Assembly: GCF_002240355.1 (NCBI RefSeq)
Contig: NZ_CP016353.1
Coordinates: forward strand, 2,778,501-2,842,500
Source of the DNA: Prauserella marina
Lineage (GTDB): Bacteria; Actinomycetota; Actinomycetes; Mycobacteriales; Pseudonocardiaceae
Direction: 5' to 3'
Length of the DNA stretch: 64,000 nt
The position numbers and the translations under genes were made by a program. Below are positions 1-64,000 of the stretch, in pieces (positions within the stretch are counted from its first letter, which is position 1; each line of letters opens with the position of its first letter). The notes beneath the pieces are model-generated. The model made no database searches and had not been told where the DNA came from. It worked only from the letters and a program-made list of their open reading frames with translations.

Positions 1-89
1 CGTTCGAGCACTTCCCGCACTCGCAGCGGTTCGTCCGCCGCCCACAGCACATCCATGACCTTGACTTCGAGTTCTCCGAGACCGTGCAC
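1..89 (-). CDS. BlaI/MecI/CopY-family repressor, N-terminal fragment
   Basis: About 29 residues are visible before the gene runs off the left edge. A GTG start at position 89 gives a peptide beginning MHGLGELEVKVMDVLW, followed by LRVREVLE. This is the typical N-terminus of winged-helix BlaI/MecI repressors. Known members are dimeric, protease-sensitive repressors that control themselves and neighbouring membrane or beta-lactam genes. It lies 7 bp downstream of the lipoprotein gene on the same strand, so the two probably form an operon. A TACTA/TAGTA-type inverted repeat of the kind BlaI binds sits upstream of that lipoprotein. The C-terminal dimerisation domain is outside the window, so the family call rests on the N-terminus only. 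Confidence 0.75.
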   Translation of the reverse strand, partial: MHGLGELEVKVMDVLWAADEPLRVREVLE

Positions 90-96
90 GTGTCCG

Positions 97-1344
97 TCAC
101 TTCCCGTAGGCGATGTAGTCGGGGCCTTCTCCGGCGGTGCGGCCGGACGGTCCTGCCTCCGGCCGTGGTGGCAGTGGCGCGATCAGCACGTCGGCCGCGG
201 CCGCCACCGGAACCGGCCAGTCGCCGCTGGCCAGCGTGTTCCCGGTGCGGACATCGATGGTGACCGAACGCCCTGAACGGGTGCCGTGCGCGGTGCCGTC
301 GTGAACGAGCGTGATCTCCAGCGGTTTCGCGTCGTCGTCCCGCCACAATTCGGCGCCGGTGCCGATGTCGAACGCGCGGATCGTCCGGTATTGGTCGAGC
401 CCGGAGACCACAACGGCGCCTGCCTGGTGATCGACGCTCGTGCGCGGCTCGGCCTGGTCGCCGAGATCCGCGATCAGCCTGCCGGTGCCCAGGTCGTGGA
501 GTGCCGTACTCGCGGAGCGCTCGTCGGGGTGGGTCCAGCGCAGGGCGACGACGTTCGCCGACGAGGCCGGAATGGAGTCGAGCAGTTCCACGTGGCGCGG
601 CCCGGTACCGAATCCCGGTGGGGCGGGGATCCTGTCCGAATTCCAGGAAACCGACCCTGCCGCCGTGTCGACCGCCGTGACCGCGCCCTCGCTGCCGAAC
701 AGCCCGGTGCCGTGGTGTTCGTAGAGCGGCCGCGCGTCCTCGGCGGGGGGCCGCACGGGTTGTCCGGAACGGGCGGCGAGCATGACGCGCTCGCCCTGAG
801 ACCCGCCGACGACCGACGGTGTGGCGGTGCCGAAGATGAGCCCTGGGCCGAGCAGCGACCCCGGCACCGGCGACGGCCCCCAGAGCCGCCTTCCGTCGCG
901 TACGTCGTAGGCGTTGGCCGTGATCCGGGTGGCGAGTGTGCCGTCGCGGGCGTCGGCGTCGCTCGCGAGTATCACCGCGGCGGGGGTCCCCACGACGTCG
1001 GTCACGCCATAGCCGACGCAGGAGGGATTCGTGCGTACCGCCCACCGGGTTTCCCCTTCCGGTGACACGCCCGAAATGGAAAGGTCGGCGTTGTCGTCGG
1101 CGGGAAATCCGAGACCGATGAACGTCTCGCCCGCCGTGCGGGGGACGTCGTCGAAGGGCGCCGTCCATCGCGGCCGTTCGTTGTCGGGGCCGTCCGGGGC
1201 GCGGGGTGAGGGTGGCTCGGCGGCCGTCGGCAACGTCACCGGGGCAGGAGCGGGAAGGTCGCCCTTTTCCTGCCCGCCGCAGGCCGCCAGTACGATCGTC
1301 GCGGCCGCCACCGCGACGGCGTGCCAGGTCCCGCGATGCCGCAT
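97..1344 (-). CDS. Secreted lipoprotein with a PQQ-like beta-propeller
   Basis: The 415-residue product starts with a short positive N-terminus, a hydrophobic stretch and a lipobox (VLAAC, Cys22), so it should be lipid-anchored on the outer face of the membrane. A Pro-rich linker (about residues 30-60) precedes a series of blade-like repeats with GxxLW / G-T-G-A-E-L-W motifs, for example near residue 345. These are typical of PQQ-like or quinoprotein-type beta-propellers. No catalytic residues can be assigned, and such proteins often act as binding or scaffold proteins. It is the first gene of a probable operon with the BlaI-type repressor, and a perfect palindrome sits 17 bp before the start codon. 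What it binds is unknown. Confidence 0.8.
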   Translation of the reverse strand: MRHRGTWHAVAVAAATIVLAACGGQEKGDLPAPAPVTLPTAAEPPSPRAPDGPDNERPRWTAPFDDVPRTAGETFIGLGFPADDNADLSISGVSPEGETRWAVRTNPSCVGYGVTDVVGTPAAVILASDADARDGTLATRITANAYDVRDGRRLWGPSPVPGSLLGPGLIFGTATPSVVGGSQGERVMLAARSGQPVRPPAEDARPLYEHHGTGLFGSEGAVTAVDTAAGSVSWNSDRIPAPPGFGTGPRHVELLDSIPASSANVVALRWTHPDERSASTALHDLGTGRLIADLGDQAEPRTSVDHQAGAVVVSGLDQYRTIRAFDIGTGAELWRDDDAKPLEITLVHDGTAHGTRSGRSVTIDVRTGNTLASGDWPVPVAAAADVLIAPLPPRPEAGPSGRTAGEGPDYIAYGK

Positions 1345-1361
1345 CGTGCCTCCCGCTCTCT

Positions 1362-1382
1362 TCTACTATCTAGCTTAGTAGA
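1362..1382. promoter_or_regulatory. BlaI-type operator palindrome
   Basis: A perfect inverted repeat has 7-bp arms TCTACTA and TAGTAGA and a 7-nt spacer. It lies immediately upstream of the lipoprotein-blaI pair. BlaI/MecI regulators bind TACTA/TAGTA-type dyads, so autoregulation by the downstream repressor is the natural reading. This is inference from motif and position. Confidence 0.65.
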
Positions 1383-1526
1383 TGAAATATGTCCGGCCGC
1401 TGACGGGGAGCACGTCGCCCGCATTCACCTCGGCCGCCCTTCCCGGTACCCCCACTGGGGCTTCCAGTCGTGCGGAAGCCGTGACGTCGTGTTACTGAGG
1501 GAGGGAACCGAACGTGAGGAGCAGCC

Positions 1527-2549
1527 ATGCGCGCCGTCGTGTTGCACGCACCTGGCGATGTCCGCGTCGACGAGGTCGAGGACCCGGAGATCATCGAGCC
1601 GACCGATGCGGTCATCCGCGTCACGGCCGCCTGTATCTGCGGCTCCGATTTGTGGCCCTACCGGGGAATCGAGAACGTCGACGGCCCCACCCCGATGGGG
1701 CACGAGTACGTCGGCGTCGTCGAGCGCGTCGGGGACGCCGTGCGCGAGGTCGGGGTCGGCGATCTCGTGGTCGGTTCGTTCGTCGCCTCGGACAACACCT
1801 GCGAGATCTGCGAGGCGGGGTTCCAGTCCCGCTGCGTCCACCAGGTCATGATGGGCTCGATCGGCACCCAGTCCGAGTTCGCCCGTATCCCGCTCGCCGA
1901 CGGCACCCTCGTCAAGGTCCCCGGCGAGCCCACCCCTGAACAACAGCGCGGCCTGCTGGCCGCTTCCGACGTGCTCGGCACCGGCTGGTTCGCCGCCGTC
2001 GCGGCCGAAGCCGGTCCCGGCAAGACCGTCGCGGTCGTCGGCGACGGGGCCGTGGGCCTGCTGGCGATCCTCGCGGCGAGGCACCTCGGCTCCGAGCGCG
2101 TCATCGCCATGTCCCGCCACGCCGACCGGCAGAGACTCGCCAGGCGGTTCGGCGCCACCGACATCGTCGAGCAACGCGGCGAGGCGGGCGTCGCGAGGAT
2201 CAAGGAACTCACCGGCGGTTACGGCGCGCACTCCACCGTCGAAGCCGTCGGCACCCAGGAATCGATGACGCAGGCCATCGGAGCGACGCGTCCCGGCGGT
2301 CATGTCGGTTACGTCGGCGTCAGCCACGGCGTCGAACTCGACGGGCTCGATCTGTTCTTCGCCACCGTGAACCTGCTCGGTGGCCCGGCTCCGGTCCGGC
2401 GGTTCCTGCCCGACCTGATCGATCTCGTCATGACCGGCCGCATCGATCCGGGCATCGTCTTCGACCTCACTCTGCCACTCGACCGGGCCGCCGAGGGCTA
2501 CCAGGCGATGGACGAACGCAGAGCGATCAAGGTGCTGCTCACCCTGTGA
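1527..2549 (+). CDS. Zinc-dependent medium-chain alcohol dehydrogenase
   Basis: The 340-residue protein is a standard-length MDR-family enzyme that should oxidise an alcohol or reduce a carbonyl using NAD(P). Catalytic-zinc motifs are visible: CICGSD near residue 38 and GHEYVG near residue 60. The cofactor fold has a GDGAVGLLA glycine motif near residue 170. The structural-zinc loop (TCEICEAGFQSRC) keeps three of the usual four cysteines. The start is fixed by GAGGAG seven bases before ATG. It converges with the monooxygenase gene across a 10-bp gap. The substrate cannot be deduced, and neighbouring genes give no pathway context. Confidence 0.9.
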   Translation: MRAVVLHAPGDVRVDEVEDPEIIEPTDAVIRVTAACICGSDLWPYRGIENVDGPTPMGHEYVGVVERVGDAVREVGVGDLVVGSFVASDNTCEICEAGFQSRCVHQVMMGSIGTQSEFARIPLADGTLVKVPGEPTPEQQRGLLAASDVLGTGWFAAVAAEAGPGKTVAVVGDGAVGLLAILAARHLGSERVIAMSRHADRQRLARRFGATDIVEQRGEAGVARIKELTGGYGAHSTVEAVGTQESMTQAIGATRPGGHVGYVGVSHGVELDGLDLFFATVNLLGGPAPVRRFLPDLIDLVMTGRIDPGIVFDLTLPLDRAAEGYQAMDERRAIKVLLTL

Positions 2550-2559
2550 GTTGCCGCCC

Positions 2560-3669
2560 TCAGCCGGGCTGGAAGAACGCGAGCATTTTCCGCGCGGCGT
2601 CCGGTGACATCAGCAGCTCCTGAATCTCGGCCGACATCCGGGCCGCGGCACTGGTGCGCTCGAACATCTCGCGTTCGTACTCCCCCACGGCGGCTGCAAC
2701 ATCGCCGGGGTGCCCGGCCAGCGCCAGGCCGAGTAGCGCGCCGTCGAGCAGCGCCATGTTGGCACCTTCGCCCACCGGCGGCATCAGGTGCGCGGCATCG
2801 CCGATCAGGGTGACATCCGGCCTCGGCGGCCAGGTCAGGCCGACCGGGAGAGTGGTGACCGGCCGGGGCACGATCATGTCGTCGCAGGCGTCGATCAGCG
2901 CGGTGAATCGCGAGTCCCAGCCGGGGAGCAGGTCGATCAGCCGTGCCCTTGCCGCCGCCGGGTCGTCGAACGGGATCCCGCTGGTGGCCGGCCAGTCCTC
3001 GGCGGTGTGATAGAAGCTGAGGCCGATGCGGACCCGGCCGTCGCCGTTGCGCTGTGCCCCGAGGGACAAGCCGTCGCCGAGCACCCAGTAGTTGCCGCGC
3101 CCGACCATCGCCGCGAGGCCGGGGTGCGTGTGGTCGATGTCCGGAATGCCGAGCTCGACGACGTTCTGGCCGATGTGCGCCGGGCGGGCGTCGGTGAGCA
3201 GCGCACGGACCAGGGAATTCGCTCCGTCGGCGCCGACGAGCAGGTCATAGGTCGCCGTGGCGCCGCCTGCGAAGCGCAGCACGCCGTCACCGGCGGATTC
3301 GAACGCGTGTCCCCAGCGCACCACGCCGTCGGGAAGGGAATCCAGCAGCAGGTCGCGCAGATCGGCGCGGTCGACTTCCGGCCGCTCAAGGGGAGCGTCA
3401 TCGGGGGTGTCTTCCTTGAGCAGCAGGGTGCCGTCCGGTTCGAGAAGCCGCATGTCCTGGCCTTCGCGGCGGGCGATCGCGAAGAACCGGTCGAGCAGTC
3501 CGGCTTCGCGCAGCGCCAGCTGGCCGGAGTGGATGTCGAGCATGCCGCCCTGGCCGCGCGCTTCGCGCGAGGACTCCCGTTCGTACACGACGGCGTCGAT
3601 GCCGTTCACGTGCAGCACTCTGGCAAGGGCCAAGCCGCCCAGGCCGGCTCCGGCTATGGCTATGGTCAT
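2560..3669 (-). CDS. FAD-dependent monooxygenase (TetX/PHBH-like)
   Basis: The 369-residue protein begins with a dinucleotide-binding motif (IAGAGLGGLALA) and carries the GD motif late in the chain (LIGDAAHLMPP), both diagnostic of single-component aromatic or tetracycline-type flavin hydroxylases. These enzymes use FAD and NAD(P)H to add oxygen to aromatic or polycyclic substrates. It is divergent from a TetR-family gene 66 bp away, with overlapping palindromes between them, which suggests an inducible detoxification pair. Drug inactivation is possible but unproven, because many members act on other phenolics. Confidence 0.85.
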   Translation of the reverse strand: MTIAIAGAGLGGLALARVLHVNGIDAVVYERESSREARGQGGMLDIHSGQLALREAGLLDRFFAIARREGQDMRLLEPDGTLLLKEDTPDDAPLERPEVDRADLRDLLLDSLPDGVVRWGHAFESAGDGVLRFAGGATATYDLLVGADGANSLVRALLTDARPAHIGQNVVELGIPDIDHTHPGLAAMVGRGNYWVLGDGLSLGAQRNGDGRVRIGLSFYHTAEDWPATSGIPFDDPAAARARLIDLLPGWDSRFTALIDACDDMIVPRPVTTLPVGLTWPPRPDVTLIGDAAHLMPPVGEGANMALLDGALLGLALAGHPGDVAAAVGEYEREMFERTSAAARMSAEIQELLMSPDAARKMLAFFQPG

Positions 3670-3687
3670 GATCGTCCTCGATTCACC

Positions 3688-3709
3688 GTATCCATCGATA
3701 CACTGTATC
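3688..3709. promoter_or_regulatory. Overlapping GTATC/GATAC operator
   Basis: Three half-sites, GTATC, GATAC and GTATC, form two overlapping perfect dyads with spacers of 4 and 3 nt. They lie in the intergenic gap between the divergent monooxygenase and TetR genes. Position and symmetry make it the likely TetR operator controlling both promoters. Confidence 0.6.
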
Positions 3710-3735
3710 AATAGTGACGTTGTATTGTCGTCAGC

Positions 3736-4416
3736 ATGTTGGTGTGGGAGCGACCCGAGCCGCGGGACCGGCCGACGCCGGTCCCGCTGAGCAGGGAACG
3801 GATCGTCCAGGCGGCGATCGGCCTGGCCGATGCGGACGGCCTCGACGCGGTGTCGCTGCGCAAGGTCGCCGCGGCGCTTGGCGCGGGGCCGATGCGGTTG
3901 TACGGCTACATCGCCACCAAGGAGGAGCTGCTCGACCTGATGGTCGACGCGGTGTACGCCGAGATCCGGCCTTCCGGAGACGGCTGGCGAGCCGTACTGC
4001 GCTCCCTCGCCGAGGACATCCGGCAGGCCGCGGCGCGGCACGAGTGGTTCGCCGACCTGATCGGCGGGCGGCCCCAGCTCGGCCCGGACGCGCTCGCGGC
4101 GGGGGAGGCCGTGCTGGCCGCGATGGGCGACGTCGGCCTCGACACCGTCGTGCCCGCGGTCGCCGCTGTCAACGCGTACGTGATCGGCGCGGTGCGCAGG
4201 GAGGTCACCGAACGGCGCGCGGAGCGGACCTCAGGGCTGGACAAGGAACAGTGGCAGCGCGCGTTCGGGCCTTATCTGGAGCGAGCCTTCGCCACCGGCC
4301 GGTTTCCCGCGCTGGCCTCGGTCGTGCGGGATGGCCCGCATCTGGACGCGGACCAGACGTTCCGGACCGGTCTCGAATTCGTGCTCGACGGCATCGAGGC
4401 CCGCATCGCTCGCTAA
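3736..4416 (+). CDS. TetR-family transcriptional regulator
   Basis: The 226-residue protein has an N-terminal helix-turn-helix (about residues 20-65). The motif VSLRKVAAALGAGPMRLYGYIATKEEL is split here as VSLRKVAAALG followed by PMRLYGYIATK, typical of TetR/AcrR repressors. The remaining helical domain should bind an effector. It is divergent from the flavin monooxygenase, whose promoter region holds a good operator candidate, so it probably represses that gene until a substrate-like ligand appears. Its stop codon overlaps the stop of the convergent ECF sigma gene by 4 bp. Confidence 0.88.
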   Translation: MLVWERPEPRDRPTPVPLSRERIVQAAIGLADADGLDAVSLRKVAAALGAGPMRLYGYIATKEELLDLMVDAVYAEIRPSGDGWRAVLRSLAEDIRQAAARHEWFADLIGGRPQLGPDALAAGEAVLAAMGDVGLDTVVPAVAAVNAYVIGAVRREVTERRAERTSGLDKEQWQRAFGPYLERAFATGRFPALASVVRDGPHLDADQTFRTGLEFVLDGIEARIAR

Positions 4417-5636
4417 CTGTTATGGAGCCGTCGTCGCAGTACGGCCTGTTCCGCCGGGTTGCTGGTCAGCTCCAGCGCCCGGCGGTCGGCGGCCCGTGCC
4501 TGCGCGGGGTGGCCCAGTTCGCGAAGCAGTTCGGCGCGGGTGGCGTGGAACAGGTGGTAGCGATCCAGCGGGCCCGCCACGGCGACCAGTTCGGTCAGCG
4601 CGACTTCGGCTCCGGCCACCTGGCGCAGCGCGATGGCGCGGTGGAGCCGGGTGACCGGCGACGGCGCGCGGGCCAGCAGCAGGTCGTACAGGATCACGAT
4701 CTGCGGCCAGTCGGTGTCAGCCCAGGTCTTGGCTTCCGCGTGACAGGCCACGATCGCGGCCTGTAGCTGGTACGGCCCAGGACGGCGGTGCAGGGCAGCG
4801 CGAGTGAGCAGCCGGGTCGCGCCCGCGATGGCCTCGTGATCCCACCGCCCCCGGTCCTGGTCGCTCAGGCGGATCAGGTTTCCCTCGCCATCGAACCGGG
4901 CCGCGGCGCGGGCACGATGCAGCCGGATGAGCGCGAGCAGCCCGGTCACTTCCGGCTCGGTCGGCATCAGACCGTCGAGCAGGCCGGCAAGCCATTCCGC
5001 GTCCTCGGTGAGATCCCTGTGCTCGGCCACGTCACTACCGCTTGCCAGATAGCCCTCGTTGAACAGCAGGTAGACCACGGCGAGGACTTCACCAAGCCGC
5101 TCACCGAGCTCGTCGGCGGCCGGGATCCGGTACGGGATACCAGCGTCGGTGATCTTGCGTTTGGCCCTGGTGATGCGTTGCGCGACGGTACTTTCCCGCA
5201 CCAGGAACGCACTGGCGATCTGTGCGGTGGTCAGCCCGCACACCACCCGCAACGTGAGCGCGATCCGGGACTCACGAGGCAGCGCGGGATGGCAGCAGGT
5301 GAAGATCAGCCGTAGCCGGTTGCCGGGCTCGGGTGTCACCGGCCACCGCAGCTGGGCGAGCTTGTCCTGGTAGCGGGCCTGGCGGCGCAGCACGTCCATC
5401 CCTCGGCGTCTGGCCACGGTGAACAGCCACGCGTCAGGCCGCTCCGGTACGCCCTCGACCGGCCAGCGCTCCAGCGCGGCAAGTACCGCGTCGGCGACCA
5501 GGTCCTCGGCCGCGGCGAAATCGCCGAGCAGCGAAACCAGGGCGGCGGCGAGCCGGCCCGCGTGATCACGCACCACGCGGGCCAGCTCCATCTCGGCGGA
5601 ACCGGACACCGGACTGTTCACGTCGGCACCGGTCAC
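4413..5636 (-). CDS. ECF sigma factor of the ECF42 (DGPF-associated) type
   Basis: The 407-residue protein has sigma-70 region 2 at the N-terminus (residues about 20-90, with DLVADAVLAALERWP and PDAWLFTVARRRGMDVLRR) and region 4 (LTTAQIASAFLVRESTVAQRI). A long C-terminal helical extension of about 200 residues follows, as in ECF42 factors with TPR-like tails. The GTG start at 5636 overlaps the TGA of the upstream DGPF gene by 4 bp (GTGA), showing translational coupling. ECF42 members lack an obvious anti-sigma factor and are thought to be controlled through the C-terminal extension. The regulon is unknown. Confidence 0.88.
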   Translation of the reverse strand: MTGADVNSPVSGSAEMELARVVRDHAGRLAAALVSLLGDFAAAEDLVADAVLAALERWPVEGVPERPDAWLFTVARRRGMDVLRRQARYQDKLAQLRWPVTPEPGNRLRLIFTCCHPALPRESRIALTLRVVCGLTTAQIASAFLVRESTVAQRITRAKRKITDAGIPYRIPAADELGERLGEVLAVVYLLFNEGYLASGSDVAEHRDLTEDAEWLAGLLDGLMPTEPEVTGLLALIRLHRARAAARFDGEGNLIRLSDQDRGRWDHEAIAGATRLLTRAALHRRPGPYQLQAAIVACHAEAKTWADTDWPQIVILYDLLLARAPSPVTRLHRAIALRQVAGAEVALTELVAVAGPLDRYHLFHATRAELLRELGHPAQARAADRRALELTSNPAEQAVLRRRLHNS

Positions 5637-5974
5637 ATGAGCACGGGGCGAATTTCGACCAGCGGGCACGCGGGCCAGTCCTTTGCCATGCGCAGCGCCT
5701 CGTCGAGGTCGGCCACCTCGACTTCGACGTAGCCGGAGACGACCTCCTTGCCCTCGACGAACGGCCCATCCGTGACGAGGGGTCCCTCGGCCTCCAGCCG
5801 CACCGTGGTCGCGGTGTGCGCGTCGGACAGCTTCCTGTTGTGGGTGATCTTGTCCGAGTACCTGGCAAGCCAGTCCTGGACTTTCGCGAACCCCGCGTCG
5901 CGTCCGGCCTGGTCCATCGCCGCCCAGTCCTTTTCCCACTGCTCGGTCTCGCAGAACATCAGCACGTATTTCAT
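5633..5974 (-). CDS. DGPF/YCII-related protein
   Basis: The 113-residue protein has the YCII fold signature, MKYVLMFCETE at the start, and the namesake motif TDGPFVEGKEVVSGY near residue 70. DGPF proteins are the usual genomic partners of ECF42 sigma factors and may be part of their stress output or signal input. Their biochemical activity is not established. It is the first gene of a two-gene operon and overlaps the sigma gene by 4 bp. An AGGAGG-like site lies just upstream of the ATG. Confidence 0.88.
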   Translation of the reverse strand: MKYVLMFCETEQWEKDWAAMDQAGRDAGFAKVQDWLARYSDKITHNRKLSDAHTATTVRLEAEGPLVTDGPFVEGKEVVSGYVEVEVADLDEALRMAKDWPACPLVEIRPVLM

Positions 5975-6099
5975 GCTCGAACACCTCCTTACCCATAAGA
6001 CGACCGGCGAGAGGCCGGATACGACACCGCACCGGAAATCTCGGGAGCGGAGCCCAGGCGCCGCGCCACCAGGATCGCACCGGCGGCTACCTTTTCGGC

Positions 6100-7098
6100 A
6101 TGCGCGGGGAACGGATGCGAGCGATCGTGGCCTGGCTGGAACGCCGTCAGGTACCGCTGTATCTGGGCGGGCTCGCGCTCGGCGCGGTCGCCGGGCTGCT
6201 TGCTCCCGGCATCGCGCGCCCAGCCGGGACGGCGATTCATCCGGTGCTCGCTCTGCTGCTCTACGCGACGTTTCTCGGGATTCCGTTCGGCAGGATCGGG
6301 CAGGCATTCCGGAACTGGCGGTTCCTCGTCACGATCCTCGCGGTGAATTTCGCCGCCGTGCCGGTCGTGGTGTTCGTGCTGTCGCGGATCGTCGCCCATG
6401 ACCACGTGCTTCTCGTCGGTGTCCTTTTCGTGCTGCTGACCCCGTGTATCGACTACGTGATCGTCTTCTGCGGTCTCGCGGGAGGAGCGGAAGAACGCCT
6501 TCTCGCCTCGGCGCCGCTGCTCATGCTCGCGCAGATGCTGTTGCTCCCGCTCTATCTGTGGCTGTTCGTCGGTGCCGAGTTCGTCCGGTCCATCGAACTC
6601 GCGCCGTTCGTCGAAGCGTTCGTGCTGATCATCGCCATTCCGCTCGTCGCGGCTGGACTGACCCAGTTCGCCGCCGCGCGCGCCCGTTGGGGTGCGCGCG
6701 TGCGCGAGGCCATGACGGGGGCCATGGTGCCACTGATGGTTCTCACTCTCGCTGTCGTCGTGGCGTCGCAGATCGCCGGTGTCGGGGCACGGTTCGGTTC
6801 GCTGCTGCTGACCGTTCCGGTCTACGTCGTGTTCGCGGCCGTCATGGTCCCGGTCGGCGCGCTCGCCGGCAGGCTGGCGGGCCTGGATGTTCCGGGGCGA
6901 AGGGCGATCGTGTTCAGTGGCGCCACCCGAAACTCGCTCGTCGTTCTGCCGCTCGTCCTCGCGCTGCCCGCGAGCTTCGATCTCGCCCCGCTGGTCGTGG
7001 TCACGCAGACGCTGGTGGAACTCGTCGTCATGGTGATCTTCGTGCGCCTCGTCCCCCGGGTGATCGCTGAGCGGGAACAGCGCACCACCGTGAGGTAG
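6100..7098 (+). CDS. BASS-family transporter (arsenite/bile-acid type)
   Basis: The 332-residue protein is almost entirely hydrophobic with about ten predicted transmembrane helices. It resembles the Acr3/bile acid:sodium symporter superfamily called arsenic resistance proteins. Features include FLGIPFGRIGQAFRN in the first third and a conserved polar GATRNSLVVLP segment in helix 9. An in-frame ATG at 6115, preceded by GGGGA, is an equally good start. It diverges from the DGPF/ECF operon. No arsenate reductase sits beside it, so export of arsenite is only one possible role. Confidence 0.75.
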   Translation: MRGERMRAIVAWLERRQVPLYLGGLALGAVAGLLAPGIARPAGTAIHPVLALLLYATFLGIPFGRIGQAFRNWRFLVTILAVNFAAVPVVVFVLSRIVAHDHVLLVGVLFVLLTPCIDYVIVFCGLAGGAEERLLASAPLLMLAQMLLLPLYLWLFVGAEFVRSIELAPFVEAFVLIIAIPLVAAGLTQFAAARARWGARVREAMTGAMVPLMVLTLAVVVASQIAGVGARFGSLLLTVPVYVVFAAVMVPVGALAGRLAGLDVPGRRAIVFSGATRNSLVVLPLVLALPASFDLAPLVVVTQTLVELVVMVIFVRLVPRVIAEREQRTTVR

Positions 7099-7157
7099 CG
7101 ACGATCCGCGGGCACGCGAAGGGTGCCTCCGGTATTGCGGTTGATCTCCGGCTGGGG

Positions 7158-7174
7158 CCGGCATACGATGCCGG
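7158..7174. terminator. Short GC-rich hairpin after the transporter gene
   Basis: Perfect arms CCGGCAT and ATGCCGG are separated by 3 nt, 59 bp after the transporter stop. There is no T-run, so termination is only possible. The rest of the 7099-7354 gap shows nothing else beyond the ribosome binding site of the next gene. Confidence 0.3.
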
Positions 7175-7354
7175 AATGCGTTCCTGAGGCTGACCGGTCC
7201 CATGTCGGAGGCGTGCTGCCCCGTGGGGTGAAACCACTGGCACATCAGGATTCTCGTGTTCGATGCTCCTCGCCGCGCGGCTTCACGCGCACCTCCCTGA
7301 CGTCCTTCTCATCCCCACTCGTTCGACTGGCCACAAACGACAGAGGAGACGCAC

Positions 7355-8137
7355 GTGATCAATACGCGACTTGCGGGCCAGACCGTCCTTGTCACCGGCG
7401 GTGCCGGGAACATCGGGGCGGCGATCAGCCGCGCGTTCGCCGCTCAGGGCGCGCGGGTGGCGATCCATTACCTCGCCCAAGACCTTCCCGCGCCCAGCGG
7501 CGCGGAGTGGGCGCACGTCACTCCGGCCGCCGCTGAAGCGGACACGCTCGCGGAGGAACTCGGCAACGGTTCCTTCGCCGTCAGCGCCGACCTTTCCGAA
7601 CCGGTAGGGGCGGAGCGGCTCGTGCGCGAGGTCGCGAGCCGGGCCGGTTCGATCAACGTCCTTGTCAACAACGCTGCCCACTGCGAGTCACCGGACACCA
7701 TCGACACGGTGACGCGCGGGTCACTGGAACGGCATTACCTGGTGAACTCCGTCGCGCCCGCGCTGCTCACCGCGGAGGTGGTCCGGTCACGCCGAGACGA
7801 GGATCCGTTGTGCGTCGTCAACATCACGACCGACGCCGCGCGCGCGTTTCCCGGCCAGACCGGTTACGGCACGTCCAAGGCGGCGCTCGAAGCGCTTACC
7901 CGGTCCACCGCGCTCGACCTCGCGGCGCGGGGCATCCGCGTGAACGCCGTCGCCCCCGGCCCCGTCCAGACCGGCTGGATCGCCGACGACCTGCTGGACC
8001 AGGCGAGGGCGATCGTGCCGATGGGCAGGGTCGGTGAACCGGAGGACATCGCCGATGCCGTGGTGTACTTGGCTTCTCACCAGGCTCGCTGGATAACCGG
8101 GCAGGTGGTTCAGGTCGCAGGAGGGCACGCGTTGTGA
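7355..8137 (+). CDS. Short-chain dehydrogenase/reductase
   Basis: The 260-residue protein is a classical SDR. It has the cofactor motif TGGAGNIG (residues about 10-17), NNAA near residue 108, and the active-site YxxxK as YGTSK near residue 170. The C-terminal segment GQVVQVAGGHAL is typical of FabG-like oxidoreductases. A strong site GAGGAG precedes the GTG start. It converges on the PEP carboxykinase gene with a 6-bp gap. The substrate is not predictable. Confidence 0.9.
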   Translation: MINTRLAGQTVLVTGGAGNIGAAISRAFAAQGARVAIHYLAQDLPAPSGAEWAHVTPAAAEADTLAEELGNGSFAVSADLSEPVGAERLVREVASRAGSINVLVNNAAHCESPDTIDTVTRGSLERHYLVNSVAPALLTAEVVRSRRDEDPLCVVNITTDAARAFPGQTGYGTSKAALEALTRSTALDLAARGIRVNAVAPGPVQTGWIADDLLDQARAIVPMGRVGEPEDIADAVVYLASHQARWITGQVVQVAGGHAL

Positions 8138-8143
8138 GCGTGC

Positions 8144-9982
8144 TCAGCCGAGGCGCAGGCGTAGCGATTCGAGTTCGTCACGGAGCGCCGAGGGGATCTT
8201 GTCATCGCCGATGTGCTTGAACCAGTTCTCGATGAGCGGGATTTCCTCGCGCCACTCGCCGGGATCGACGTTGAGGGCGGCGTCGACGTCCGCGAGCGGC
8301 GTGTTCAAGCCGTCCAGGTCGAGGGCATCGGCGGTGGGTATCCGCCCGACCGGGGTGTCGAGCGCGGTGGCCCTTCCTTCGATGCGGTCGACGATCCACT
8401 TGAGCACACGGGAGTTCTCGCCGAATCCCGGCCACAGGAACCGGCTGTTGTCGCCCCTGCGGAACCAGTTGACGTAGAAGATCTTCGGCAGCATGTCAGG
8501 GGCGGCCCGCTCGCCGATGTTTAGCCAGTGCTGGAAGTAGTCGCCCGCGTGGTAGCCGAGGAAGGGCAGCATCGCCATCGGGTCGCGGCGCACGTTGCCC
8601 ACCGATCCCGCCGCGGCCGCGGTGGTTTCCGAGGACATCGTCGCGCCAAGGAACACGCCGTGCCGCCAGTCGCGCGCCTCGTTCACCAGCGGGACGGTGG
8701 TCTTGCGGCGGCCGCCGAACAGGATCGCGGAGATCGGAACGCCTTTCGGGTCGTCCCATTCCGGCGCCAGGATCGGAGACTGCGACATCGGCGTGCAGTA
8801 GCGGGAGTTCGGGTGGGCGGCCTTGTCGCCGGAGCCCGGCGTCCAATCCTGCTTCGTCCACGAGGTCAGGTGTTCTGGCCTGTCCTCCAAGCCTTCCCAC
8901 CAGACGTCGCCGTCGTCGGTGAGCGCGACGTTGGTGAATATCGTGTTGCCCTTTTCGATGGTGCGCATGGCGTTCGGGTTGGTGTGCCAGCCGGTTCCCG
9001 GTGCGACACCGAAGAACCCGAACTCGGGGTTCACCGCGTACAGCCTGCCGTCCTCGCCGAACCGCATCCAGGCGATGTCGTCGCCGAGCGTTTCGGCGCG
9101 CCAGCCGGGAAGGGCCGGTTGCAGCATGGCGAGGTTGGTTTTGCCGCAGGCGCTGGGAAACGCGGCGGCCACGTAGTGGACCTCGTTTTCGGGGGAGATC
9201 AGTTTGAGGATCAGCATGTGCTCGGCGAGCCAGCCCTCGTCCCTTGCCATGACGGAGGCGATCCGCAGCGAGTAGCACTTCTTGCCGAGCAGCGAGTTGC
9301 CGCCGTAGCCGGAACCGTAGCTCCAGATCATCCGCTCCTCCGGGAAGTGCGAGATGTACTTGACCGGATTGCACGGCCACGGCACGTCGGCCTGGCCGGG
9401 AGCCAGCGGCGCGCCGACCGAGTGCAGCGCGGGGACGAACTCGCGTTCGGTACCGTCCGGCGCGGTGAACCTTTCCAGCGCGGCGGTGCCCATGCGGGTC
9501 ATGATGTGCATGGACAGCACCACGTAGGCCGAGTCGGTGATCTCCACCCCGAGCTTGGGCTCTTCGCTGTCGAGCGGGCCCATGCAGAACGGGATGACAT
9601 ACATCGTGCGCCCGGCCATGCTTGCCCGGAAATGCTCGGTCAGCAGGACCTTCATGTCGACCGGGTGCATCCAGTTGTTGGTTGGGCCGGCATCCGCCTC
9701 GTTCTCAGAGCAGATGAAGGTGCGGTCCTCGACCCGTGCCACGTCGCCGGGGTCGGACACGGCGAGGAACGAGTTGGGTTTTCCGGAAAGCCGCACCAAA
9801 GTGCCCGCGTTGACGAGGTCGACGCTCAACTCGCGCCACTCGTCCTGCGAACCGTCGCACCACACCACCCTGAGGGGGGTTGTCAGCTCGGCCACGTCGC
9901 GTACCCAGTCCAGCAGCGCGCGGTGAGTGGTGGGCGCCTGCTCAAGCCCGGGGACGGTGGATGCGGTCACGATGATCTCCAT
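8144..9982 (-). CDS. pckG: Phosphoenolpyruvate carboxykinase (GTP)
   Basis: The 612-residue product matches the full length of the GTP-dependent enzyme, which converts oxaloacetate and GTP to PEP, GDP and CO2 in gluconeogenesis. The kinase-specific P-loop [14 protein letters not shown] carries the active-site cysteine (about residue 275). The chain also has [15 protein letters not shown] and the guanine-binding [15 protein letters not shown] near residue 515. It appears monocistronic. This is the most secure functional call in the left half of the window. Confidence 0.97.
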
Positions 9983-10026
9983 AACGGGGTGGGCGGGTGT
10001 TCGCGCGAGTGCCGGTACGCCGGTGG

Positions 10027-10230
10027 TCAGGCGGTCTCGGTGGGGTCGAGCGCGGTGAGATCGACCCAGCCTGTGGTGTCGACGTCGTGCCGGGCCGCGA
10101 GGTCGAGCAGATCCCTGAGCCGGGCGCTGTGCAGGTGGACTTCGTAGTCGTGTCCTGCCTGCTGGGCGGCGATCATCGCCTGGTGGGCGTCGTCGACGCG
10201 GCTGCGCAGAACTGTGGCGAACTGGCTCAT
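10027..10230 (-). CDS. Small conserved-type soluble protein
   Basis: Using the ATG at 10230, preceded by GGAG, gives 67 residues that are mostly helical and charged ([20 protein letters not shown]...). There is no membrane segment or metal motif. An in-frame upstream ATG pair would add a short N-terminus. It lies downstream of the ArsR gene on the same strand, and a dyad related to the ArsR operator (10277-10290) lies in front of it. I do not recognise the family. Control by the ArsR protein is an inference from the shared ACTT/CAAGT half-sites. Confidence 0.55.
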
Positions 10231-10276
10231 CGTCTCCACTTCTTCCGGCGGTGAATACATCATGTTAGTATTTAAA

Positions 10277-10290
10277 GACTTTTGCAAGTC
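10277..10290. promoter_or_regulatory. ArsR-like half-site dyad before the small gene
   Basis: The 14-bp element has GACTT and AAGTC arms with a 4-nt TTGC spacer and lies in an AT-rich stretch upstream of the small protein. It resembles the perfect dyad upstream of the ArsR gene (shared ACTT...CAAGT), so both may be bound by that regulator. Confidence 0.4.
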
Positions 10291-10349
10291 ATGGATTGCG
10301 TGAAGCACTGCCAAGTCGGCGCGGGAGTGGGTGAAGCGGTGGTGTCCGG

Positions 10350-10709
10350 CTACTTCCGGCCCGGTGCCGGTGTTTTCAGGTCTTCCAGCAGCTCGACCTG
10401 CCCGGAGAGGACGCCGGTGAGAATCTGCCGCGCGACCGCGAGCAGTTCGGCGACCTGCGGGCTCGTCAACGTGTAGAAGACGGTCGAGCCTTCTTTGCGT
10501 GTGGTCACCAGTCCTGCCCTGCGCAGCACCGCCAGCTGCTGCGACAGGTTCGCCGGTTCGATGCCCACCTCCGGCAGCATCTCCGCCACCGCGTGCTCGC
10601 GCTCGCTCAGCAATTCGAGCACCCGGATCCGCGCCGGGTGCCCCAATGTCTTGAAGAACTCCGCCTTCAGCTGATACAGCGGCCTAGTCACCGGCATGCC
10701 TCCGGGCAA
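10350..10709 (-). CDS. ArsR-family winged-helix regulator
   Basis: The 119-residue protein has the family fold: FFKTLGHPARIRVLELLSERE, then a recognition helix NLSQQLAVLRRAGLV and a beta-wing (TRKEGSTVFYTL). No obvious metal-binding ELCVCDL motif is present, so it may sense something other than arsenic or cadmium. The TTG start at 10709 has GAGG at good spacing, while the ATG at 10697 has a ribosome binding site only 1 nt away. A perfect 20-bp palindrome lies upstream, implying autoregulation. Confidence 0.88.
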   Translation of the reverse strand: MPGGMPVTRPLYQLKAEFFKTLGHPARIRVLELLSEREHAVAEMLPEVGIEPANLSQQLAVLRRAGLVTTRKEGSTVFYTLTSPQVAELLAVARQILTGVLSGQVELLEDLKTPAPGRK

Positions 10710-10735
10710 CGGCGATCCTCATCGCACGATTCAAC

Positions 10736-10755
10736 ACTTGCTAACCTTAGCAAGT
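10736..10755. promoter_or_regulatory. Perfect ArsR operator palindrome
   Basis: Arms ACTTGCTAA and TTAGCAAGT (9 bp, perfect) flank a CC spacer, 26 bp upstream of the ArsR start. It is clearly AT-richer than its surroundings. This is the probable autoregulatory site of the ArsR protein. Confidence 0.65.
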
Positions 10756-10821
10756 CTGAAAGCGATATGGCGGCCCGCGCCGCTGTTCCGCGAGGTGGAG
10801 GCGACCCATCCGCCGCCTCGC

Positions 10822-11619
10822 TCAGTCCGGGCGGGGCGTGAGGCCGTGGCGGGAAGGGAAGTCCGGCCGGCGGCGCTTGGCGAAGGCGCTCAGACCTTCG
10901 CTGGCATCGGGCGAGGTGAACGCCCTCTGCCCGTACAAAGCCTCGCTGTGAAATGCCTGATCCTGCGGGAGGTCGCCGAGCCGCAGAACGGCCTCCTTGA
11001 TCGTCGCGAGCGCGGTGCCGCTCTTGGCCACGAGCTTGTGGGCGAGCTCGACGGCGGTCTCCAGTAACCGCGGCGCGGGGACGATCTCGTTGAGCAGGCC
11101 GTACCGCAGTGCCTGGGTGGCGGAGATCCGGTCGCCCTGGAGCATCAGCTCCATCGCCCACACGTAGGGAATCTGCCGCGTCAGCCTGGTGAGGGTGCCT
11201 CCAGCCGGTACGACGCCGACACCGCTTTCGGGAAGGCCGAACTCCGCGGTGTCGGCGGCGATCCTGATGTCGGTGGACAGCATTATTTCGAACCCGCCAC
11301 CGAGGCACAGGCCGTTGATCGCGGCGATCACCGGCTTGAACAGCGTGGTGTGTTTCTGGTGCGCGGCATCCCATTCCGAGATGTCGAACCGCCCTTCGGA
11401 CAACGCGGGAATGGACTCGCCGAGATCCGCGCCGACACAGAAGGCGCGCTCGCCGCTGCCGGTGAGAATCGCGACGGCGATCGAGTCGTCGTCGCGGACC
11501 TCGGCGAAGACGGCGCCGAGTTCGTCGTACATCGCGAGGGTCATGGCGTTGAGCTTGTCCGGCCGGTCGAACCGGACGATCGCGATCGCGCCGTCGCGGT
11601 CGAGGGCGATGCCGGCCAT
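10822..11619 (-). CDS. Enoyl-CoA hydratase/isomerase family protein
   Basis: The 265-residue crotonase-fold protein has the oxyanion-hole segments AFCVGADL (about residue 60) and NGLCLGGGFEI (about 105). It also has the FGLPESGVGVVPAGG region with the catalytic-type glutamate. The family hydrates, isomerises or cleaves acyl-CoAs. Its ATG overlaps the stop of the CoA-transferase gene by 1 bp (TGATG), so it is the last gene of the hyu-caiB operon. With HMG-CoA lyase nearby, 3-methylglutaconyl-CoA hydratase is an attractive but unproven role. Confidence 0.88.
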   Translation of the reverse strand: MAGIALDRDGAIAIVRFDRPDKLNAMTLAMYDELGAVFAEVRDDDSIAVAILTGSGERAFCVGADLGESIPALSEGRFDISEWDAAHQKHTTLFKPVIAAINGLCLGGGFEIMLSTDIRIAADTAEFGLPESGVGVVPAGGTLTRLTRQIPYVWAMELMLQGDRISATQALRYGLLNEIVPAPRLLETAVELAHKLVAKSGTALATIKEAVLRLGDLPQDQAFHSEALYGQRAFTSPDASEGLSAFAKRRRPDFPSRHGLTPRPD

Positions 11620-12872
11620 CAGATGACCCCCTTCTCGCGCAGCTCCGCGATCTGCCGCTCGTCGAGGTCGGCCAGTGCCCGCAGGACCGTGCCCGCGTGT
11701 TCGCCGACCTTCGGCGCGAGGCCCCTCGGCTGGGTGGGAGTGTCACCGAGCTTGATGGGCGAGCCGAACATGCGCAGCTCTCCGAACTCGGGGTACTCGA
11801 CGTCGACGATCATGTCGCGCTCGGCGATCTGCGGGTCCTCGACCACCTCTCCGATGTCCTTGATCGCGCTCAACGGCACGGCGTCGCCGACGATTTCCTC
11901 CAGTTCGGACTTCGTCTTGTCCTCGAACCACGTGTTCAGCAGCGGCCGGATCCGCCGCTCGTAGACCTCGGGCACGAACCGTTTTGCCATGGTGTCGATC
12001 TCGGGGTCGTCGGCGAGTTCCGGCTCGCCGAACAGGTGGCACGACAGCCGCCAGAACTTGTCGGTGTAGCCGCCGAAGAACACGAACCCGTCCTTGCAAG
12101 GGTAGAGCTCGTATGGCTTGACGAAGGGGTGCTCGTTGCCAAGCGGGCCTGGGACCTTGCCCTCGACGGTGTAGGACACGACGGCGTTCTCGGTCAGGCT
12201 GAGCACCGAGTCCTGCTGGGACACGTCGACCAGCTGACCCCGACCGCTCTGCTCCGCCTCCCGCAGCGCGGCCAGCGTGCCGATGACCGCGTACAGCGTG
12301 GCGGAAAGGTCGCCGATGATGGTGCCGACCCTGGCGGGCGGCCGGTCGGGGAATCCGTTGATGGACCACAGTCCGCCGGTGGCCTGCGCGCTGTTGTCGT
12401 AGGCGGGCCTTCGCCGGTAGGGGCCGGTCTGCCCATAGCCGGAGATCGCCGTGTACACCAGGCGCGGGTTCTCCGCGCGCAGCACGTCGAAGCCGACACC
12501 GAGTTTGTCCATCGTGCCCGGCCGGAAGTTCTCGACGAGCACGTCGGCGCGCCGGACCAGCCGTTTGAGCAGGTTCTTTCCGTCCTCAGTGGACAGATCG
12601 ATGGTCAGCCCGAACTTGTTTCGGTTGAACTGCGCGAAGAACGCGCTGAACTCCTCACCGGATTCCGCTTCGAGCTTGGGAGGGAAGTCCCTCGCGTAGT
12701 CGGGGTCCTTCGGATTCTCGACCTTGATCACGGTCGCGCCGAGGTCGGCGAGCAGCATCGAGCAGAACGGGCCGGCCACGACCCTGGTGATGTCCAGCAC
12801 CACGATGCCGCGCAGCGCGCCCTTGGACAGCCCGCCAGGCAGCATGCCGAGAAGTGTGTCGTCGTGGGTCAT
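11619..12872 (-). CDS. CaiB/BaiF-type (family III) CoA-transferase
   Basis: The 417-residue protein has the family signature near the N-terminus (RGIVVLDITRVVAGPFCSM) followed by LADLGATVIKVE. The catalytic-type aspartate lies in the YDNSAQATGG region near residue 165. These enzymes move CoA between carboxylic acids such as succinate, formate, oxalate, glutarate or HMG. The ATG at 12872 is preceded by AAGGGG. It lies between hyuB (28-bp gap) and the hydratase gene (1-bp overlap). Some family members activate glutarate or HMG with succinyl-CoA, which would fit the HMG-CoA enzymes encoded across the locus. Confidence 0.9.
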   Translation of the reverse strand: MTHDDTLLGMLPGGLSKGALRGIVVLDITRVVAGPFCSMLLADLGATVIKVENPKDPDYARDFPPKLEAESGEEFSAFFAQFNRNKFGLTIDLSTEDGKNLLKRLVRRADVLVENFRPGTMDKLGVGFDVLRAENPRLVYTAISGYGQTGPYRRRPAYDNSAQATGGLWSINGFPDRPPARVGTIIGDLSATLYAVIGTLAALREAEQSGRGQLVDVSQQDSVLSLTENAVVSYTVEGKVPGPLGNEHPFVKPYELYPCKDGFVFFGGYTDKFWRLSCHLFGEPELADDPEIDTMAKRFVPEVYERRIRPLLNTWFEDKTKSELEEIVGDAVPLSAIKDIGEVVEDPQIAERDMIVDVEYPEFGELRMFGSPIKLGDTPTQPRGLAPKVGEHAGTVLRALADLDERQIAELREKGVI

Positions 12873-12900
12873 GGTGGCCCCTTCTTCCGTGGGTGATTCG

Positions 12901-15042
12901 TCAGCTCGCCGCGTCGACTCGGACGCGGGTTTCCAGGAGGGTTCCGCAGGCGGGGCTGTAGAACTCGTCGATGAGCACGCGGTGGCCCTCCGTACGCGGG
13001 CGGACGCGGACCCCGTGCTCGGCGAGCCGTTCGGCCGCGACATGGGTGACCTTCCTGACGTCACCGTGCCAGTCGTCGCCGGTGCCGAGACGGGCGCCGC
13101 TGGCGGGCACATACCAGCCCTCCGCGTCGCGGCGCGGCGCCGACGACCCGGCGGGGGAGGACACGGGGACCTCGTGTGCGGGGGTACTTCCGAGGCGTTC
13201 CCGGCGCAGCGCGGTACGGGCTCGCCGGGTGGCGTCCTCGTCGGCGGCGCCGTCGGCGACGATCACTCCGTAGGTGTGCCGCGCGGTCTCCTCTGTGACG
13301 TAGCCGTCGCGGACGTCGGCCGCGACGAGCCGGGGGGCGCGCAGCAGCGGGTCGCCGTAGCCGCCTCCGCCCGCGATCCATTGCACCAGCACGTCTCCGG
13401 CGCGGATCGTGACCGACTGCTGGTTGATCGCCAGCAATTCCCGGTCGTCGGCCGCGAGCGTGTCGGGAGCGGGAATCCGGCCGTCGGCGAGCTGGCGGGC
13501 GACATCGGTGCGGCGCCACACCTCGTGGCCGCTGCCTCCGCCGGGCAGGCCACCGCCGAAGCCGTCGGCGACCACCTGTGCGTTCGGGGCGAACACCGTC
13601 TGCGTGACCTCCTTGGCGCCGTGCAGCGTCCACGCGAAGCGCAGACCGAGCCCACCGCGATGGGCGCCGTGCCCCGCGCTGCCGAGGTTGAGCTGCTTCC
13701 ACAGGTACAGCACCGGATAAAGCATCTCGTTCATCTCGACGTCGGGCAGCATGTTGTTGACCTGCGTCATCATCCCGGCGCAGTCGAGACCGTCGAGGTC
13801 GGGCTGGGCACCGGAACCCATGCCGCCACCGTCCATGTTGAACAGTACGAAGTAGTCGCCGCCCTCGGTGGTGCCCGCGGAGATGCCGCCGGTCCACGAA
13901 TCGCCCCACACGCCCTGAGTGCGGCCGCGGATCGTCTCGTCGTCGCTGCCGCGGCACGCGTCGTTCATGAGCTTGGTGACGAGGCGGCTGACGCGGGCGC
14001 CGGTGGTGAGGTGCCCGTTGCTGATCGGAGCGGGAGGCCGGGGATTGACGATGGAGCCCGGTTCGGCGGCGATGTCGAACGCGGTCATGACGCCCTCGTT
14101 GAACGGCACGTCCCAGGCGAGGATCGGCACGATCGCCGAGGCCACGCTGCCGACCAGCGCCCCATAGCTGCAATTGACGAACCCGTCGGTCTGCTCGGCG
14201 GAACCGGCGAAGTCGAAGGTGATCTGGTTGTCGCGTTTGGTCATGGTGCACGCGACGCGGTACAACTCGTCGACGTGTCCATTGTGCTCGGTCCATTCCT
14301 CGCCGGAGTAGACCCCGTCGGGGATGCGGGCGATCCGGTCGCGCACGACCTGCTCGGCCAGCTCGAAGGACAACCTCGTGTAGTCGCGGAACCGGTCGAG
14401 GCCGAACTCGTCGATCGTGCTCAGCAGCCTCCTGATGCCGGTGTTGTTGCTCGCGACGAGGCTGCGCACGTCGTTCCAGAACAGCACGGGTACCCGGACG
14501 TTGTTGAGCAGGATCCTGCGCACCCACTCGACGGGCTCGCCCTTGTCGAAGATCTTGACGCCAGGCGGCAGCCGGAGCGCCTCGGCGTAGCAGTCGTGGG
14601 CGCCCGGCGCGAAACCGCCCGGCGTCATGCCACCGACGTCGACGAGGTGTGCCTGGGACTGGGCCCAGCCGACGAGTTCGCCGCCGTGGAAGATCGGCGA
14701 GATCACGTTGGTGTCCGGCGGATGACTCGCACCCGCGGTGTGCGGGTCGTTGCAGATGAAGGCGTCGCCCGGCGCCAGCGGCTCGCCCTCGATCGCCTTC
14801 ACCAGGTTCTGCACGGCCACGCTGCCGGAGCCGATGTGGAACTGGACGTAGTCGGAGTAGGCGTAGATGCGGCCGGTGGGGTCGAACAGCGCGGTGTTGA
14901 AGTCGCCTGCCTCGGTGATCACGGGGGAGCCGGACGAGCGGATCATCGCGATGCCCATCTCCTCCACGATGGAGTCGAGGCGCATGCGGATCACTTCGAG
15001 GGTGACCGGGTCGAACCCTTCGGGCAGCGTGTGCGTGGTCAT
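12901..15042 (-). CDS. Hydantoinase B/oxoprolinase-type subunit
   Basis: The 713-residue protein is a HyuB-family subunit with DPVTLEVIRMRLDSIVEEMG at the start, the conserved FICNDPHTAGASHPPD segment near residue 110 and a glycine-rich IAGGGGYGDPL near residue 590. HyuA/HyuB pairs perform ATP-driven ring opening of hydantoins or 5-oxoproline, or carboxylation as in acetone and acetophenone carboxylases. About 110 residues lie beyond the Gly-rich motif. It is 22 bp downstream of hyuA. Which reaction it performs cannot be read from sequence. Confidence 0.88.
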   Translation of the reverse strand: MTTHTLPEGFDPVTLEVIRMRLDSIVEEMGIAMIRSSGSPVITEAGDFNTALFDPTGRIYAYSDYVQFHIGSGSVAVQNLVKAIEGEPLAPGDAFICNDPHTAGASHPPDTNVISPIFHGGELVGWAQSQAHLVDVGGMTPGGFAPGAHDCYAEALRLPPGVKIFDKGEPVEWVRRILLNNVRVPVLFWNDVRSLVASNNTGIRRLLSTIDEFGLDRFRDYTRLSFELAEQVVRDRIARIPDGVYSGEEWTEHNGHVDELYRVACTMTKRDNQITFDFAGSAEQTDGFVNCSYGALVGSVASAIVPILAWDVPFNEGVMTAFDIAAEPGSIVNPRPPAPISNGHLTTGARVSRLVTKLMNDACRGSDDETIRGRTQGVWGDSWTGGISAGTTEGGDYFVLFNMDGGGMGSGAQPDLDGLDCAGMMTQVNNMLPDVEMNEMLYPVLYLWKQLNLGSAGHGAHRGGLGLRFAWTLHGAKEVTQTVFAPNAQVVADGFGGGLPGGGSGHEVWRRTDVARQLADGRIPAPDTLAADDRELLAINQQSVTIRAGDVLVQWIAGGGGYGDPLLRAPRLVAADVRDGYVTEETARHTYGVIVADGAADEDATRRARTALRRERLGSTPAHEVPVSSPAGSSAPRRDAEGWYVPASGARLGTGDDWHGDVRKVTHVAAERLAEHGVRVRPRTEGHRVLIDEFYSPACGTLLETRVRVDAAS

Positions 15043-15064
15043 GTCGTCTCCTTTGACGGGCGGA

Positions 15065-17122
15065 TCAGTGGTCGGCGAGGCGCAGCAGGAAGTCGCCGCC
15101 GCCGGTCAGTTCGACGGTGGCGCCGGTCGGCACGTACACGGTGGTGTCGGATTCCTCAAGCAGGCACGGCCCGGTTGCCTTGCCGAGCGCGCCGAACCCG
15201 CGGTGGATGTCGATCTCGGCGTGGGTGCCGGTGAGCGGCTCGGTCACGTTCCGGCGGGTGAGCCGGTGGGGTTCCTCCTCGGCGCCCGCGACCTGTTCCA
15301 CCGTGTGCGCCTCGCTGCGGCCGATGGCCCTGACCCGCGAGTTGACCAGCAGGATCTCGGCCTCTGTCCAGGCGGTGCCCGCGCCGAACTCGTCCTCGTA
15401 GTCGGCGATGAACCCGGCGCGCAACGTCTCCTTGTCCGCCTCGCCGAACGTGCCGGCAGGCAGGCGCGTGGTGACCTCGAAGATCTGGCCGACGAACTTC
15501 ATGTCCGCCTCGCGGTACAACTCGCGCTGCTCCTCGGGGATCCCCTCGGTCTCGAACCAGGTTCGCGCGCGGTGTTCGAGAGCGGCGAACTCCTTGTCCA
15601 GCGCGGCGGCAGGCTGGTCCATCGTCCACGGGCTGGTCTGCACGGCGGAGAACACCGAGTCGGCGTGCCGGAGCCCGTGGGCGGAGAACACCGCGGCGTT
15701 GCGCGGGATCACGACCTCGCGGACCCCGGCCTCGGCGGCGATGGCCGCCGCGAACAGCCCGCACGCGCCGCCGAAGCCCACGAGGGTGAACTCGCGCGGG
15801 TCGTGGCCTCTGTTCACCGTGATCTTGCGCAGCGCGTTGGACATCTGCGAGGTCGCCAGCCGGTACACGCCTTCGGCCGCGGCCTCCTCGGTGATACCCA
15901 GCGGCTCGGCCACGTGCTTGCGCAGGGCGGCGCGGGCCTGGTCCACATAGAGGGGCACGGTGCCGCCGAGGTAGTAGTCGGGGTTGATCAGCCCGAGTAC
16001 GAGCGCGGCGTCGGTGACCGCGGGCCGGGTGCCGCCCTTTCCGTAGCACGCCGGGCCAGGCGTCGAGCCCGCGCTGTGCGGGCCGACGCGCAGCAGGTTC
16101 CGCCCGTCGAGCCAGGCGAGACTGCCGCCGCCCGCGCCGATGGTCTCGATGTCCACGGCGGTCAGGCTCGTTGGCAGGCCGCCGATCTCGGCGCGGGGCA
16201 ACAGCCTCAGTTCGTCGTCGATGATCGCCGCCGCGTCGAGGCTCGTGCCGCCCATGTCCGCGGTCAGCACCCGGGTTCGGCCGAGCTGCTTGCCGAGCAG
16301 CCGCGCGCCGGTGACCCCGCCGACCGGACCGGAGTTGAACATCGAGATCGGGGCTTTTCCGGTCTCCTCCACCGAAAGGAAGCCGCCGTGCACCTGCATG
16401 ATCTGCACCCGGGCCCGCAGCCCTCTGCTCCGCAGCTCGTCGGCGAGCTGGTCGAAGTGCGAGGCCACGATCGGCTTCACCGCCGCGTCCAGCGCGGTGG
16501 TGACCATGCGCTCGTACTCCCGGTAGACCGGCGTCAGCCTGCTGGAGAGCGTGTAAGGGACGTCGGGGTGGTGCTTGTCGAGGTAGTCGCCGATCGCCTG
16601 TTCGTGGACGGCGTTGCGGAATGACCACAGTAGACAGACGGCGATGGTCTCCGCGCCGCCTGCCAGCACCGCGTTCACGGCGGTGGCGATCGCCTCCTCG
16701 GTGATCGGGACGAGCACGGCGCCGTGCGCGTCGACCCGCTCCGCGACCTCGACGATGCGGCCGCGCTCCACGATGTCGGGGGGCGGCGACATCTTGTGCG
16801 GGTCGCGCTCGTCGGTGCGGGCCGAGCGGGCGATGCGCAGGGTGTCGCGGAAGCCCTGGGTGGTCAGCAGCCCCACCGCGGCGTATTTCTGCTCGTCGAC
16901 GGCGTTGGTGACGATGGTGTTGCCGAGGACGAACCGGTCCACCGCCGCGAAGAACTCGGCCTCCGGCATTCCCGCGCGTTCCCGCAGCACGCTCAGCGCG
17001 CCGAGAATGCCCGTGGTCACGTCCTTGGTCGAGAACGCCTTTCCTCGGATCGTGCGCCCGTCGACGATCGCGACGGCGTCGGTGAACGTGCCACCGACGT
17101 CGATGCCCACGTGAAGCGTCAT
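15065..17122 (-). CDS. Hydantoinase A/oxoprolinase-type ATPase subunit
   Basis: The 685-residue protein starts with an ASKHA-type phosphate loop (VGIDVGGTFTDAVAI) and continues through the conserved FNSGPVGGVTGARLLGK and ADMGGTSLDAA motifs of the HyuA ATPase fold. The later GFGGACGLFAAAIA segment is also typical. It should pair with the adjacent HyuB protein as an ATP-dependent amidohydrolase or carboxylase. The chosen ATG at 17122 places the nucleotide motif at residue 5, as in homologues. It is the first gene of a four-gene operon diverging from the PucR-type regulator. Confidence 0.9.
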   Translation of the reverse strand: MTLHVGIDVGGTFTDAVAIVDGRTIRGKAFSTKDVTTGILGALSVLRERAGMPEAEFFAAVDRFVLGNTIVTNAVDEQKYAAVGLLTTQGFRDTLRIARSARTDERDPHKMSPPPDIVERGRIVEVAERVDAHGAVLVPITEEAIATAVNAVLAGGAETIAVCLLWSFRNAVHEQAIGDYLDKHHPDVPYTLSSRLTPVYREYERMVTTALDAAVKPIVASHFDQLADELRSRGLRARVQIMQVHGGFLSVEETGKAPISMFNSGPVGGVTGARLLGKQLGRTRVLTADMGGTSLDAAAIIDDELRLLPRAEIGGLPTSLTAVDIETIGAGGGSLAWLDGRNLLRVGPHSAGSTPGPACYGKGGTRPAVTDAALVLGLINPDYYLGGTVPLYVDQARAALRKHVAEPLGITEEAAAEGVYRLATSQMSNALRKITVNRGHDPREFTLVGFGGACGLFAAAIAAEAGVREVVIPRNAAVFSAHGLRHADSVFSAVQTSPWTMDQPAAALDKEFAALEHRARTWFETEGIPEEQRELYREADMKFVGQIFEVTTRLPAGTFGEADKETLRAGFIADYEDEFGAGTAWTEAEILLVNSRVRAIGRSEAHTVEQVAGAEEEPHRLTRRNVTEPLTGTHAEIDIHRGFGALGKATGPCLLEESDTTVYVPTGATVELTGGGDFLLRLADH

Positions 17123-17183
17123 GCTCGCTGTCTCCTTTGACTGCGTCGGTGTGGTTCGTGGCGGGCTGACGGGATGGTAAGCA

Positions 17184-17199
17184 CGAAACTTGGGTTTCG
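17184..17199. promoter_or_regulatory. CGAAAC/GTTTCG dyad before hyuA
   Basis: A perfect 6-4-6 inverted repeat (CGAAAC, TTGG, GTTTCG) lies 61 bp upstream of hyuA in the divergent promoter region. It is a candidate operator for the adjacent PucR-type regulator. Confidence 0.45.
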
Positions 17200-17270
17200 C
17201 GGAGACCTCGTTCCGGCCCGCTGATGTGGACCGTAGGAGCGGCCGAGCGCGCGGGCTATGTATCATTTGC

Positions 17271-17293
17271 CCAGGATTGCCGGAAAATCCTGG
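17271..17293. promoter_or_regulatory. CCAGGATT/AATCCTGG dyad before the PucR-type gene
   Basis: A perfect 8-7-8 inverted repeat lies 46 bp upstream of the GTG start of the regulator. It could be an autoregulatory site or a hairpin in the leader. Its sequence differs from the dyad at 17184, so the two may serve different proteins. Confidence 0.45.
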
Positions 17294-17339
17294 ACGATCG
17301 GCACATCAGCATCTCGGCATCAGGGATCGAGGAGGGCTC

Positions 17340-19184
17340 GTGGCGGACACGCTCCCCGTCGACGTCGTCGTCGGACTGCTGCGGTCGGCTTCGGCCGAGC
17401 GGGAGGCCGATGTGGACGGCCTGCTCGGCGGCGTGAGCCTTGCCGAAGAGGACGCCGCGCGCATTCGTTACGAGACCCGCAGGCTGCGCGCCACCTCGGA
17501 GCGCTGGCGGCGTCGTGGCCAGGAGCTCGCGGCGCTGTTCTCGTCGGCGCGGGAGCTCGCGCAGCTGCGCGACGTCGACGAATTGCTCGGCAGGCTCGTC
17601 GAGCGAGCACACGACCTTGTCGGCACCGATGTCACCTACCTTTCCGAGTTCGACGCCGATAGCCGCGAACTCCGCGTCCGCACCACGCTCGGCACGGTCG
17701 CGCCATCGTTTCTGGGCTTGCTGGTGCCGCCAGGAGTCGGCCTGGCCAGCCAAGTGGTCGAAGGGCGCCGCCCGTGCTGGACGTCCAAGTACGCCGCGAT
17801 GACGCAGGCGCCGCACGACTCCGCGATCGACGCCGCCGTCGCGGCCGAAGGACTGGTGTCCCTGCTCGGCGTCCCGCTGATGGCCGGCGAGGAGGTGATC
17901 GGTGTGCTGTTCGCGGCCAACCGGGTCGAGCACGCGTTCTCGCCGGAGGAGATTTCCCTGCTGTCGGCCTTCGCCGACCACGCTGCCATCGTCTTGCAGA
18001 CCGCGCGTCTGCTCGCCCGCACTCAGGACTCCGCCGACGAGGCCCGCCGCGCCTACGACCAGCTCGCCCGCCACGTCGAGGCGATGGAAAGGGCCAGCGA
18101 GGTGCACGGTGACCTGACCAGCCTGGTGCTTCAGGGCGGCGAAGCACCCGACGTCGCGACCGCGCTCGGTCGCGCCTTGCGCTGCCACGTCGAGCTTCTC
18201 GACCCCGAAAGCCTCGAAGGTCCCTTCGCCGACGCGGTCGACCGCAGCCGCCACAGTGGACGGTGCACGCCAGCCGGTGACGGTGCCTACGCCGTCGCCG
18301 TGCTGGCCGGGCCCGCCTTGCTTGGCGCGTTCCTGCTTGAGGAAGGCGACGTCGAGTTCGGGCCGGTCGAACTGCGCACCGCCGAACGTGCCGCCCAGAT
18401 CACCGCGCTGCTCAACCTCAAGCAGGACGCCGTGATCGAGGCCGAGCAGCGGGTCCGGGGTGACCTGCTGGCCGACATGCTCTCCGACGACCCCGGCCGC
18501 CGTGCGGGCATCGCCACTCGCGCCAGGGCGAGGGGGATCAGGCTCGACGAGCTGCGGTCCGTCGTCGTGGTGTCGGTACCTGCCGAACTGCGCCGCGAGG
18601 CCGTTCGCGCCCTGCAACGCACTGCCGGGCCGGTCGGTGAGCACACCGGTCACGTCGTCGCGCTCACCGGTCACGCCGATCCGGCCGCCGCGAGCGCGTT
18701 CGCGCACGCCATGGTGAGCCGCGCCGTACGGGGGCCGGTGCTGGCCGTCGGCGCGAGCGTGACCGGCGCCGACGGTGCCACCGACGACCTGCGCGCCCAG
18801 GCCGGCGCCGCCTCGGCCTGCGTGCGGATCCTGCCGTCACTCGGGCTGAGCGACACCGCCGTCACCGCCGACGACTACCTGCCCTACACCGCCCTGTTCG
18901 GCCCGGGGGAGGCACGCGTGCGGTCCTATGTGCGGCGGGTCATCGGGCCCGTCCTCGACTGGGACGCCGAACACGCGGGCACACTCCTGCCCACCCTTTC
19001 CGCCTACCTCGGCAACCGGATGAGTCCCGTCGCCACCGCCCGCGCCCTTCATCTGCACAAGAACACCGTGCTCCAGCGCATGGAACGCGCGACGGAACTG
19101 CTCGGCGAGAACTGGCAGGAGCCCGACCGGCTCTTCCGGATCACCGTCGCGGTCCGCCTCGCCAACCTGACCAAAAATCCATAG
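17340..19184 (+). CDS. GAF-PucR-type transcriptional regulator
   Basis: The 614-residue protein has a GAF-like sensor domain (about residues 80-230; GTDVTYLSEFD, LLGVPLMAGEEVIGVLFAANR). A coiled-coil linker (about 235-270) and a C-terminal PucR/CdaR helix-turn-helix (SPVATARALHLHKNTVLQRMERA, here split as SPVATARALHLHKNT and VLQRMERA) follow. The GTG start at 17340 follows GGAGG. It diverges from hyuAB-caiB-ech and is followed 100 bp later by the HMG-CoA genes. It is therefore placed to control both arms of the locus, probably in response to a small-molecule substrate bound by GAF. Confidence 0.88.
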   Translation: MADTLPVDVVVGLLRSASAEREADVDGLLGGVSLAEEDAARIRYETRRLRATSERWRRRGQELAALFSSARELAQLRDVDELLGRLVERAHDLVGTDVTYLSEFDADSRELRVRTTLGTVAPSFLGLLVPPGVGLASQVVEGRRPCWTSKYAAMTQAPHDSAIDAAVAAEGLVSLLGVPLMAGEEVIGVLFAANRVEHAFSPEEISLLSAFADHAAIVLQTARLLARTQDSADEARRAYDQLARHVEAMERASEVHGDLTSLVLQGGEAPDVATALGRALRCHVELLDPESLEGPFADAVDRSRHSGRCTPAGDGAYAVAVLAGPALLGAFLLEEGDVEFGPVELRTAERAAQITALLNLKQDAVIEAEQRVRGDLLADMLSDDPGRRAGIATRARARGIRLDELRSVVVVSVPAELRREAVRALQRTAGPVGEHTGHVVALTGHADPAAASAFAHAMVSRAVRGPVLAVGASVTGADGATDDLRAQAGAASACVRILPSLGLSDTAVTADDYLPYTALFGPGEARVRSYVRRVIGPVLDWDAEHAGTLLPTLSAYLGNRMSPVATARALHLHKNTVLQRMERATELLGENWQEPDRLFRITVAVRLANLTKNP

Positions 19185-19284
19185 CTACCTCATCGGCAGT
19201 GGATGATCGGTCCATTCCCGGTCGATGCGTGGCGAACTAACCTCCTTCCCCGTACCGCAGCCACACCGAGGTGGGAGGGGCGCC

Positions 19285-20559
19285 ATGCCGCGCACGAGTC
19301 GTATTCAGGGTCTCCGGGATCTTTCGGTGGAGGCCCGGCGCGAGGCCGTCGCCGAAGCCGCCGGGGTCACGTCCGCGTCGATCGCCGCCTTCGATCCCGC
19401 CAACGGCCTCGGCATCGAGCTCGCCGACCACATGATCGAGAACGTCGCCGGGATTCTCGGTGTGCCGCTGGGAATCGCGACCAACTTCGTCGTCAACGGC
19501 GCCGATGTGCTGGTGCCGATGGCGACCGAGGAAGCCTCCGTCGTTGCCGCGGCGAGCAACGCCGCCAAGATCGCGCGGATCAGGGGCGGGTTCAGCACGT
19601 CATCGACCGCGACCGTCATGCAGGCCCAGGTCCAGATCGTCGGTGTCGCCGATCCGGAGGCGGGGCGAGTACGGCTGCTTGAGGCGCGGGACGAGCTGAT
19701 CGCGCTCGCCGATGCCCAGGATCCGAAGCTCGTCGAGTTCGGCGGCGGAGTCCGCGACATCGCGGTGAGGGTCGTCCGTTCCCGCGCCGGTACCTACGTG
19801 GTCGCTCACTTGCAGGTCGACGTGCGCGACGCCATGGGAGCCAACGCGGTCAACACCATGGCGGAGGCCATCGCGGAAAGGGCGGCCGAGATCGCGGGCG
19901 GGAACAGTCTGCTGCGGATCCTCACCAACAAGGCCGATCTCCGGCTCTCCCGCGCTCGCGCGGTGTTCGACGCGGAAGCGCTCGGCGGCGCTGGGGTCGT
20001 CGACGACATCATTCACGCGGCGGCCCTCGCCGAGGCCGACCCCTACCGGGCGGCCACCCACAACAAAGGCATCATGAACGGGATCAGCGCGGTCGTGCTT
20101 GCCACCGGCAACGACACCCGCGCCGTCGAAGCGGGCGCCCACTCCCACGCCGTTTCCGCCGCCGGGCTCTACACCTCGTTGTCCCGCTTCGAAAAGGACG
20201 CCGACGGCAACGTCGCCGCGAGCATCGAAGTGCCCATGCCCGTCGGTCTCGTCGGCGGCGCCACCAAGATCCACCCGGCGGCGCGGGCCGCGATCACCTT
20301 GCTCGGCGTCGGCACCGCCGCCGAACTCGCGGAGATCATCACCGCCGTCGGTCTCGCGCAGAACTTCGCCGCCGTCCGCGCGCTGGCCACCGAAGGAATC
20401 CAGCGTGGCCACATGTCCTTGCACGCCCGCAACATCGCCTCGACCGTCGGCGCGACACCTCGGGAGGTGCCCGCCGTCGCCGCGAGGCTGATCGCGGACA
20501 AGGCGGTCCGCGCCGACCACGCCGAGCGGATTCTTGCCGAACTCAGGCAAGGACGATGA
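19285..20559 (+). CDS. mvaA: Class II (degradative) HMG-CoA reductase
   Basis: The 424-residue protein has the hallmarks of class II HMG-CoA reductases: ENVAGILGVPLGIATNF (about 52-68), the TEEASV glutamate (E83 region), DAMGANAVNTMAE (about 196), the catalytic-lysine motif HNKGIMNG and the late catalytic-histidine region GHMSLHARN. Class II enzymes often run in the oxidative direction, converting mevalonate and CoA to HMG-CoA. A strong GGGAGGGG site precedes the ATG. It overlaps the HMG-CoA lyase gene by 4 bp (ATGA), the mvaAB arrangement known from mevalonate-degrading pseudomonads. No mevalonate kinase or other isoprenoid-pathway gene is nearby, supporting a catabolic role. Confidence 0.95.
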   Translation: MPRTSRIQGLRDLSVEARREAVAEAAGVTSASIAAFDPANGLGIELADHMIENVAGILGVPLGIATNFVVNGADVLVPMATEEASVVAAASNAAKIARIRGGFSTSSTATVMQAQVQIVGVADPEAGRVRLLEARDELIALADAQDPKLVEFGGGVRDIAVRVVRSRAGTYVVAHLQVDVRDAMGANAVNTMAEAIAERAAEIAGGNSLLRILTNKADLRLSRARAVFDAEALGGAGVVDDIIHAAALAEADPYRAATHNKGIMNGISAVVLATGNDTRAVEAGAHSHAVSAAGLYTSLSRFEKDADGNVAASIEVPMPVGLVGGATKIHPAARAAITLLGVGTAAELAEIITAVGLAQNFAAVRALATEGIQRGHMSLHARNIASTVGATPREVPAVAARLIADKAVRADHAERILAELRQGR

Positions 20560-21479
20560 GCTCGGGACTGCCCGGTCTTCCTGGCGCCGTCACCATCTGC
20601 GAGGTCGGTCCCCGGGACGGGCTCCAGAACGAGCCGGAGCCGGTACCGGCCGACGTGAAGCTCGAATTCATCGAACGGCTCGCCGACGCCGGGCACGCCG
20701 TCATCGAGACGACGAGCATGGTCCACCCCGCGTGGGTGCCCCAGCTCGCCGACGCCGACGAGGTGCTCCGCCGCCTCGACCGCAGGCCCGGCGTCCGGTA
20801 TCCCGTGCTCGTGCCCAACCAGCGGGGGCTGCGGCGGGCACTCGAAGCGGGCGTCACCGACATCGCCGTGTTCGCCCCGGTCACCGAGAGCTTCGCCAAG
20901 GCCAACCTCAACCGCACGGTCGCCGAGTCGCTGGAGATGTTCGCGCCGGTGATCGCGGCGGCCCGCGAAGCGGGCCTGCCGGTCCGCGGCTATCTGTCGA
21001 TGTGCTGGGGTGACCCGTGGGAAGGCGCGGTACCCGAGGCGACGGTCGTCGACGTCGCGACCGCGCTGATCTCCTTGGGCTGCACCGAACTGAGCCTCGG
21101 CGACACCATCGGCGTCGCCACTCCCGGCCGCGTCGTCGCGCTGCTGGCCGCCCTCACCGGCGCCGGTGTTCCGCTCGGCTCGATCGCCGTGCACTTCCAC
21201 GACACCTACGGCCAAGGACTCGCCAACACCTTCGCCGCGCTCCAGCACGGAGTGACCACAGTGGACACATCGGCCGGAGGTCTCGGCGGCTGCCCCTACG
21301 CGAAGAGCGCCACCGGCAACCTCGCCACCGAAGACCTGCTCTGGCAACTCGACGGCCTCGGCATCCACACCGGCCTCGACCTTGCCAAGCTCATCGAAAC
21401 CAGCCTCTGGCTGGCCGCCCGGCTCGGCCGTCCCAGCCGCTCAGCGGTCGTACGGGCTCACGCGAACCTGCTCCGCTGA
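20556..21479 (+). CDS. mvaB: Hydroxymethylglutaryl-CoA lyase
   Basis: The 307-residue TIM-barrel enzyme should cleave HMG-CoA to acetyl-CoA and acetoacetate. It has the HMGL signature EVGPRDGLQNE near residue 16 and the catalytic-cysteine motif GGLGGCPYAKSATGN near residue 240. The VHFHDTYG metal-ligand motif lies near residue 210. Its start overlaps the reductase stop by 4 bp, showing coupling. Its 3' end overlaps the convergent membrane-protein gene by 39 bp. The acetoacetate produced could be activated by the CoA-transferase pair at 33.1-34.5 kb, but that is only inference. Confidence 0.95.
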   Translation: MSSGLPGLPGAVTICEVGPRDGLQNEPEPVPADVKLEFIERLADAGHAVIETTSMVHPAWVPQLADADEVLRRLDRRPGVRYPVLVPNQRGLRRALEAGVTDIAVFAPVTESFAKANLNRTVAESLEMFAPVIAAAREAGLPVRGYLSMCWGDPWEGAVPEATVVDVATALISLGCTELSLGDTIGVATPGRVVALLAALTGAGVPLGSIAVHFHDTYGQGLANTFAALQHGVTTVDTSAGGLGGCPYAKSATGNLATEDLLWQLDGLGIHTGLDLAKLIETSLWLAARLGRPSRSAVVRAHANLLR

Positions 21480-22472
21480 TCGCCGGTTCGCCACCACCGT
21501 CAGTCGCCACCCCACGGCGAGGACGGCCAGCGGCACCGCGACGGCGCTGACGACCTTCGGCCAGTCGGGCAGGTTCGGCATCGCGCTCCCGGCCGCAACC
21601 GCCGCGCCGAGGACGACCAGCCCGCGCCCCGCCTTTCCGTAGCGCCGGACTCGCTCCGGCGGCAGTGTCGTCGGTTCGGCGACGCCCCGCTTCCTCCGGC
21701 CCTGCGATACGAACCAGCCTGCGACGAGCGCGAGGTAGCCGAGCACGATCACCACGACCGAACCGCCCGCCGACGCCGAGGACACCGTGCCGAGCCCGCC
21801 CGCGACCACGAGGCCCCAGCCGACCGGCAACGCCAGCGGTTGCCACCATTGCAGCCGGACCCTGCGGCGCCGTTCGATGCGACGGTCGGCAGGCATCGGC
21901 GGCACGCCGGGAATCCGCACGCCGTACAGAGCCGCGAAAACCGAGGCGACGAACAGCGAGTAGCCCAGTCCCACGAACGGCCGTGGTTCGTCGACCACGA
22001 TCTGGTCCGCCGCGTCGCGCACACTCTGATACACGACGGGCTTGGGGTGAGCCAGATTCTCCGGAGTCAGCGCGGAGTTCTGGAATCTTTCGTGCGCCGT
22101 CTCCCCGTCGGACCAGGTGATCTCGGCCTCGCACGCCCAGTACCAGCCCAGACCTGACGGGCTGACCGGGCCGACCCGTTCGCAGTGGGTGGCCAGCGCG
22201 CTTCCGCGCTTCGTCACGACGCCGTCGGAACTCAGCACACCCGTGTTGGCGGCGATGGTGAGCGACACCAGCGCGAGCAGAGCTCGCACCGCGAGCTGCG
22301 AGACCACGTAGGTGACCCGCCAGAACCGTTCCCTCCCAGGCAGTTCCGCCCACCGCCCCACTCCTGGCAGGCTCGTCCACGGTTCGCGCCACGGCGGGGT
22401 GCGCGGATTGCGCGCCGCTTCCGCCAGCCGGTCGGGTGCGTCGATCGTCGAGCGTTCGCTTCCGCTCGCCAC
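21441..22472 (-). CDS. Multi-pass membrane protein of unknown function
   Basis: The 343-residue protein has about five hydrophobic segments: near residues 55-75, 165-185, 215-235, 240-260 and 285-325. A polar extracytoplasmic-looking region between the first two contains a CERVGPVSPSGLGWYWACEAEITW pattern, cited here only as paired cysteines near residues 97 and 113. The architecture suggests a small exposed disulfide domain held between membrane helices. The GTG start shares one base with the MarR stop. I do not recognise a function. Confidence 0.7.
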   Translation of the reverse strand: MASGSERSTIDAPDRLAEAARNPRTPPWREPWTSLPGVGRWAELPGRERFWRVTYVVSQLAVRALLALVSLTIAANTGVLSSDGVVTKRGSALATHCERVGPVSPSGLGWYWACEAEITWSDGETAHERFQNSALTPENLAHPKPVVYQSVRDAADQIVVDEPRPFVGLGYSLFVASVFAALYGVRIPGVPPMPADRRIERRRRVRLQWWQPLALPVGWGLVVAGGLGTVSSASAGGSVVVIVLGYLALVAGWFVSQGRRKRGVAEPTTLPPERVRRYGKAGRGLVVLGAAVAAGSAMPNLPDWPKVVSAVAVPLAVLAVGWRLTVVANRRSAEQVRVSPYDR

Positions 22473-23011
22473 TACTGCTCCGGCTGGGCCTCAAGCCCGC
22501 GCAACAGGGTTCGCAAGAGTTCGTCGAGTGCGCCGAGTTGGTCGGCGTCCAGCGCCGACAGGAGCTGGGTGACGTTGGCGGTGTGCGCGGTCATCGCCTC
22601 GTCGACGGTGGTGTAGCCCTTGTCCGTGAGCCGGACCTTGAAGCTGCGCCGGTCGTCGGGGTCGAGGGTGCGTTCCACGAGCCCCGCCGCCTCAAGGCGG
22701 TCCAGCCGGTTGGTCATGCCCGCGCGGGTCAGCATCAGTGTCGCGGAGAGTTGCGATGGTCTCAGCGTGTAAGGGTCGCCGGAGCGCCGGAGCGACGCGA
22801 GGACGTCGAACTCGCCTTTCTGGAGGCCGAACCTGGTGAAGACCGCCTCCTGCGCGGGGGCCAGCAGCAGCCCCGTCCTGCCGAGGCGGCCCGCGACGCC
22901 GATGGCGTCGAGGTTCAGGTCCGGACGTTCCCGCTGCCAAGCCCCGACCACGGCGTCAACGGCATCGGCGGCATCGGCGGCATCGGGGTGCCGCGCCTTC
23001 TCGTCACTCAC
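22472..23011 (-). CDS. MarR-family regulator
   Basis: The 179-residue protein has the MarR winged helix (about residues 85-140; LRPSQLSATLMLTRAGMTNRL, here LSATLMLTRAGMTNRLDRLE, then the wing DPDDRRSFKVRLT). The N-terminus contains a 9-bp tandem repeat encoding ADAADAADAV, a local slippage product. It is divergent from the cupin/reductase pair, with a perfect 10-8-10 palindrome between them. It probably represses itself and that pair, as MarR proteins usually do in response to small phenolic or oxidant ligands. Confidence 0.9.
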   Translation of the reverse strand: MSDEKARHPDAADAADAVDAVVGAWQRERPDLNLDAIGVAGRLGRTGLLLAPAQEAVFTRFGLQKGEFDVLASLRRSGDPYTLRPSQLSATLMLTRAGMTNRLDRLEAAGLVERTLDPDDRRSFKVRLTDKGYTTVDEAMTAHTANVTQLLSALDADQLGALDELLRTLLRGLEAQPEQ

Positions 23012-23062
23012 CGCCGCAGTCTATTCGATGCCGTGTCTATCCGACGCCAACACTATTCAGCC

Positions 23063-23090
23063 ACTGATAGTTTGGCAGCTAACTATCAGT
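23063..23090. promoter_or_regulatory. MarR operator palindrome
   Basis: Perfect 10-bp arms ACTGATAGTT and AACTATCAGT are separated by 8 nt. They lie 17 bp before the cupin ATG and 51 bp before the MarR start, in an AT-rich island. Partial half-sites (ACTATTCAG and ACTATAAGTT) flank it on both sides, so more than one dimer may bind. It is a strong candidate for control of both divergent genes. Confidence 0.75.
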
Positions 23091-23107
23091 TGTGTGACTA
23101 TAAGTTC

Positions 23108-23635
23108 ATGAGCACACCACATCTCACCAGTCAGGAAGTCCCGCCGCTGGTGGTGCGGCGGAACGAAGCGGAGGTCCTGGGAACAGGGCCGAACACCATC
23201 TCCCTGCTCGCCGACGTCCCGGCGACCGGAGGCGCACTGAGCGCCACCCGCACGACACTGGGCGAAGGGCAGGACGGGGCCGCGCCGCACTACCACCGCA
23301 CCTCGGCGGAGACGTTCTTCATCCTCGGCGGCGTACTGCGCGTACTCGTCGGCGAGGAGATCGTCACGGCGAGGGAAGGTGACCTGGTTTTCGTGCCACC
23401 TGGCACCGTCCATGCCTTCGGCGCGGCGCCGGGATCCGGTGCGGACCTGCTGATCGCGTTCACCCCAGGCGTCGAGCGGTTCGGGTACTTCCGGCTTCTC
23501 GGCCGCATCCGCGATGGCGACGCCGCGCCGGACGAGGTCCTCGACACCCAAGAGCGCTACGACAACCACTTCGTCGACAGCACCATCTGGCGGGAGGTCC
23601 GCCAGGCAGACCGACAGGAGGCAACTCATGCGTAA
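23108..23635 (+). CDS. Cupin-domain protein
   Basis: The 175-residue protein is a single cupin barrel. Its metal-type motif APHYHRTSAETFFILGG (about 57-73) and second motif FVPPGTVHAFG (about 98-108) provide His/Glu ligands. Such small cupins are dioxygenases, isomerases or ligand-binding proteins. It is the first gene after the MarR operator and overlaps the following reductase gene by 8 bp. No specific substrate is evident. Confidence 0.88.
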   Translation: MSTPHLTSQEVPPLVVRRNEAEVLGTGPNTISLLADVPATGGALSATRTTLGEGQDGAAPHYHRTSAETFFILGGVLRVLVGEEIVTAREGDLVFVPPGTVHAFGAAPGSGADLLIAFTPGVERFGYFRLLGRIRDGDAAPDEVLDTQERYDNHFVDSTIWREVRQADRQEATHA

Positions 23636-24176
23636 GATCGTCAACTCCACCTATGCCACCCTCGACGGTTTCATCGACAACCCGCACGAATGGTCGCTGC
23701 GGTACTCCGACGAGCAAGCACAGGCATATGCCTTCTCGATGACCACGGCCGCCGACGCACTGCTGCTCGGCAGGGTCACCTACGAAGGCATGGCGCAGGC
23801 GTGGCCGAACATGGGCGGAAACCCGTACGCGGACCACATCAACGGCATCACCAAGTACGTCGTCGCGTCACAGCCGGTCGACACGTCGGCATGGAACCCC
23901 AGCGTCGTCATTCCCGGCGACGACCTCGTCGCCAGGGTCGCCGCGCTCAAGGAACAGGAGGGCGCCGACATTCTGATCTGGGGCACCGGCCGCCTCACCG
24001 ACACGCTCGCCGCCGCCGGACTTCTCGACGAATACCGCATCTGGGTCTGCCCGGTCATCAAAGGCAAGGGCGAGCCGCTGTTCCGCGAGGGCAGCGCCAC
24101 GACGCTCGACCTGCTCGACACGACGGTGTTCAGCACCGGCGCCGTCGTCCTCACCTACCGGCCCGCCGCGTCCTGA
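23628..24176 (+). CDS. Dihydrofolate reductase-like (RibD C-terminal) protein
   Basis: The 182-residue protein belongs to the YyaP/RibD-C reductase family, with MRKIVNSTYATLDGFIDNP at the start, LLLGRVTYEGMAQAWP near residue 46 and a GTGRLTDTLAAAGLLDEY pattern near residue 120. Members have a DHFR fold and are often NADPH reductases of unassigned substrate. AGGAGG precedes the ATG at 23628 inside the end of the cupin gene. It is co-regulated with the cupin under the MarR operator. Confidence 0.88.
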   Translation: MRKIVNSTYATLDGFIDNPHEWSLRYSDEQAQAYAFSMTTAADALLLGRVTYEGMAQAWPNMGGNPYADHINGITKYVVASQPVDTSAWNPSVVIPGDDLVARVAALKEQEGADILIWGTGRLTDTLAAAGLLDEYRIWVCPVIKGKGEPLFREGSATTLDLLDTTVFSTGAVVLTYRPAAS

Positions 24177-24215
24177 ACGGTTTTTCCCCGCACCGACGAC
24201 TTTGAGGAGTACGCC

Positions 24216-24569
24216 ATGAACGCCACGAACACCGAGGTCACGAACTACATCGACAAGACGCTTCCCTGGCAGGCCGAGGTCTGCGGCAAGCTGCGCGAGC
24301 TGGTCCACGCGACCATCACCGGTGCCGAGGAGCGCCTGCAATACGGCAAGCCGCATTTCCTCAAGAACGGCGAACACGCCGCCGTGATCCGCGTGGCGCG
24401 CGGCAAGGTGTCGTTCATGGTGTTCGGGGCTGGTGGCATCGAGCCCGTGAAGGGAGTGCTGAGATCCCTTGGCAACGGCGACCGCAAAGCAGCCGACATC
24501 ACCGAGGGTCAGGACGTCGACTACGACCTGCTCGCCGACGTCCTCGCCAAGGCGAGCGGCACCCTCTGA
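24216..24569 (+). CDS. DUF1801 (YdhG-like) protein
   Basis: The 117-residue protein matches the small alpha/beta DUF1801 fold: YIDKTLPWQAEVCGKLRELV at the N-terminus, then GAEERLQYGKPHFLKNGEH and a hydrophobic strand VSFMVFG. Function is unknown in the family. GAGGAG lies 6 nt before the ATG. It is 39 bp after the reductase gene and could be the third member of that operon. A long hairpin follows its stop codon. Confidence 0.82.
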   Translation: MNATNTEVTNYIDKTLPWQAEVCGKLRELVHATITGAEERLQYGKPHFLKNGEHAAVIRVARGKVSFMVFGAGGIEPVKGVLRSLGNGDRKAADITEGQDVDYDLLADVLAKASGTL

Positions 24570-24574
24570 CCTGA

Positions 24575-24616
24575 ACACCACCGCCGACGCGACCGTGCTC
24601 GGGTCGGCGGTGGTGT
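24575..24616. terminator. Bidirectional terminator-like hairpin
   Basis: Perfect 14-bp arms (left arm ACACCACCGCCGAC, right arm its complement) enclose a 14-nt loop. The hairpin lies between the convergent DUF1801 and response-regulator genes. There is no U-tract on either side, as is common for high-GC actinobacterial terminators. Confidence 0.7.
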
Positions 24617-24646
24617 GGTCCACTGTGGAATTCGGGGAGCCGGGGC

Positions 24647-25273
24647 TTACGGCAGGGTCAGGTAACCGCGCGAATATGCCGTCGCCACGGCCGCCGCCCT
24701 GTCGTTGACGCCGAGCTTGGAGTAGACCTGTAGCAGGTAGGTCTTGACCGTCGATTCACTGATGAACAGATGTTTCGCGACCTCGCGGTTGGTCGAGCCG
24801 CCCGCGATCAGTTCCAGCACTTCGGTTTCGCGCTTCGACAGCGGCGCGGCGGCGGGCTGGCGCATCTGGCCCATCAGCCGGGTGGCGACGGCGGGGGACA
24901 GGGTCGCCTTTCCCTGCGCCGCCGCCTCCACCGCACGGAACAGTTCCTCGCGCGGCATCTCTTTCAGCACGTAGCCGGTGGCTCCGGCCTCGATGGCGCG
25001 CAGCACGTCACTGTCCGTGTCGTAGGTCGTGAGCACGAGCACGCGGGCCGTCACCCCTCGGCCGGCCAGTTCCTTGATCGCGGCGACACCGTCGACCTTG
25101 GGCATGCGCAGGTCCATGAGCACGACATCGGGCCGCAGCTTCTCTCCCGCGGCGATGGCCTCCTCCCCGTCACCGGCCTCGCCGACCACCTCGAAACGGG
25201 GGTCGTCGCTGAACATGCCGCGTAACCCGTCTCGCACGACGGGGTGGTCGTCGACGATCAGCAGGGAGATCAC
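24647..25273 (-). CDS. NarL/FixJ-type response regulator
   Basis: The 208-residue protein has a receiver domain with acidic pair DD8-9, phospho-acceptor Asp54 (VVLMDLRMP) and a conserved Thr/Lys region, then a LuxR-type helix-turn-helix (STNREVAKHLFISESTVKTYL, shown here as NREVAKHLFISESTVKTYL). Its GTG start overlaps the kinase stop by 4 bp, so it is translated with its sensor. It should control the exporter operon that it ends, or other targets. Confidence 0.95.
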   Translation of the reverse strand: MISLLIVDDHPVVRDGLRGMFSDDPRFEVVGEAGDGEEAIAAGEKLRPDVVLMDLRMPKVDGVAAIKELAGRGVTARVLVLTTYDTDSDVLRAIEAGATGYVLKEMPREELFRAVEAAAQGKATLSPAVATRLMGQMRQPAAAPLSKRETEVLELIAGGSTNREVAKHLFISESTVKTYLLQVYSKLGVNDRAAAVATAYSRGYLTLP

Positions 25274-26526
25274 CGTTCACCTCCGACAGGGATCGCGGGC
25301 ACGGACGCCGAAATCGCCGTGCCGGCCCCCGGTTCCGATTCGATGTCGAGCCTGCCGGCCAGCCGCTGCACCCGCTGTCGCATGCCGACGAGGCCGAACC
25401 CGCCGGGCCCGGAGCCATTGGCCCGCTTGGCCCGGGGATCGAAACCGCTCCCGTCGTCTCGCACGTCCAGCACCACTCTGTCCTCCAGGTATGACAACGT
25501 CAGGCCGACCCGGCTCGCGCCGGCGTGCTTGGCGACGTTGGCCAGGGCCTCCTGTGCCGCCCGCAACAACGCCACCTCGACGTCGGTGTGCATCGGTCGC
25601 GGGTCGCCGTCGGTGGTCAGCACCGTCTCGACATCGTGCAGCCGCGCCCAGTTCCTCGCCAGCTCGCCGATGGCTTCCGGAAGCCGTGCCTCGGCGAGCA
25701 TCGCGGGTTCCACCGCATGGACGGTACGGCGAGCTTCGGCGAGGCTTTCCCTCGCCAGGTTCATCGCGTTCGTCACGTGCCTGCGCAACGGTTCGTCCAG
25801 TCGCAGCTCGACGGCCTGAAGCTGGGTGAGTATCCCGGCGAGCCCCTGGGCCAGGGTGTCGTGGATTTCCCTCGCCATGCGCTGGCGCTCGTCCAGTACT
25901 CCCGCCTCGCGGGCCTGGACGAGTAGCTGGGCATGCAGCCCTGCGTTTTCCTCAAGCGCCGCTTCGAGCCTGGCGTTGGCCTCGTGTGATTCGGTGAGGG
26001 CCCGCTCCTGCTCGCGACCACGCCGGTCGACGAGGTCGAGGAGGGCGAAGCAGGACACCGACAGCACTGAGGAGACCAGCGAGATGGCGGCCCACTCCCA
26101 CCACGCGCCCTCGGCGATGTTCCGCATGCCGCCCAAATAGGACACTGCCATGATCATCGAGGTGACGACCGCGCCGGCCTGCCGCAAGACGCCGCGCAGC
26201 CGCTCGAACGCGTGCACGTAGCCGATGAAGGCGAAGATGCCGTACGAGGGAGCCAGCACGACCAGGCTCGCCGACAACACCGCCAGCCCCGCGTAGTAGA
26301 GGCCCATCAGCGAGCGACGGCCCTGCCACCGTGGGCGCGTGTCGAAGCACAGCATCCACGCGGTGGTCGCCAGCGTGAGACCGAGTACCGCCGGGATGGG
26401 CACGGTCGTGGTCTGCTGGATGAGCGTGAGGGTGGTACCGACCGCGAGCAGCGCGTAGGGCAGGACGGTGAACACGGCGACCAGCCTGCGGTCGGTCTCC
26501 TCCCGGAGCGACATGGTCACGCTCAC
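25270..26526 (-). CDS. Sensor histidine kinase (HisKA_3 type)
   Basis: The 418-residue protein has five to six N-terminal membrane helices (about residues 15-165), a short coiled coil (170-205), the dimerisation/phospho-acceptor helix with His222 (RMAREIHDTLAQGL) and a C-terminal ATPase domain (VALLRAAQEALANVAKHAGA; DDGSGF). This is the NarX/LiaS/DesK class. GTG at 26526 or ATG at 26514 could be the start. It is 3 bp downstream of the ABC permease gene, so it probably senses substrate or membrane stress linked to that exporter. Confidence 0.93.
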   Translation of the reverse strand: MSVTMSLREETDRRLVAVFTVLPYALLAVGTTLTLIQQTTTVPIPAVLGLTLATTAWMLCFDTRPRWQGRRSLMGLYYAGLAVLSASLVVLAPSYGIFAFIGYVHAFERLRGVLRQAGAVVTSMIMAVSYLGGMRNIAEGAWWEWAAISLVSSVLSVSCFALLDLVDRRGREQERALTESHEANARLEAALEENAGLHAQLLVQAREAGVLDERQRMAREIHDTLAQGLAGILTQLQAVELRLDEPLRRHVTNAMNLARESLAEARRTVHAVEPAMLAEARLPEAIGELARNWARLHDVETVLTTDGDPRPMHTDVEVALLRAAQEALANVAKHAGASRVGLTLSYLEDRVVLDVRDDGSGFDPRAKRANGSGPGGFGLVGMRQRVQRLAGRLDIESEPGAGTAISASVPAIPVGGER

Positions 26527-26529
26527 GAC

Positions 26530-27270
26530 TCACTCCCAGCGGAAGTACCGAGCGGCCAGCCCGCCGGCGACGATCACCCACCCCAGCATGACGGCTATGT
26601 GCAGCAACTGCGGCCAGTCACCCGCGGCGGCGTCCTGCAATGATTGCACGCTGGCCCCCAGCGGGGTGAGATCGCTGATCGTCCGCAGCACGTCGTTCAT
26701 CGAGTCACGCGGTATCCACAGGCCCGCGAAGAACAGGCTGGGAAACAGCAGCACCGTCCCGACCGCTCCCGCGGTCTTGCCCGTCGGTGACAGGGAAGCC
26801 ACCAGTAGCCCGATCGCGAACATCGCCAGCGCCGAGAGCAGGTACGCGACCAGATAGCTCAGCGGCTGCTGCGGAAGACCGACGTCGAATCCCAGCCTGG
26901 CGATGGTCAGCACGACCACCGTCGTGACCACGGACAGGATACTGGCCAGCAACAGCTGGGCACCGAGCATCGCCGTCGGGCGGACCGGTGTGGTCCGCAT
27001 GCGACGGAGGATTCCTTTCTCCCGGTAGGTCGCGAATTGCTGGGGGAGGGAGGTCAAGGCGAACAGGGTGATGCCCATCGCCACGACGATGGGCGTGTAC
27101 AGGTCGATGATCCGCAGCCCACCCAGGTCCTCGATGGGCTCCCCGAACGAGGGCACGAGGCCGAGGATGACGAGCAGGGCAGGCGGGATGGCCAGTACGA
27201 AGAAGACACTCATCGGCTCGCGGAAGAACAGCCTGGTTTCCGATGCGGTGAGTCGGTAGAGAGCGGACAA
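26530..27270 (-). CDS. ABC-2 type exporter permease
   Basis: The 246-residue protein has about six hydrophobic helices and the ABC-2 pattern seen in DrrB-like drug or lipid exporters (YREKGILRRMRTTPVRP in the coupling-helix region near residue 75; SPTGKTAGAVG). The TTG start is supported by GAGGAG eight bases upstream. It forms a half-transporter with the ATPase encoded 10 bp upstream. The substrate is unknown. Confidence 0.9.
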   Translation of the reverse strand: MSALYRLTASETRLFFREPMSVFFVLAIPPALLVILGLVPSFGEPIEDLGGLRIIDLYTPIVVAMGITLFALTSLPQQFATYREKGILRRMRTTPVRPTAMLGAQLLLASILSVVTTVVVLTIARLGFDVGLPQQPLSYLVAYLLSALAMFAIGLLVASLSPTGKTAGAVGTVLLFPSLFFAGLWIPRDSMNDVLRTISDLTPLGASVQSLQDAAAGDWPQLLHIAVMLGWVIVAGGLAARYFRWE

Positions 27271-27280
27271 CGTGGTCTCC

Positions 27281-28189
27281 TCAGGAGTTGATGGAACGGC
27301 CGGTGAGTGCGACGAACGCGTCGTCGAGTGACGTCTGCTCGACCCGGAGGTCGCCCGCGACGACGTGGTGCCTGGCGAGCACCGAGGTCACCGCGTGCAG
27401 CAGGTTGCCGGTGCCGGTCACCACGAGCTGGACACCGGCCCTTTCGACCGCGTGGACCTCGGGCAGCGCGGTCAGCACGGCGTGGTCGAGGGGCGCGGAG
27501 GGCCGGAACCGGATTCGCTGTCGTTCGTCGACCGCGGAGATCAGGCCCGAGGGGGTGTCGAGCGCGACGACGCGTCCCGAGTCGATGACGGCGATCCGGT
27601 CGCACAGCCGCTCGGCTTCCTCCATGAAGTGCGTGACCATCAAGATCGTCGTGCCCCGGTCACGGATGCTCTCGATGAGGTCCCAGGTGTCGCGCCTTGC
27701 CTGCGGGTCGAGGCCGGTGGTGAGTTCGTCGAGTACGGCGACCCTCGGGTTTCCGACGAGGGCGAGCGCGATCGACAGCCGCTGTTTCTGCCCACCGGAC
27801 AGCCGCCGGAACTGGGTGCCGGTCTTGTCGGTGAGGTTCAGGACGCCGATCAGCTCTCGCCAGTCGACGGGGGCGCGATAGAACGAGGCGTACAACTCCA
27901 TCGCCTCGCCGACCGTGAGTTTTTCGGGCAGTTCGCTTTCCTGAAGTTGCGCGCCGAGCGATTCCGGCAACTCGGTGGTGTCCCGTTGCGGGTCGAGGCC
28001 GCAGACTTGAACGGTCCCGGCGTCGGGGGTCCGCAGTCCTTCGATGCACTCGACGGTGGTGGTCTTTCCGGCCCCGTTGGGGCCGAGGATTCCGAAGATC
28101 TCGCCTTGCTCGACGGTGAAGCTGACCCCGTTCAACGCGAGGTGGTCACCGTAGCGCTTGACGAGGTTGTCGACCTCGATGATTGCCAT
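27281..28189 (-). CDS. ABC exporter ATPase (DrrA-like)
   Basis: The 302-residue protein has Walker A GPNGAGKTT (about 38-46), signature LSGGQKQR (about 135), Walker B VAVLDELTTGLD and a switch histidine (MVTHFMEEAE). A C-terminal extension of about 80 residues is typical of DrrA-type drug exporters. Glutamate follows the Walker B aspartate with leucine rather than proline next (DELTTGLD instead of DEPTTGLD). It heads the ATPase-permease-kinase-regulator operon. Confidence 0.93.
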   Translation of the reverse strand: MAIIEVDNLVKRYGDHLALNGVSFTVEQGEIFGILGPNGAGKTTTVECIEGLRTPDAGTVQVCGLDPQRDTTELPESLGAQLQESELPEKLTVGEAMELYASFYRAPVDWRELIGVLNLTDKTGTQFRRLSGGQKQRLSIALALVGNPRVAVLDELTTGLDPQARRDTWDLIESIRDRGTTILMVTHFMEEAERLCDRIAVIDSGRVVALDTPSGLISAVDERQRIRFRPSAPLDHAVLTALPEVHAVERAGVQLVVTGTGNLLHAVTSVLARHHVVAGDLRVEQTSLDDAFVALTGRSINS

Positions 28190-28253
28190 GCGAAAAGCAT
28201 GCGATCGAACGCGAGCCCGCCCAACCGGCCGTGCGGGCAGTGCTGGAGCGGAA

Positions 28254-28303
28254 CCGGTGGAGCCCGCGCCTCCACCGATCGGTGGAGGCGCGGGCTCCAC
28301 CGG
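28254..28303. repeat. Perfect 50-bp palindrome with no loop
   Basis: Two 25-bp arms are exact inverted copies with no spacer, centred between 28278 and 28279 (central CCGATCGG). It lies in a 251-bp gap between divergent genes (exporter ATPase and Rv1733c-like protein), so neither neighbour ends there. A terminator for a neighbouring gene is therefore not an obvious explanation. The rest of the gap shows only the two 5' leaders. Confidence 0.85.
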
Positions 28304-28440
28304 GGACCGGCCGAGCCCGCGAGCAAGCAGCTCTCGGCATCGGCGGGGACAACGGCTCCGCCCGGTGAGTCCAACGGCCCTTCACTCCATCCCCGGCGGG
28401 GTTGATGCTGGATGTGGCCGTCCGGAGGGAGGCGATGGCC

Positions 28441-29043
28441 ATGAGTACCTTTTCCCGGCCGTCCGGAGTGGAGCGGCTGTTCCGCCGGATTCATCCCGGC
28501 GACACCCCTCTTGCCCGTGGCTGGGACCGGCTTGAGGGCTGGTTGCTGATGCTGGTGATTCTGGTTTCGGTGACGGCGCTGCCATTCGCGAGTGCCGTCG
28601 GGTCCGAGACCTACGCCGACGAGTCACCGGCGGTGACCGCGCAGGCACGCCAACGACATCAGGTCGAGGCCGTGCTCGTCGACAACGCGCCGCCGGTCAG
28701 GCCGCCGGTCTACGGCGGTGCGAGCAACAATGTCACCAGCGTGCGAGCGGAGTGGGTGCTTTCCGACGGCACGCGAAGAACCGGGACGATCCAAGCGGAG
28801 GCGGGCTCGCGCGCGGGAAGCACGGTACCGATCTGGATCGACGCGCGCGGCGACGTCGTGCGAGCTCCGCTGACCTCGGGCGAGGTGTTGTGGAACGCCA
28901 TCGCCGTGACGCTGAGCCTGTGGAGCGGCATCGTGATCGCGTGCGCCGGCGGTTTCTGGCTCACGCGCAAGGCGTTGGACCGGCGGCGTTTCGCGGAGTG
29001 GGAACGCGAGTGGGCCGACATCGATCCACGGCGAAGCAGGTGA
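28441..29043 (+). CDS. Rv1733c-like membrane protein
   Basis: The 200-residue protein has two transmembrane helices (about residues 30-52 and 148-170) flanking an extracytoplasmic region with SVRAEWVLSDGTRRTGTI. This topology is shared with the mycobacterial Rv1733c family. The N-terminal motif RLFRRIHPGDTPLARGWDRLE is typical of that family in actinobacteria. Function is unknown, though Rv1733c belongs to the dormancy regulon in mycobacteria. ATG at 28435 is an alternative start. Confidence 0.78.
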   Translation: MSTFSRPSGVERLFRRIHPGDTPLARGWDRLEGWLLMLVILVSVTALPFASAVGSETYADESPAVTAQARQRHQVEAVLVDNAPPVRPPVYGGASNNVTSVRAEWVLSDGTRRTGTIQAEAGSRAGSTVPIWIDARGDVVRAPLTSGEVLWNAIAVTLSLWSGIVIACAGGFWLTRKALDRRRFAEWEREWADIDPRRSR

Positions 29044-29058
29044 CGGACGGGCGCCGGT

Positions 29059-29226
29059 TCAGAAGCCGCCGAAGAACCAGCTGACGAACGGGAGCAGCAG
29101 CATCACCGGAAGCGCGAGCGTCAGACAAGGCAGAATATCCGTCGCGACCTGTTTCCGGGTTTCCGCCGTCACGTGGTTCTCGGGCGACTCAGCCAGCATC
29201 GGCGCGTTCCCGCCCTTGCCGTGCAT
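29059..29226 (-). CDS. Possible small single-helix membrane protein
   Basis: A 55-residue reading frame ends in one strongly hydrophobic helix (LPCLTLALPVMLLLPFVSWFF) and a short tail. The start is uncertain: ATG at 29226 or ATG at 29199. Ribosome binding sites are weak. It converges with the Rv1733c-like gene across 15 bp. The amphipathic N-terminus plus clear helix makes it plausible, but it could be chance. Confidence 0.4.
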   Translation of the reverse strand: MHGKGGNAPMLAESPENHVTAETRKQVATDILPCLTLALPVMLLLPFVSWFFGGF

Positions 29227-29830
29227 CGCGGTTTCCACCAACTGGCCTACGGAGGCAGTCGTCCTCGACGTCGCGAGCGCGACGAGCGGAACGAAGAAGC
29301 CAGGTTCCGCGTTGCGGGTCCGGGGGCCGTCCCGGGTCCGATGAGGACGGTCGGGCTTCGCGCCCGATGCCGTGCTGCCGGGGGTGGCTCCGCGCGCCTC
29401 CCGGGTACGCAGGAAGCCGAACTCGTGGGCTGGTGGTCCTTTATTGTCCTTTGTGGATGTTGAAATGGCCTTCTTGTGCCGACGGCGCGTTAAAGTCCTC
29501 ATTGGATGGTGTCGCCGATAAGCGTCGGCGGCTGGAGCGGGTGTCCCTCGCGGATCGTCCCGCGAGGCGACGCGCCCACCCCGGGGCTGGCGGTGGACAC
29601 CTCAACCGCGTACCGTGTTTGTCAGCAGGTTCGCGCAGCGCTTCCGATCTTGGTTACGAGGAGCCTCGACGCCGTTCGACCTGTGGTTGCGCCTCACATC
29701 GAAGCGCCGAGCCGACAGATACTCGCCTTCGAGGGCAGCATCCTCGCCTTGTTCGACACCAGGACGACCAGTGACCGGCCCCGCGAGGGGCACCGTGATC
29801 GTCTGCTGGTCACCCACCCCAGGAGTTCCC
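29227..29830. other. Poorly explained intergenic stretch
   Basis: No reading frame here has convincing family features. It contains a locally AT-rich patch around 29431-29515, a possible promoter for the downstream genes. A perfect hairpin follows at 29546-29567 (CCTCGCGG, six-nt loop, CCGCGAGG). The segment 29615-29800 is open in several frames but has mixed codon bias and no start with a good ribosome binding site. It may be a long leader of the desaturase unit or a decayed gene. Confidence 0.5.
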
Positions 29831-30004
29831 TTGTCCCGTACAAGTACACATACCCAAACCGGCACACCACTGGTTTCGCCGGTGCTGTTCAGCCACCCCG
29901 ACGCGCGGCCCGCCGTCACCGAGGCGTTCCGTGCCGACCTGCACCGGACCCGTCAGGTCCGGTTCTCCGCCGCGACGGCCACCCCGTCGGGGCGGCATCG
30001 ATGA
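29831..30004 (+). CDS. Small ORF coupled to the desaturase
   Basis: A TTG start five bases after AGGAG opens a 57-residue frame (MSRTSTHTQTGTPLVSPVLF...) with strong G/C at third positions. Its TGA overlaps the desaturase ATG (ATGA), implying translational coupling. The sequence is polar and Arg/Thr-rich, with no membrane segment or known domain. It could be a genuine small partner or a leader peptide controlling desaturase translation. Confidence 0.5.
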   Translation: MSRTSTHTQTGTPLVSPVLFSHPDARPAVTEAFRADLHRTRQVRFSAATATPSGRHR

Positions 30005-31023
30005 CCGTCGGCGAAAGTACCGAGGGCACCTACGCCCATCTGCTCGCCGAGGTGCGTGCCGCCGGGCTCTTGCGCCGCCGGTACGGCTATTACGCCATGA
30101 AGATCATCGCGAACCTCGTCGTGTTCGCGGGCGCGTGGGTGGCCTTCGCGTTCCTGGGCGACACGTGGTGGCAGTTGCTGATCGCCGCGTTGCTCGCCGT
30201 GGTGTTCGCCCAGTTGGCTTTCGTCGGCCACGACGCGGGGCACAAGCAGATCTTCCGCACCCGGCGCCCCAACAACGCGATCGGCATCGCCCACGGCGGG
30301 CTGATCGGCATGAGCTATCAGTGGTGGATCGCGGGGCACAACCGGCACCACGCCAACCCCAACCACGAGGAGCACGACCCCGACCTCGACATTCCGGCTC
30401 TTGCCTTCACCAGCCGCCAAGCCAGGATGAAACAAGGATTTTCGCGCTGGCTGGCCAAACACCAGGCCGTGTTGTTCTTCCCGCTGCTCACCCTCGAAGG
30501 GCTCAACCTGCACGTCTCCGGAATCCGGGCGGTGTGGCGAGGGGAAACCAGGATGCGACGGCTGGAAGGCGCTCTGCTCACCGCGCACCTCGCCGGCTAT
30601 CTGGTCGCGGTGTTCCTTGTGCTCTCACCGGGGCTCGCGGTGGTGTTCGTCGTGGTGCACCAGGCGCTGTGGGGCGTCTACATGGGATGCTCTTTCGCCC
30701 CGAACCACAAGGGCATGCCCACCATGACCGGAAGTCCGCCAGACTTCCTGCGACGGCAGGTGCTGACCTCGCGCAACGTCCGTGGCGGCAGAGTCACCGA
30801 CTTCCTGCTGGGCGGGTTGAACTATCAGATCGAGCACCACCTGTTCCCCAGCATGCCGCGGCCACACCTGCGGCACGCCCAGCCGATCGTGGAGAGCTTC
30901 TGCCGCAAGCACGGCATTCCCTACGTGCAAACCAGCCTGGCACGCTCCTACCGCCAGGTCCTCGAACATCTCCACCAGCTCGGCGCGCCGCTGCGCGCGG
31001 CCGACAGTGCGCGGCGAGCCTGA
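30001..31023 (+). CDS. Membrane fatty acid desaturase
   Basis: The 340-residue protein has about four membrane helices and the three histidine boxes of di-iron acyl desaturases: HDAGH (77-81), HNRHH (113-117) and QIEHHLF (about 278). It should introduce a double bond into an acyl-lipid or acyl-CoA, needing an electron donor such as ferredoxin or a DesA3-type oxidoreductase, which is not adjacent. The ATG at 30001 overlaps the upstream small ORF by 4 bp. It converges with the RDD gene. Confidence 0.93.
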   Translation: MTVGESTEGTYAHLLAEVRAAGLLRRRYGYYAMKIIANLVVFAGAWVAFAFLGDTWWQLLIAALLAVVFAQLAFVGHDAGHKQIFRTRRPNNAIGIAHGGLIGMSYQWWIAGHNRHHANPNHEEHDPDLDIPALAFTSRQARMKQGFSRWLAKHQAVLFFPLLTLEGLNLHVSGIRAVWRGETRMRRLEGALLTAHLAGYLVAVFLVLSPGLAVVFVVVHQALWGVYMGCSFAPNHKGMPTMTGSPPDFLRRQVLTSRNVRGGRVTDFLLGGLNYQIEHHLFPSMPRPHLRHAQPIVESFCRKHGIPYVQTSLARSYRQVLEHLHQLGAPLRAADSARRA

Positions 31024-31042
31024 GCCGGGCGTCGGCGGCCGC

Positions 31043-31561
31043 TCAGCGCCGGTACACGCGAACCGGTTCGTCGTAAGGGACCGGCATGTCGAGAATCGCC
31101 ACGATCAGCAGCACGAAGGTGACCGGGAAAAAGCCGACACCAAGGTAGCGGAACATCCCGCGCCAGAAGCCGACCCTGCGCCCGCTGGAGGAACGCAGCG
31201 ACACCACGCCCATCATCGCCTGGCCAGGTGAGCGGGTGCAGCCGTAGAGCGCGCCGAAGAGCAACAGCATGGCCGGGTAGGCGCCGAGGAACACGATGAT
31301 GCCCGCGTTGGTGCTGAGGTGTCCCTTGTCGTCGAGTACGGCCGCGGTCCCGATGAGGATGGCGGCAAGCACGGCCACGAAGAGGCCGTCGAAGATCCGG
31401 GCCCACCATCGGCGCGCCGCCGGAGCGCGGAACAGGAACACCTCGCTGCGCCTGACGCCGTTACCGTCCGGCCCGACGATCCGCTGTGGTGGCGCGGCAG
31501 CCCAGGACCCGGGGTGTGCTTGTGGTTCCGGCGCTGCCGGGCCGTGCGGATTCGGCATCAT
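31043..31561 (-). CDS. RDD-family membrane protein
   Basis: The 172-residue protein has a Pro-rich cytoplasmic N-terminus (about 1-45), followed by RDD-type helices (RWWARIFDGLFVAVLAAIL, YGCTRSPGQAMMGVVSL, FPVTFVLLIVAIL). The Arg and Asp characteristic of the family are visible in ARIFDGL. Function of RDD proteins is mostly unknown, with some acting in ion or osmotic transport. It appears to be a single gene. Confidence 0.85.
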   Translation of the reverse strand: MMPNPHGPAAPEPQAHPGSWAAAPPQRIVGPDGNGVRRSEVFLFRAPAARRWWARIFDGLFVAVLAAILIGTAAVLDDKGHLSTNAGIIVFLGAYPAMLLLFGALYGCTRSPGQAMMGVVSLRSSSGRRVGFWRGMFRYLGVGFFPVTFVLLIVAILDMPVPYDEPVRVYRR

Positions 31562-31652
31562 GTGAGCAGACTAGCCACGACCAACCGCCCGCACGGTGCC
31601 TTCCCCGCTTTCTTCCCCTTCCCGCAACGAGACCGTGGTCACCCCGGTGAGC

Positions 31653-32132
31653 TCAGTCGGCGAGGATCTGTTCTCGCAAGATGTCGGCGTGTCCACAGTG
31701 CTGTGCCAGCTCCCGCAGAACCTGTAGGTATACCCAGCGAAGCGTGCGCGGTCCGGCCCGGTGGCCGGTCACGACGGTCTCCAGCGGCAAGTTCGCGACC
31801 GCCGCTCTCGCCGTGGCACAGGCGTCCCGGTGGGCCGCCGTGACCGAGGCGATGGTGTCGCCCTCGGAGAGCCGGAAGGATTCGCCGGGGCTGCCCACCA
31901 GGCCGAGTTCCGTACGGGAGGTGCCGCCGACGCACTCCTCGAACCACACCCGCTGCATCCACGTGACGTGTTTGAGCAGCCCGAGCAACGTCGTCGCCGA
32001 AGGAACGAGGCGGCGGCGGGCCTGTTCCTCGGTGAGCCGGTGGAGAGTCGCCTCGATCGCGCCGCGGTATTCCTCGACGAACGCGTCGAGTTGTGTGCGC
32101 TCGTCCTCAAGCGGCACGTCGAACGAACCCAT
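31653..32132 (-). CDS. DinB-family protein
   Basis: The 159-residue helical-bundle protein fits the DinB/DUF664 group. The metal-ligand histidines probably include the H in LLKHVTWM (about residue 55) and those in AQHCGHADILRE near the C-terminus (about 145). Family members include mycothiol- or bacillithiol-dependent S-transferases, which suits an actinomycete, but the reaction here is unknown. It ends 91 bp from the RDD start and begins 43 bp after the IclR gene. Confidence 0.85.
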   Translation of the reverse strand: MGSFDVPLEDERTQLDAFVEEYRGAIEATLHRLTEEQARRRLVPSATTLLGLLKHVTWMQRVWFEECVGGTSRTELGLVGSPGESFRLSEGDTIASVTAAHRDACATARAAVANLPLETVVTGHRAGPRTLRWVYLQVLRELAQHCGHADILREQILAD

Positions 32133-32175
32133 CGGAGCCTCCCGTCACGGCGATCCGGACACCGGTCGGTGCAAG

Positions 32176-33003
32176 TCAATCAATACCCGGTCGCGGGCGA
32201 GCAGGCCGCTCACCCTTCGTGGCGCTGAGGTGACGGGTGAGGGCATGGGCTTCGTGGAGCAGAAGCGCGCCGAGTTCGGGTTGCCGCGCGGGTTTGAAGC
32301 GGGTTTCGATACCGGTGAGGGTGAGCGCCCATGCCGGTTTTCCGTCGGCGTCGAAGATGGCGGCTGCCATGCCCCAGCTTCCTTCGACGACGAGGCCGGG
32401 GTTGACGGCGTAGCCGTCGTTGCGGGTGCGCGCCACGCGGGCGCGGATCTCGCCTGCGGAGTGCGGCTTGCCCCACCGGCTGGTGAGGTCGGCGCGGTCG
32501 AGGTAGGCGTCGATGGCGGCGTCCTCCTGAAAGGCGAGCAGGACCAGTCCCGCCGACACGACGCCGAGCGGGAAGCGGGCGCCCTCGTAGAGCACGAACG
32601 AGCGGATGGGGAAGTCGCCGTCCTCGCGCAGCAGGCACACGGTTTCCTCACCGCGGAGCGCGGAGAAGAATGCGCTCTCGCCGGTGGTGGTGGCCAGCCG
32701 GTGCACGCTCGCCCGCGCGTGGTGGGTCACGTCGTAGCGGGTTCCCGCCGTCCTGCCGAGCAGGTAGAGCTCGGGGCCGAGGAACCACCGGCCGGTCCGG
32801 CGGTCGCGGTCGGCGAATCCTTCTTCCGCCAGTGAGCTGAGCAGGCGGTGCGTGGTCGGCCGGGGGAGGCCGGTGTCGCGGGCGAGGTCGCTGGTGAGCG
32901 CGCCCGCCTCGTTGCGGGCGGACAGCGCGCGAAGCACGGCGCCGACCCTGCCGACGAGATGAGCGTGGGGACTGCCGGTCACAGCGCAAGCATAGGCGTT
33001 CAT
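32176..33003 (-). CDS. IclR-family regulator
   Basis: The 275-residue protein has an N-terminal winged helix (SDLARDTGLPRPTTHRLLSSL, here DLARDTGLPRPTTHRLLSSL, about 40-60) and an IclR effector domain (ATTTGESAFFSALRGEETVCL; VVEGSWGMAAAIFD). It diverges from the CoA-transferase pair, matching PcaR/PcaU-type control of aromatic or ketoacid catabolism. A palindrome spans its ATG at 33003. GTG at 32982 is a plausible alternative start that would leave the operator free. Confidence 0.9.
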   Translation of the reverse strand: MNAYACAVTGSPHAHLVGRVGAVLRALSARNEAGALTSDLARDTGLPRPTTHRLLSSLAEEGFADRDRRTGRWFLGPELYLLGRTAGTRYDVTHHARASVHRLATTTGESAFFSALRGEETVCLLREDGDFPIRSFVLYEGARFPLGVVSAGLVLLAFQEDAAIDAYLDRADLTSRWGKPHSAGEIRARVARTRNDGYAVNPGLVVEGSWGMAAAIFDADGKPAWALTLTGIETRFKPARQPELGALLLHEAHALTRHLSATKGERPARPRPGID

Positions 33004-33014
33004 TCAGTGAACGC
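32996..33014. promoter_or_regulatory. IclR-type operator overlapping the iclR start
   Basis: A perfect 7-5-7 inverted repeat (GCGTTCA, TTCAG, TGAACGC) lies in the divergent region between the IclR gene and the CoA-transferase genes, and covers the annotated ATG. IclR proteins bind short dyads like this and commonly autoregulate. Confidence 0.6.
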
Positions 33015-33136
33015 CGATGGTCGCCCCCGGTCGGCAGGTGAGCGGTTTCCTCGTCATTGGGGTCGAGTTGTTGCGGGCCATCGCGTGATCGCCCTTTAAT
33101 TCCGGGCGTCCGGACATTGGACGTGCGAGAGGTGAT

Positions 33137-33853
33137 GTGGTGTCGAAGTTGCGTTCGAACGCGCAGGAGGCGCTGGCCGGTGTCCTCGCCGACGGGATGA
33201 CGCTCGCCGTCGGCGGATTCGGCCTGTGCGGCATCCCGGGTGATCTGATCGAGGTCGTGCGCGACAGCGGTGTCACCGGATTGACCGTGGTGTCGAACAA
33301 CATGGGTGTCGACGGCAAGGGGCTCGGGCTGCTGCTGGAGAACAAGCAGGTGGCCACGGTGATCGCGTCCTACGTCGGGGAGAACAAGCTGTTCGCTCAG
33401 CAGTACCTCGACGGGACGCTGGCGGTGGAGTTCGCGCCGCAGGGCACGCTCTCGGAGCGGTTGCGTGCGGGCGGGGCCGGGATCGCGGCCTTCTACACCC
33501 GCGCAGGGGTGGGCACTCCGGTGGCCGACGGCAAGCCGCTTGCCGAGTTCGATGGACAGACCTACGTGCGGGAGCGGGGGATCGTCGCCGACGTCGCGCT
33601 GGTGCACGCCCACACCGCCGACCCAGCGGGGAACCTGGTGTACCGGGCGAGCGCACGCAACTTCAACCCGGTCGTGGCGACCTGCGCGCGCACGTCGGTG
33701 GTCGAGGTCGAGCACCTCACCGAGGACTACCTCGACCCGGAACGCGTCGTGACGCCCGGCATCTACGTGAACCGCTTGGTGCTGGCCACCGAGCGGGACA
33801 AGGACATCGAAAAGCGCACGGTGCGCCCGCGCGCCGACGCACCGGCGAACTAG
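33137..33853 (+). CDS. 3-oxoacid CoA-transferase, subunit A
   Basis: The 238-residue protein is the alpha subunit of a family I CoA-transferase, with MTLAVGGFGLCGIPGDLIE near residue 22, NNMGVDGKGLG near 55 and the GTLAER-type segment GTLSERLRAGGAGI. GTG at 33137 or 33140 can start it after GAGAGG. With the B subunit 9 bp downstream it should transfer CoA from succinyl-CoA to acetoacetate or 3-oxoadipate. The IclR neighbour favours the oxoadipate type. The HMG-CoA lyase locus makes acetoacetate possible too. Confidence 0.92.
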   Translation: MVSKLRSNAQEALAGVLADGMTLAVGGFGLCGIPGDLIEVVRDSGVTGLTVVSNNMGVDGKGLGLLLENKQVATVIASYVGENKLFAQQYLDGTLAVEFAPQGTLSERLRAGGAGIAAFYTRAGVGTPVADGKPLAEFDGQTYVRERGIVADVALVHAHTADPAGNLVYRASARNFNPVVATCARTSVVEVEHLTEDYLDPERVVTPGIYVNRLVLATERDKDIEKRTVRPRADAPAN

Positions 33854-33862
33854 GGGGAGCTC

Positions 33863-34504
33863 ATGGCCTGGACTCGCGACGAGATGGCGGCGATCGCCGC
33901 CGCCGAGCTTCGTGACGGCGACTACGTCAACCTCGGGATCGGTATCCCCACCCTGGTCGCCAACCACGTGCCAGACGGTGTCGAGGTGACGTTGCAAAGT
34001 GAGAACGGCATTCTGGGCGTCGGCCCGTTCCCGTTCGAGGGCGAGGAGGACGCCGATCTGATCAACGCGGGGAAACAGACCGTCACGGTCAACCCCGGAG
34101 CCAGCTTCTTCGATTCGGCCACCTCGTTCGGCATGATGCGCGGCGGGCACATCGACATAGCGATCCTCGGCGCGCTCCAGGTCGGTAGCGGCGGCGATCT
34201 GGCGAACTGGACCATTCCCGGCGCGCTGGTCAAAGGCATGGGCGGCGCGATGGACCTCGTGGTCGGCGCGCGCAGGATCGTGGTGCTCACCGATCACGTC
34301 GCCAAGGACGGCACCCCGAAAATCGTCGAACACTGCGATCTCCCGCTCACCGGCGCGGGCGTGGTCGACCGCGTCATCACCGACCTCGCGGTGCTCGACG
34401 TGACGGCCGACGGCCTGCACCTGGTGTCACTCGCCCCCGGAGTCACCGAAGCCGAGGTCAGGGACAAGACCGCGGCTCCGATCAGGGCCGCCGCGGCCGC
34501 CTGA
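33863..34504 (+). CDS. 3-oxoacid CoA-transferase, subunit B
   Basis: The 213-residue beta subunit contains the catalytic glutamate in [10 protein letters not shown] (Glu47), plus [11 protein letters not shown] near residue 26 and the [14 protein letters not shown] segment. A GGGGAG site precedes the ATG. The pair forms the complete enzyme. It converges with the LysR gene across 8 bp. The specific acid cannot be separated from sequence alone. Confidence 0.93.
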
Positions 34505-34512
34505 TCGCGGTA

Positions 34513-35418
34513 TCAGGCCGCCTCGGCGAAGGCGGCGAGCAGTAGTTCGCTCACGGCGGCGACGACGGGGTCGTTCGCCGTCGACGTGGAACTCGCGAGC
34601 AGTACGGACCTCGCGGGATCGCCGGCCAGCGGTTCGAGCCGGATCCCCGCTCGCCCCGCGGCGTCGCTGACCGCCAAGGCGGGCAGGAAGCTGTGCGCCA
34701 GCCCGGCTCTGACCGCGGACTGGTGAAGCATGAGGTCGTGGGATTCGAACTGCACGTCCGGTTCGAATCCCGCCGTCCGGCAGGTCGCCGCCGCCCAGCG
34801 CCGCGCGGCGGTCCCTGTCGGTTCGAGTGCCCACCGCGCGCCTGAATCGAGGTGCGCGGGCGTCGTTTCCGGAGTTCGGTCATCGTCCGGGACCGCCAGG
34901 TAGAGCGGGTCCATGGTCAGGATCGTGGTGCTCACCGACCGAGGCTTCGGCAACGGGGAACCCGGATATTCTTCGAGTACGGCGATGTCGACGGCGCGCC
35001 GCGACAGTTCGTCGAGGGCCACCCTGGGTTCGAGGTGTGTCACGTCGAGTCTGATGCCGCCGAAGTCCCGCCGGAGCACCCGGTACACCTTCGGCAGAAC
35101 GTACAACGCCGCCGACTGGAAGATCGCGAGCTTGAGGCGGCCCACCGGGGTCGTGCCGAGGCGGCGGACTTCGTGCTCGGCCTCGTCGAGCGACTGGATG
35201 ATCTCCTCGGCCCTGGCCGCCAGTACCGTCCCGGCCGGAGTCAGCCGCACACCGCGGCCCGAGGTCACGAACAGCGGGCTGCCGACATCACGTTCCAGTT
35301 GGGACAGTTGCTGGGAGATCGACGCGGGGGAGTAGTTCATCGCCTGCGCGGTCGCCGCCATGGTCCCGTGTGCCCGGAGCTGGCACAGCATGCGCAGCCG
35401 CCGAATGTCCAACGTCAT
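34513..35418 (-). CDS. LysR-family regulator
   Basis: The 301-residue protein has an N-terminal helix-turn-helix (GTMAATAQAMNYSPASISQQL, shown as MAATAQAMNYSPASISQQL, about 18-38) and a periplasmic-binding-like effector domain. It diverges from the aminotransferase/phosphotriesterase-like/MFS operon, whose promoter region carries a T-N11-A dyad. It is therefore the likely activator of that operon, with a pathway intermediate as coinducer. Confidence 0.93.
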   Translation of the reverse strand: MTLDIRRLRMLCQLRAHGTMAATAQAMNYSPASISQQLSQLERDVGSPLFVTSGRGVRLTPAGTVLAARAEEIIQSLDEAEHEVRRLGTTPVGRLKLAIFQSAALYVLPKVYRVLRRDFGGIRLDVTHLEPRVALDELSRRAVDIAVLEEYPGSPLPKPRSVSTTILTMDPLYLAVPDDDRTPETTPAHLDSGARWALEPTGTAARRWAAATCRTAGFEPDVQFESHDLMLHQSAVRAGLAHSFLPALAVSDAAGRAGIRLEPLAGDPARSVLLASSTSTANDPVVAAVSELLLAAFAEAA

Positions 35419-35468
35419 CGGAGCGCTCTCCCTCGGTCATCGCGCGGAACAAGACCATTCGCCGAACG

Positions 35469-35485
35469 TTCAGCATATATGAACA
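35469..35485. promoter_or_regulatory. LysR T-N11-A dyad
   Basis: GTTCA, GCATATA and TGAAC form a perfect 5-7-5 inverted repeat that fits the T-N11-A LysR recognition rule. It lies 56 bp before the aminotransferase ATG and 50 bp before the lysR start. Confidence 0.6.
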
Positions 35486-35541
35486 CTTCGCATCAAGACA
35501 CGTTGCTTGTCGTTGTCAGTTGACCGGCGCACAATCGTCCG

Positions 35542-36888
35542 ATGCAGTGGACAGAACAGCGCGCCCCCGGCCTTCTCGAAGCCGTCGGGGAATTGCGCGC
35601 GGCGTATTCCGAGGCCAATCCCCGCAGCGCGGAGCGGCACGAGCGGGCTCGAAGGTCACTGCCGGGAGGAAATACCCGCACCACCCTTTTCTACGAACCA
35701 TTTCCCCTCGTGTTCGACCGGGCCGAGGACGGCTACCTTCATTCACTGGATGGAGACCGGTATCTCGACCTGCTCGGCGATTACACGGCGGGGCTTTACG
35801 GACACTCGAATCCGGTACTGACGAAGGCGCTGCACGCCGCCATCGACGAAGGAATGTCCTTCGGCGCCCAGACCGATCGCGAGGAGCGTTTCGCGGCCGC
35901 GCTGCGCGGCCGGTTTCCCGGTATGGAACTGCTCCGGTTCACCAATTCCGGCACCGAGGCCAATCTCATGGCAGTGGCCTCGGCGCGAGCACACACCGGC
36001 CGTTCCACGATTCTGGTGTTCCGAGGCGGCTACCACGGCGGGGTGCTTTCCTTCGGCAACGACAATGCCCCGCTCAACGTGCCGCACCGGTTTCTGCTGT
36101 GCGACTACAACGACGTCGAGGGGACCCGGGCGGCGATCGCCGGCAAGGCGCCTGATCTCGCCGCGATACTCGTGGAACCGATGCTCGGCAGCGGCGGCAC
36201 CATTCCCGGCGACCCCGGATTCCTGCGGATGCTGCGTGAGGAGGCGACTCGCGCGGGCGCGCTGCTGATCTTCGACGAGGTCATGACCTCAAGACTCGCT
36301 CCAGGCGGGCTCCAGCGGGCGCTCGACGTGCGCCCGGATCTGTGCACCGTGGGCAAATACCTCGGCGGCGGCCTGTCCTTCGGCGCTTTCGGAGGGCGTG
36401 CCGAGGTGATGAACGGATTCGACCCGGCCGGAACGGGCGCCCGGTGGGCGCACGCGGGCACGTTCAACAACAACGCCCTCACCATGGCCGCGGGGCTGGC
36501 CGGGCTGGAACACGTCCTCACCGACTCGGCGTTGCACGAACTCAACGCCCGTGGCGACCGTTTGCGGGGGCGCTTGTCGGCGGTGTTCGCCGAAGCCGGT
36601 GTCCCGTTCACGGTGACGGGCCGCGGATCGCTGCTGACCTTCCATCCGGTGTCCGGTCCTGTTTCGACACCGGCCGACCTGGCGAACGCCAATCCTGTCG
36701 CGAAAGAACTGCTGTTCTTCTACTTGCTCGATCGTGGCTACTGGATGGCCCGGCGGGCGATGGTGTCGCTGAGTCTCGCGATCAGTGACCAGGACTGCGA
36801 CGAACTGGTGGCTACTGTCGAGGAGTTCGTCGCGGTCCACGGCGCGGCGTTGCGTGACGCGGTGCTTACCGAAGAGAACCGGCCATGA
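35542..36888 (+). CDS. Class III (GSA-like) PLP aminotransferase
   Basis: The 448-residue protein resembles glutamate-1-semialdehyde aminomutase-type transaminases. Features are SLPGGNTRTT near residue 40, the PLP-phosphate motif TNSGTEANLMA, the GGYHGG segment, LIFDEVMTSR and Schiff-base Lys272 in TVGKYLGGGLSFGAF. It overlaps the next gene by 4 bp. Since a hydrolase and a carrier follow it, it probably transaminates an imported amino compound rather than making tetrapyrroles. Confidence 0.92.
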   Translation: MQWTEQRAPGLLEAVGELRAAYSEANPRSAERHERARRSLPGGNTRTTLFYEPFPLVFDRAEDGYLHSLDGDRYLDLLGDYTAGLYGHSNPVLTKALHAAIDEGMSFGAQTDREERFAAALRGRFPGMELLRFTNSGTEANLMAVASARAHTGRSTILVFRGGYHGGVLSFGNDNAPLNVPHRFLLCDYNDVEGTRAAIAGKAPDLAAILVEPMLGSGGTIPGDPGFLRMLREEATRAGALLIFDEVMTSRLAPGGLQRALDVRPDLCTVGKYLGGGLSFGAFGGRAEVMNGFDPAGTGARWAHAGTFNNNALTMAAGLAGLEHVLTDSALHELNARGDRLRGRLSAVFAEAGVPFTVTGRGSLLTFHPVSGPVSTPADLANANPVAKELLFFYLLDRGYWMARRAMVSLSLAISDQDCDELVATVEEFVAVHGAALRDAVLTEENRP

Positions 36889-37928
36889 CCCGAAGCCAGC
36901 CAAGGAGTGACGCGAAGATGAGCCTGCGAACAGTCCGGGGTGACATCGGCGAAGCCGGGCACATCCAGCCGCACGAGCACGTGCTCTCCCACATCGGCGG
37001 GACGAACCGGCGGCAAGGCACCGCGCTGCTGTCCGGGGAACCCATCGATCTTGAGAACTACTACGAGGTCCGCCGCCACCACAGCGCGTTCGACATGAGG
37101 GTCGACGACATCGAGGACGCGGTCTGGGAACTGGAGCGCTACCGTACGGCAGGCGGATCGGTGATCGTCGACGCCACCAGCATCGGGCTCGGCCGGAATC
37201 CCCTCGGCCTCGTGGAGGTCTCCGAGCGCACCGGCGTGCACATCATCATGGGCAGCGGCTGGTACCACCGCGACTACCACCCTGACGAACTGGGCACGCG
37301 TTCGCGAGCGGACCTCGCCGGGCAGATCATTCGGGAGGTCACCGTCGGGGCGGAGGAGACGGAGATCCGCGCGGGACTGATCGGCGAGATCGGACTGAAC
37401 TGGCCGGTCGATCCCGTCGAGGACACCGTTCTGCGGGCCGCGGTGGACGCCCACCTCGACACCGGGGCGGCGTTGATGATCCATCCCGGACGGGACACGC
37501 GAGCCCCCGCCGACGCCATGGCTCGCGTCCGGCAGGAGACCACGTCGACGAGGATCGTGATGAGTCACATCGACCGCACACTGTTCACTGTGGACGACAT
37601 GCTCGCGCTGGCCGACACCGGCTGCTATCTCGAATTCGATCTGTTCGGCCAGGAATCCAGCTACTACCCCTATGCCGACATCGACATGCCCAACGACGCG
37701 ACCCGCCTCGGCCACATCCGGGCACTCTGCGAACGCGGGTACCGCGACCAGATCCTGCTCTCGCAAGACATCTGCTTCCGGTCCCATCTTCAGCGCTACG
37801 GCGGGGAAGGCTACGCGCACCTGCTTCGCAACGTCGTCCCGATGATGCTCCGGCGAGGCTTCGACAAGGACGACGTCGCCGCACTGACCGTCGACAACCC
37901 GCGCACGATGCTGGAGATCGCACCATGA
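36885..37928 (+). CDS. Phosphotriesterase-like metallohydrolase
   Basis: The 347-residue TIM-barrel protein has the metal-binding HxH (His30/His32 in PHEHVLSH) and a bridging acidic position in AGLIGEIGLNW, where bacterial phosphotriesterase has a carboxylated lysine and PTER-type homologues have glutamate. Later metal residues include SHIDRT and SQDICF. It is probably a lactonase or amide hydrolase. ATG at 36918, preceded by AAGGAG, is an alternative start. It overlaps both neighbours by 4 bp. Confidence 0.85.
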   Translation: MTRSQPRSDAKMSLRTVRGDIGEAGHIQPHEHVLSHIGGTNRRQGTALLSGEPIDLENYYEVRRHHSAFDMRVDDIEDAVWELERYRTAGGSVIVDATSIGLGRNPLGLVEVSERTGVHIIMGSGWYHRDYHPDELGTRSRADLAGQIIREVTVGAEETEIRAGLIGEIGLNWPVDPVEDTVLRAAVDAHLDTGAALMIHPGRDTRAPADAMARVRQETTSTRIVMSHIDRTLFTVDDMLALADTGCYLEFDLFGQESSYYPYADIDMPNDATRLGHIRALCERGYRDQILLSQDICFRSHLQRYGGEGYAHLLRNVVPMMLRRGFDKDDVAALTVDNPRTMLEIAP

Positions 37929-39250
37929 CAAGGAAACCCCAGCCCGCCGTCGCCGCCCGTGAGACAAGGCGTCCCCTCGTCGGCGCCGCCGTCGGCACGC
38001 TCGTCGAGTTCTACGATTTCGCCATCTACGCGCTGACCGTCCCGGTCATCGCCTTCGCGTTCTTCCCTTCCGGCGATTCGAGCGCCGCCTTGCTGGCCAC
38101 GCTCGCGACCTACGGGGTCGCCTTCGTCGTCCGGCCACTCGGCGGAATCGTGTTCGGCCGTATCGGCGACCGGGTCGGCAGGCGCAAGGTACTGGCCATC
38201 GTGCTGACGCTCATCGGCGTCAGTACCGCGGCGATCGGGCTGCTGCCCACCTACGGTGAGGTGGGGCTTCTCGCTCCGCTGTTGCTCGTGGTGTTGCGCT
38301 TGCTCCAGGGATTGTCCGCCGGAGGAGAGGTCACCAGCGCCACGTCGTTCGCCCTCGAACACGCTCCACCTGGCAAGCGGGCATCGTGGATCACGATCGT
38401 CATCGCGATGTCCGCGGTCGCGTCGGTGATAGGTCTGCTGGTCGTACTGGGCGTCGCGGCGTCGATGACCGACGCCCAGTTCGAGTCGTGGGGATGGCGG
38501 ATCCCGTTCCTGCTGGCTCTGCCGTTGAGCCTCGTCGGTCTCTACATTCGCATGCGGACGGAGGAGAGCCCTGAGTTCGAATCGGCGGCGACCGCGAACG
38601 AACTGAGCAGGACACCGCTTCGTGACGTACTCAGGCAGCATCGCGGCGCGGTCTGGTACTCGTTCGCTCTTTCCGCGACGAGCGCGCTGGCTTTCTATTA
38701 CCTCGCGGGCTATTTTCCCACTTTCCTTCAGGTCACCGTCGGACTGAGCCGGGTGGAGGCGCTCACCGCGAACGGGATCGCGCTCGCCGTGTTCGTCGCC
38801 GCGATCTGCGCTGCCGGAATCGCGGGTGACCGTCACGGGCGCCGGATCATGGTCAGGATCGGAGCTGGGCTGCTGGTGGTGTCCGCCGTCCCGGCCTTCC
38901 TGCTCGCCTCGTCCGGTTCGGTCGGAGGAGCCATCGCGGGGCAGGCGCTCGTCGCGGTGTCGCTCGGGATTTTCGGCGGCGGCAGCTATACCGCTCTGCT
39001 GGAGGTGTTCCCGACCAGGTTGCGAGTCAGCGGGGCCTCCCTTGGCTACAACTTCGGATACGCCCTGCTCGGTGGAACGGCGCCGTTGCTCGCCGCGGCC
39101 CTCATCAGCGGGACCGGTCTGGTCACGGCGCCCGGGATCTACCTCGCTCTCGTGGCGATGCTGGGTCTGGTCGGCGTGTGGTGGATGCCCGAGACCGGCG
39201 ACCGCCGTCGCCCGGCGAACGTCGAGCACGAGCACGCGACCGCGCCGTGA
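37925..39250 (+). CDS. MFS transporter, metabolite:H+ symporter type
   Basis: The 441-residue protein has about 12 helices and the MHS-family pattern: GTLVEFYDFAIYALT near the start, the loop motif GRIGDRVGRRKVL (about 78-90) and RLLQGLSAGGEV (about 120-131). These import organic acids, betaines or similar metabolites. It is the third gene of the LysR-controlled operon, so it likely brings in the substrate of the aminotransferase and hydrolase. Confidence 0.92.
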   Translation: MTRKPQPAVAARETRRPLVGAAVGTLVEFYDFAIYALTVPVIAFAFFPSGDSSAALLATLATYGVAFVVRPLGGIVFGRIGDRVGRRKVLAIVLTLIGVSTAAIGLLPTYGEVGLLAPLLLVVLRLLQGLSAGGEVTSATSFALEHAPPGKRASWITIVIAMSAVASVIGLLVVLGVAASMTDAQFESWGWRIPFLLALPLSLVGLYIRMRTEESPEFESAATANELSRTPLRDVLRQHRGAVWYSFALSATSALAFYYLAGYFPTFLQVTVGLSRVEALTANGIALAVFVAAICAAGIAGDRHGRRIMVRIGAGLLVVSAVPAFLLASSGSVGGAIAGQALVAVSLGIFGGGSYTALLEVFPTRLRVSGASLGYNFGYALLGGTAPLLAAALISGTGLVTAPGIYLALVAMLGLVGVWWMPETGDRRRPANVEHEHATAP

Positions 39251-39256
39251 GAGTGT

Positions 39257-39952
39257 CTACTGTGGACCTTGCAATGGGCTCGGGGTCTCCGGGAGCAGGT
39301 TCGTGGCCAGGCGCAGGGTGGGCCCGCTCATCCGGGCCCGGTGAGTGGCGAGGAAGTCCAGCAGCCGTCCTTGGTCGATCTTCCCCGCTTCCCTGAGCGC
39401 GGTCGCGACCGGTTTGGTGACAAGCTCCGACGGATCGTCCAGAAGCTGCTCGGCGAGGGTGAGCGGGTCGTCGAGGTCGCCCTGGCGGATGAGCCAGAAG
39501 GACGCGGTGATCGCCGTCCGGCGTTCGATCGCCCGTTCGGAACGCGCGAGATCGAACAGCGGTCGGCGGGACTTGTCCAGCAGATACCAGCCGACCACTC
39601 GCGGGGCCGCCCTGTCGACGAGGTCCCAGATGTTGATGAACTCGTGGTTGCCGAGGTACATCTCGTAGAGACGGCGCCGGTCGTCGTCGCCGACGTTGCG
39701 CCCCCGTGCCTTGAAGTCCAGGATGGACACGCCGACCATCCGGAGCTCATACCACGAACTGGCCACCAGGCCGGGGACATGGGCGAGATCCACGCTCGTC
39801 TGGTCCTTCGCGATGTCGAACACCTCTTTCATGCGCACGCCGATCGCGTCGAGACCGCTGTCCGGCGGCAGTCGCCGGGTGATCTTGTCCTTCTCCGCGG
39901 CGTTCTGTTTCGCGTGCAGCGCCGACAGGATCCGTGCGCGGGGTGTGGTCAT
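39257..39952 (-). CDS. AlkD-like DNA alkylation repair protein
   Basis: The 231-residue all-helical HEAT-like protein matches the DNA alkylation repair glycosylase family that removes N3/N7-alkylated purines: SSWYELRMVGVSILDFKAR, a conserved NIWDLVDRAAPRVVG region and KSRRPLFDLARSERAIERRTA. ATG at 39952 is chosen because longer versions extend into the promoter region of the divergent gene. It is monocistronic and convergent with the MFS gene. Confidence 0.88.
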   Translation of the reverse strand: MTTPRARILSALHAKQNAAEKDKITRRLPPDSGLDAIGVRMKEVFDIAKDQTSVDLAHVPGLVASSWYELRMVGVSILDFKARGRNVGDDDRRRLYEMYLGNHEFINIWDLVDRAAPRVVGWYLLDKSRRPLFDLARSERAIERRTAITASFWLIRQGDLDDPLTLAEQLLDDPSELVTKPVATALREAGKIDQGRLLDFLATHRARMSGPTLRLATNLLPETPSPLQGPQ

Positions 39953-40020
39953 GCTGACGAGTCTCTCCTGTCGCTGGCGTCCGCGCATACACTCGATCAC
40001 GTGGAGGCAGGGGAGCGGTC

Positions 40021-40647
40021 GTGCGGGTGATCGCCCGCGACGGCGTGCACGAGATCGAGATCCAGCGGTCCCGCTTCCGGTGTGCCGTCGCCAGGGTGAC
40101 CGACGTCGATGCCGCCTCCGCCGTGATCGCGCGCGCGAGGAAGGCGGGCCCGGACGCCGGTCACCACTGCACGGCGTTGCGGATCGGTGACGCCGAAGCA
40201 GGCAGGCTGGTCGCGCGGAGCAACGACGACGGGGAGCCCGGTGGTACCGCGGGCGTTCCGATGCTGGAGATACTGGCGCGCCGTGAGCTGACCGATGTCG
40301 TCGCGGTCGTTTCGCGGTGGTTCGGGGGAATCAAGCTCGGTGCGGGCGGGCTGGTCCGTGCCTATTCCGGGGTGCTGGCCGAGACGCTTGACCTCCTCGG
40401 TGAGCTGCGGCGGGTTCGTCATCGCGAGTTGTTGCTCGCCGTGCCGCACGACCGGGCCGGGCGGCTGGAGCACGATCTGCGGGGCTCGCCGTACCGGTTG
40501 CGCGATGTCGAGTACGGCGCGGACGTCACGTTCGCCGTGGTCGTCGCCGAAGCCGAGGTGCCCGCCTTCGAGGCGTGGCTGGCGGCTCGCTCCGGTGGTG
40601 CGGTCGAGGCACTGGACGCGGGACCTCGCGACCTTTATCTGCCGTAG
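40021..40647 (+). CDS. YigZ/IMPACT-family protein
   Basis: The 208-residue protein matches UPF0029 at its N-terminal half, with SNDDGEPGGTAGVPMLEILA, VVSRWFGGIKLGAGGLVRAYS and the preceding AGHHCTALRIG. A small C-terminal domain follows, as in YigZ. The family is linked to translation or protein folding, but its activity is not settled. The GTG start at 40021 is 68 bp from the divergent alkD-like gene. Confidence 0.9.
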   Translation: MRVIARDGVHEIEIQRSRFRCAVARVTDVDAASAVIARARKAGPDAGHHCTALRIGDAEAGRLVARSNDDGEPGGTAGVPMLEILARRELTDVVAVVSRWFGGIKLGAGGLVRAYSGVLAETLDLLGELRRVRHRELLLAVPHDRAGRLEHDLRGSPYRLRDVEYGADVTFAVVVAEAEVPAFEAWLAARSGGAVEALDAGPRDLYLP

Positions 40648-40656
40648 CGGCGGGAA

Positions 40657-40818
40657 CTATCGCGGCCGCGCCGTTCTCCTGCCGTTCGCGCCGAGCGCGC
40701 CGATGACATCGACGGCGAGGCACACGAACAACGCGATACCCCACGCGTTCCACGGCCCCCATGACGCCACCTCGGGCGTTCCGTTGATCAACCACACGAT
40801 CAGCCAGATCACGGTCAT
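40657..40818 (-). CDS. Small two-helix membrane protein
   Basis: A 53-residue product has two hydrophobic segments, MTVIWLIVWLI and WGIALFVCLAVDVIGALG, then an Arg-rich tail. GGAG lies 9 bases before the ATG. It follows the GerW-type gene on the same strand and may be its partner. Function is unknown. Confidence 0.55.
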   Translation of the reverse strand: MTVIWLIVWLINGTPEVASWGPWNAWGIALFVCLAVDVIGALGANGRRTARPR

Positions 40819-40856
40819 GGTGGGTCTCCACTTCAGTCCCGTGCGCGGATGGCGGT

Positions 40857-41222
40857 TCAGGGCAAGGCGTGAGTGTGTTCGGCGGGAACAAGCGCTTTCG
40901 CCTTCGCGTACCTCGTCCTGGTGAGGAAATAGGCGATCGCGACCGCCGCCGTGGCCATGACGAGCCGGTTGACGTCGACGGCCGGTACCCACTTCACGGT
41001 CGAGTCCTTGATCAGGTAGGCGCCCGCCGGCCTGGCGCCGAGCCCGAAACCGCCGCCTTCGCCTTCCTGGCCCTTGTCGTCGTGGCCCTGCCCTGCTCCG
41101 CTACCGCCGTTGATCGTGGCCGCGGGCACCATCGTGACGCCGTTGTGGATGACCGGCTCGCCATACACCCTGCGTACCGACAGCGCGTCTCGCGCCCCGC
41201 TGAGCCACTCGTCGACCTTCAT
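40857..41222 (-). CDS. GerW/YtfJ-type sporulation family protein
   Basis: The 121-residue protein begins MKVDEWLSGARDALSVRRVYGEP and continues with VTMVPAATINGGSGAG, then a Gly-rich stretch and a hydrophobic C-terminal helix (MATAAVAIAYFL). This is the GerW/YtfJ layout. Bacillus members act in spore germination, while actinobacterial ones are uncharacterised. AGGAGG precedes the ATG. The upstream Zur-like site is 160 bp away and more likely serves the divergent methyltransferase. Confidence 0.8.
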   Translation of the reverse strand: MKVDEWLSGARDALSVRRVYGEPVIHNGVTMVPAATINGGSGAGQGHDDKGQEGEGGGFGLGARPAGAYLIKDSTVKWVPAVDVNRLVMATAAVAIAYFLTRTRYAKAKALVPAEHTHALP

Positions 41223-41381
41223 GGTCTCCTCCTTGGTCCCGTTCGCCCTTTCGTGCCTGAACTGGGTCGAGTGTGTCGTGCCCGGCCGGGCCGGCGAAGG
41301 GTCTTTGGTCATCGCCGCGCCGGGCATCCGTCCTGATGCCGATGGCCAGGGGGTTGCCACGACTGTCCAGCCAGTCGATAA

Positions 41382-41396
41382 TGACAACTATTATCA
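41382..41396. promoter_or_regulatory. Zur/Fur-type box A
   Basis: The 15-bp 7-1-7 inverted repeat TGACAACTATTATCA has TGA/TCA ends and matches its own reverse complement at 5 of 7 arm positions. The wider 19 bp (GATAAT..ATTATC) differs from the classical Fur box at only three positions. It ends 25 bp before the GTG of the methyltransferase. In actinobacteria iron is normally handled by IdeR/DmdR1, so Zur is the likelier Fur-family binder. Confidence 0.65.
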
Positions 41397-41421
41397 ATAA
41401 CAGGGAAATGGTGGGTAGCTC

Positions 41422-42321
41422 GTGGTCGACGGAAATCATCAGGCGGTGGCCGAAGCCGGGGCGGGCCCCGACACCAGCGGCTACCTGGAGTACTTGCGTA
41501 CCAACCGGGATTTCACGGCCCCGGCCGTCGCGGCCGCCGTTTCGGCGATGATGCCCGGCGTGCGGGGGCGGCCGCTGCGGGTGCTGGACGCGGGCACGGG
41601 CGCCGGTGGCGCCCTTCCCGAACTGGCTGGGTTGGTGAGGGCGGCCGGTGGCGGGACCGTCCTGGCTGTCGATGCCGACGACCGGGCCGTCGAGGCCGCG
41701 CGGCTGTGGGCGGACGACAAGGCGATCGACATCCGGGTCGCCGATCTTCGTGACGTGGCGGCAGAGGCCGAGGCGACCGGGGAGGGCTTCGACGTCATCT
41801 GGTCGGCGGACGTGGTGTGGCCGGCGACCTTCGACGATCCCTCAGCTGTCGTGCGAGTCCTCGCCGACGCGCTCAACCCCGGCGGGACGCTCGCGCTGTT
41901 CACGACGAACTACTACCAGTCGATGTTCCTGCCGGGGCATTCCCGGCTGGAACGGCTCATCCGCACGGCCTCGGAACGGACCTGGGGCCTGCCGGACGAC
42001 GGGCCCGCCCACCACGAGCGACTCGGGGCCTGGCTGCGCGAGGCAGGTCTTCGCGACGTTTCCGTGCGGGTGTTCCCGCTGGCGGCCAGTACGGCGGAGC
42101 CGGCGGCGCGGGCGTTCCTTGAGCGGATCACCTGGCCCGAGATGCGTCACGCGGCTGCCTCCCACGGGCGCGCGGCCGGGATGAGCGAAGCCGACCTGAC
42201 TCGCGCCGAGGAACTGCTTGACCCGCGCGACCCGGCCTGGATCGGCGCTGATGAGGACGCCTTCGTCGTCCAGCCGGCCTTGCTGTGGACCGGCATCGCG
42301 GAGCCGTTCAGCCGCGAGTGA
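41422..42321 (+). CDS. SAM-dependent methyltransferase (cluster accessory)
   Basis: The 299-residue protein has a class I SAM fold: VLDAGTGAGGALPELA (motif I, about 54-69), VDADDRAVEAARLW (motif II) and FDVIWSADVVWP, with ALNPGGTLALF after it. The acceptor is not predictable. The GTG start has only a weak site. It is directly downstream of Zur-like box A and converges (14-bp overlap) with a second methyltransferase, placing it at the left edge of the metallophore locus. Confidence 0.85.
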   Translation: MVDGNHQAVAEAGAGPDTSGYLEYLRTNRDFTAPAVAAAVSAMMPGVRGRPLRVLDAGTGAGGALPELAGLVRAAGGGTVLAVDADDRAVEAARLWADDKAIDIRVADLRDVAAEAEATGEGFDVIWSADVVWPATFDDPSAVVRVLADALNPGGTLALFTTNYYQSMFLPGHSRLERLIRTASERTWGLPDDGPAHHERLGAWLREAGLRDVSVRVFPLAASTAEPAARAFLERITWPEMRHAAASHGRAAGMSEADLTRAEELLDPRDPAWIGADEDAFVVQPALLWTGIAEPFSRE

Positions 42322-43030
42322 TCGTGTGGACGCCGAGCCCGGCCTCGCCCGCCCGCGTGAGGGTCAGCCCGTGCGCGGCGACCTCGGCGCGGAGACCGTC
42401 CTCGCCGACGAGGTGCCACGCGTAGCTGACCGTGCGTTCGCCGAGCAGGGTGTCGCCGTCGAACGTGCGGTAGGTCAGGTACCACGTGAGCGTGCCGTCA
42501 CCGGTCGGTTCGGCTTTCGCGCGCCCCTCGTAGGTCAGCCGCCCGACCCGCGCGGTGGACGCGACGGACTCGGGTACCGGCACCGCTTCGGCCGGTGGCT
42601 GGAGATTCACCACGGCGACGCCGCCGTGTTCGAGACGGCCGGCGAGCAGTGACCACAGCCGGTCGCGCGTGTCGGGGCCGAAGTGGCCGAGCACGTTCAT
42701 CGCGATGAGCACCGAGAATTCGTCCGGAAGTTCGACGTCGGGGAAGGCGGCCGGGAGCACGGTGACGCGCCGTCGCGACCGCTCGTCGTCGTGGGCGCGG
42801 GCCAGCAGCACGGCGCGCAGGCCCGGCGAGGGCTCGACGGCGACGATCTCGGCACCTGGTAGCAGTTCGGCGAGCAGCAGTGTGCCGTGCCCGCTTCCCG
42901 CGCCGAGATCGACCGCGGTCGTTGGCGCGGCACCCCTGAGCGCACCGGCGAGCACCGGGCGCAACGCTGTCCACAATGGAGTAATGAGCGGGTCGATGAA
43001 CTCGGCGGATTCGGAGTATTCGTCCTTCAC
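42308..43030 (-). CDS. SAM-dependent methyltransferase (second accessory)
   Basis: The 240-residue class I enzyme has AVDLGAGSGHGTLLLAEL (about 39-56), VAVEPSPGLRAVLLARA and VLIAMNVLGHFGP. Its ATG overlaps the stop of the saccharopine-dehydrogenase-like gene by 4 bp, so the two are one operon behind Zur-like box B. Substrate is unknown, and O- or N-methylation of the metallophore is possible. Confidence 0.85.
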   Translation of the reverse strand: MKDEYSESAEFIDPLITPLWTALRPVLAGALRGAAPTTAVDLGAGSGHGTLLLAELLPGAEIVAVEPSPGLRAVLLARAHDDERSRRRVTVLPAAFPDVELPDEFSVLIAMNVLGHFGPDTRDRLWSLLAGRLEHGGVAVVNLQPPAEAVPVPESVASTARVGRLTYEGRAKAEPTGDGTLTWYLTYRTFDGDTLLGERTVSYAWHLVGEDGLRAEVAAHGLTLTRAGEAGLGVHTITRG

Positions 43031-44046
43031 GGTATTCCTTCGACAGTGACGGATTCCACCAGCGGATCGTGGTGGAGGACATCGGCGACGGCGCGGGCGT
43101 CGAGTACCTGATCGGCGAAATGAGTGCCCGGCGGGACGAGCCCGTCGAGTACGGCCCGCACGGTCACCGCGGCGACGACACCGCTGAGCTGGTAGGGATC
43201 GGCGGCGCGCAACGTCACCGCCTTGTCGCCGGAACGCGCCGTGAGTACGTAGAACGGATCCCGGCCGCGCAGGTCACGGTGTGCCGCCGCGACAAGGGAT
43301 TCGGTGTGCTCGCTCAGATACTCCGGATCGTCGGCCCACGCCATGGCGAGCGCGGAGGGGATCGCCTCCGAGACGTAGACCGAGTGAAAGCGCAGCTGCC
43401 CCGGCGCGAGCTCCTCGGCCAGCCGCGCGCCTTCGGCAGGAAGAAACGGCATGGCGTCGACGAGGCAGGGAAATCCGGGCACGGTCACGCGCCGTTCGGG
43501 AGCCAGCGCGTGCCGGACGATCGCGCCGTCGCGCCACAGCGCGCCGGGTTCGCCGAAATCCGGGCCCCTGGCGAGCAGAACGTCGGCCGCCGAAGCCGGG
43601 GGCATGCGGACAGCGCCACCGACGTGGACCCGCACGTCGGCGCCGGTCGTGGTGACGAGCCGGGGCAACAGTCCGGTCAGGCCCGGCATGGCGCCCGCTG
43701 AGAACACGGCCGTCCCGGTCGTGTCGCCGAGCGCGCGATGCGCCGGAATGTCGCCGGCGACGTCCACGTAGGCGGCCCCCTCGGCCAGCGCGGCTCGCGC
43801 GACGATGTCGAGCACGCGATAGGACGGCCCAGCGCAGTTGAGGACGATGTTAGCTCCCGAGCAGAATCGGGCCAGCGACTCCGGTTCTGCTATATCCACA
43901 GTGGACAGTTCGACGCCGGGTGGCGGGTCGGCTCGTGAGGGCGAGCGCCCGCCTGCCCGGACACGCCCGTGCGGGGCCAGTCTGGCCACGGCTACGCCGC
44001 CGACGGCGCCGTAGCCGCCGAGGACCGCGATTCGCGGACTGGTCAT
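43027..44046 (-). CDS. Saccharopine-dehydrogenase-like NAD(P) oxidoreductase
   Basis: The 339-residue protein starts with a Rossmann motif (IAVLGGYGAVGGVAVARL) followed by SRADPPPGVELSTVDI, GANIVLNCAGPSYR and AAYVDVAGD, the saccharopine dehydrogenase/trans-acyl enoyl reductase pattern. It is not a Gfo/Idh thiazolinyl imide reductase like YbtU, but it could fill that reductive role in trans. ATG at 44046 is chosen. Box B lies 28 bp upstream and is shared with the divergent flavoprotein. Confidence 0.8.
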   Translation of the reverse strand: MTSPRIAVLGGYGAVGGVAVARLAPHGRVRAGGRSPSRADPPPGVELSTVDIAEPESLARFCSGANIVLNCAGPSYRVLDIVARAALAEGAAYVDVAGDIPAHRALGDTTGTAVFSAGAMPGLTGLLPRLVTTTGADVRVHVGGAVRMPPASAADVLLARGPDFGEPGALWRDGAIVRHALAPERRVTVPGFPCLVDAMPFLPAEGARLAEELAPGQLRFHSVYVSEAIPSALAMAWADDPEYLSEHTESLVAAAHRDLRGRDPFYVLTARSGDKAVTLRAADPYQLSGVVAAVTVRAVLDGLVPPGTHFADQVLDARAVADVLHHDPLVESVTVEGIP

Positions 44047-44074
44047 GGTCCCTTCCCTTCCGGTTTGATAGCAA

Positions 44075-44089
44075 TGATAATCGTTTTCA
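44075..44089. promoter_or_regulatory. Zur/Fur-type box B
   Basis: TGATAATCGTTTTCA is a 7-1-7 inverted repeat with 5 of 7 arm positions paired. It matches box A under the consensus TGANAAY-Y-RTTNTCA. It sits in a 68-bp divergent gap, 28 bp from the reductase start and 25 bp from the flavoprotein start. Zn-loaded Zur bound there would silence both. Confidence 0.7.
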
Positions 44090-44114
44090 TATGATGTCCG
44101 ACAGAGGAGTGAAC

Positions 44115-45032
44115 GTGTTCGACGTGATCGTGATCGGCGGTGGACCGGCAGGACTGAGCGCGGCCCTGGTACTGGGCCGTCAGCGCAGGCGGGTGCTCGT
44201 CGTCGACGGAGGTGAGGTCCGCAACGCACCAGCCGACGAGATGCACATGTACCTCAGCAGGGACGGATTCTCGCCGCACGACCTGCTCGCCATCGGCCGT
44301 GACGAACTCGCCGCCTATCCCGGCGTGCGGCGGCGCTCGGCGCTGGTCGCCGACGTCTCCGGCACCATCGGCGACTTCACGGTGCGATTCGCGGACGGCT
44401 CCGTGGAGCGGGCTCGCAGGCTCATCCTCGCGACCGGCCAGGTGGACGAGCCCTTTGACATCCCAGGCGTGCCGGAGCGATTCGGCAGCAGCGTGTTCCA
44501 CTGCCCGTTCTGCCACGGCTACGAGACGAGCGGCAAGACACTCGCCGTCCTCGGCCGCGACGTAGCGCAGGTGATGCTCGCCCTCTACGTCGGCGACCGC
44601 TACAGCGACGACGTCGTCGTGGTCACCGACGGCCCGCACGAGTTGCCTGCCGAGGTCACCGGCAAGCTGGCGGCGCACGGCATCGAGATCCGCGACGAAC
44701 GGCTGACGAAGGTGACGGGCGAACTCGACGGGCTCCAGCTCCACTTCGCCGACGGAACGGTGCTGGAACGTCAGGCGATGTTCCACCGCGCTCCCACCCG
44801 GCAGCGCGCGCCGTTCGCCGAACTGCTCGGCTGCGAACTGCTCGCCGACGGCTGCGTGCGGGTCGACGAATTCCAGGCGACGTCGGTACCCGGCGTATCG
44901 GCCGCGGGCGACATGGCGAGGCTGCCCGCGCTGCCGGACGCGCTGACCCTGGTCAGCCAGGCCGCGGCGGACGGTGTTCGCGCCGCGGTCTGGCTTGAGC
45001 AGGGACTGTTCCGCGCGTCGCTGGGAAGCTGA
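44115..45032 (+). CDS. Thioredoxin-reductase-like FAD/NAD(P) oxidoreductase
   Basis: The 305-residue protein has an FAD motif (VIVIGGGPAGLSAAL, 4-18), a CPFC redox pair (Cys130/Cys133, followed by HGYE) and an NADP domain. The CPxCHGYE pattern is that of the stand-alone dithiol oxidase/reductase branch (GliT/HlmI-like) rather than housekeeping TrxB. GTG at 44115 follows GAGGAG, and ATG at 44094 is an alternative. In a cysteine-heterocycle pathway it could handle thiol redox of intermediates or product. It converges with the NRPS operon across 17 bp. Confidence 0.82.
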   Translation: MFDVIVIGGGPAGLSAALVLGRQRRRVLVVDGGEVRNAPADEMHMYLSRDGFSPHDLLAIGRDELAAYPGVRRRSALVADVSGTIGDFTVRFADGSVERARRLILATGQVDEPFDIPGVPERFGSSVFHCPFCHGYETSGKTLAVLGRDVAQVMLALYVGDRYSDDVVVVTDGPHELPAEVTGKLAAHGIEIRDERLTKVTGELDGLQLHFADGTVLERQAMFHRAPTRQRAPFAELLGCELLADGCVRVDEFQATSVPGVSAAGDMARLPALPDALTLVSQAAADGVRAAVWLEQGLFRASLGS

Positions 45033-45049
45033 GCGTCCGCGCGGTCGCC

Positions 45050-47011
45050 TCACGCGTCGACCGGGTCCGGCTTGGCCGCTCTGGCCAGTCCGGACACGGT
45101 GGGCGCGTCGAGAAATTCGCGCACGCCGACGCTGATTCCGTGCCGCTTGGCGAGAATGCCGAGCACGCGCACGGCGAGCAGCGAATCGCCGCCGAGCGCG
45201 AAGAAATCGGCTGCCCTGTCGATGGCGCTGACCGCGAGCGCGGCCTCCCACACGGCGGCGATCGTCCGCTCGGTCTCGCCGATGGGCGCTCCGGGTTCGT
45301 CCGCGGATTGCTGCCGTGCGTAACCGCCGATCCTGGCGCTTCCGGCATGGAAGGCCGGTTCGGGGTCGGCGGGGACGGCGACGGGCCCTGCCCACGCCGC
45401 CGCGTCGGCCAGACTCCGTGCCAGCGCGGTGAGCTCGTCGAACATATCGTCCACCATGGACGGTTCGAAGAGTTCTTCGACAAGGGAGAACACGAGGAAC
45501 ATCTCCTCGTCCAGTTCGAACATCCGCACTTCGAGCGCGACCTGCGGGGTTCGCAGCTGTTGCTCGTGGTCTGCCATGTCGATGCGACCGAGTGGCCCCG
45601 CGCTGTGCGGTACCCGCTCGCCCATCGCGGCGTCCATGCCCAGTGTGCTCTGGAAGACGATCGGGGCCACCGGCCGGTGGGTGCCCCGTCGTCTGCCCAG
45701 TTCGCGCGCGACCTCGACGCCACTGACCAGGTTGTGTGCGGCGGAATCGCTGAAGCTCCGCTGACAGCTCGCGGCGAGCGTGGCGAAGTCGGTGCCATTC
45801 GTGAGTTCCACCGGGATCAGCATGGTCGAGGCGAACGCGCCCACGATGCGGTGCACGTCGGGGTGTAGCGGCAGCCGGTTGAGTTGCAGCGAGTTGAGCA
45901 GCATCCGGTGGTGCCCCGCCTTGCGGGCGAGCACGATGGCGTAGGCGGTGAACATCGCCGCCGATGGCGTCACGCCGTGCGCCGCGCACCGCGCGCGTAC
46001 CGCCGCCCACGTCGCGGCGTCGATCGTCACCTGCCTCGTGCCCATCAGCGACGGCCGCACCTCGCGCGGGTCCGCGCGCAGCGGCAGCGCGGGCGGCCGC
46101 GGGAAATCGTCGAGCCGGTCGAACCACCAGTCGCGGTCGGCTTCCCACGCCTCGGTGTCCGGAAGACCCGACACGGCGGCAACGTAGTCGCCGTAGTCGA
46201 TCTCAAGGGGCGGCAGCATCGCGTTCCAGTCCGCGACGAGCGTGAACAGGTCGCGATAGAACACGTTCGACGACCAGCCGTCGATGATCAGCAGACTGAC
46301 GGCAGCGTGCAAACGTGCCCTTTCACCTGGCAACAGGGTCAGGCACATGGCCACGCCGGGCCCCTCCACGGGATTGGGCCCGCTGGTGGACATCCGCGCG
46401 CGAATACCTGCCAGTATCTCCTCGGCCTCGCCGGGCGGGGTGTCCTGCAGATCAAGGACTTCCAGCAGAGGCACCGCACCGGGATCGTCGGCGGGAAGGA
46501 TGCGCTGGGTGCCGTCGGACGATATCCGGGCGCGCAGCGTCGGCTGATGCCGCACGAGCCGGGCCAGCGCGTCCTGGAGCGCCTCGGCCGCCTCGTCCGG
46601 ATCGACGTCGCTGAGTCCGATGTCGACGTAGTGATGCGCCGAGGCGTACGACAGTTCCCAGCCGTCCTGCTGGCCCACGAAATACCCCTGCTGCAAGGGA
46701 AGCAGCGGGAACGGTGCGGCAGGGTCGGCGCGCCTGGTGACGTCGATGGGCACGGCGCGGTCGTCGTCCGCGCCCGCGCGGCGGCGTTCGACCAGCTCCG
46801 TCAGTTCCCGCAGCGTCGTCTCGACCCTGACATCCGACAGCGCCAGCGCGACCCCGAGCTTGCGGCGTACCAGCGCGGACATGCGCACCGCCAGCACGGA
46901 ATCCCCGCCGAGGTTGAGAAAGCCGGTGTCGGAAGGTATTTCGGCCGGTTCGAGGCCGAGCAGGCCGGACCAGATGTCGGTCAGGGTTTCGGCGATGGTG
47001 GGTTCGGTCAT
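45050..47011 (-). CDS. NRPS: carrier-heterocyclization-carrier
   Basis: The 653-residue protein has PCP1 (Ser38 in LGGDSV), a Cy/condensation domain (about 98-530) and PCP2 (Ser610 in FFALGGDSL). There is no adenylation domain, so cysteine must be loaded in trans. The Cy domain has FPLLPLQQGYFVG at its start and the second aspartate of DxxxxD (Asp244), but the first is Ser239. This layout equals the PCP1-Cy2-PCP2 half of HMWP2 cut out as its own protein. ATG at 47011 lies 2 bp after the methyltransferase stop, with AGGGG upstream. It is the last gene of the megasynthase operon. Confidence 0.9.
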   Translation of the reverse strand: MTEPTIAETLTDIWSGLLGLEPAEIPSDTGFLNLGGDSVLAVRMSALVRRKLGVALALSDVRVETTLRELTELVERRRAGADDDRAVPIDVTRRADPAAPFPLLPLQQGYFVGQQDGWELSYASAHHYVDIGLSDVDPDEAAEALQDALARLVRHQPTLRARISSDGTQRILPADDPGAVPLLEVLDLQDTPPGEAEEILAGIRARMSTSGPNPVEGPGVAMCLTLLPGERARLHAAVSLLIIDGWSSNVFYRDLFTLVADWNAMLPPLEIDYGDYVAAVSGLPDTEAWEADRDWWFDRLDDFPRPPALPLRADPREVRPSLMGTRQVTIDAATWAAVRARCAAHGVTPSAAMFTAYAIVLARKAGHHRMLLNSLQLNRLPLHPDVHRIVGAFASTMLIPVELTNGTDFATLAASCQRSFSDSAAHNLVSGVEVARELGRRRGTHRPVAPIVFQSTLGMDAAMGERVPHSAGPLGRIDMADHEQQLRTPQVALEVRMFELDEEMFLVFSLVEELFEPSMVDDMFDELTALARSLADAAAWAGPVAVPADPEPAFHAGSARIGGYARQQSADEPGAPIGETERTIAAVWEAALAVSAIDRAADFFALGGDSLLAVRVLGILAKRHGISVGVREFLDAPTVSGLARAAKPDPVDA

Positions 47012-47013
47012 GG

Positions 47014-48141
47014 TCACCCCTGGTGGTCGGTTTCGGACGTGCGGACGGCGAAGACGTGCTGGGCCAGCGCGGAAAGCGGCCCTTCCGGATCGGGAAGGTC
47101 GAGTTCGGGCCGGTACCCGTGCACGGCCAGCAGGCCAAGCCATTCGTTTCTGGTCAGGAAAATCCGGTCGGTGCCCGCCCTGACGTCGCCGGTGCCGGGG
47201 CGGATCCCGCCGGCGCGCGGGGACATGAGGAACTGCATGGACGTCAACGCCTGGTAGTGCTCGCGGCAGGACTCGATCACGACGAGGAGCCCGCCGGGCG
47301 CGAGTACCTTCCTGAGCCGGTCCAGCAGGTGCCCGGCGTGCACGGCGTTGTGGAGGACGTTCGCCGCGAGCACGACGTCGAACGGGCCGGGAAGCGGCCC
47401 GGTGTTGATGTCGGCGATGGCGTAGCGGAGCCGGTCGCCGAACCGCTGCCTTCCCGCGTCGAGGAAGAACCGCGACACGTCGGTGAACAGATAGTCCACA
47501 TCGGACTCGGCGAGCGCGGCGACGACGGCGGCCGTCGTCCCGCCCACGCCGGCGCCGAGTTCGAGCACGCGAAGGGTGCCGGGTCCTCGGGCGGCCTCGG
47601 CGCGCAGGATCGCGGCCGTGGCGGCGTTGAGATAGCGGTTGATGACGTTGTCGCGGTAGGCGCCGTCCGCTGTCGCCAGGTCACCGTCGGGGAACAGCAG
47701 GGTTTGGACGGCGACGTCGTCGGTCAGCAACCTCGGCAGGTTGGCCAGCGCCGCGACGAAGAAGTCGCCCATTTCCCTGGGGTAGCCGAGTGCTTCGGCG
47801 GCGCGCGGGATGGTCGCGGCGGCCGCGTCGGCCTCCGCGCGGCCAACCGCGGTGAGGCCGTGGAGAAAACCGGTGTCCTCGTCGCGGTGCAGCAGTCCTT
47901 CCTCGCACAGCACCGTCAGCCAGCGCCGCAGCAGCCACCGGTGCCGCCGCGCTGCCCGCAGGCGGTCAGCGACCTGCTCCGCGCTGTGCCGCACGCCAGG
48001 CCGGAACAGTCCGCCTCTGCCAACGGCGCGGGCCATGGCGGGCAGCGCCGCCTCGTCGAGACCGCGCATCGCCGCGGGCAGCGCGGACGTGTCGACCTCG
48101 GCGATGGCCGCGTCGGCCTCCGCTCTCACGTCAGTCCACAT
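47014..48141 (-). CDS. Stand-alone PKS-type C-methyltransferase
   Basis: The 375-residue protein has an N-terminal helical part and then the linker typical of PKS-embedded cMT domains (LLFPDGDLATADGAYRDN, about 167-185, then NRYLNAATAAIL), followed by SAM motif I VLELGAGVGGTTAAVV (about 213). In HMWP1 an equivalent domain, between AT and KR, installs the gem-dimethyl on the malonyl unit. Here the PKS lacks it, so this enzyme probably acts in trans. It overlaps the upstream methyltransferase by 11 bp. Confidence 0.8.
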   Translation of the reverse strand: MWTDVRAEADAAIAEVDTSALPAAMRGLDEAALPAMARAVGRGGLFRPGVRHSAEQVADRLRAARRHRWLLRRWLTVLCEEGLLHRDEDTGFLHGLTAVGRAEADAAAATIPRAAEALGYPREMGDFFVAALANLPRLLTDDVAVQTLLFPDGDLATADGAYRDNVINRYLNAATAAILRAEAARGPGTLRVLELGAGVGGTTAAVVAALAESDVDYLFTDVSRFFLDAGRQRFGDRLRYAIADINTGPLPGPFDVVLAANVLHNAVHAGHLLDRLRKVLAPGGLLVVIESCREHYQALTSMQFLMSPRAGGIRPGTGDVRAGTDRIFLTRNEWLGLLAVHGYRPELDLPDPEGPLSALAQHVFAVRTSETDHQG

Positions 48142-49468
48142 CGGACACCTCGGTGCCGAGGTCGATGTCGACCGGCAGGAGGGGCAGCCCGGCACGGCGC
48201 AGCTCGCGACGGGCGAGTTCGGTGAGCCTGCGCCGCACGAACGCGGGCAGCGGCTCGTGAGCGAGGCCCTTCCCCGCGAGATCACGCACGCGCCGGGTGG
48301 CTGCCCCCGGCGTGCCTGCCTCCAGTAGCCGTGGGTCGTGCGGGTCGAGCGTCACCACCACGTCGAGTTCGGCCAGCGCTTCCCGTAGCCCGGCAGGGGT
48401 GCTGCCGTGGCCGGGCGGCAGCAGCGCGTTCGGGATTCCCGTGATCAGCCCCGGGCCAGCGGCCAGCCGGTCGTGGGCGGCGCCGAGTGTCGTCCACGCC
48501 GTCGTTTCCGGCCTGTCGTCGGCGACTGCGGCACAGCCGGTGGCGGGGACGTGGAGGACGGCGTCGAAGCGGTAACGGGTCAGCTCGGTGTCGGCTCGCA
48601 TGGTCTTGGCGTGGATGGTGATCCCGGCGTCGCCAATCTCGGTACCCAGTTCCGCGGCGATCCCGGCCAGCAGAACCGGGTCGAACAGCAACTCCTCGTC
48701 ACGCTCCGCCCGCTCGCCGACGGCTGTTTCCGTGTCGCCGCCGAGCCAGCGGTGATGTTCGCGCAGCAGACCGGAATGCCGGACGTCGCCGACGATCACG
48801 GTGCCGCCGGGGACGACGAGGCGCAGCGCGTCCTGGATGACGGCGCGGAGGTAGGCCACGTTCGGAAAGCACTGGGTCACCGAGTTGATCAGCACGCAGT
48901 CCGGTCTGCCACCGGGAAAACCGGCGGTCCTCAGCGCGTCGGCGACGGTGGGGCCAAGCGCCTCGTGTGCCGCTGCCCGCACGATCAGCGCGCCACGCGG
49001 CGCCGAGGCCGACACCGTGCGCACGGATTCGGCGGCGACGTCGGTGCCGACGTAGCCTTCGAGTCGCGGCATTAGCCGGTGCGGCAGCATTCCCGTGCCA
49101 CAGCCGAGTTCGAGTACCCATCGCGGGCCTGCCGCCAGTACGATCTCGACGGTGTGGCGCAGCCAGTCCCGCATGTGCTCGACGGGGTAGGGCAGGCCGG
49201 TGTCGGAGGCGCGCCAGCCGGACAGATCGAGGTCGGCGGACCGTCTGCCCGCGCCTCGCGCGTACGTCAAGTCGTAGACCTCGCTCCACTGGCCGAGGTG
49301 TTCCGCGATGAGAGCGCCGGGTACCGGCCGTACGGCCAGCGCCCCGGGTGCGGGCCGCAACCGCACCCCGGCACCGTTGTCGGCGGGAACGTCGGCGGCC
49401 CCGATCCACGGATGGGCGCCGAGGATCTCGGCGGCTTTGCGCGACGTGGCCGTGTCTTCACAGGGCAA
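48131..49468 (-). CDS. Stand-alone NRPS-type methyltransferase
   Basis: The sequence carries the hallmarks of methyltransferase domains normally embedded in NRPS modules: WSEVYDLTYA, the segment LDLSGWRASDTGLPYPVEHM, WVLELGCGTGMLPHRL, VLINSVTQCFPNVAYL, GGTVIVGDVRHSGLL and the late ELTRYRFDAVLHV. The TTG at 49468, eight bases after GGAG, is preferred (445 residues). It overlaps the ABC ATPase stop by 11 bp. Upstream ATG starts would overlap the ATPase far more. It plausibly replaces the second HMWP1 methyltransferase, which methylates a thiazoline carbon. Confidence 0.82.
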   Translation of the reverse strand: MPCEDTATSRKAAEILGAHPWIGAADVPADNGAGVRLRPAPGALAVRPVPGALIAEHLGQWSEVYDLTYARGAGRRSADLDLSGWRASDTGLPYPVEHMRDWLRHTVEIVLAAGPRWVLELGCGTGMLPHRLMPRLEGYVGTDVAAESVRTVSASAPRGALIVRAAAHEALGPTVADALRTAGFPGGRPDCVLINSVTQCFPNVAYLRAVIQDALRLVVPGGTVIVGDVRHSGLLREHHRWLGGDTETAVGERAERDEELLFDPVLLAGIAAELGTEIGDAGITIHAKTMRADTELTRYRFDAVLHVPATGCAAVADDRPETTAWTTLGAAHDRLAAGPGLITGIPNALLPPGHGSTPAGLREALAELDVVVTLDPHDPRLLEAGTPGAATRRVRDLAGKGLAHEPLPAFVRRRLTELARRELRRAGLPLLPVDIDLGTEVSDVD

Positions 49469-50864
49469 TGGGGTTCTCCGATCGTCGGGGTGTGTGGTCG
49501 GTACCGGGCAGCCGCAGCGTCCGGTCGGCGCGCGCCGCGATGTCGCGGTCATGGGTCACGAGCAGCACGGCTAGCCCGTTTCGGCGCAGTTCGTCGAGCA
49601 CATCGAGCACACCGAGGGCCGCCTTCTCGTCGAGTGCCGAGGTGATCTCGTCGGCCAGCAGCACCTCGGGACCCGCCGCGAGGGCGCGGGCGATCGCGAC
49701 CCGCTGCCGTTGTCCCCCGGAGAGTTCGCGGGGAAAGCACCGGTCCGCGCCGGGAAGGCCGACGGCGGTGAGCAGTTCGCTCGCCTGAGCCCGTGCGGCC
49801 GCGCGCGAGAGCCCGCGCGCGACGCGTGCCGCCCGCGCGACGGAGGCACCTGCGCGGTAGGCCGGGTTGAGCGCGTCCGCCGGATTCTGGGCGATCAGTT
49901 GCACGGCGCGCAGTTGCCGTGGAGTGCGGTCGGCGAGCCGGGCCGGGAGGTGCGTGCCGTCGAGCCGCAGCGCGCCGGAGGTCGCCGGATGCAGACCGGC
50001 CAGTGCCCGCAGGAGAGTGGTCTTGCCGCACCCGGATTCCCCGAGTACGGCCGTCAGTTCGCCTCGGCGCAGATCGAGTGACGTCCCTTCGAGGAAAGGC
50101 CCGCCGCCGGGATGGCCGACGACAAGGCGCGAGGCCGACAACGCGACGTCGCCGGGCTTCGGGCCGCGCGAGCCGGAGACGGGCGGTCCGGGAGCGGGTT
50201 CGGGTCCGCCGAGGCGGATGACGCGGTCGGCGACGCGATCGGTGAACGCGCGGTCGTGGGAGACGACGATCGTGGCGGCCAATGGCAGGTGGGCTCGCCG
50301 CGCCGCGAGCAGATCCGCGACGAGGCCGAGCGTGTCCGCGTCGAGCGCGCTCGTCGGTTCGTCGAGGATCAGCAGCCCCGGCTCTCCCGCAATGGCGCGG
50401 GCGAACGCGACGCGCTGGGCCTGTCCGCCGGAGAGCTGGTGAGGCCGTCGTCGCCACAGTTCGGCCGCGTCGAGTCCGAGTAGTTCCAGTGCCGAACGGA
50501 TCGCCAGGAGCCCCGGCGCGCCCGGGCCTTCGGCGACGAGCCGGTGGACGGGGTGCGCCGGGTTCAATGCTCCTGCCGGATCCTGGCCGAGGAAACCGGT
50601 GGTGTGCCTGCGCCATCGTCGCGCCGACCGTCCGGAATGGACGATTTCGCTTCGCCACGAGACGGTTCCCGCCGTGCGGGTCAGGCCGTCCGGAAGCGCG
50701 TCGAGGATCGCGCGCAGCAGTGTCGACTTCCCGCACCCGGACGGCCCGGTGATCGCGACGATCTCGCCGGGCGCCGCGCGCAGCGACGTCGCGGGCAGCA
50801 CCACGTCTCCCGCGACGTCGTGCACCGCGATGCCGTCCACGGCAAGGCCGAGGCCGCCGTTCAT
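49458..50864 (-). CDS. Fused double ATPase of a peptide/nickel-type ABC importer
   Basis: The 468-residue protein contains two complete ATPase domains. The first has Walker A GPSGCGKST (about 40) and LSGGQAQR with DEPTSALD. The second has GESGCGKTT (about 280) and LSGGQRQR with ADEITSALD. It is a DppD-DppF/NikD-NikE fusion. ATG at 50864 overlaps the permease stop by 4 bp. It powers the adjacent importer, whose family includes NikABCDE and the staphylopine importer CntABCDF. Confidence 0.92.
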   Translation of the reverse strand: MNGGLGLAVDGIAVHDVAGDVVLPATSLRAAPGEIVAITGPSGCGKSTLLRAILDALPDGLTRTAGTVSWRSEIVHSGRSARRWRRHTTGFLGQDPAGALNPAHPVHRLVAEGPGAPGLLAIRSALELLGLDAAELWRRRPHQLSGGQAQRVAFARAIAGEPGLLILDEPTSALDADTLGLVADLLAARRAHLPLAATIVVSHDRAFTDRVADRVIRLGGPEPAPGPPVSGSRGPKPGDVALSASRLVVGHPGGGPFLEGTSLDLRRGELTAVLGESGCGKTTLLRALAGLHPATSGALRLDGTHLPARLADRTPRQLRAVQLIAQNPADALNPAYRAGASVARAARVARGLSRAAARAQASELLTAVGLPGADRCFPRELSGGQRQRVAIARALAAGPEVLLADEITSALDEKAALGVLDVLDELRRNGLAVLLVTHDRDIAARADRTLRLPGTDHTPRRSENPIAL

Positions 50865-51655
50865 GCCTGCCTCCCGGTGTTCGTGCGGCGGCCGGCGTGC
50901 GCGGCCGTGGCGGCCATGGCACCGGCCACCACGGCCAGAACCAGCGCGGGGGCGAGCACACCGGCGGCGTTGAGACCGGAACCCGGCAGGTTCTCGCGGA
51001 TCATGAGTGCCCAGTCGGCCTGAGGCGGCTGCGTGCCGAAGCCCAGCAGGCTCAGTGCCGAGGCGAGCTGGATCGCCATGACGAACCGCATGCCCGCGTC
51101 GGCGGTCACCAGGCCCGACAACGACGGCAGGACTTCGCGCGCCAGCAGCACCGGGCCGCGTTCGCCTCGGCAGCGGGCCGCTTCGACGAAACCAGCACCC
51201 CTGGTCAGCCGGGTCGCGTCGCGCACGACCCGCAACGTCAGCGGCGTTCCCCCGCACACCGTCGCGATGACGACGGCGGCGGGACCGGGCAAGGCAACGG
51301 CGGCCACCAGCGCGATCAGCAACTGCGGCGCGGCAAGCAGCACGTCGGCCGAGGACGTCAGCGTCCGGGCCGTCCAGCCGTCCGACCAACCGGCCAGCAG
51401 CCCGCCAGCGACGCCCGTGGTGGTGGCGATCAGTGCCGCCAGCAGCGATACCAGCACGAGGTCCGAACCACCGGCGAGCACCCGCGAGAGCACGTCCCTT
51501 CCGAGCCCGTCGGTGCCCAGCAGGCCCGCCTCACCGGGCGCCGAATACGGCGGGCCGACGACGGTGGAAGGGTCGTGCGGCGCGAACAGCCCGCCCAGTA
51601 CGGCGAGCGCGACCACGGCACCGAGCACGGCCGCGACGACGAGGATCCGCCTCAT
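50861..51655 (-). CDS. Peptide/nickel-type ABC permease (DppC/NikC-like)
   Basis: The 264-residue protein has about six helices. The family N-terminal pattern FAPHDPSTVVGPPYSAPGEA is followed by GTDGLGRDVLSRVLAGG, the region just before the first BPD transmembrane core. The EAA-like loop ARCRGERGPVLLAREVLPSL is visible near residue 155. It overlaps both flanking genes by 4 bp. Confidence 0.92.
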   Translation of the reverse strand: MRRILVVAAVLGAVVALAVLGGLFAPHDPSTVVGPPYSAPGEAGLLGTDGLGRDVLSRVLAGGSDLVLVSLLAALIATTTGVAGGLLAGWSDGWTARTLTSSADVLLAAPQLLIALVAAVALPGPAAVVIATVCGGTPLTLRVVRDATRLTRGAGFVEAARCRGERGPVLLAREVLPSLSGLVTADAGMRFVMAIQLASALSLLGFGTQPPQADWALMIRENLPGSGLNAAGVLAPALVLAVVAGAMAATAAHAGRRTNTGRQA

Positions 51656-52569
51656 GCCCGTATCCCTCGCGCCAGATCCGCGACCGCCCCGCCGGTGACC
51701 ACGACGACCGCGCCGAGCAACGCGACGGCTTGCACCACCGGAACATCCCGCGAGGCCACCGAACTGACGAGCAGTTCACCGAGACCGGTGTAGCCGAACA
51801 CGGTCTCGACCACCGTCGTCGCGGCGATGAGCCCGCCCGCGATCACCGCGACGACCCTGATCGCCGGCGCCCACAACAGGGGAAGGGCATGCCGGGTCGC
51901 GATCCGCCATCTCGGAATGCCGCGCAGCACGGCGTCGTCGACGTGCGGGAGGGCGCGGACGTCGGCCACCGCGCCCGAGAGCAGGCCCGCACCGTAGGCC
52001 GCCGCGGGCAGCGCGAGCGAGAGAGCGGGCAGTACGAGCAACGCGGGGTCGTGCCACGGCGGCGCGCCGATGGGCAGCAGCGACACCCTCGGCAGCCAGC
52101 CGAGCAGCCCGGAGAACACGGCGACCGCCCCGGCCGCGACCACGACCTGCGGGATGGCCGCGACGGCGGCGAGTGCTCCGCCGCCGTACGAGCGCGCCGC
52201 GCGCCCCCCAGCCCACCAGGAAAGGGCCAGCAGCAGGGGAACGGCCACCACGAGCGCGCACGCCGCGAGCGTGAGCGTGGCCGGAAGCCGTTCACCGATC
52301 AATGTGGACACCGGGCGGTCGTTGAGCAGTGACGTACCGGCGTCTCCTCGCAGCAGCGCCCATCCCCATCGCGCGAACCGTTCCCATACCGGGCCGTCCA
52401 TTCCGGACTCGGCGCGCAACCTGGCCAGCTCGGCGGCGCCGGCGCCGCCGCGGGTGCGGGCGAGCGCGGCATCGCCTGGCAGGACGTCGGTCACGAGGAA
52501 CACGCCGACGGCCACCGCGAACAACACCAGCATCGCTCGCGCGCAGGCCCTCGGCACGACCCCGATCAC
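51652..52569 (-). CDS. Peptide/nickel-type ABC permease (DppB/NikB-like)
   Basis: The 305-residue protein has the DppB layout: an N-terminal helix, VLPGDAALARTRGG, an extracytoplasmic segment, then a core of about five helices and the EAA loop (AVLRGIPRWRIATRHALPLL, about 210-230), then ETVFGYTGLGELL. It overlaps the DppC-like gene by 4 bp and follows the binding-protein gene by 28 bp. Confidence 0.92.
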   Translation of the reverse strand: MIGVVPRACARAMLVLFAVAVGVFLVTDVLPGDAALARTRGGAGAAELARLRAESGMDGPVWERFARWGWALLRGDAGTSLLNDRPVSTLIGERLPATLTLAACALVVAVPLLLALSWWAGGRAARSYGGGALAAVAAIPQVVVAAGAVAVFSGLLGWLPRVSLLPIGAPPWHDPALLVLPALSLALPAAAYGAGLLSGAVADVRALPHVDDAVLRGIPRWRIATRHALPLLWAPAIRVVAVIAGGLIAATTVVETVFGYTGLGELLVSSVASRDVPVVQAVALLGAVVVVTGGAVADLARGIRA

Positions 52570-52597
52570 GCGGAACCTCCATCACACACGGCTTCGG

Positions 52598-54106
52598 CTA
52601 CCGCGAGTCCACGCGAACCTGGTCGATGAACAGCCGTTGGAAGCCGGGGCCGGTTGGCAGACCGGAGACGCCGGGGCGGGCGAGGTCGAGCCCGTCTCCC
52701 GCCGCCCACACGACGTAGCCGCCATCCTCGGCCAGCTCCCGTTGAAGCGCGCCGAGCAGTTCGGCGCGCTTCGGCTCGTCCTTCTCCGCCATCGCCTCGT
52801 CGAAGCGCTCGGCCCAGCCGCCACCGCCCCACGCGGTCTCGTTGGTGGGGGAGTCCGGAAGCAGCGCGACCCTTGCCACGTCGAGGAACGAGATGCCACC
52901 GAGATAGCTGACGTAGAACGCTTCCTGGGCGTACACCTCGGTCCAGTAGGTGTCCTGCGGCACGACGTCCACGGTGATGTTCACGCCCGCCGGTTCGAGT
53001 TGCCCCGCGATGAGCGTCGCCGCGTCGTCCATGCCCGGATACGCCGTCGTGGTCTTGAGCGTGAGGTCCAGACCGTCGCCGTATCCCGCCTCGGTGAGCA
53101 GTTCCCTGGCGCGATCGAGGTCACGCGTGCGTTCGGGAGGCTCCGGCGCCGTGGGGTCCGCGGGGGTCAGCAGGTCGCCTGCCAGCGTGCCCTGGCCGAG
53201 GAACACGGTGTCGAGCAGTTGTTCGCGGTCCACGGCCAGTTTGACGGCCTCGCGCACGCGCTCGTCGTCGAACGGTTCCGAATCGAGCCGCATGACCAGC
53301 GGGTAGACGGTGACGCCTTGCCGGTGGACGACCCGAAGGCCCTCCTGCTCCGCGGTTCGCGCGGCGGCGGGATTGACGCTGCCCGCGACGTCGGCCTGGC
53401 CCGAGGCCACGGCATCGGCTCTGGCCTGAGGGTCGGCGATCGCCCGGATCTCGATGCGCTCCAGCGGAGGGCGCGGGCCCCACCAGTCGTCGTTGCGGGC
53501 GAGCACCGCGGCTTCGGCGTCGCCGGAGTCCATGCGGAACGGACCGGAACCCGTGACCGGTTCGCTGAAGTCCTCGCTGCCCTCCGGCACGATGAACGTC
53601 GCCGATTCCAGCGCCTGCCCGACTTCCGCGAACGGTGTGCGCGTGATGAGGCGGAGAGTGTGCTCGCCCTTCGCCTCCGAGGCGGCGAGATCGAACATGC
53701 CCATCCGGCCGTAGTTCTCCGCCGCCTTCTCGTGCATCCGGCGCAGCGAGAACAGCACATCGGCGGCCGTGACCGGCTCGCCGTCGGTGAACGTGGCGTC
53801 GTCGCGCAGTTCGATCCGCCAGTTCGTGAGGCTTTCGTCGGGGGTCCACGACGTCGCGAGCCTCGGCTCGGTGCCCTGCTCACCCGGCACGGTGAGCACG
53901 TCGTAGAGCAGCGCGAAGCGCATGGCGTCGGACTCGTTGCCGAGCCCTCCGTGCGGGTCGTGACTGGCCGTGGCTGGAGAGCCGACGGCCGCGTACCGGA
54001 GAGTTCCGGCCTTGCCGGTGTTCTCGGCGGACGGGGCGGAGCAGCCCGCGGCCACGAGTGCCGCGGCGAGCGCGGCCGTGCCGAGGATGAACTGTCGTCG
54101 GTGCAT
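52598..54106 (-). CDS. Family 5 solute-binding lipoprotein
   Basis: The 502-residue protein has a twin-Arg-like start (MHRRQFILGTA), a hydrophobic stretch and a lipobox AAGC (Cys22), so it is a membrane-anchored receptor. The body is SBP_bac_5: LRYAAVGSP, LATSWTPDESLTNWRIELRDDATFTDGEPVT (quoted in part as WRIELRDDATFTDGEP) and REAVKLAVDREQL. This family binds peptides, nickel chelates or opine-type metallophores. ATG at 54106 is 20 bp after the PKS stop. Its place inside the megasynthase operon points to the product or its metal complex as ligand. Confidence 0.92.
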   Translation of the reverse strand: MHRRQFILGTAALAAALVAAGCSAPSAENTGKAGTLRYAAVGSPATASHDPHGGLGNESDAMRFALLYDVLTVPGEQGTEPRLATSWTPDESLTNWRIELRDDATFTDGEPVTAADVLFSLRRMHEKAAENYGRMGMFDLAASEAKGEHTLRLITRTPFAEVGQALESATFIVPEGSEDFSEPVTGSGPFRMDSGDAEAAVLARNDDWWGPRPPLERIEIRAIADPQARADAVASGQADVAGSVNPAAARTAEQEGLRVVHRQGVTVYPLVMRLDSEPFDDERVREAVKLAVDREQLLDTVFLGQGTLAGDLLTPADPTAPEPPERTRDLDRARELLTEAGYGDGLDLTLKTTTAYPGMDDAATLIAGQLEPAGVNITVDVVPQDTYWTEVYAQEAFYVSYLGGISFLDVARVALLPDSPTNETAWGGGGWAERFDEAMAEKDEPKRAELLGALQRELAEDGGYVVWAAGDGLDLARPGVSGLPTGPGFQRLFIDQVRVDSR

Positions 54107-54126
54107 CGGTGTCCTCGTCGGTTCGG

Positions 54127-57100
54127 TCAGGCACGCGGGCCGGTCGGCCGCGCGGGTCGTTCGGGTGCGCCGCGCCGGATGGCGGCCTCGATCGCGGCGT
54201 TGAGCTCGGCCGCGACCTGGGGCAGTGCGGGGTGGCGCAGCATCGAGTAGTGGTGCGCGTCGATGTCGGCGACCTTCGGGGCGGCCGTGAGATACGCGGC
54301 CCAGCCGAGATCGCGCGGCGCTCCTGGCACGTCGTCCACGCCCATGCCGACCCCGGAGTTGCGCGGTGAGCGCTGGGTGGCTCGCAACAGCAGCGCCGGG
54401 GTGTCCGCTTCGAGCGGAAGGGGCGTGTAGGCGGCGAGTGCCCGCAGGTGCCGTGCGAACACGGCCACGCGGGTGCGGGCCGTGTCGTGCCGGTTGAGCA
54501 GCCGCGCTTCGCGGAGCCGGGCGTCCAGCCCTTCCCACGACGGAGCGGGGCCTTCGCTGCCAAGTTCGGCGCCGGTGAACGCTTCGAGTGCCCCGAGGTA
54601 GCGGCGCACGAGCGTGCCGCGGACCTCCTCGGCCGGACCTTCGATGCCGGTGATGTAGCGCGGATCGTTGGAATCGAGCATGACGAGCAGGCCGACGTGC
54701 TCGCCTGCCTCGTCGAGCCCACGCGCGACCTCATGGGCGAGGTCGCCGCCCATGGACCAGCCACCGAGCAGGTAGGGGCCGTGCGGTTGGGCACGGCGGA
54801 TGATGCCGGTGAACCGCGCGGCCATGGCCGCGACGTCCTCGGCGCCGCGGCCACCCGCGAGCCCTGGATCGGTCAGTGCGATCACCTCGACGCGCTCGTC
54901 GAGCAGCCGGGCCAGCTCCGCGTAACAGACCACGTCGCCGCCGGAGGGATGCAGCAGGAACAACGTGTGCTCTCCGGAACCCGCCCTGATCGGTACCGCG
55001 ATGTCGTCGTCGGAGAGGTCGTCGAGTTCGTCGAGTTCGTTGCCTCGCTCGGGTTCGCCCGGCCCGTCCCACGGAGCGCCGATCAGGGCGTGAACGCGGG
55101 CGACGTAGTCGGCGAAGACCCGGTCGACCTCGGCGGGGGGAAGCGCGGGTTCGAGGGTGTCCCACTGCAACAGCAGCGCCCCGCCCTGTTCGAGGACCTG
55201 ATGGTCGATCAGGGTCTGCGGAGTCTGGCTCAGCGCGGCCACCTGCTTGCCCGCCCATGCGGGATCGTGGTCGGCGCCGATGACGTCGTCGAGACCGAGC
55301 GCGCTGGTGAACACGACGGGCACCGAGACGCGCTCGCCGTCGAGGGACGCTTTCTCCGAAAGGACATCGAGCGCGGAGAAGTCCCTGTGGTCCAGGTCGG
55401 CGAACAGCAGTTCCTGGGTCTTGCGGGCACGTTCGGCGAACGTGACAGGCCGGGTGCGGTCGACCTCGTGCAGAACCAGCGACGTGAAGTCACCGACCAC
55501 GCCCGCGACGCCGGGGTGGATCGCCGGGCGGTCGAACAGGGTGAGCACGACGGCGAACCGGTCGTCGCCCGTCCACGCGGACAGCGCGTCGGCGTAGCCG
55601 GTGAGCAGGACCGCGGCGGGCGTGAGGTGGTACCGGGCGGCCCGTTCCCGCAGCGCGGCCCACGCTTCGGCATCGAGGGTCGCGGAGCGCCGGACGAAAC
55701 GCGAACCGACGGCGCCGCGGTCGACCGGAAGCGCCGGGGCGCCGGGCAGTCCGGTGAGCCGGTCGCGCCAGTACGCGGCGGCTCGCCGCCCCTCCTCGCC
55801 TTCGCGCCGTTGCTCCAGCGCGGCGACACAGGCGGGGAAGCCGATGCCGGTGTCAGGGAGTTCGGCATCGGGAGCGCGGTAGAAGTGGCGCAGTTCCCTG
55901 TCGATGATCCACCAGCTCGCGGCGTCACAGACCAGCACGTCGACGCCGATGAAAAGGCGCACCCTCCCGCCGGGCAGCAAGGCCGCCTGTACCTGCGCGA
56001 GCGGCCAACGGTCGGCGGGGCCGGGCTGCCTGCCGACGCGTTCGCGCAGGCGGTCCAGTCTGGCTTCGCGCCGCTGTCCGGAAAGGTCCGTCAGGTCATG
56101 GGTGCGGATCCGGTACGGCGGCACCTCGTCAAGGATCCGCGCCCTGCCCTGGCCGGTGATGATCGTGCGCAGCAGGGGATGCCGGGCGATCACACGGTTC
56201 CACGCGTGTTCGTAGGCGGCGACATCGAGTCCTTCGCACTCGTATTCGAGGTAGAAGTGGCACGGGACGTCGCCCCATTCGTAGCCGCCGTCGCGGCCGA
56301 CCCAGTAGGCGTGCTGCACCCGGGTCAGCGGGAAGGTGCCGTCGTCGGCGATCCCGGTGTGTCCATTGTGTTCGGGCCCGGGCCCGGGCTGCTGGACGGA
56401 AGCGCGGACGAGCTCGCCGAGTGCGGCGACGGTCGGATTCGCCAGTACGTCGCGCAGTCGCAGTTGCACGCCGAAACGTTCGCCGATCTCCGCGAGCATG
56501 CGGGTGGCGAGCAGTGAATGCCCGCCCAGTGCGAAGAAGTCGTCGTCGGCCGAGGTCACCGGTGAGCCGAACAGCTCGCCCCACAGCGACGCGATCGCGT
56601 CGCGCACCGGATCGTCCGATATGGACACTGTGGACGCCGTGATCTCCGTGGAACCGGCTTGCGCGCGGACCGTCGCGGCGGCGGCCATCCGGTGTTCCAG
56701 TCCCGTCGCCGACACCGCCACCACCGGCGGGGTTTCGGTGTCCAGCAGCCGCGCGAACGCGGCGGTTCCGGTCGCGGCGTCGAGCGCGTGGTCGAGGACC
56801 ACGGCGCGCTCCTCGCCGAGCGGGCCCGCGCTCCAGCCGTCCCACACCGCGCTGACCCAGCGCGTGGAACCCTCCGAGATCCCGGACATCGCCGACATGG
56901 CGATGCCGTCGAGCACGGCGTTCGCCGCCGCGTAGGCACCCATGCCGATACCGCCGACGAGTGTCGTCGCCGACGACATGAGAACCACGACGCGGGGGCG
57001 GCGCTCGGCGGGGAGGCGGTCGATCGCCGACCGCAGCGCGAGCGCGCCCTCGGCCTTGGCCCGCAGGTGCCGCCCGATGTGCTCGGCGCCGGTCTCCCGC

Positions 57101-60100
57101 AGTGGCAGCGCACCGTCGGTCGCGACGACACCAGCCGCGTGCACGACGACATCGAGGCCGTCGCTCCCGTCGGTACAAAGCTCGTCGAGCAGCGCTGCCG
57201 TGCCGTCGCCGTCGGCGGCGTCGAGCGTGCGGACGTCGATCTCGGCGCCTTCCTCGGCCAGCCGGTCGATCGCCGCGCGGCGGGGGCCGTCGTCGGGAAG
57301 GCCGGACCGGGATGTCAGGACCACGCGGCGGCCGGTGCTCGCGAGATACCGAGCGAGGGTCAGGCCGACGTCGCCGAGACCGCCGGTGACGAGCGCGGTC
57401 CCGCCGGGAGCCGCGCTCTCGTCGTCGCGCGGGTGCCACGGGACGAACGTGCGCGCGAACCGCGTGCCGCCCCTGAGCGCGACGTCGAGTCCCGATGCCG
57501 GGTCACCGGCGAGGTCGGCGAGTTCGCGGGCCACCGCGATGGCGGAGCCGGAATCGTCGTCGGCAGGCAGGTCGAGGGTGCGCCACCGGATACCGCGCAG
57601 TTCCTGGGCGAGCACGCGTGGCAGTACGCGTGCCGCCGAGGCGTCGGGCATCGCCTGGTCCCTGCCGTCGATCCGCTCCGCCGCTCGCGTCACCTGTAGC
57701 AGCAGGGGTGTCGCGACGGTGAGTGTGCGTGCCAGTTCGGCGTACTGCCCGACCGCGCCGATCGCCGACGTCGCCGGTACGACGACGACCCCGGTGAGTC
57801 CGGGTGTTTCCGGGGTGACCGCTGGAAGACATTCGGCGCCGAGCGCGGTGAGTTCCGCTCGAACGGACTCGGCGAGGGGATCGTCGCCGGAGGCAACGAC
57901 GAGCCACCGCCCGGTGAGCGAGGGGGGACGGGGCAGCGGCGGCAGCTGGTGCCACCGGGGGATCTGGAGCGGTTCGGCCGCGCCGGCACCGGCACCGCTC
58001 GTATCATCCGGCGTCGATGATGTGGTCGGTTCGATCCACAGTTCTCGGCGCTGGAAGGCATATCCGGGTGCGGCGATCCGCCTTCGGCTTCCATTGTGCT
58101 GGGCCGCGAAGTCGACCGTGACACCGTGAGTCCACAACCGGCCGACGGCGTCGCGGATCGAGACGGCGGCATCGGTCTCGTCCGCGGTGAACACCGGTAT
58201 CGCGTCGATCAAAGCGTCGAGCCGGTTGTGGCGGGCCAGCGCGGCGAGCGCTCCGCCCGGCCCCGCCTGGACGACGATCGCGGGATCGCCGCTGTCTCCG
58301 AGACAGGTGCGCAGCGCGTCGGCGAACCGGACGGGCTCGCGCAGTTGCCGGGCCCAGTGGTCGGCGGTGAACAGTTCGGCACCCGCGAGGCGTCCCGTCA
58401 CGGTCGTCACCAGCTCCGTGGTGAGCGGTCGGGGGCGCAGGCCGCCGGCCGCCGCGCGTACGGCCGGCACTGCCGGTTCGACCAGCCGGGAATGCAGTGC
58501 GGCGTCCACTCGCAGCTCCGACACCCGCTCGCCGTACTCGGCGGCGAGCACGGCCAGCCCCTCGCGTGGTCCCGACACGACGCAGGCTCCCGGCGCGTTG
58601 ACGGCGGCCAGGTCGAGGTCCGGATGCCGGGTGAGCACGTCCATGACGTCGTCCTCGGACATCCGCAGGGCGAGCATGCCGCCACCACCGGCCGCCTTGG
58701 CTGCCCGCGCGCAGCGCACGGCGACGAGTCTGGCCGCGTCGGGCAGCGTGAGCGCCCCCGCGACGACGGCGGCGGAGTACTCGCCGAGGCTGTGCCCCAC
58801 GACGGCATCCGGCCGCACACCCCAGCTCATCAGCAGGCGTGCGGTCGCGACCGAAGCGGCGAACAACGCGGGCAGCCCGAAACCAGCGTCCCTGACCAGG
58901 CCGGTGGACGCGGTCGCGGTGATCGCGTCGCGGACGTCGGCGCCGAGCAGCGGAGCCAGCAGCTCGGCACATTCATCCACTGTGGACCGGAAGACGGATT
59001 CTTCCTCGTAGAGGGTGGCGCCCATACCGAGGTACTGGCTGCCCGCGCCGGGGAAGGCGAACACGACGCGTGGTGTGGTCGCCGAGGACTTCACCGGGGG
59101 CGCGTCACGCAGCGCCGCGGGCGCCGTGCCAGGCCGCGTGGCCACGGCGACGCGATACGGCAGCTCCCTTCGTCCGGATTGGAGGGTGTGCGCGAGGTCG
59201 GCGGACACGGTGGTGTGCTCGGCGATCGCCGCCGCCGTGGCCTCGGCCGAGGCCCGGTCGTGCGCGGAGGCGACGAGCAGCTGTGGCCGTTCGTCCTCAG
59301 TGGACTCTGGGCGTTCTGGTGGGGGACCGAGGACCAGGTGGGCGTTGGTGCCGCCGATGCCGAACGAGCTGACCCCCGCGTAGTCAGGGCCTTCCCAGTG
59401 CCGGGTGCTGGTGACCACCTCGAATGGCGATCCCGCGAGGCCGAGCAGGTCGTTGAGCGGTTCGGCGTGCAACGACGCGGGCAGCGTCCGGTGCCGGATC
59501 GCCAGCGTGGTCTTGATCAGCGACGCGACACCGGCCGCGGTGTTGGCGTGGCCGATGTTGCTCTTCACCGAACCGAGGCCGCACCACGCTGGGCCCGATT
59601 CGCCGAAGACCCGCCGGAGCGCCGCGATTTCCACCGGGTCGCCGAGCCGGGTAGCCGTGCCGTGCGCTTCGACATAGCCGATCTGGCCGGGTGTGACACC
59701 CGCGACGGCCTGAGCCTCGGCGATCACGCGCGCCTGGCCGCGCAACGACGGCGCGGTGAAACCGGCCTTGTCCGCGCCGTCGTTGTTGACAGCGGTGCCG
59801 TGCACGACGGCGAGAACCGGGTCTCCGTCGGCGAGCGCGTCGGCGAGCCTGCGCAGAACGACGACACCGACGCCTTGGGAGTACACGATTCCCGTGGCAT
59901 CGGCGGAGAACGGGCGCACCGTACCGTCGGCCGAGTAGATGCCGTCCGCGACGTGCAGGTAGCCGTGGCCCTGCGGAACGATCAGCGAGACACCGCCCGC
60001 GATGGCCGTGTCGCATTCCTCGTCGAGTAGCGACTGCGCGGCGAGATGCACGGCGACGAGCGAGGTCGAGCAGGTCGTGTTGACGGCGATCGCGGGCCCG

Positions 60101-60597
60101 GTGAGGTTCAGCCGGTACGCCACCTGCAACGGCAGATAGTCGGTGTGCGTCGACATCGCGGTCTGGAGGCTGCCGATCGGATCGGCGCCTCCGCCCGTTG
60201 GGCTCCACCGGCCCGCGAGATTGCTCGTCAGGTAGGCGCTGTGCCCGGCTCCGGCGAACACCCCGACCGCGCCCGCGCCGGTACCGCCGCCGTGTCCTGC
60301 CTGTTCGAGGCCCTGCCACGCGGTTTCCAGGAACAGGCGCTGCTGCGGGTCCATGAGAGCCGCTTCGGCGCCGGTCAGTCCGAACGGGACAGGGTCGAAC
60401 CGGTCCTGGCCTTCGATGAGCCCGCCGACCGGGACGTAGCCCGCTTGTTCGCGCAGCCCGCGCGCGACGCCGCGCCGCGCCAGTTCCTCCTTCGAGAAGC
60501 GGGTGAGGCCCTCCCTGCCTTCGACGAGCTGCCGCCAGAACGAGTCCGCGTCGGGTGCGCCGGGAAAACGGCAGGCCACCGCCGTGATCGCGATCAT
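54127..60597 (-). CDS. Hybrid PKS-NRPS: KS-AT-KR-carrier-Cy-TE
   Basis: The 2156-residue protein contains KS (1-425; Cys176, His312, His350), AT (508-830; GHSLGEY with Ser603 and His702, a malonyl-type motif) and KR (880-1300; TGGLGDVG and Tyr1222). A carrier follows (about 1325-1395; Ser1361 in LGGHSL, PCP-like rather than ACP-like), then Cy (about 1420-1840; intact D1553xxxxD1558) and TE (about 1870-2145; GWSMGG Ser1948, His2116). HMWP1 of yersiniabactin synthesis (about 3,160 residues) has two methyltransferases and a PCP that are absent here. Only about 30 residues separate Cy from TE. Its ATG overlaps the upstream NRPS stop by 4 bp. Confidence 0.95.
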   Translation of the reverse strand: MIAITAVACRFPGAPDADSFWRQLVEGREGLTRFSKEELARRGVARGLREQAGYVPVGGLIEGQDRFDPVPFGLTGAEAALMDPQQRLFLETAWQGLEQAGHGGGTGAGAVGVFAGAGHSAYLTSNLAGRWSPTGGGADPIGSLQTAMSTHTDYLPLQVAYRLNLTGPAIAVNTTCSTSLVAVHLAAQSLLDEECDTAIAGGVSLIVPQGHGYLHVADGIYSADGTVRPFSADATGIVYSQGVGVVVLRRLADALADGDPVLAVVHGTAVNNDGADKAGFTAPSLRGQARVIAEAQAVAGVTPGQIGYVEAHGTATRLGDPVEIAALRRVFGESGPAWCGLGSVKSNIGHANTAAGVASLIKTTLAIRHRTLPASLHAEPLNDLLGLAGSPFEVVTSTRHWEGPDYAGVSSFGIGGTNAHLVLGPPPERPESTEDERPQLLVASAHDRASAEATAAAIAEHTTVSADLAHTLQSGRRELPYRVAVATRPGTAPAALRDAPPVKSSATTPRVVFAFPGAGSQYLGMGATLYEEESVFRSTVDECAELLAPLLGADVRDAITATASTGLVRDAGFGLPALFAASVATARLLMSWGVRPDAVVGHSLGEYSAAVVAGALTLPDAARLVAVRCARAAKAAGGGGMLALRMSEDDVMDVLTRHPDLDLAAVNAPGACVVSGPREGLAVLAAEYGERVSELRVDAALHSRLVEPAVPAVRAAAGGLRPRPLTTELVTTVTGRLAGAELFTADHWARQLREPVRFADALRTCLGDSGDPAIVVQAGPGGALAALARHNRLDALIDAIPVFTADETDAAVSIRDAVGRLWTHGVTVDFAAQHNGSRRRIAAPGYAFQRRELWIEPTTSSTPDDTSGAGAGAAEPLQIPRWHQLPPLPRPPSLTGRWLVVASGDDPLAESVRAELTALGAECLPAVTPETPGLTGVVVVPATSAIGAVGQYAELARTLTVATPLLLQVTRAAERIDGRDQAMPDASAARVLPRVLAQELRGIRWRTLDLPADDDSGSAIAVARELADLAGDPASGLDVALRGGTRFARTFVPWHPRDDESAAPGGTALVTGGLGDVGLTLARYLASTGRRVVLTSRSGLPDDGPRRAAIDRLAEEGAEIDVRTLDAADGDGTAALLDELCTDGSDGLDVVVHAAGVVATDGALPLRETGAEHIGRHLRAKAEGALALRSAIDRLPAERRPRVVVLMSSATTLVGGIGMGAYAAANAVLDGIAMSAMSGISEGSTRWVSAVWDGWSAGPLGEERAVVLDHALDAATGTAAFARLLDTETPPVVAVSATGLEHRMAAAATVRAQAGSTEITASTVSISDDPVRDAIASLWGELFGSPVTSADDDFFALGGHSLLATRMLAEIGERFGVQLRLRDVLANPTVAALGELVRASVQQPGPGPEHNGHTGIADDGTFPLTRVQHAYWVGRDGGYEWGDVPCHFYLEYECEGLDVAAYEHAWNRVIARHPLLRTIITGQGRARILDEVPPYRIRTHDLTDLSGQRREARLDRLRERVGRQPGPADRWPLAQVQAALLPGGRVRLFIGVDVLVCDAASWWIIDRELRHFYRAPDAELPDTGIGFPACVAALEQRREGEEGRRAAAYWRDRLTGLPGAPALPVDRGAVGSRFVRRSATLDAEAWAALRERAARYHLTPAAVLLTGYADALSAWTGDDRFAVVLTLFDRPAIHPGVAGVVGDFTSLVLHEVDRTRPVTFAERARKTQELLFADLDHRDFSALDVLSEKASLDGERVSVPVVFTSALGLDDVIGADHDPAWAGKQVAALSQTPQTLIDHQVLEQGGALLLQWDTLEPALPPAEVDRVFADYVARVHALIGAPWDGPGEPERGNELDELDDLSDDDIAVPIRAGSGEHTLFLLHPSGGDVVCYAELARLLDERVEVIALTDPGLAGGRGAEDVAAMAARFTGIIRRAQPHGPYLLGGWSMGGDLAHEVARGLDEAGEHVGLLVMLDSNDPRYITGIEGPAEEVRGTLVRRYLGALEAFTGAELGSEGPAPSWEGLDARLREARLLNRHDTARTRVAVFARHLRALAAYTPLPLEADTPALLLRATQRSPRNSGVGMGVDDVPGAPRDLGWAAYLTAAPKVADIDAHHYSMLRHPALPQVAAELNAAIEAAIRRGAPERPARPTGPRA

Positions 60598-63500
60598 CGA
60601 AGGAGCTCCCGTGCCCGTGCCCGGGCCGTGGCTCGCCCACGGCCCGGGTCCGGGGGCGGTGCTGGGGAAGCTTGGGATATGACGTCGTTTTCGCGCGCGG
60701 TGGAGCCGATCCGGTCGGCGATGACCGCGGCGAGATCGTCGGCGGTGGCGTTGGCGAGCAGGTCGACGACGGTGAGTTCGGGGTCGATCTCGGCGCTGAG
60801 TTTCCGCTGCGCTTGCACGAGCGTGAGTGAGGTCGCCCCGAGTTGGAAGAACGGTGTCGATCCGTCGATGTCGGTGCGCAGCAGTTCGGCGAACACGCGG
60901 CGGACCGCGTCACCGGCTCGCCGCAAGGCCGTTCCGCCGCGCCGGGCCGGCTCGGCGCTCGCGTGGGGCTGGGCAAGCGCGAGTGTTTCGGCGCCGGGCG
61001 GGTCGGCGCTCAGCGCGAGTTCGACCAGTGTGCCGTCGCGCTGTCTCTGGCGGGGACTCAGCCCCTCGGCCGTCGCGGTAGTCAGCAGTCGGCGTCCCTG
61101 CTCGCCCGCCGCGCTCATTCCGTCCACAAGGGACAGCGAGCCCGCGCTGAGCGTGATCGTGACGTCGAGGCCGCTGCGGCACGCCTCGGCCAGCGCCTCG
61201 GCGAGCGCGCCGGGCGCGGGTGCCTCGGACGTCACCTCTGGCACCGTCGCTTCGCCTCGGGCGTAGGGATTGCCAAGAGCCTGATAGTCGATCTTCCCGT
61301 TCGCGGTGACCGGGAACTCGTCCACTGGCACGAACCGGCTCGGCACCATGTACTCGGGAACGTGGGCCCGCAACCGAGTCCGCAGCTCCTGATCGTCGGC
61401 AACCGCGTCGCCGTGCCCCGCGACGTAGGCCACGAGCCGGGGTCGATCGTCGGGGCCGGGAACGGAAAGGGCGACCGATTTGCGGACGTCGGCGAGGCGA
61501 TCGAGCACCGACTCGACCTCGCCCAGCTCGATGCGGTGCCCCCGGATCTTGACTTGCCGGTCGAGCCTGCCGAGGAATTCGATGGTGCCGTCGTAGCGCC
61601 AGCGGCCCATGTCGCCCGTGCGGTACAACCTGCCGAGTTCGGGGTGGGTGATGAACCGTTCGGCCGTTTGCCGCGGGTCGCCGACGTAGCCTCGGGCCAG
61701 ACCGCCGCCACCGATGTGGAGTTCACCCGGCTGTCCAGCCGGTTTCGGGGAGCCGTTCTCGTCGAGGATGTGGAAACTCTGGCCGCGCAGGGCCCTGCCG
61801 TAGGGAATGCTGCGCCACGAAGGCGGAACCTCGCCGATGGGATGACAGATCGACCAGATCGATCCCTCGGTCGCCCCGCCGAGGCTCACCACCGTCGCCT
61901 CCGGCGCCAGCGCGCGGATGCGGTCGGGCAGGGTCACCGGAATCCAGTCGGCTGACAGGAACACCAGGCGCAGCGACGAGAACGCGGCGCGGGCGAGTCC
62001 GGGGTCGACCTCGGCGTACTCGACGAGCATCTCCATCAGCGCGGGGGCCGTGTTCCACAGCGTGACCCCGTGTTCGCGCATCAGTTCGAGCCAGTGACCT
62101 GGATCGCGTTGCCGCGCCGCCTCGGGGAGTACGAGCGCGCCACCGGTGCCCAGTACGCCGAAGACGTCGTGCACCGAAAGGTCGAAGCTGAACGCCGAGA
62201 GCGCCAGCATGCGATCCTCGGCGCGGAGGGGGAAGCGGTCGACCAGGTCGTCGATCGTGGTGCGCGCGGCGCGGTGCTCGATGGCGACGCCCTTGGGCTT
62301 GCCGGTCGAACCGGAGGTGAAGATGACGTAGGCGAGGTCGTCCGGCGCCGGTCTCTGGACATCGGGTCCTGGGACATCGGGTACCGGCACGGCGATGGTG
62401 CCGTCCTGGCGAAGGTCGTGCACGGTCACCTCGTCCGGCCAGCACCCGGACGTGCCACCGGCGACGAGCGCGTGACGGATACCGGCCTGCTCGCACACGG
62501 AGGCCACGCGGTTCGCGGGCCACGACGGTTCGACGGGCACGTACCCCGCGCCGCTCGCGCAAATGCCCAGCATCGCGACGATCTGCGCTGGACCCTTCTC
62601 AGCTGAGACCGCGACGAGGTCGCCCGGACCGAGGCCAAGACCCGCCAGCGCGGCGCCGGTGCGGGCCGCGAGGGCCGTCAGTTCCTTGTGGCTGAGGGTC
62701 GCTGAGGGCCCGAGCAGCGCATCGGCGTCCGGCGCCAGGTTACCGGCGGCGTGCAGCGGGTCTGGCAACAGCGGTCCCGCCGCGCCGAACGGCGTGACGT
62801 CGAGTGATTCGGAAGGCAGGAACGACGGATCCCAGCCGAGCACGCGGTCGGTCCACGCCGAGGGGTCGTCGGCGAGCCTGCGCAGCAGCCGCAGGTGAGC
62901 CGTGAGCATGCCCTCGATGAACCCGTCGGGGAACGCGCCTTCCACGGTGTCCCAGCAGAACGTGAGCGCGCCGCGCTCGACGTAGACGATGTGGTCGAAC
63001 AGCACCTGTGGCGTCTGGGAGATCCCGAAAACCTCCTCGCCGAGCCAGGCTGCGGGATCGTCGCCGGTGGCGAGGCCGAGACCGCTGGTGAACACGACCG
63101 GGTAGCGCGGTTCCGGGTTGCCCGCCGCCCGCAGCGCTTCCACGCCGGAGACCGAACGGTGATCCAGGTCTGTCCAGAATCGACGGTTGGTCCGCAGCGC
63201 GTAGTCGGCGAACCCGGACCATCGCGCGGGATCGAGCACCGGTAGTTCGACGAGGACCGTCGAGGTGAAATCGCCGAGTACCGCCGAAAGGTCCTGATCG
63301 TCGGGCCGGTCGAAAAGTGTCGCGTTGAGACAGAACGGTTCGGTGGACCCCCAGCGATTGAGGGTCAGTCCGAACGCGGCGAGCAGCAGGCCGGTGGGGC
63401 TGAGTCCGTGCTCGGCGGCGCGGGCACGCAGCGCCGACCATTCCTGGGGCGGCAGTTGTCCTTTCGCCCTGGTGAACCGGTGTCCCCTGAGTTCGTGCGC

Positions 63501-64000
63501 CTGCTCGGCGACGGGGAGCGCGGGCCCGCCGGGAAGGGTGCCGACACGGGAAGCCCAGTAGGCGAGATCCTCGTCCCTGCGCCGTCGCCGCGCCGGATCG
63601 GCTTCACGAGCGCGCACGATCTCGGCGAACGTCGTCGGCTGTGTGGGTAGTTCGGCAGAGGGGTCGCCGACGAGCGTGCCCCATTCGGCGAGCAGGTGCA
63701 GCCATCCGGCGAAGTCGACGGCGAGGACGTCGATGCCGAGACACAGCCGGGTCCGGCCGCCCGGAAGGAAGATGGCGCTGAGGTCGAACAGCGGCCAGGT
63801 GTCGGAGGGGCGCACCTGATGGGAACGGTCGTCGCGCAACCGGCGCGCGTGTTCCTCGGCTTCGGCGGAGTCGAGGTGGCGCAGATCGGTGACGTCGATG
63901 TCGTAGTGGGCGACGGTGCCGAGAACGCGCTGCCGCGCGTCGGCGCCGACGACCATGCGCAGCATCGGATGCCGTCGTACGAGCCGGTTCCACGCGGTGG
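60594..64000 (-). CDS. NRPS: heterocyclization-adenylation-carrier (5' partial)
   Basis: The frame is open to the right edge, so the start is outside the window. Numbering from the Met at 63965: Cy domain (to about 375; Asp79 and Asp84 of DxxxxD intact), A domain (about 415-900; FTSGSTGKPKG, YRTGD, GRLDRQVKIRG, catalytic Lys891) and carrier (about 1015-1090; Ser1046 in LGATSL). Read by eye, the substrate pocket is close to the Cys code (D, L, H, N, F, S, L, I, W, K), so cysteine is predicted. About 115 residues between Lys891 and the carrier have no familiar match. An aryl carrier may lie beyond the edge, as in HMWP2. Confidence 0.93.
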   Translation of the reverse strand, partial: TAWNRLVRRHPMLRMVVGADARQRVLGTVAHYDIDVTDLRHLDSAEAEEHARRLRDDRSHQVRPSDTWPLFDLSAIFLPGGRTRLCLGIDVLAVDFAGWLHLLAEWGTLVGDPSAELPTQPTTFAEIVRAREADPARRRRRDEDLAYWASRVGTLPGGPALPVAEQAHELRGHRFTRAKGQLPPQEWSALRARAAEHGLSPTGLLLAAFGLTLNRWGSTEPFCLNATLFDRPDDQDLSAVLGDFTSTVLVELPVLDPARWSGFADYALRTNRRFWTDLDHRSVSGVEALRAAGNPEPRYPVVFTSGLGLATGDDPAAWLGEEVFGISQTPQVLFDHIVYVERGALTFCWDTVEGAFPDGFIEGMLTAHLRLLRRLADDPSAWTDRVLGWDPSFLPSESLDVTPFGAAGPLLPDPLHAAGNLAPDADALLGPSATLSHKELTALAARTGAALAGLGLGPGDLVAVSAEKGPAQIVAMLGICASGAGYVPVEPSWPANRVASVCEQAGIRHALVAGGTSGCWPDEVTVHDLRQDGTIAVPVPDVPGPDVQRPAPDDLAYVIFTSGSTGKPKGVAIEHRAARTTIDDLVDRFPLRAEDRMLALSAFSFDLSVHDVFGVLGTGGALVLPEAARQRDPGHWLELMREHGVTLWNTAPALMEMLVEYAEVDPGLARAAFSSLRLVFLSADWIPVTLPDRIRALAPEATVVSLGGATEGSIWSICHPIGEVPPSWRSIPYGRALRGQSFHILDENGSPKPAGQPGELHIGGGGLARGYVGDPRQTAERFITHPELGRLYRTGDMGRWRYDGTIEFLGRLDRQVKIRGHRIELGEVESVLDRLADVRKSVALSVPGPDDRPRLVAYVAGHGDAVADDQELRTRLRAHVPEYMVPSRFVPVDEFPVTANGKIDYQALGNPYARGEATVPEVTSEAPAPGALAEALAEACRSGLDVTITLSAGSLSLVDGMSAAGEQGRRLLTTATAEGLSPRQRQRDGTLVELALSADPPGAETLALAQPHASAEPARRGGTALRRAGDAVRRVFAELLRTDIDGSTPFFQLGATSLTLVQAQRKLSAEIDPELTVVDLLANATADDLAAVIADRIGSTARENDVISQASPAPPPDPGRGRATARARARELLR

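What the first reader, a model, noticed from the sequence alone, without database searches (positions are those of the whole stretch)
45050..64000. Yersiniabactin-type assembly line split into separate proteins
Seen: Cy-A-PCP, KS-AT-KR-carrier-Cy-TE and PCP-Cy-PCP proteins, plus two free methyltransferases, in one overlapping operon. Known: yersiniabactin HMWP2 is ArCP-Cy-A-PCP-Cy-PCP and HMWP1 is KS-AT-MT-KR-ACP-Cy-MT-PCP-TE, with one A domain loading all three cysteine carriers. Inference: the same domain set is present here, including three PCPs and a single A domain, but redistributed into five or more polypeptides, giving a related thiazoline/thiazolidine metallophore. Gene order is not the order of use, so docking in trans is required.
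Basis: partly seen in the sequence, partly recalled or inferred. Interest (0 to 1): 0.88.

Follow-up and report, generated by a model that had tools for sequence, protein, structure and literature searches.

The report
Zinc-controlled assembly line with looped-out module
An actinobacterium carries a split, yersiniabactin-like enzyme assembly line that, judging from its switches and its importer, probably makes an unknown zinc-scavenging molecule, and related bacteria show that one piece of the line was cut out of the middle of a larger protein and must now work as a separate part.

Summary
The yersiniabactin reading is only partly right. (1) In 25 of 85 actinobacterial loci (84 distinct, window included) PCP-Cy-PCP sits inside the PKS protein between Cy and TE; in 54 it is separate. 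A rooted tree makes the split one derived excision, so the order of use is starter-Cys-polyketide-Cys-Cys, not yersiniabactin's. The chain must leave the PKS protein and return to its TE. (2) No salicylate synthase or aryl-AMP ligase was found belonging to the cluster; 14 of 36 cluster-bearing genomes showed no such ligase. (3) Cy3 lacks the first motif Asp in 85 of 85 matches. (4) Two of only three exact matches to a published Zur-box core in the 6.99-Mb genome lie here; the 85 loci hold 28 (0.1 expected). (5) A DepH/GliT-type dithiol oxidase adjoins one of these boxes. Best reading: a Zur-controlled thiazol(in/idin)e, possibly thiol-bearing, zincophore pathway. Product and starter are unknown; structure prediction could not be run.

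The parts
60594..64000 (-). NRPS: N-terminal carrier - Cy1 - A (cysteine-type pocket) - PCP1; 1287 aa, continues to 64430 or 64457 outside the window
   Evidence: Pfam PP-binding x2, Condensation, AMP-binding; relatives 6lta, PchE, BmdB; pocket residues D-L-H-N-F-S-L-I read by eye from the PchE alignment, compared with the Cys codes tabulated in PMC3672683 (passages)
54127..60597 (-). PKS-NRPS hybrid: KS-AT-KR-ACP-Cy2-TE, 2156 aa; TE follows Cy2 directly, with no PCP between
   Evidence: Pfam; Cy2-TE gap 31 nt between matches
52598..54106 (-). Family-5 solute-binding protein, nickel/opine-importer-like, with a weak Tat-signal match and a lipobox-like AAGC (read by eye)
   Evidence: SBP_bac_5 246 bits, TAT_signal 20.8 bits, below cut-off; NikA/CntA-type NCBIfam matches, all below cut-off
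51652..52569 (-). ABC importer permease, NikB/Opp type
   Evidence: NCBIfam matches below cut-off
50861..51655 (-). ABC importer permease, NikC/Opp/CntC type
   Evidence: NCBIfam matches below cut-off
49458..50864 (-). Fused double ATPase, NikD-NikE type
   Evidence: frame 49458-51389, TIGR02769 233 bits, below cut-off, two stretches; ATG 50864 with ribosome-site-like sequence
48131..49552 (-). Free methyltransferase (473 aa), relative of an N-methyltransferase that interrupts an A domain
   Evidence: only solved relative at E<=0.01 is 5wmm, E 1.4e-28; nearest relatives lie mostly in short frames, more distant ones in long frames
47014..48141 (-). Free methyltransferase, relative of polyketide-synthase C-methyltransferases
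   Evidence: best solved relative CurJ, E 5.7e-28
45050..47011 (-). Looped-out module PCP2-Cy3-PCP3 (653 aa); Cy3 motif SxxxxDGWS
44091..45032 (+). FAD dithiol oxidase of the DepH/GliT family, CPFC motif; start ATG 44091 or 44094
   Evidence: best solved relatives DepH (two sequences), then 3fbs, 4ntd, 4fk1 and GliT; CxxC in 47 of 47 homologues examined; start read
44075..44089 (.). Zur box TGATAATCGTTTTCA between the divergent reductase and oxidase genes
   Evidence: exact match to the core TGaNAANNNTTNtCA given in PMC5472717
43027..44046 (-). Saccharopine-dehydrogenase-fold reductase, candidate thiazoline (imine) reductase
   Evidence: PF03435 32 bits; match in 47 of 54 split and 0 of 25 fused loci within the sequence held
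42308..43030 (-). Small methyltransferase (240 aa)
   Evidence: matches in 33 of 85 loci
41422..42321 (+). Methyltransferase (299 aa), possibly Zur-controlled; no match in the other loci held
41382..41396 (.). Zur box TGACAACTATTATCA, 25 bp before the 299-aa methyltransferase; it also overlaps the start of a divergent 176-aa ORF (40857-41387)

Best explanation
The locus is a Zur-controlled hybrid NRPS-PKS pathway for a cysteine-rich metallophore, most likely a zincophore. Order of work, inferred: an acyl starter on the N-terminal carrier is joined by Cy1 to Cys on PCP1; KS-AT-KR adds and reduces one ketide on ACP, with the free C-methyltransferase acting in trans; Cy2 passes the chain to Cys on PCP2. 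PCP2 sits on a separate protein, PCP2-Cy3-PCP3; Cy3 adds the last Cys on PCP3, and the chain returns to the TE at the end of the PKS protein. The single A domain must load PCP1, PCP2 and PCP3. Shown: domain content, orthology of each Cy, excision history, Zur-box-like sites, importer genes. Inferred: that Cy3 condenses without efficient ring closure, leaving a thiol that the DepH-like oxidase closes to a disulfide; that the reductase and N-MT-like enzyme make an N-methylthiazolidine; that the Nik/Opp-type importer brings the zinc complex back in.
For: Fused orthologues carry KS-AT-(KR)-ACP-Cy2-PCP2-Cy3-PCP3-TE in one chain (25 of 85 loci). The Cy2-TE gap between matches is 22-211 nt in the 26 of 54 split loci where both were found, and 1912-2161 nt in 25 of 25 fused loci. 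In a sample of 51 domains Cy1, Cy2 and Cy3 each form one supported group, and split Cy3 is a clade nested in fused Cy3; the 79-row tree needs one change. Zur: 3 exact sites in the whole genome, 2 here; 28 exact and 53 one-mismatch sites in 85 loci against 0.1 and 2.2 expected; 57 of the 81 sites lie near a cluster gene start. A family whose scanned member is CobW_C occurs in 9 loci, and one whose scanned member is FUR-type in 4. Cy3 changes. DepH/GliT kin. Importer.
Against: No product, metal binding or expression is known. The starter and its loading enzyme are unidentified. PMC9547227 (passages) calls the DXXXXD aspartates structural. Ser at the dyad Thr position also occurs in Cy1 (16 of 35) and Cy2 (11 of 56), so only the Ala form of Cy3 (52 of 82, the window's included) is a clear loss, and Glu for Asp may still work; a non-cyclising Cy3 is a guess. 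Of 52 split loci with a legible Cy3 motif, 39 show the oxidase and 13 do not within the sequence held, so a disulfide may not be general. Of the genome's 28 Zur-like sites outside the cluster I had the genes near three scanned: one lies in a metal-importer-like locus, one (exact, the third in the genome) by sigma-factor and AraC-type genes, one by GntR and FtsK-type genes. The site before the first NRPS gene has two mismatches. 24 of 81 sites were not near a cluster gene start.
Confidence: 0.62

Rival explanations
1. A yersiniabactin/pyochelin-type aryl metallophore whose aryl acid and aryl-AMP ligase are borrowed from another cluster in the genome (here the 2,3-DHB-type cluster near 4.79 Mb).
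For: The own genome has a DHB-AMP ligase over its cut-off; 22 of 36 cluster-bearing genomes have an aryl-AMP ligase match at E<=1e-120 against 35 of 396 in a phylum sample. Equibactin needs supplied salicylate (PMC3672683, passages).
Against: 14 of 36 cluster-bearing genomes show none at that threshold, among them two whose loci lie on contigs of 5.0 and 12.8 Mb. No salicylate synthase match in the 85 loci as held. Three of five cluster genomes examined, the window's included, have no salicylate synthase over cut-off. The first carrier matches Pks13 best, and none of 59 hits is named as an aryl carrier, HMWP2 or PchE. The excess over the phylum sample is confounded by lineage and genome size, and the two searches scored different numbers of candidates per genome (up to 29, and 3).
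Confidence: 0.27
2. Cy3 is a fully working cyclase with unusual residues, and the product has three thiazol(id)ine rings like yersiniabactin but in a different order.
For: Cy3 aligns over its length with EpoB, PchE and HMWP2 Cy. Ser stands at the dyad Thr position in 30 of 82 Cy3, as in 16 of 35 Cy1 and 11 of 56 Cy2; Asp stays at the dyad in 16 of 82.
Against: The first motif Asp is absent in 85 of 85 Cy3 matches (S 83, N 2), the dyad Thr position is Ala in 52 of 82, and the dyad Asp is Glu in 66 of 82, while Cy1 and Cy2 keep the motif Asp residues (34 of 34, 64 of 64) and the dyad Asp (34 of 34, 56 of 56).
Confidence: 0.42
3. The product is a zinc-dependent antibiotic or redox compound under Zur control rather than a scavenger.
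For: Compounds made beside GliT/HlmI-type oxidases include gliotoxin and the dithiolopyrrolone antibiotics (PMC8705807 and PMC3826145: search listing and abstract openings only; the pairing of oxidase and compound is recalled).
Against: A complete set of importer genes is part of the operon, and matches to its binding protein lie in 42 of 85 loci within the sequence held. No exporter gene was seen among the operon genes scanned in the window.
Confidence: 0.15

Closest known systems
Yersiniabactin synthetase (HMWP2/HMWP1)
   Same: One Cys A domain, three Cy, five carriers, KS-AT-KR, TE; methyltransferase functions; trans loading of carriers
   Different: Order here is starter-Cys-PK-Cys-Cys; three polypeptides; MTs free; TE reached after leaving and returning; no salicylate genes found; Nik/Opp-type importer; Zur boxes
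Piscibactin/photoxenobactin (pxb)
   Same: Yersiniabactin-related Cy/PKS line; Cy domains of unequal efficiency proposed (PMC9396620, abstract and passages)
   Different: An extra Cy-A-T module on the HMWP1-like protein and a salicylate enzyme there; here one A domain and an excised PCP-Cy-PCP
Equibactin (eqb) of Streptococcus equi
   Same: Yersiniabactin-like, single A domain for three PCPs, supplied salicylate needed (PMC3672683, passages)
   Different: No PKS part there; it has a salicyl-AMP ligase, a type II TE and a DtxR-like regulator
Coelibactin and sorangibactin
   Same: The SCO7676 and SCO7681/7682 promoters are Zur targets (PMC5472717, passages; that this is the coelibactin cluster is recalled); the sorangibactin cluster has a PF03435 reductase called indispensable (PMC10127202, passages)
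   Different: No PKS or looped-out module is described in the passages read; salicylate start; other release chemistry

Membership tests
Yersiniabactin-type synthetases | Domain inventory: single Cys A, three Cy, KS-AT-KR-ACP, TE | tested here: met
Yersiniabactin-type synthetases | Order ArCP-Cy-A-PCP-Cy-PCP / KS-AT-MT-KR-ACP-Cy-MT-PCP-TE | tested here: not met
   fused orthologues put PCP-Cy-PCP after ACP-Cy2
Yersiniabactin-type synthetases | Salicylate synthase and salicyl-AMP ligase in the cluster | tested here: not met
Yersiniabactin-type synthetases | Cy domains with DxxxxDxxS and an Asp-Thr dyad | tested here: not met
   Cy2 fits; Cy1 of the window fits except G for the last S; Cy3 does not (S first, Ala and Glu at the dyad)
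Zur-regulated zincophore pathways | Zur box at cluster promoters | tested here: met
   (sequence only; binding not tested)
Zur-regulated zincophore pathways | Product binds zinc and feeds it to the cell | not testable with these tools
   no product known
DepH/HlmI/GliT dithiol oxidases | TrxR-like protein with CxxC and closest kin DepH/GliT | tested here: met
Thiazolinyl imine reductases (Irp3/PchG type) | Match to a known thiazolinyl reductase family | tested here: not met
   no NCBIfam match at E<=0.01 and only weak, other solved relatives; a PF03435 reductase as in SrbE remains the analogy

The most novel reading that the evidence does not exclude
A widespread actinobacterial family of zincophores without an aryl cap, made by a line whose middle module was cut out and now works in trans. 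The third Cy domain condenses cysteine without closing the ring, so the molecule binds zinc through free thiolates and is stored or released as a disulfide made by a DepH-like oxidase under the same Zur switch.
Probability: 0.25. Interest if true: 0.86.

Novelty: new variant of a known kind. Interest (0 to 1): 0.7.

Why it matters
The fused and split orthologues form a natural experiment: the same module works inside one protein in some species and as a free piece in others, after what looks like a single excision. That makes the rules of carrier-to-Cy and carrier-to-TE recognition in trans directly testable, with natural before-and-after pairs. The Zur boxes name the growth condition (zinc starvation) under which the product should appear. 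Current genome mining finds metallophores mainly by chelator-synthesis genes (PMC12971057, passages); no salicylate or DHB-type gene was found to belong to this cluster, so such a rule would probably miss it.

Tried and rejected
Ordinary C domains instead of Cy: rejected. Aryl-acid genes next door: none found. The one aryl-AMP ligase match above 40% identity in the 85 loci lies at the edge of L102 (Actinomadura flavalba), beside other NRPS A domains, and is not taken as part of this cluster; the ligase found in the L101 genome lies on a stretch with no match to L101. A first attempt at the ligase and synthase searches used wrong strands for two queries and was redone. A 1,4-dihydroxy-2-naphthoate starter as in karamomycins (PMC12971057, passages) was considered: no menaquinone gene was among the nine recurring neighbour families scanned, and, as I recall, Streptomyces use another menaquinone route; left open as unlikely. 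Iron control was considered: an IdeR-type box recalled from memory gave 2 hits in the 85 loci at up to 4 mismatches of 19, without a shuffled control. Literature: nine searches listed no paper that I recognised as describing this cluster; the library holds open-licence papers only, and most hits were seen as listings. The structures of PCP-Cy-PCP and of the reductase could not be predicted.
Full report
The finding lies in an actinobacterial genome of 6.99 Mb (window = G000:C1:2778501-2842500). Its nearest named relative for the PCP-Cy-PCP protein is a Saccharomonospora record (82%).

Anatomy. The operon runs on the minus strand. The first gene begins at 64430 or 64457, just outside the window, and encodes an N-terminal carrier, Cy1, an A domain and PCP1 (1287 aa from the first ATG). 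The second encodes KS-AT-KR-ACP-Cy2-TE (2156 aa). Then come a family-5 binding protein, two permeases and a fused double ATPase of the nickel/oligopeptide importer type, whose NCBIfam matches are all below cut-off among those listed; two free methyltransferases; and PCP2-Cy3-PCP3. Junctions overlap or are short. A plus-strand flavoprotein converges on the operon's end and is divergent from a saccharopine-dehydrogenase-fold reductase followed by a small methyltransferase. The A-domain pocket reads D-L-H-N-F-S-L-I when aligned by eye with PchE, close to the Cys codes tabulated in PMC3672683 (passages). One free methyltransferase resembles an N-methyltransferase that interrupts an A domain (5wmm; that this is an interrupted A domain is recalled); the other resembles the CurJ methyltransferase.

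Relatives. A search of 397 genomes of the order with the 473-aa methyltransferase led to four further loci (G097, G224, G247, G234; a fifth candidate, G076, had no other cluster gene). A scan of genome contigs with the PCP-Cy-PCP alignment confirmed 91 relatives and kept 80, all actinobacterial by title. With the window this gives 85 loci. Most loci hold about 10 kb on either side of PCP-Cy-PCP, some less, so absence of a gene means absence from the sequence held.

Order of use. In G234 the PKS protein is KS-AT-ACP-Cy-PCP-Cy-PCP-TE in one chain of 2417 aa, with no KR match. Among the 85 loci 25 are fused, 54 split and 6 incomplete; split means that the PCP-Cy-PCP frame holds neither the ACP-Cy2 nor the TE match. 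In the 26 split loci where both were found the Cy2-to-TE gap between matches is 22-211 nt; in 25 of 25 fused loci it is 1912-2161 nt. A tree of 79 rows (six left out: one duplicate, two broken loci, three short) puts all 51 split rows on one side of a branch with SH-aLRT support 99. A second tree of 51 Cy domains (36 Cy3 that I chose, 8 Cy2, 7 Cy1), rooted on Cy1 and Cy2, shows Cy1, Cy2 and Cy3 as three supported groups (98, 99, 100) and split Cy3 as a clade (100) nested within fused Cy3; the fork that shuts the Nocardia-type fused rows out has 98, the next 88. Split is therefore derived, most simply by one excision, and the fused chain gives the order: starter-Cys-ketide-Cys-Cys. In the split lineage the chain must leave the PKS protein after Cy2 and return to the TE at its end. 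The PCP-Cy-PCP protein begins and ends within about ten residues of its carriers, so no obvious docking domain was seen; this was judged by eye in the window only.

Cy3. Cy1 keeps both motif Asp residues in 34 of 34 matches and Cy2 in 64 of 64. Cy3 has S (83) or N (2) for the first Asp in 85 of 85 matches. The position of the dyad threonine in Cy3 is A (52) or S (30) of 82; but S also stands there in 16 of 35 Cy1 and 11 of 56 Cy2, so only A is a clear loss. The dyad Asp is E in 66 and D in 16 of 82 Cy3, and D in 34 of 34 Cy1 and 56 of 56 Cy2. The window's Cy3 has S, A and E. The dyad (D1862, T1830 of HMWP2-Cy2) is taken from PMC9547227 (passages), which calls the DXXXXD aspartates structural; PMC3672683 (passages) cites them as essential for HMWP2 Cy1. 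I placed the dyad on our sequences by motif (GDFT; TPQxxLDH), not by structure. So Cy3 is a conserved, non-canonical Cy. That it only condenses is inference. The 16 loci with D/Q at the second site (14 fused, 2 incomplete, mostly Nocardia) have no flavoprotein oxidase match, while 47 of the 85 loci do: 39 of 52 split and 7 of 11 fused loci with E/R, and one incomplete. This is one lineage, so the link is suggestive only, and the 13 split and 4 fused E/R loci without the oxidase speak against its being general. The oxidase's best solved relatives are DepH (the top two hits), with GliT sixth.

Zinc control. PMC5472717 (passages) gives the 15-bp Streptomyces Zur motif and a 21-bp computed actinobacterial motif, whose central 15 positions I used as TGANAANNNTTNTCA. 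This core matches exactly three places in the whole genome; two are in this locus (41382 and 44075). At up to one mismatch there are 30 sites against 10 for the reversed pattern. Of those outside the cluster I had genes near three scanned: one lies in a locus with FecCD, ABC-3 and ABC ATPase genes, as expected of a zinc importer; one (the third exact match) by sigma-factor and AraC-type genes; one by GntR and FtsK-type genes. In the 85 loci there are 28 exact and 53 one-mismatch sites against 0.1 and 2.2 expected from a first-order Markov model (ten resamples a locus); 26 loci hold an exact site and 66 at least one of either kind. Of the 81 sites, 57 lie within -60 to 350 nt of a cluster gene start, chiefly the oxidase-reductase pair and the first NRPS gene, and 24 do not; some of the 24 lie at genes of the CobW family. 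A neighbour family whose scanned member is CobW_C occurs in 9 loci and one whose scanned member is FUR-type in 4. The site before the first NRPS gene (64467-64481, outside the window) has two mismatches to the 15-bp Streptomyces motif, counted by eye. No binding was tested.

Starter. No salicylate synthase match (E<=1e-5) was found in the 85 loci as held, and none over cut-off in the own genome. Of five other genomes examined, G234 and G247 have one over cut-off elsewhere in the genome; one of the five, G076, lacks the cluster. Aryl-AMP ligase matches at E<=1e-120 were found in 22 of the 36 cluster-bearing genomes tried (of 80 loci held) and not in 14. In a phylum sample the figure was 35 of 396. 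The two searches scored different numbers of candidates per genome (up to 29, and 3), and the cluster genomes are large, so the excess is hard to read; absence in 14, some of them drafts, is the firmer result. The first carrier matched Pks13 best. The starter is therefore open: an acyl group from general metabolism, a borrowed aryl acid, or cysteine itself.

Conclusion. I rate the looped-out order at about 0.85, Zur control at about 0.85, a zinc metallophore at about 0.7, and a non-cyclising Cy3 with a thiol or disulfide product at about 0.35. These are judgements, not computed values.

Noticed in passing
G000:C1:4776001-4796500 (L044, L007, L008): A separate cluster with a 4762-aa NRPS frame, a DHB-AMP ligase over its cut-off and, next to it, an isochorismate-synthase-like gene (below cut-off for salicylate synthase): the likely catechol siderophore of this strain.
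   Followed up: partly
G000:C1:2236696-2236738 (L162): Two Zur-like sites 28 bp apart, one exact and one with one mismatch, between or at the starts of a sigma-70 factor gene and an AraC/DJ-1 type regulator gene.
   Followed up: partly
from the window's end to about 8 kb beyond (L002): DUF5134, PepSY_TM, ferric-reductase-like, VKOR, DsbA-like and CtaG/CopD genes lie just upstream of the operon: a metal or redox neighbourhood. DUF5134 and PepSY_TM had no match in the other loci held, though many do not reach that side.
   Followed up: partly
window 41422-42321: A methyltransferase with an exact Zur box before it; none of the other 84 loci held a match.
   Followed up: partly
G234, L119, L121, L123 and other Nocardia loci: The fused Nocardia version mostly has no KR match, adds OsmC, acyl-CoA-dehydrogenase-like and MaoC genes (families found in 13, 11 and 10 loci) and, in G234, a berberine-bridge-like gene, and shows no binding-protein, oxidase or PF03435 reductase match: probably a different product.
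   Followed up: partly
L087:10001-11935: The match to PCP-Cy-PCP in Kineosporia babensis contains one stop codon.
   Followed up: no
L071 and other Actinomadura loci: Matches to the C-methyltransferase-like gene at two places in one cluster, one beside PCP-Cy-PCP and one beside the importer genes.
   Followed up: no
window 8144-21479: PEPCK, enoyl-CoA hydratase, CoA-transferase, hydantoinase A and B, HMG-CoA reductase and HMGL-like genes.
   Followed up: no
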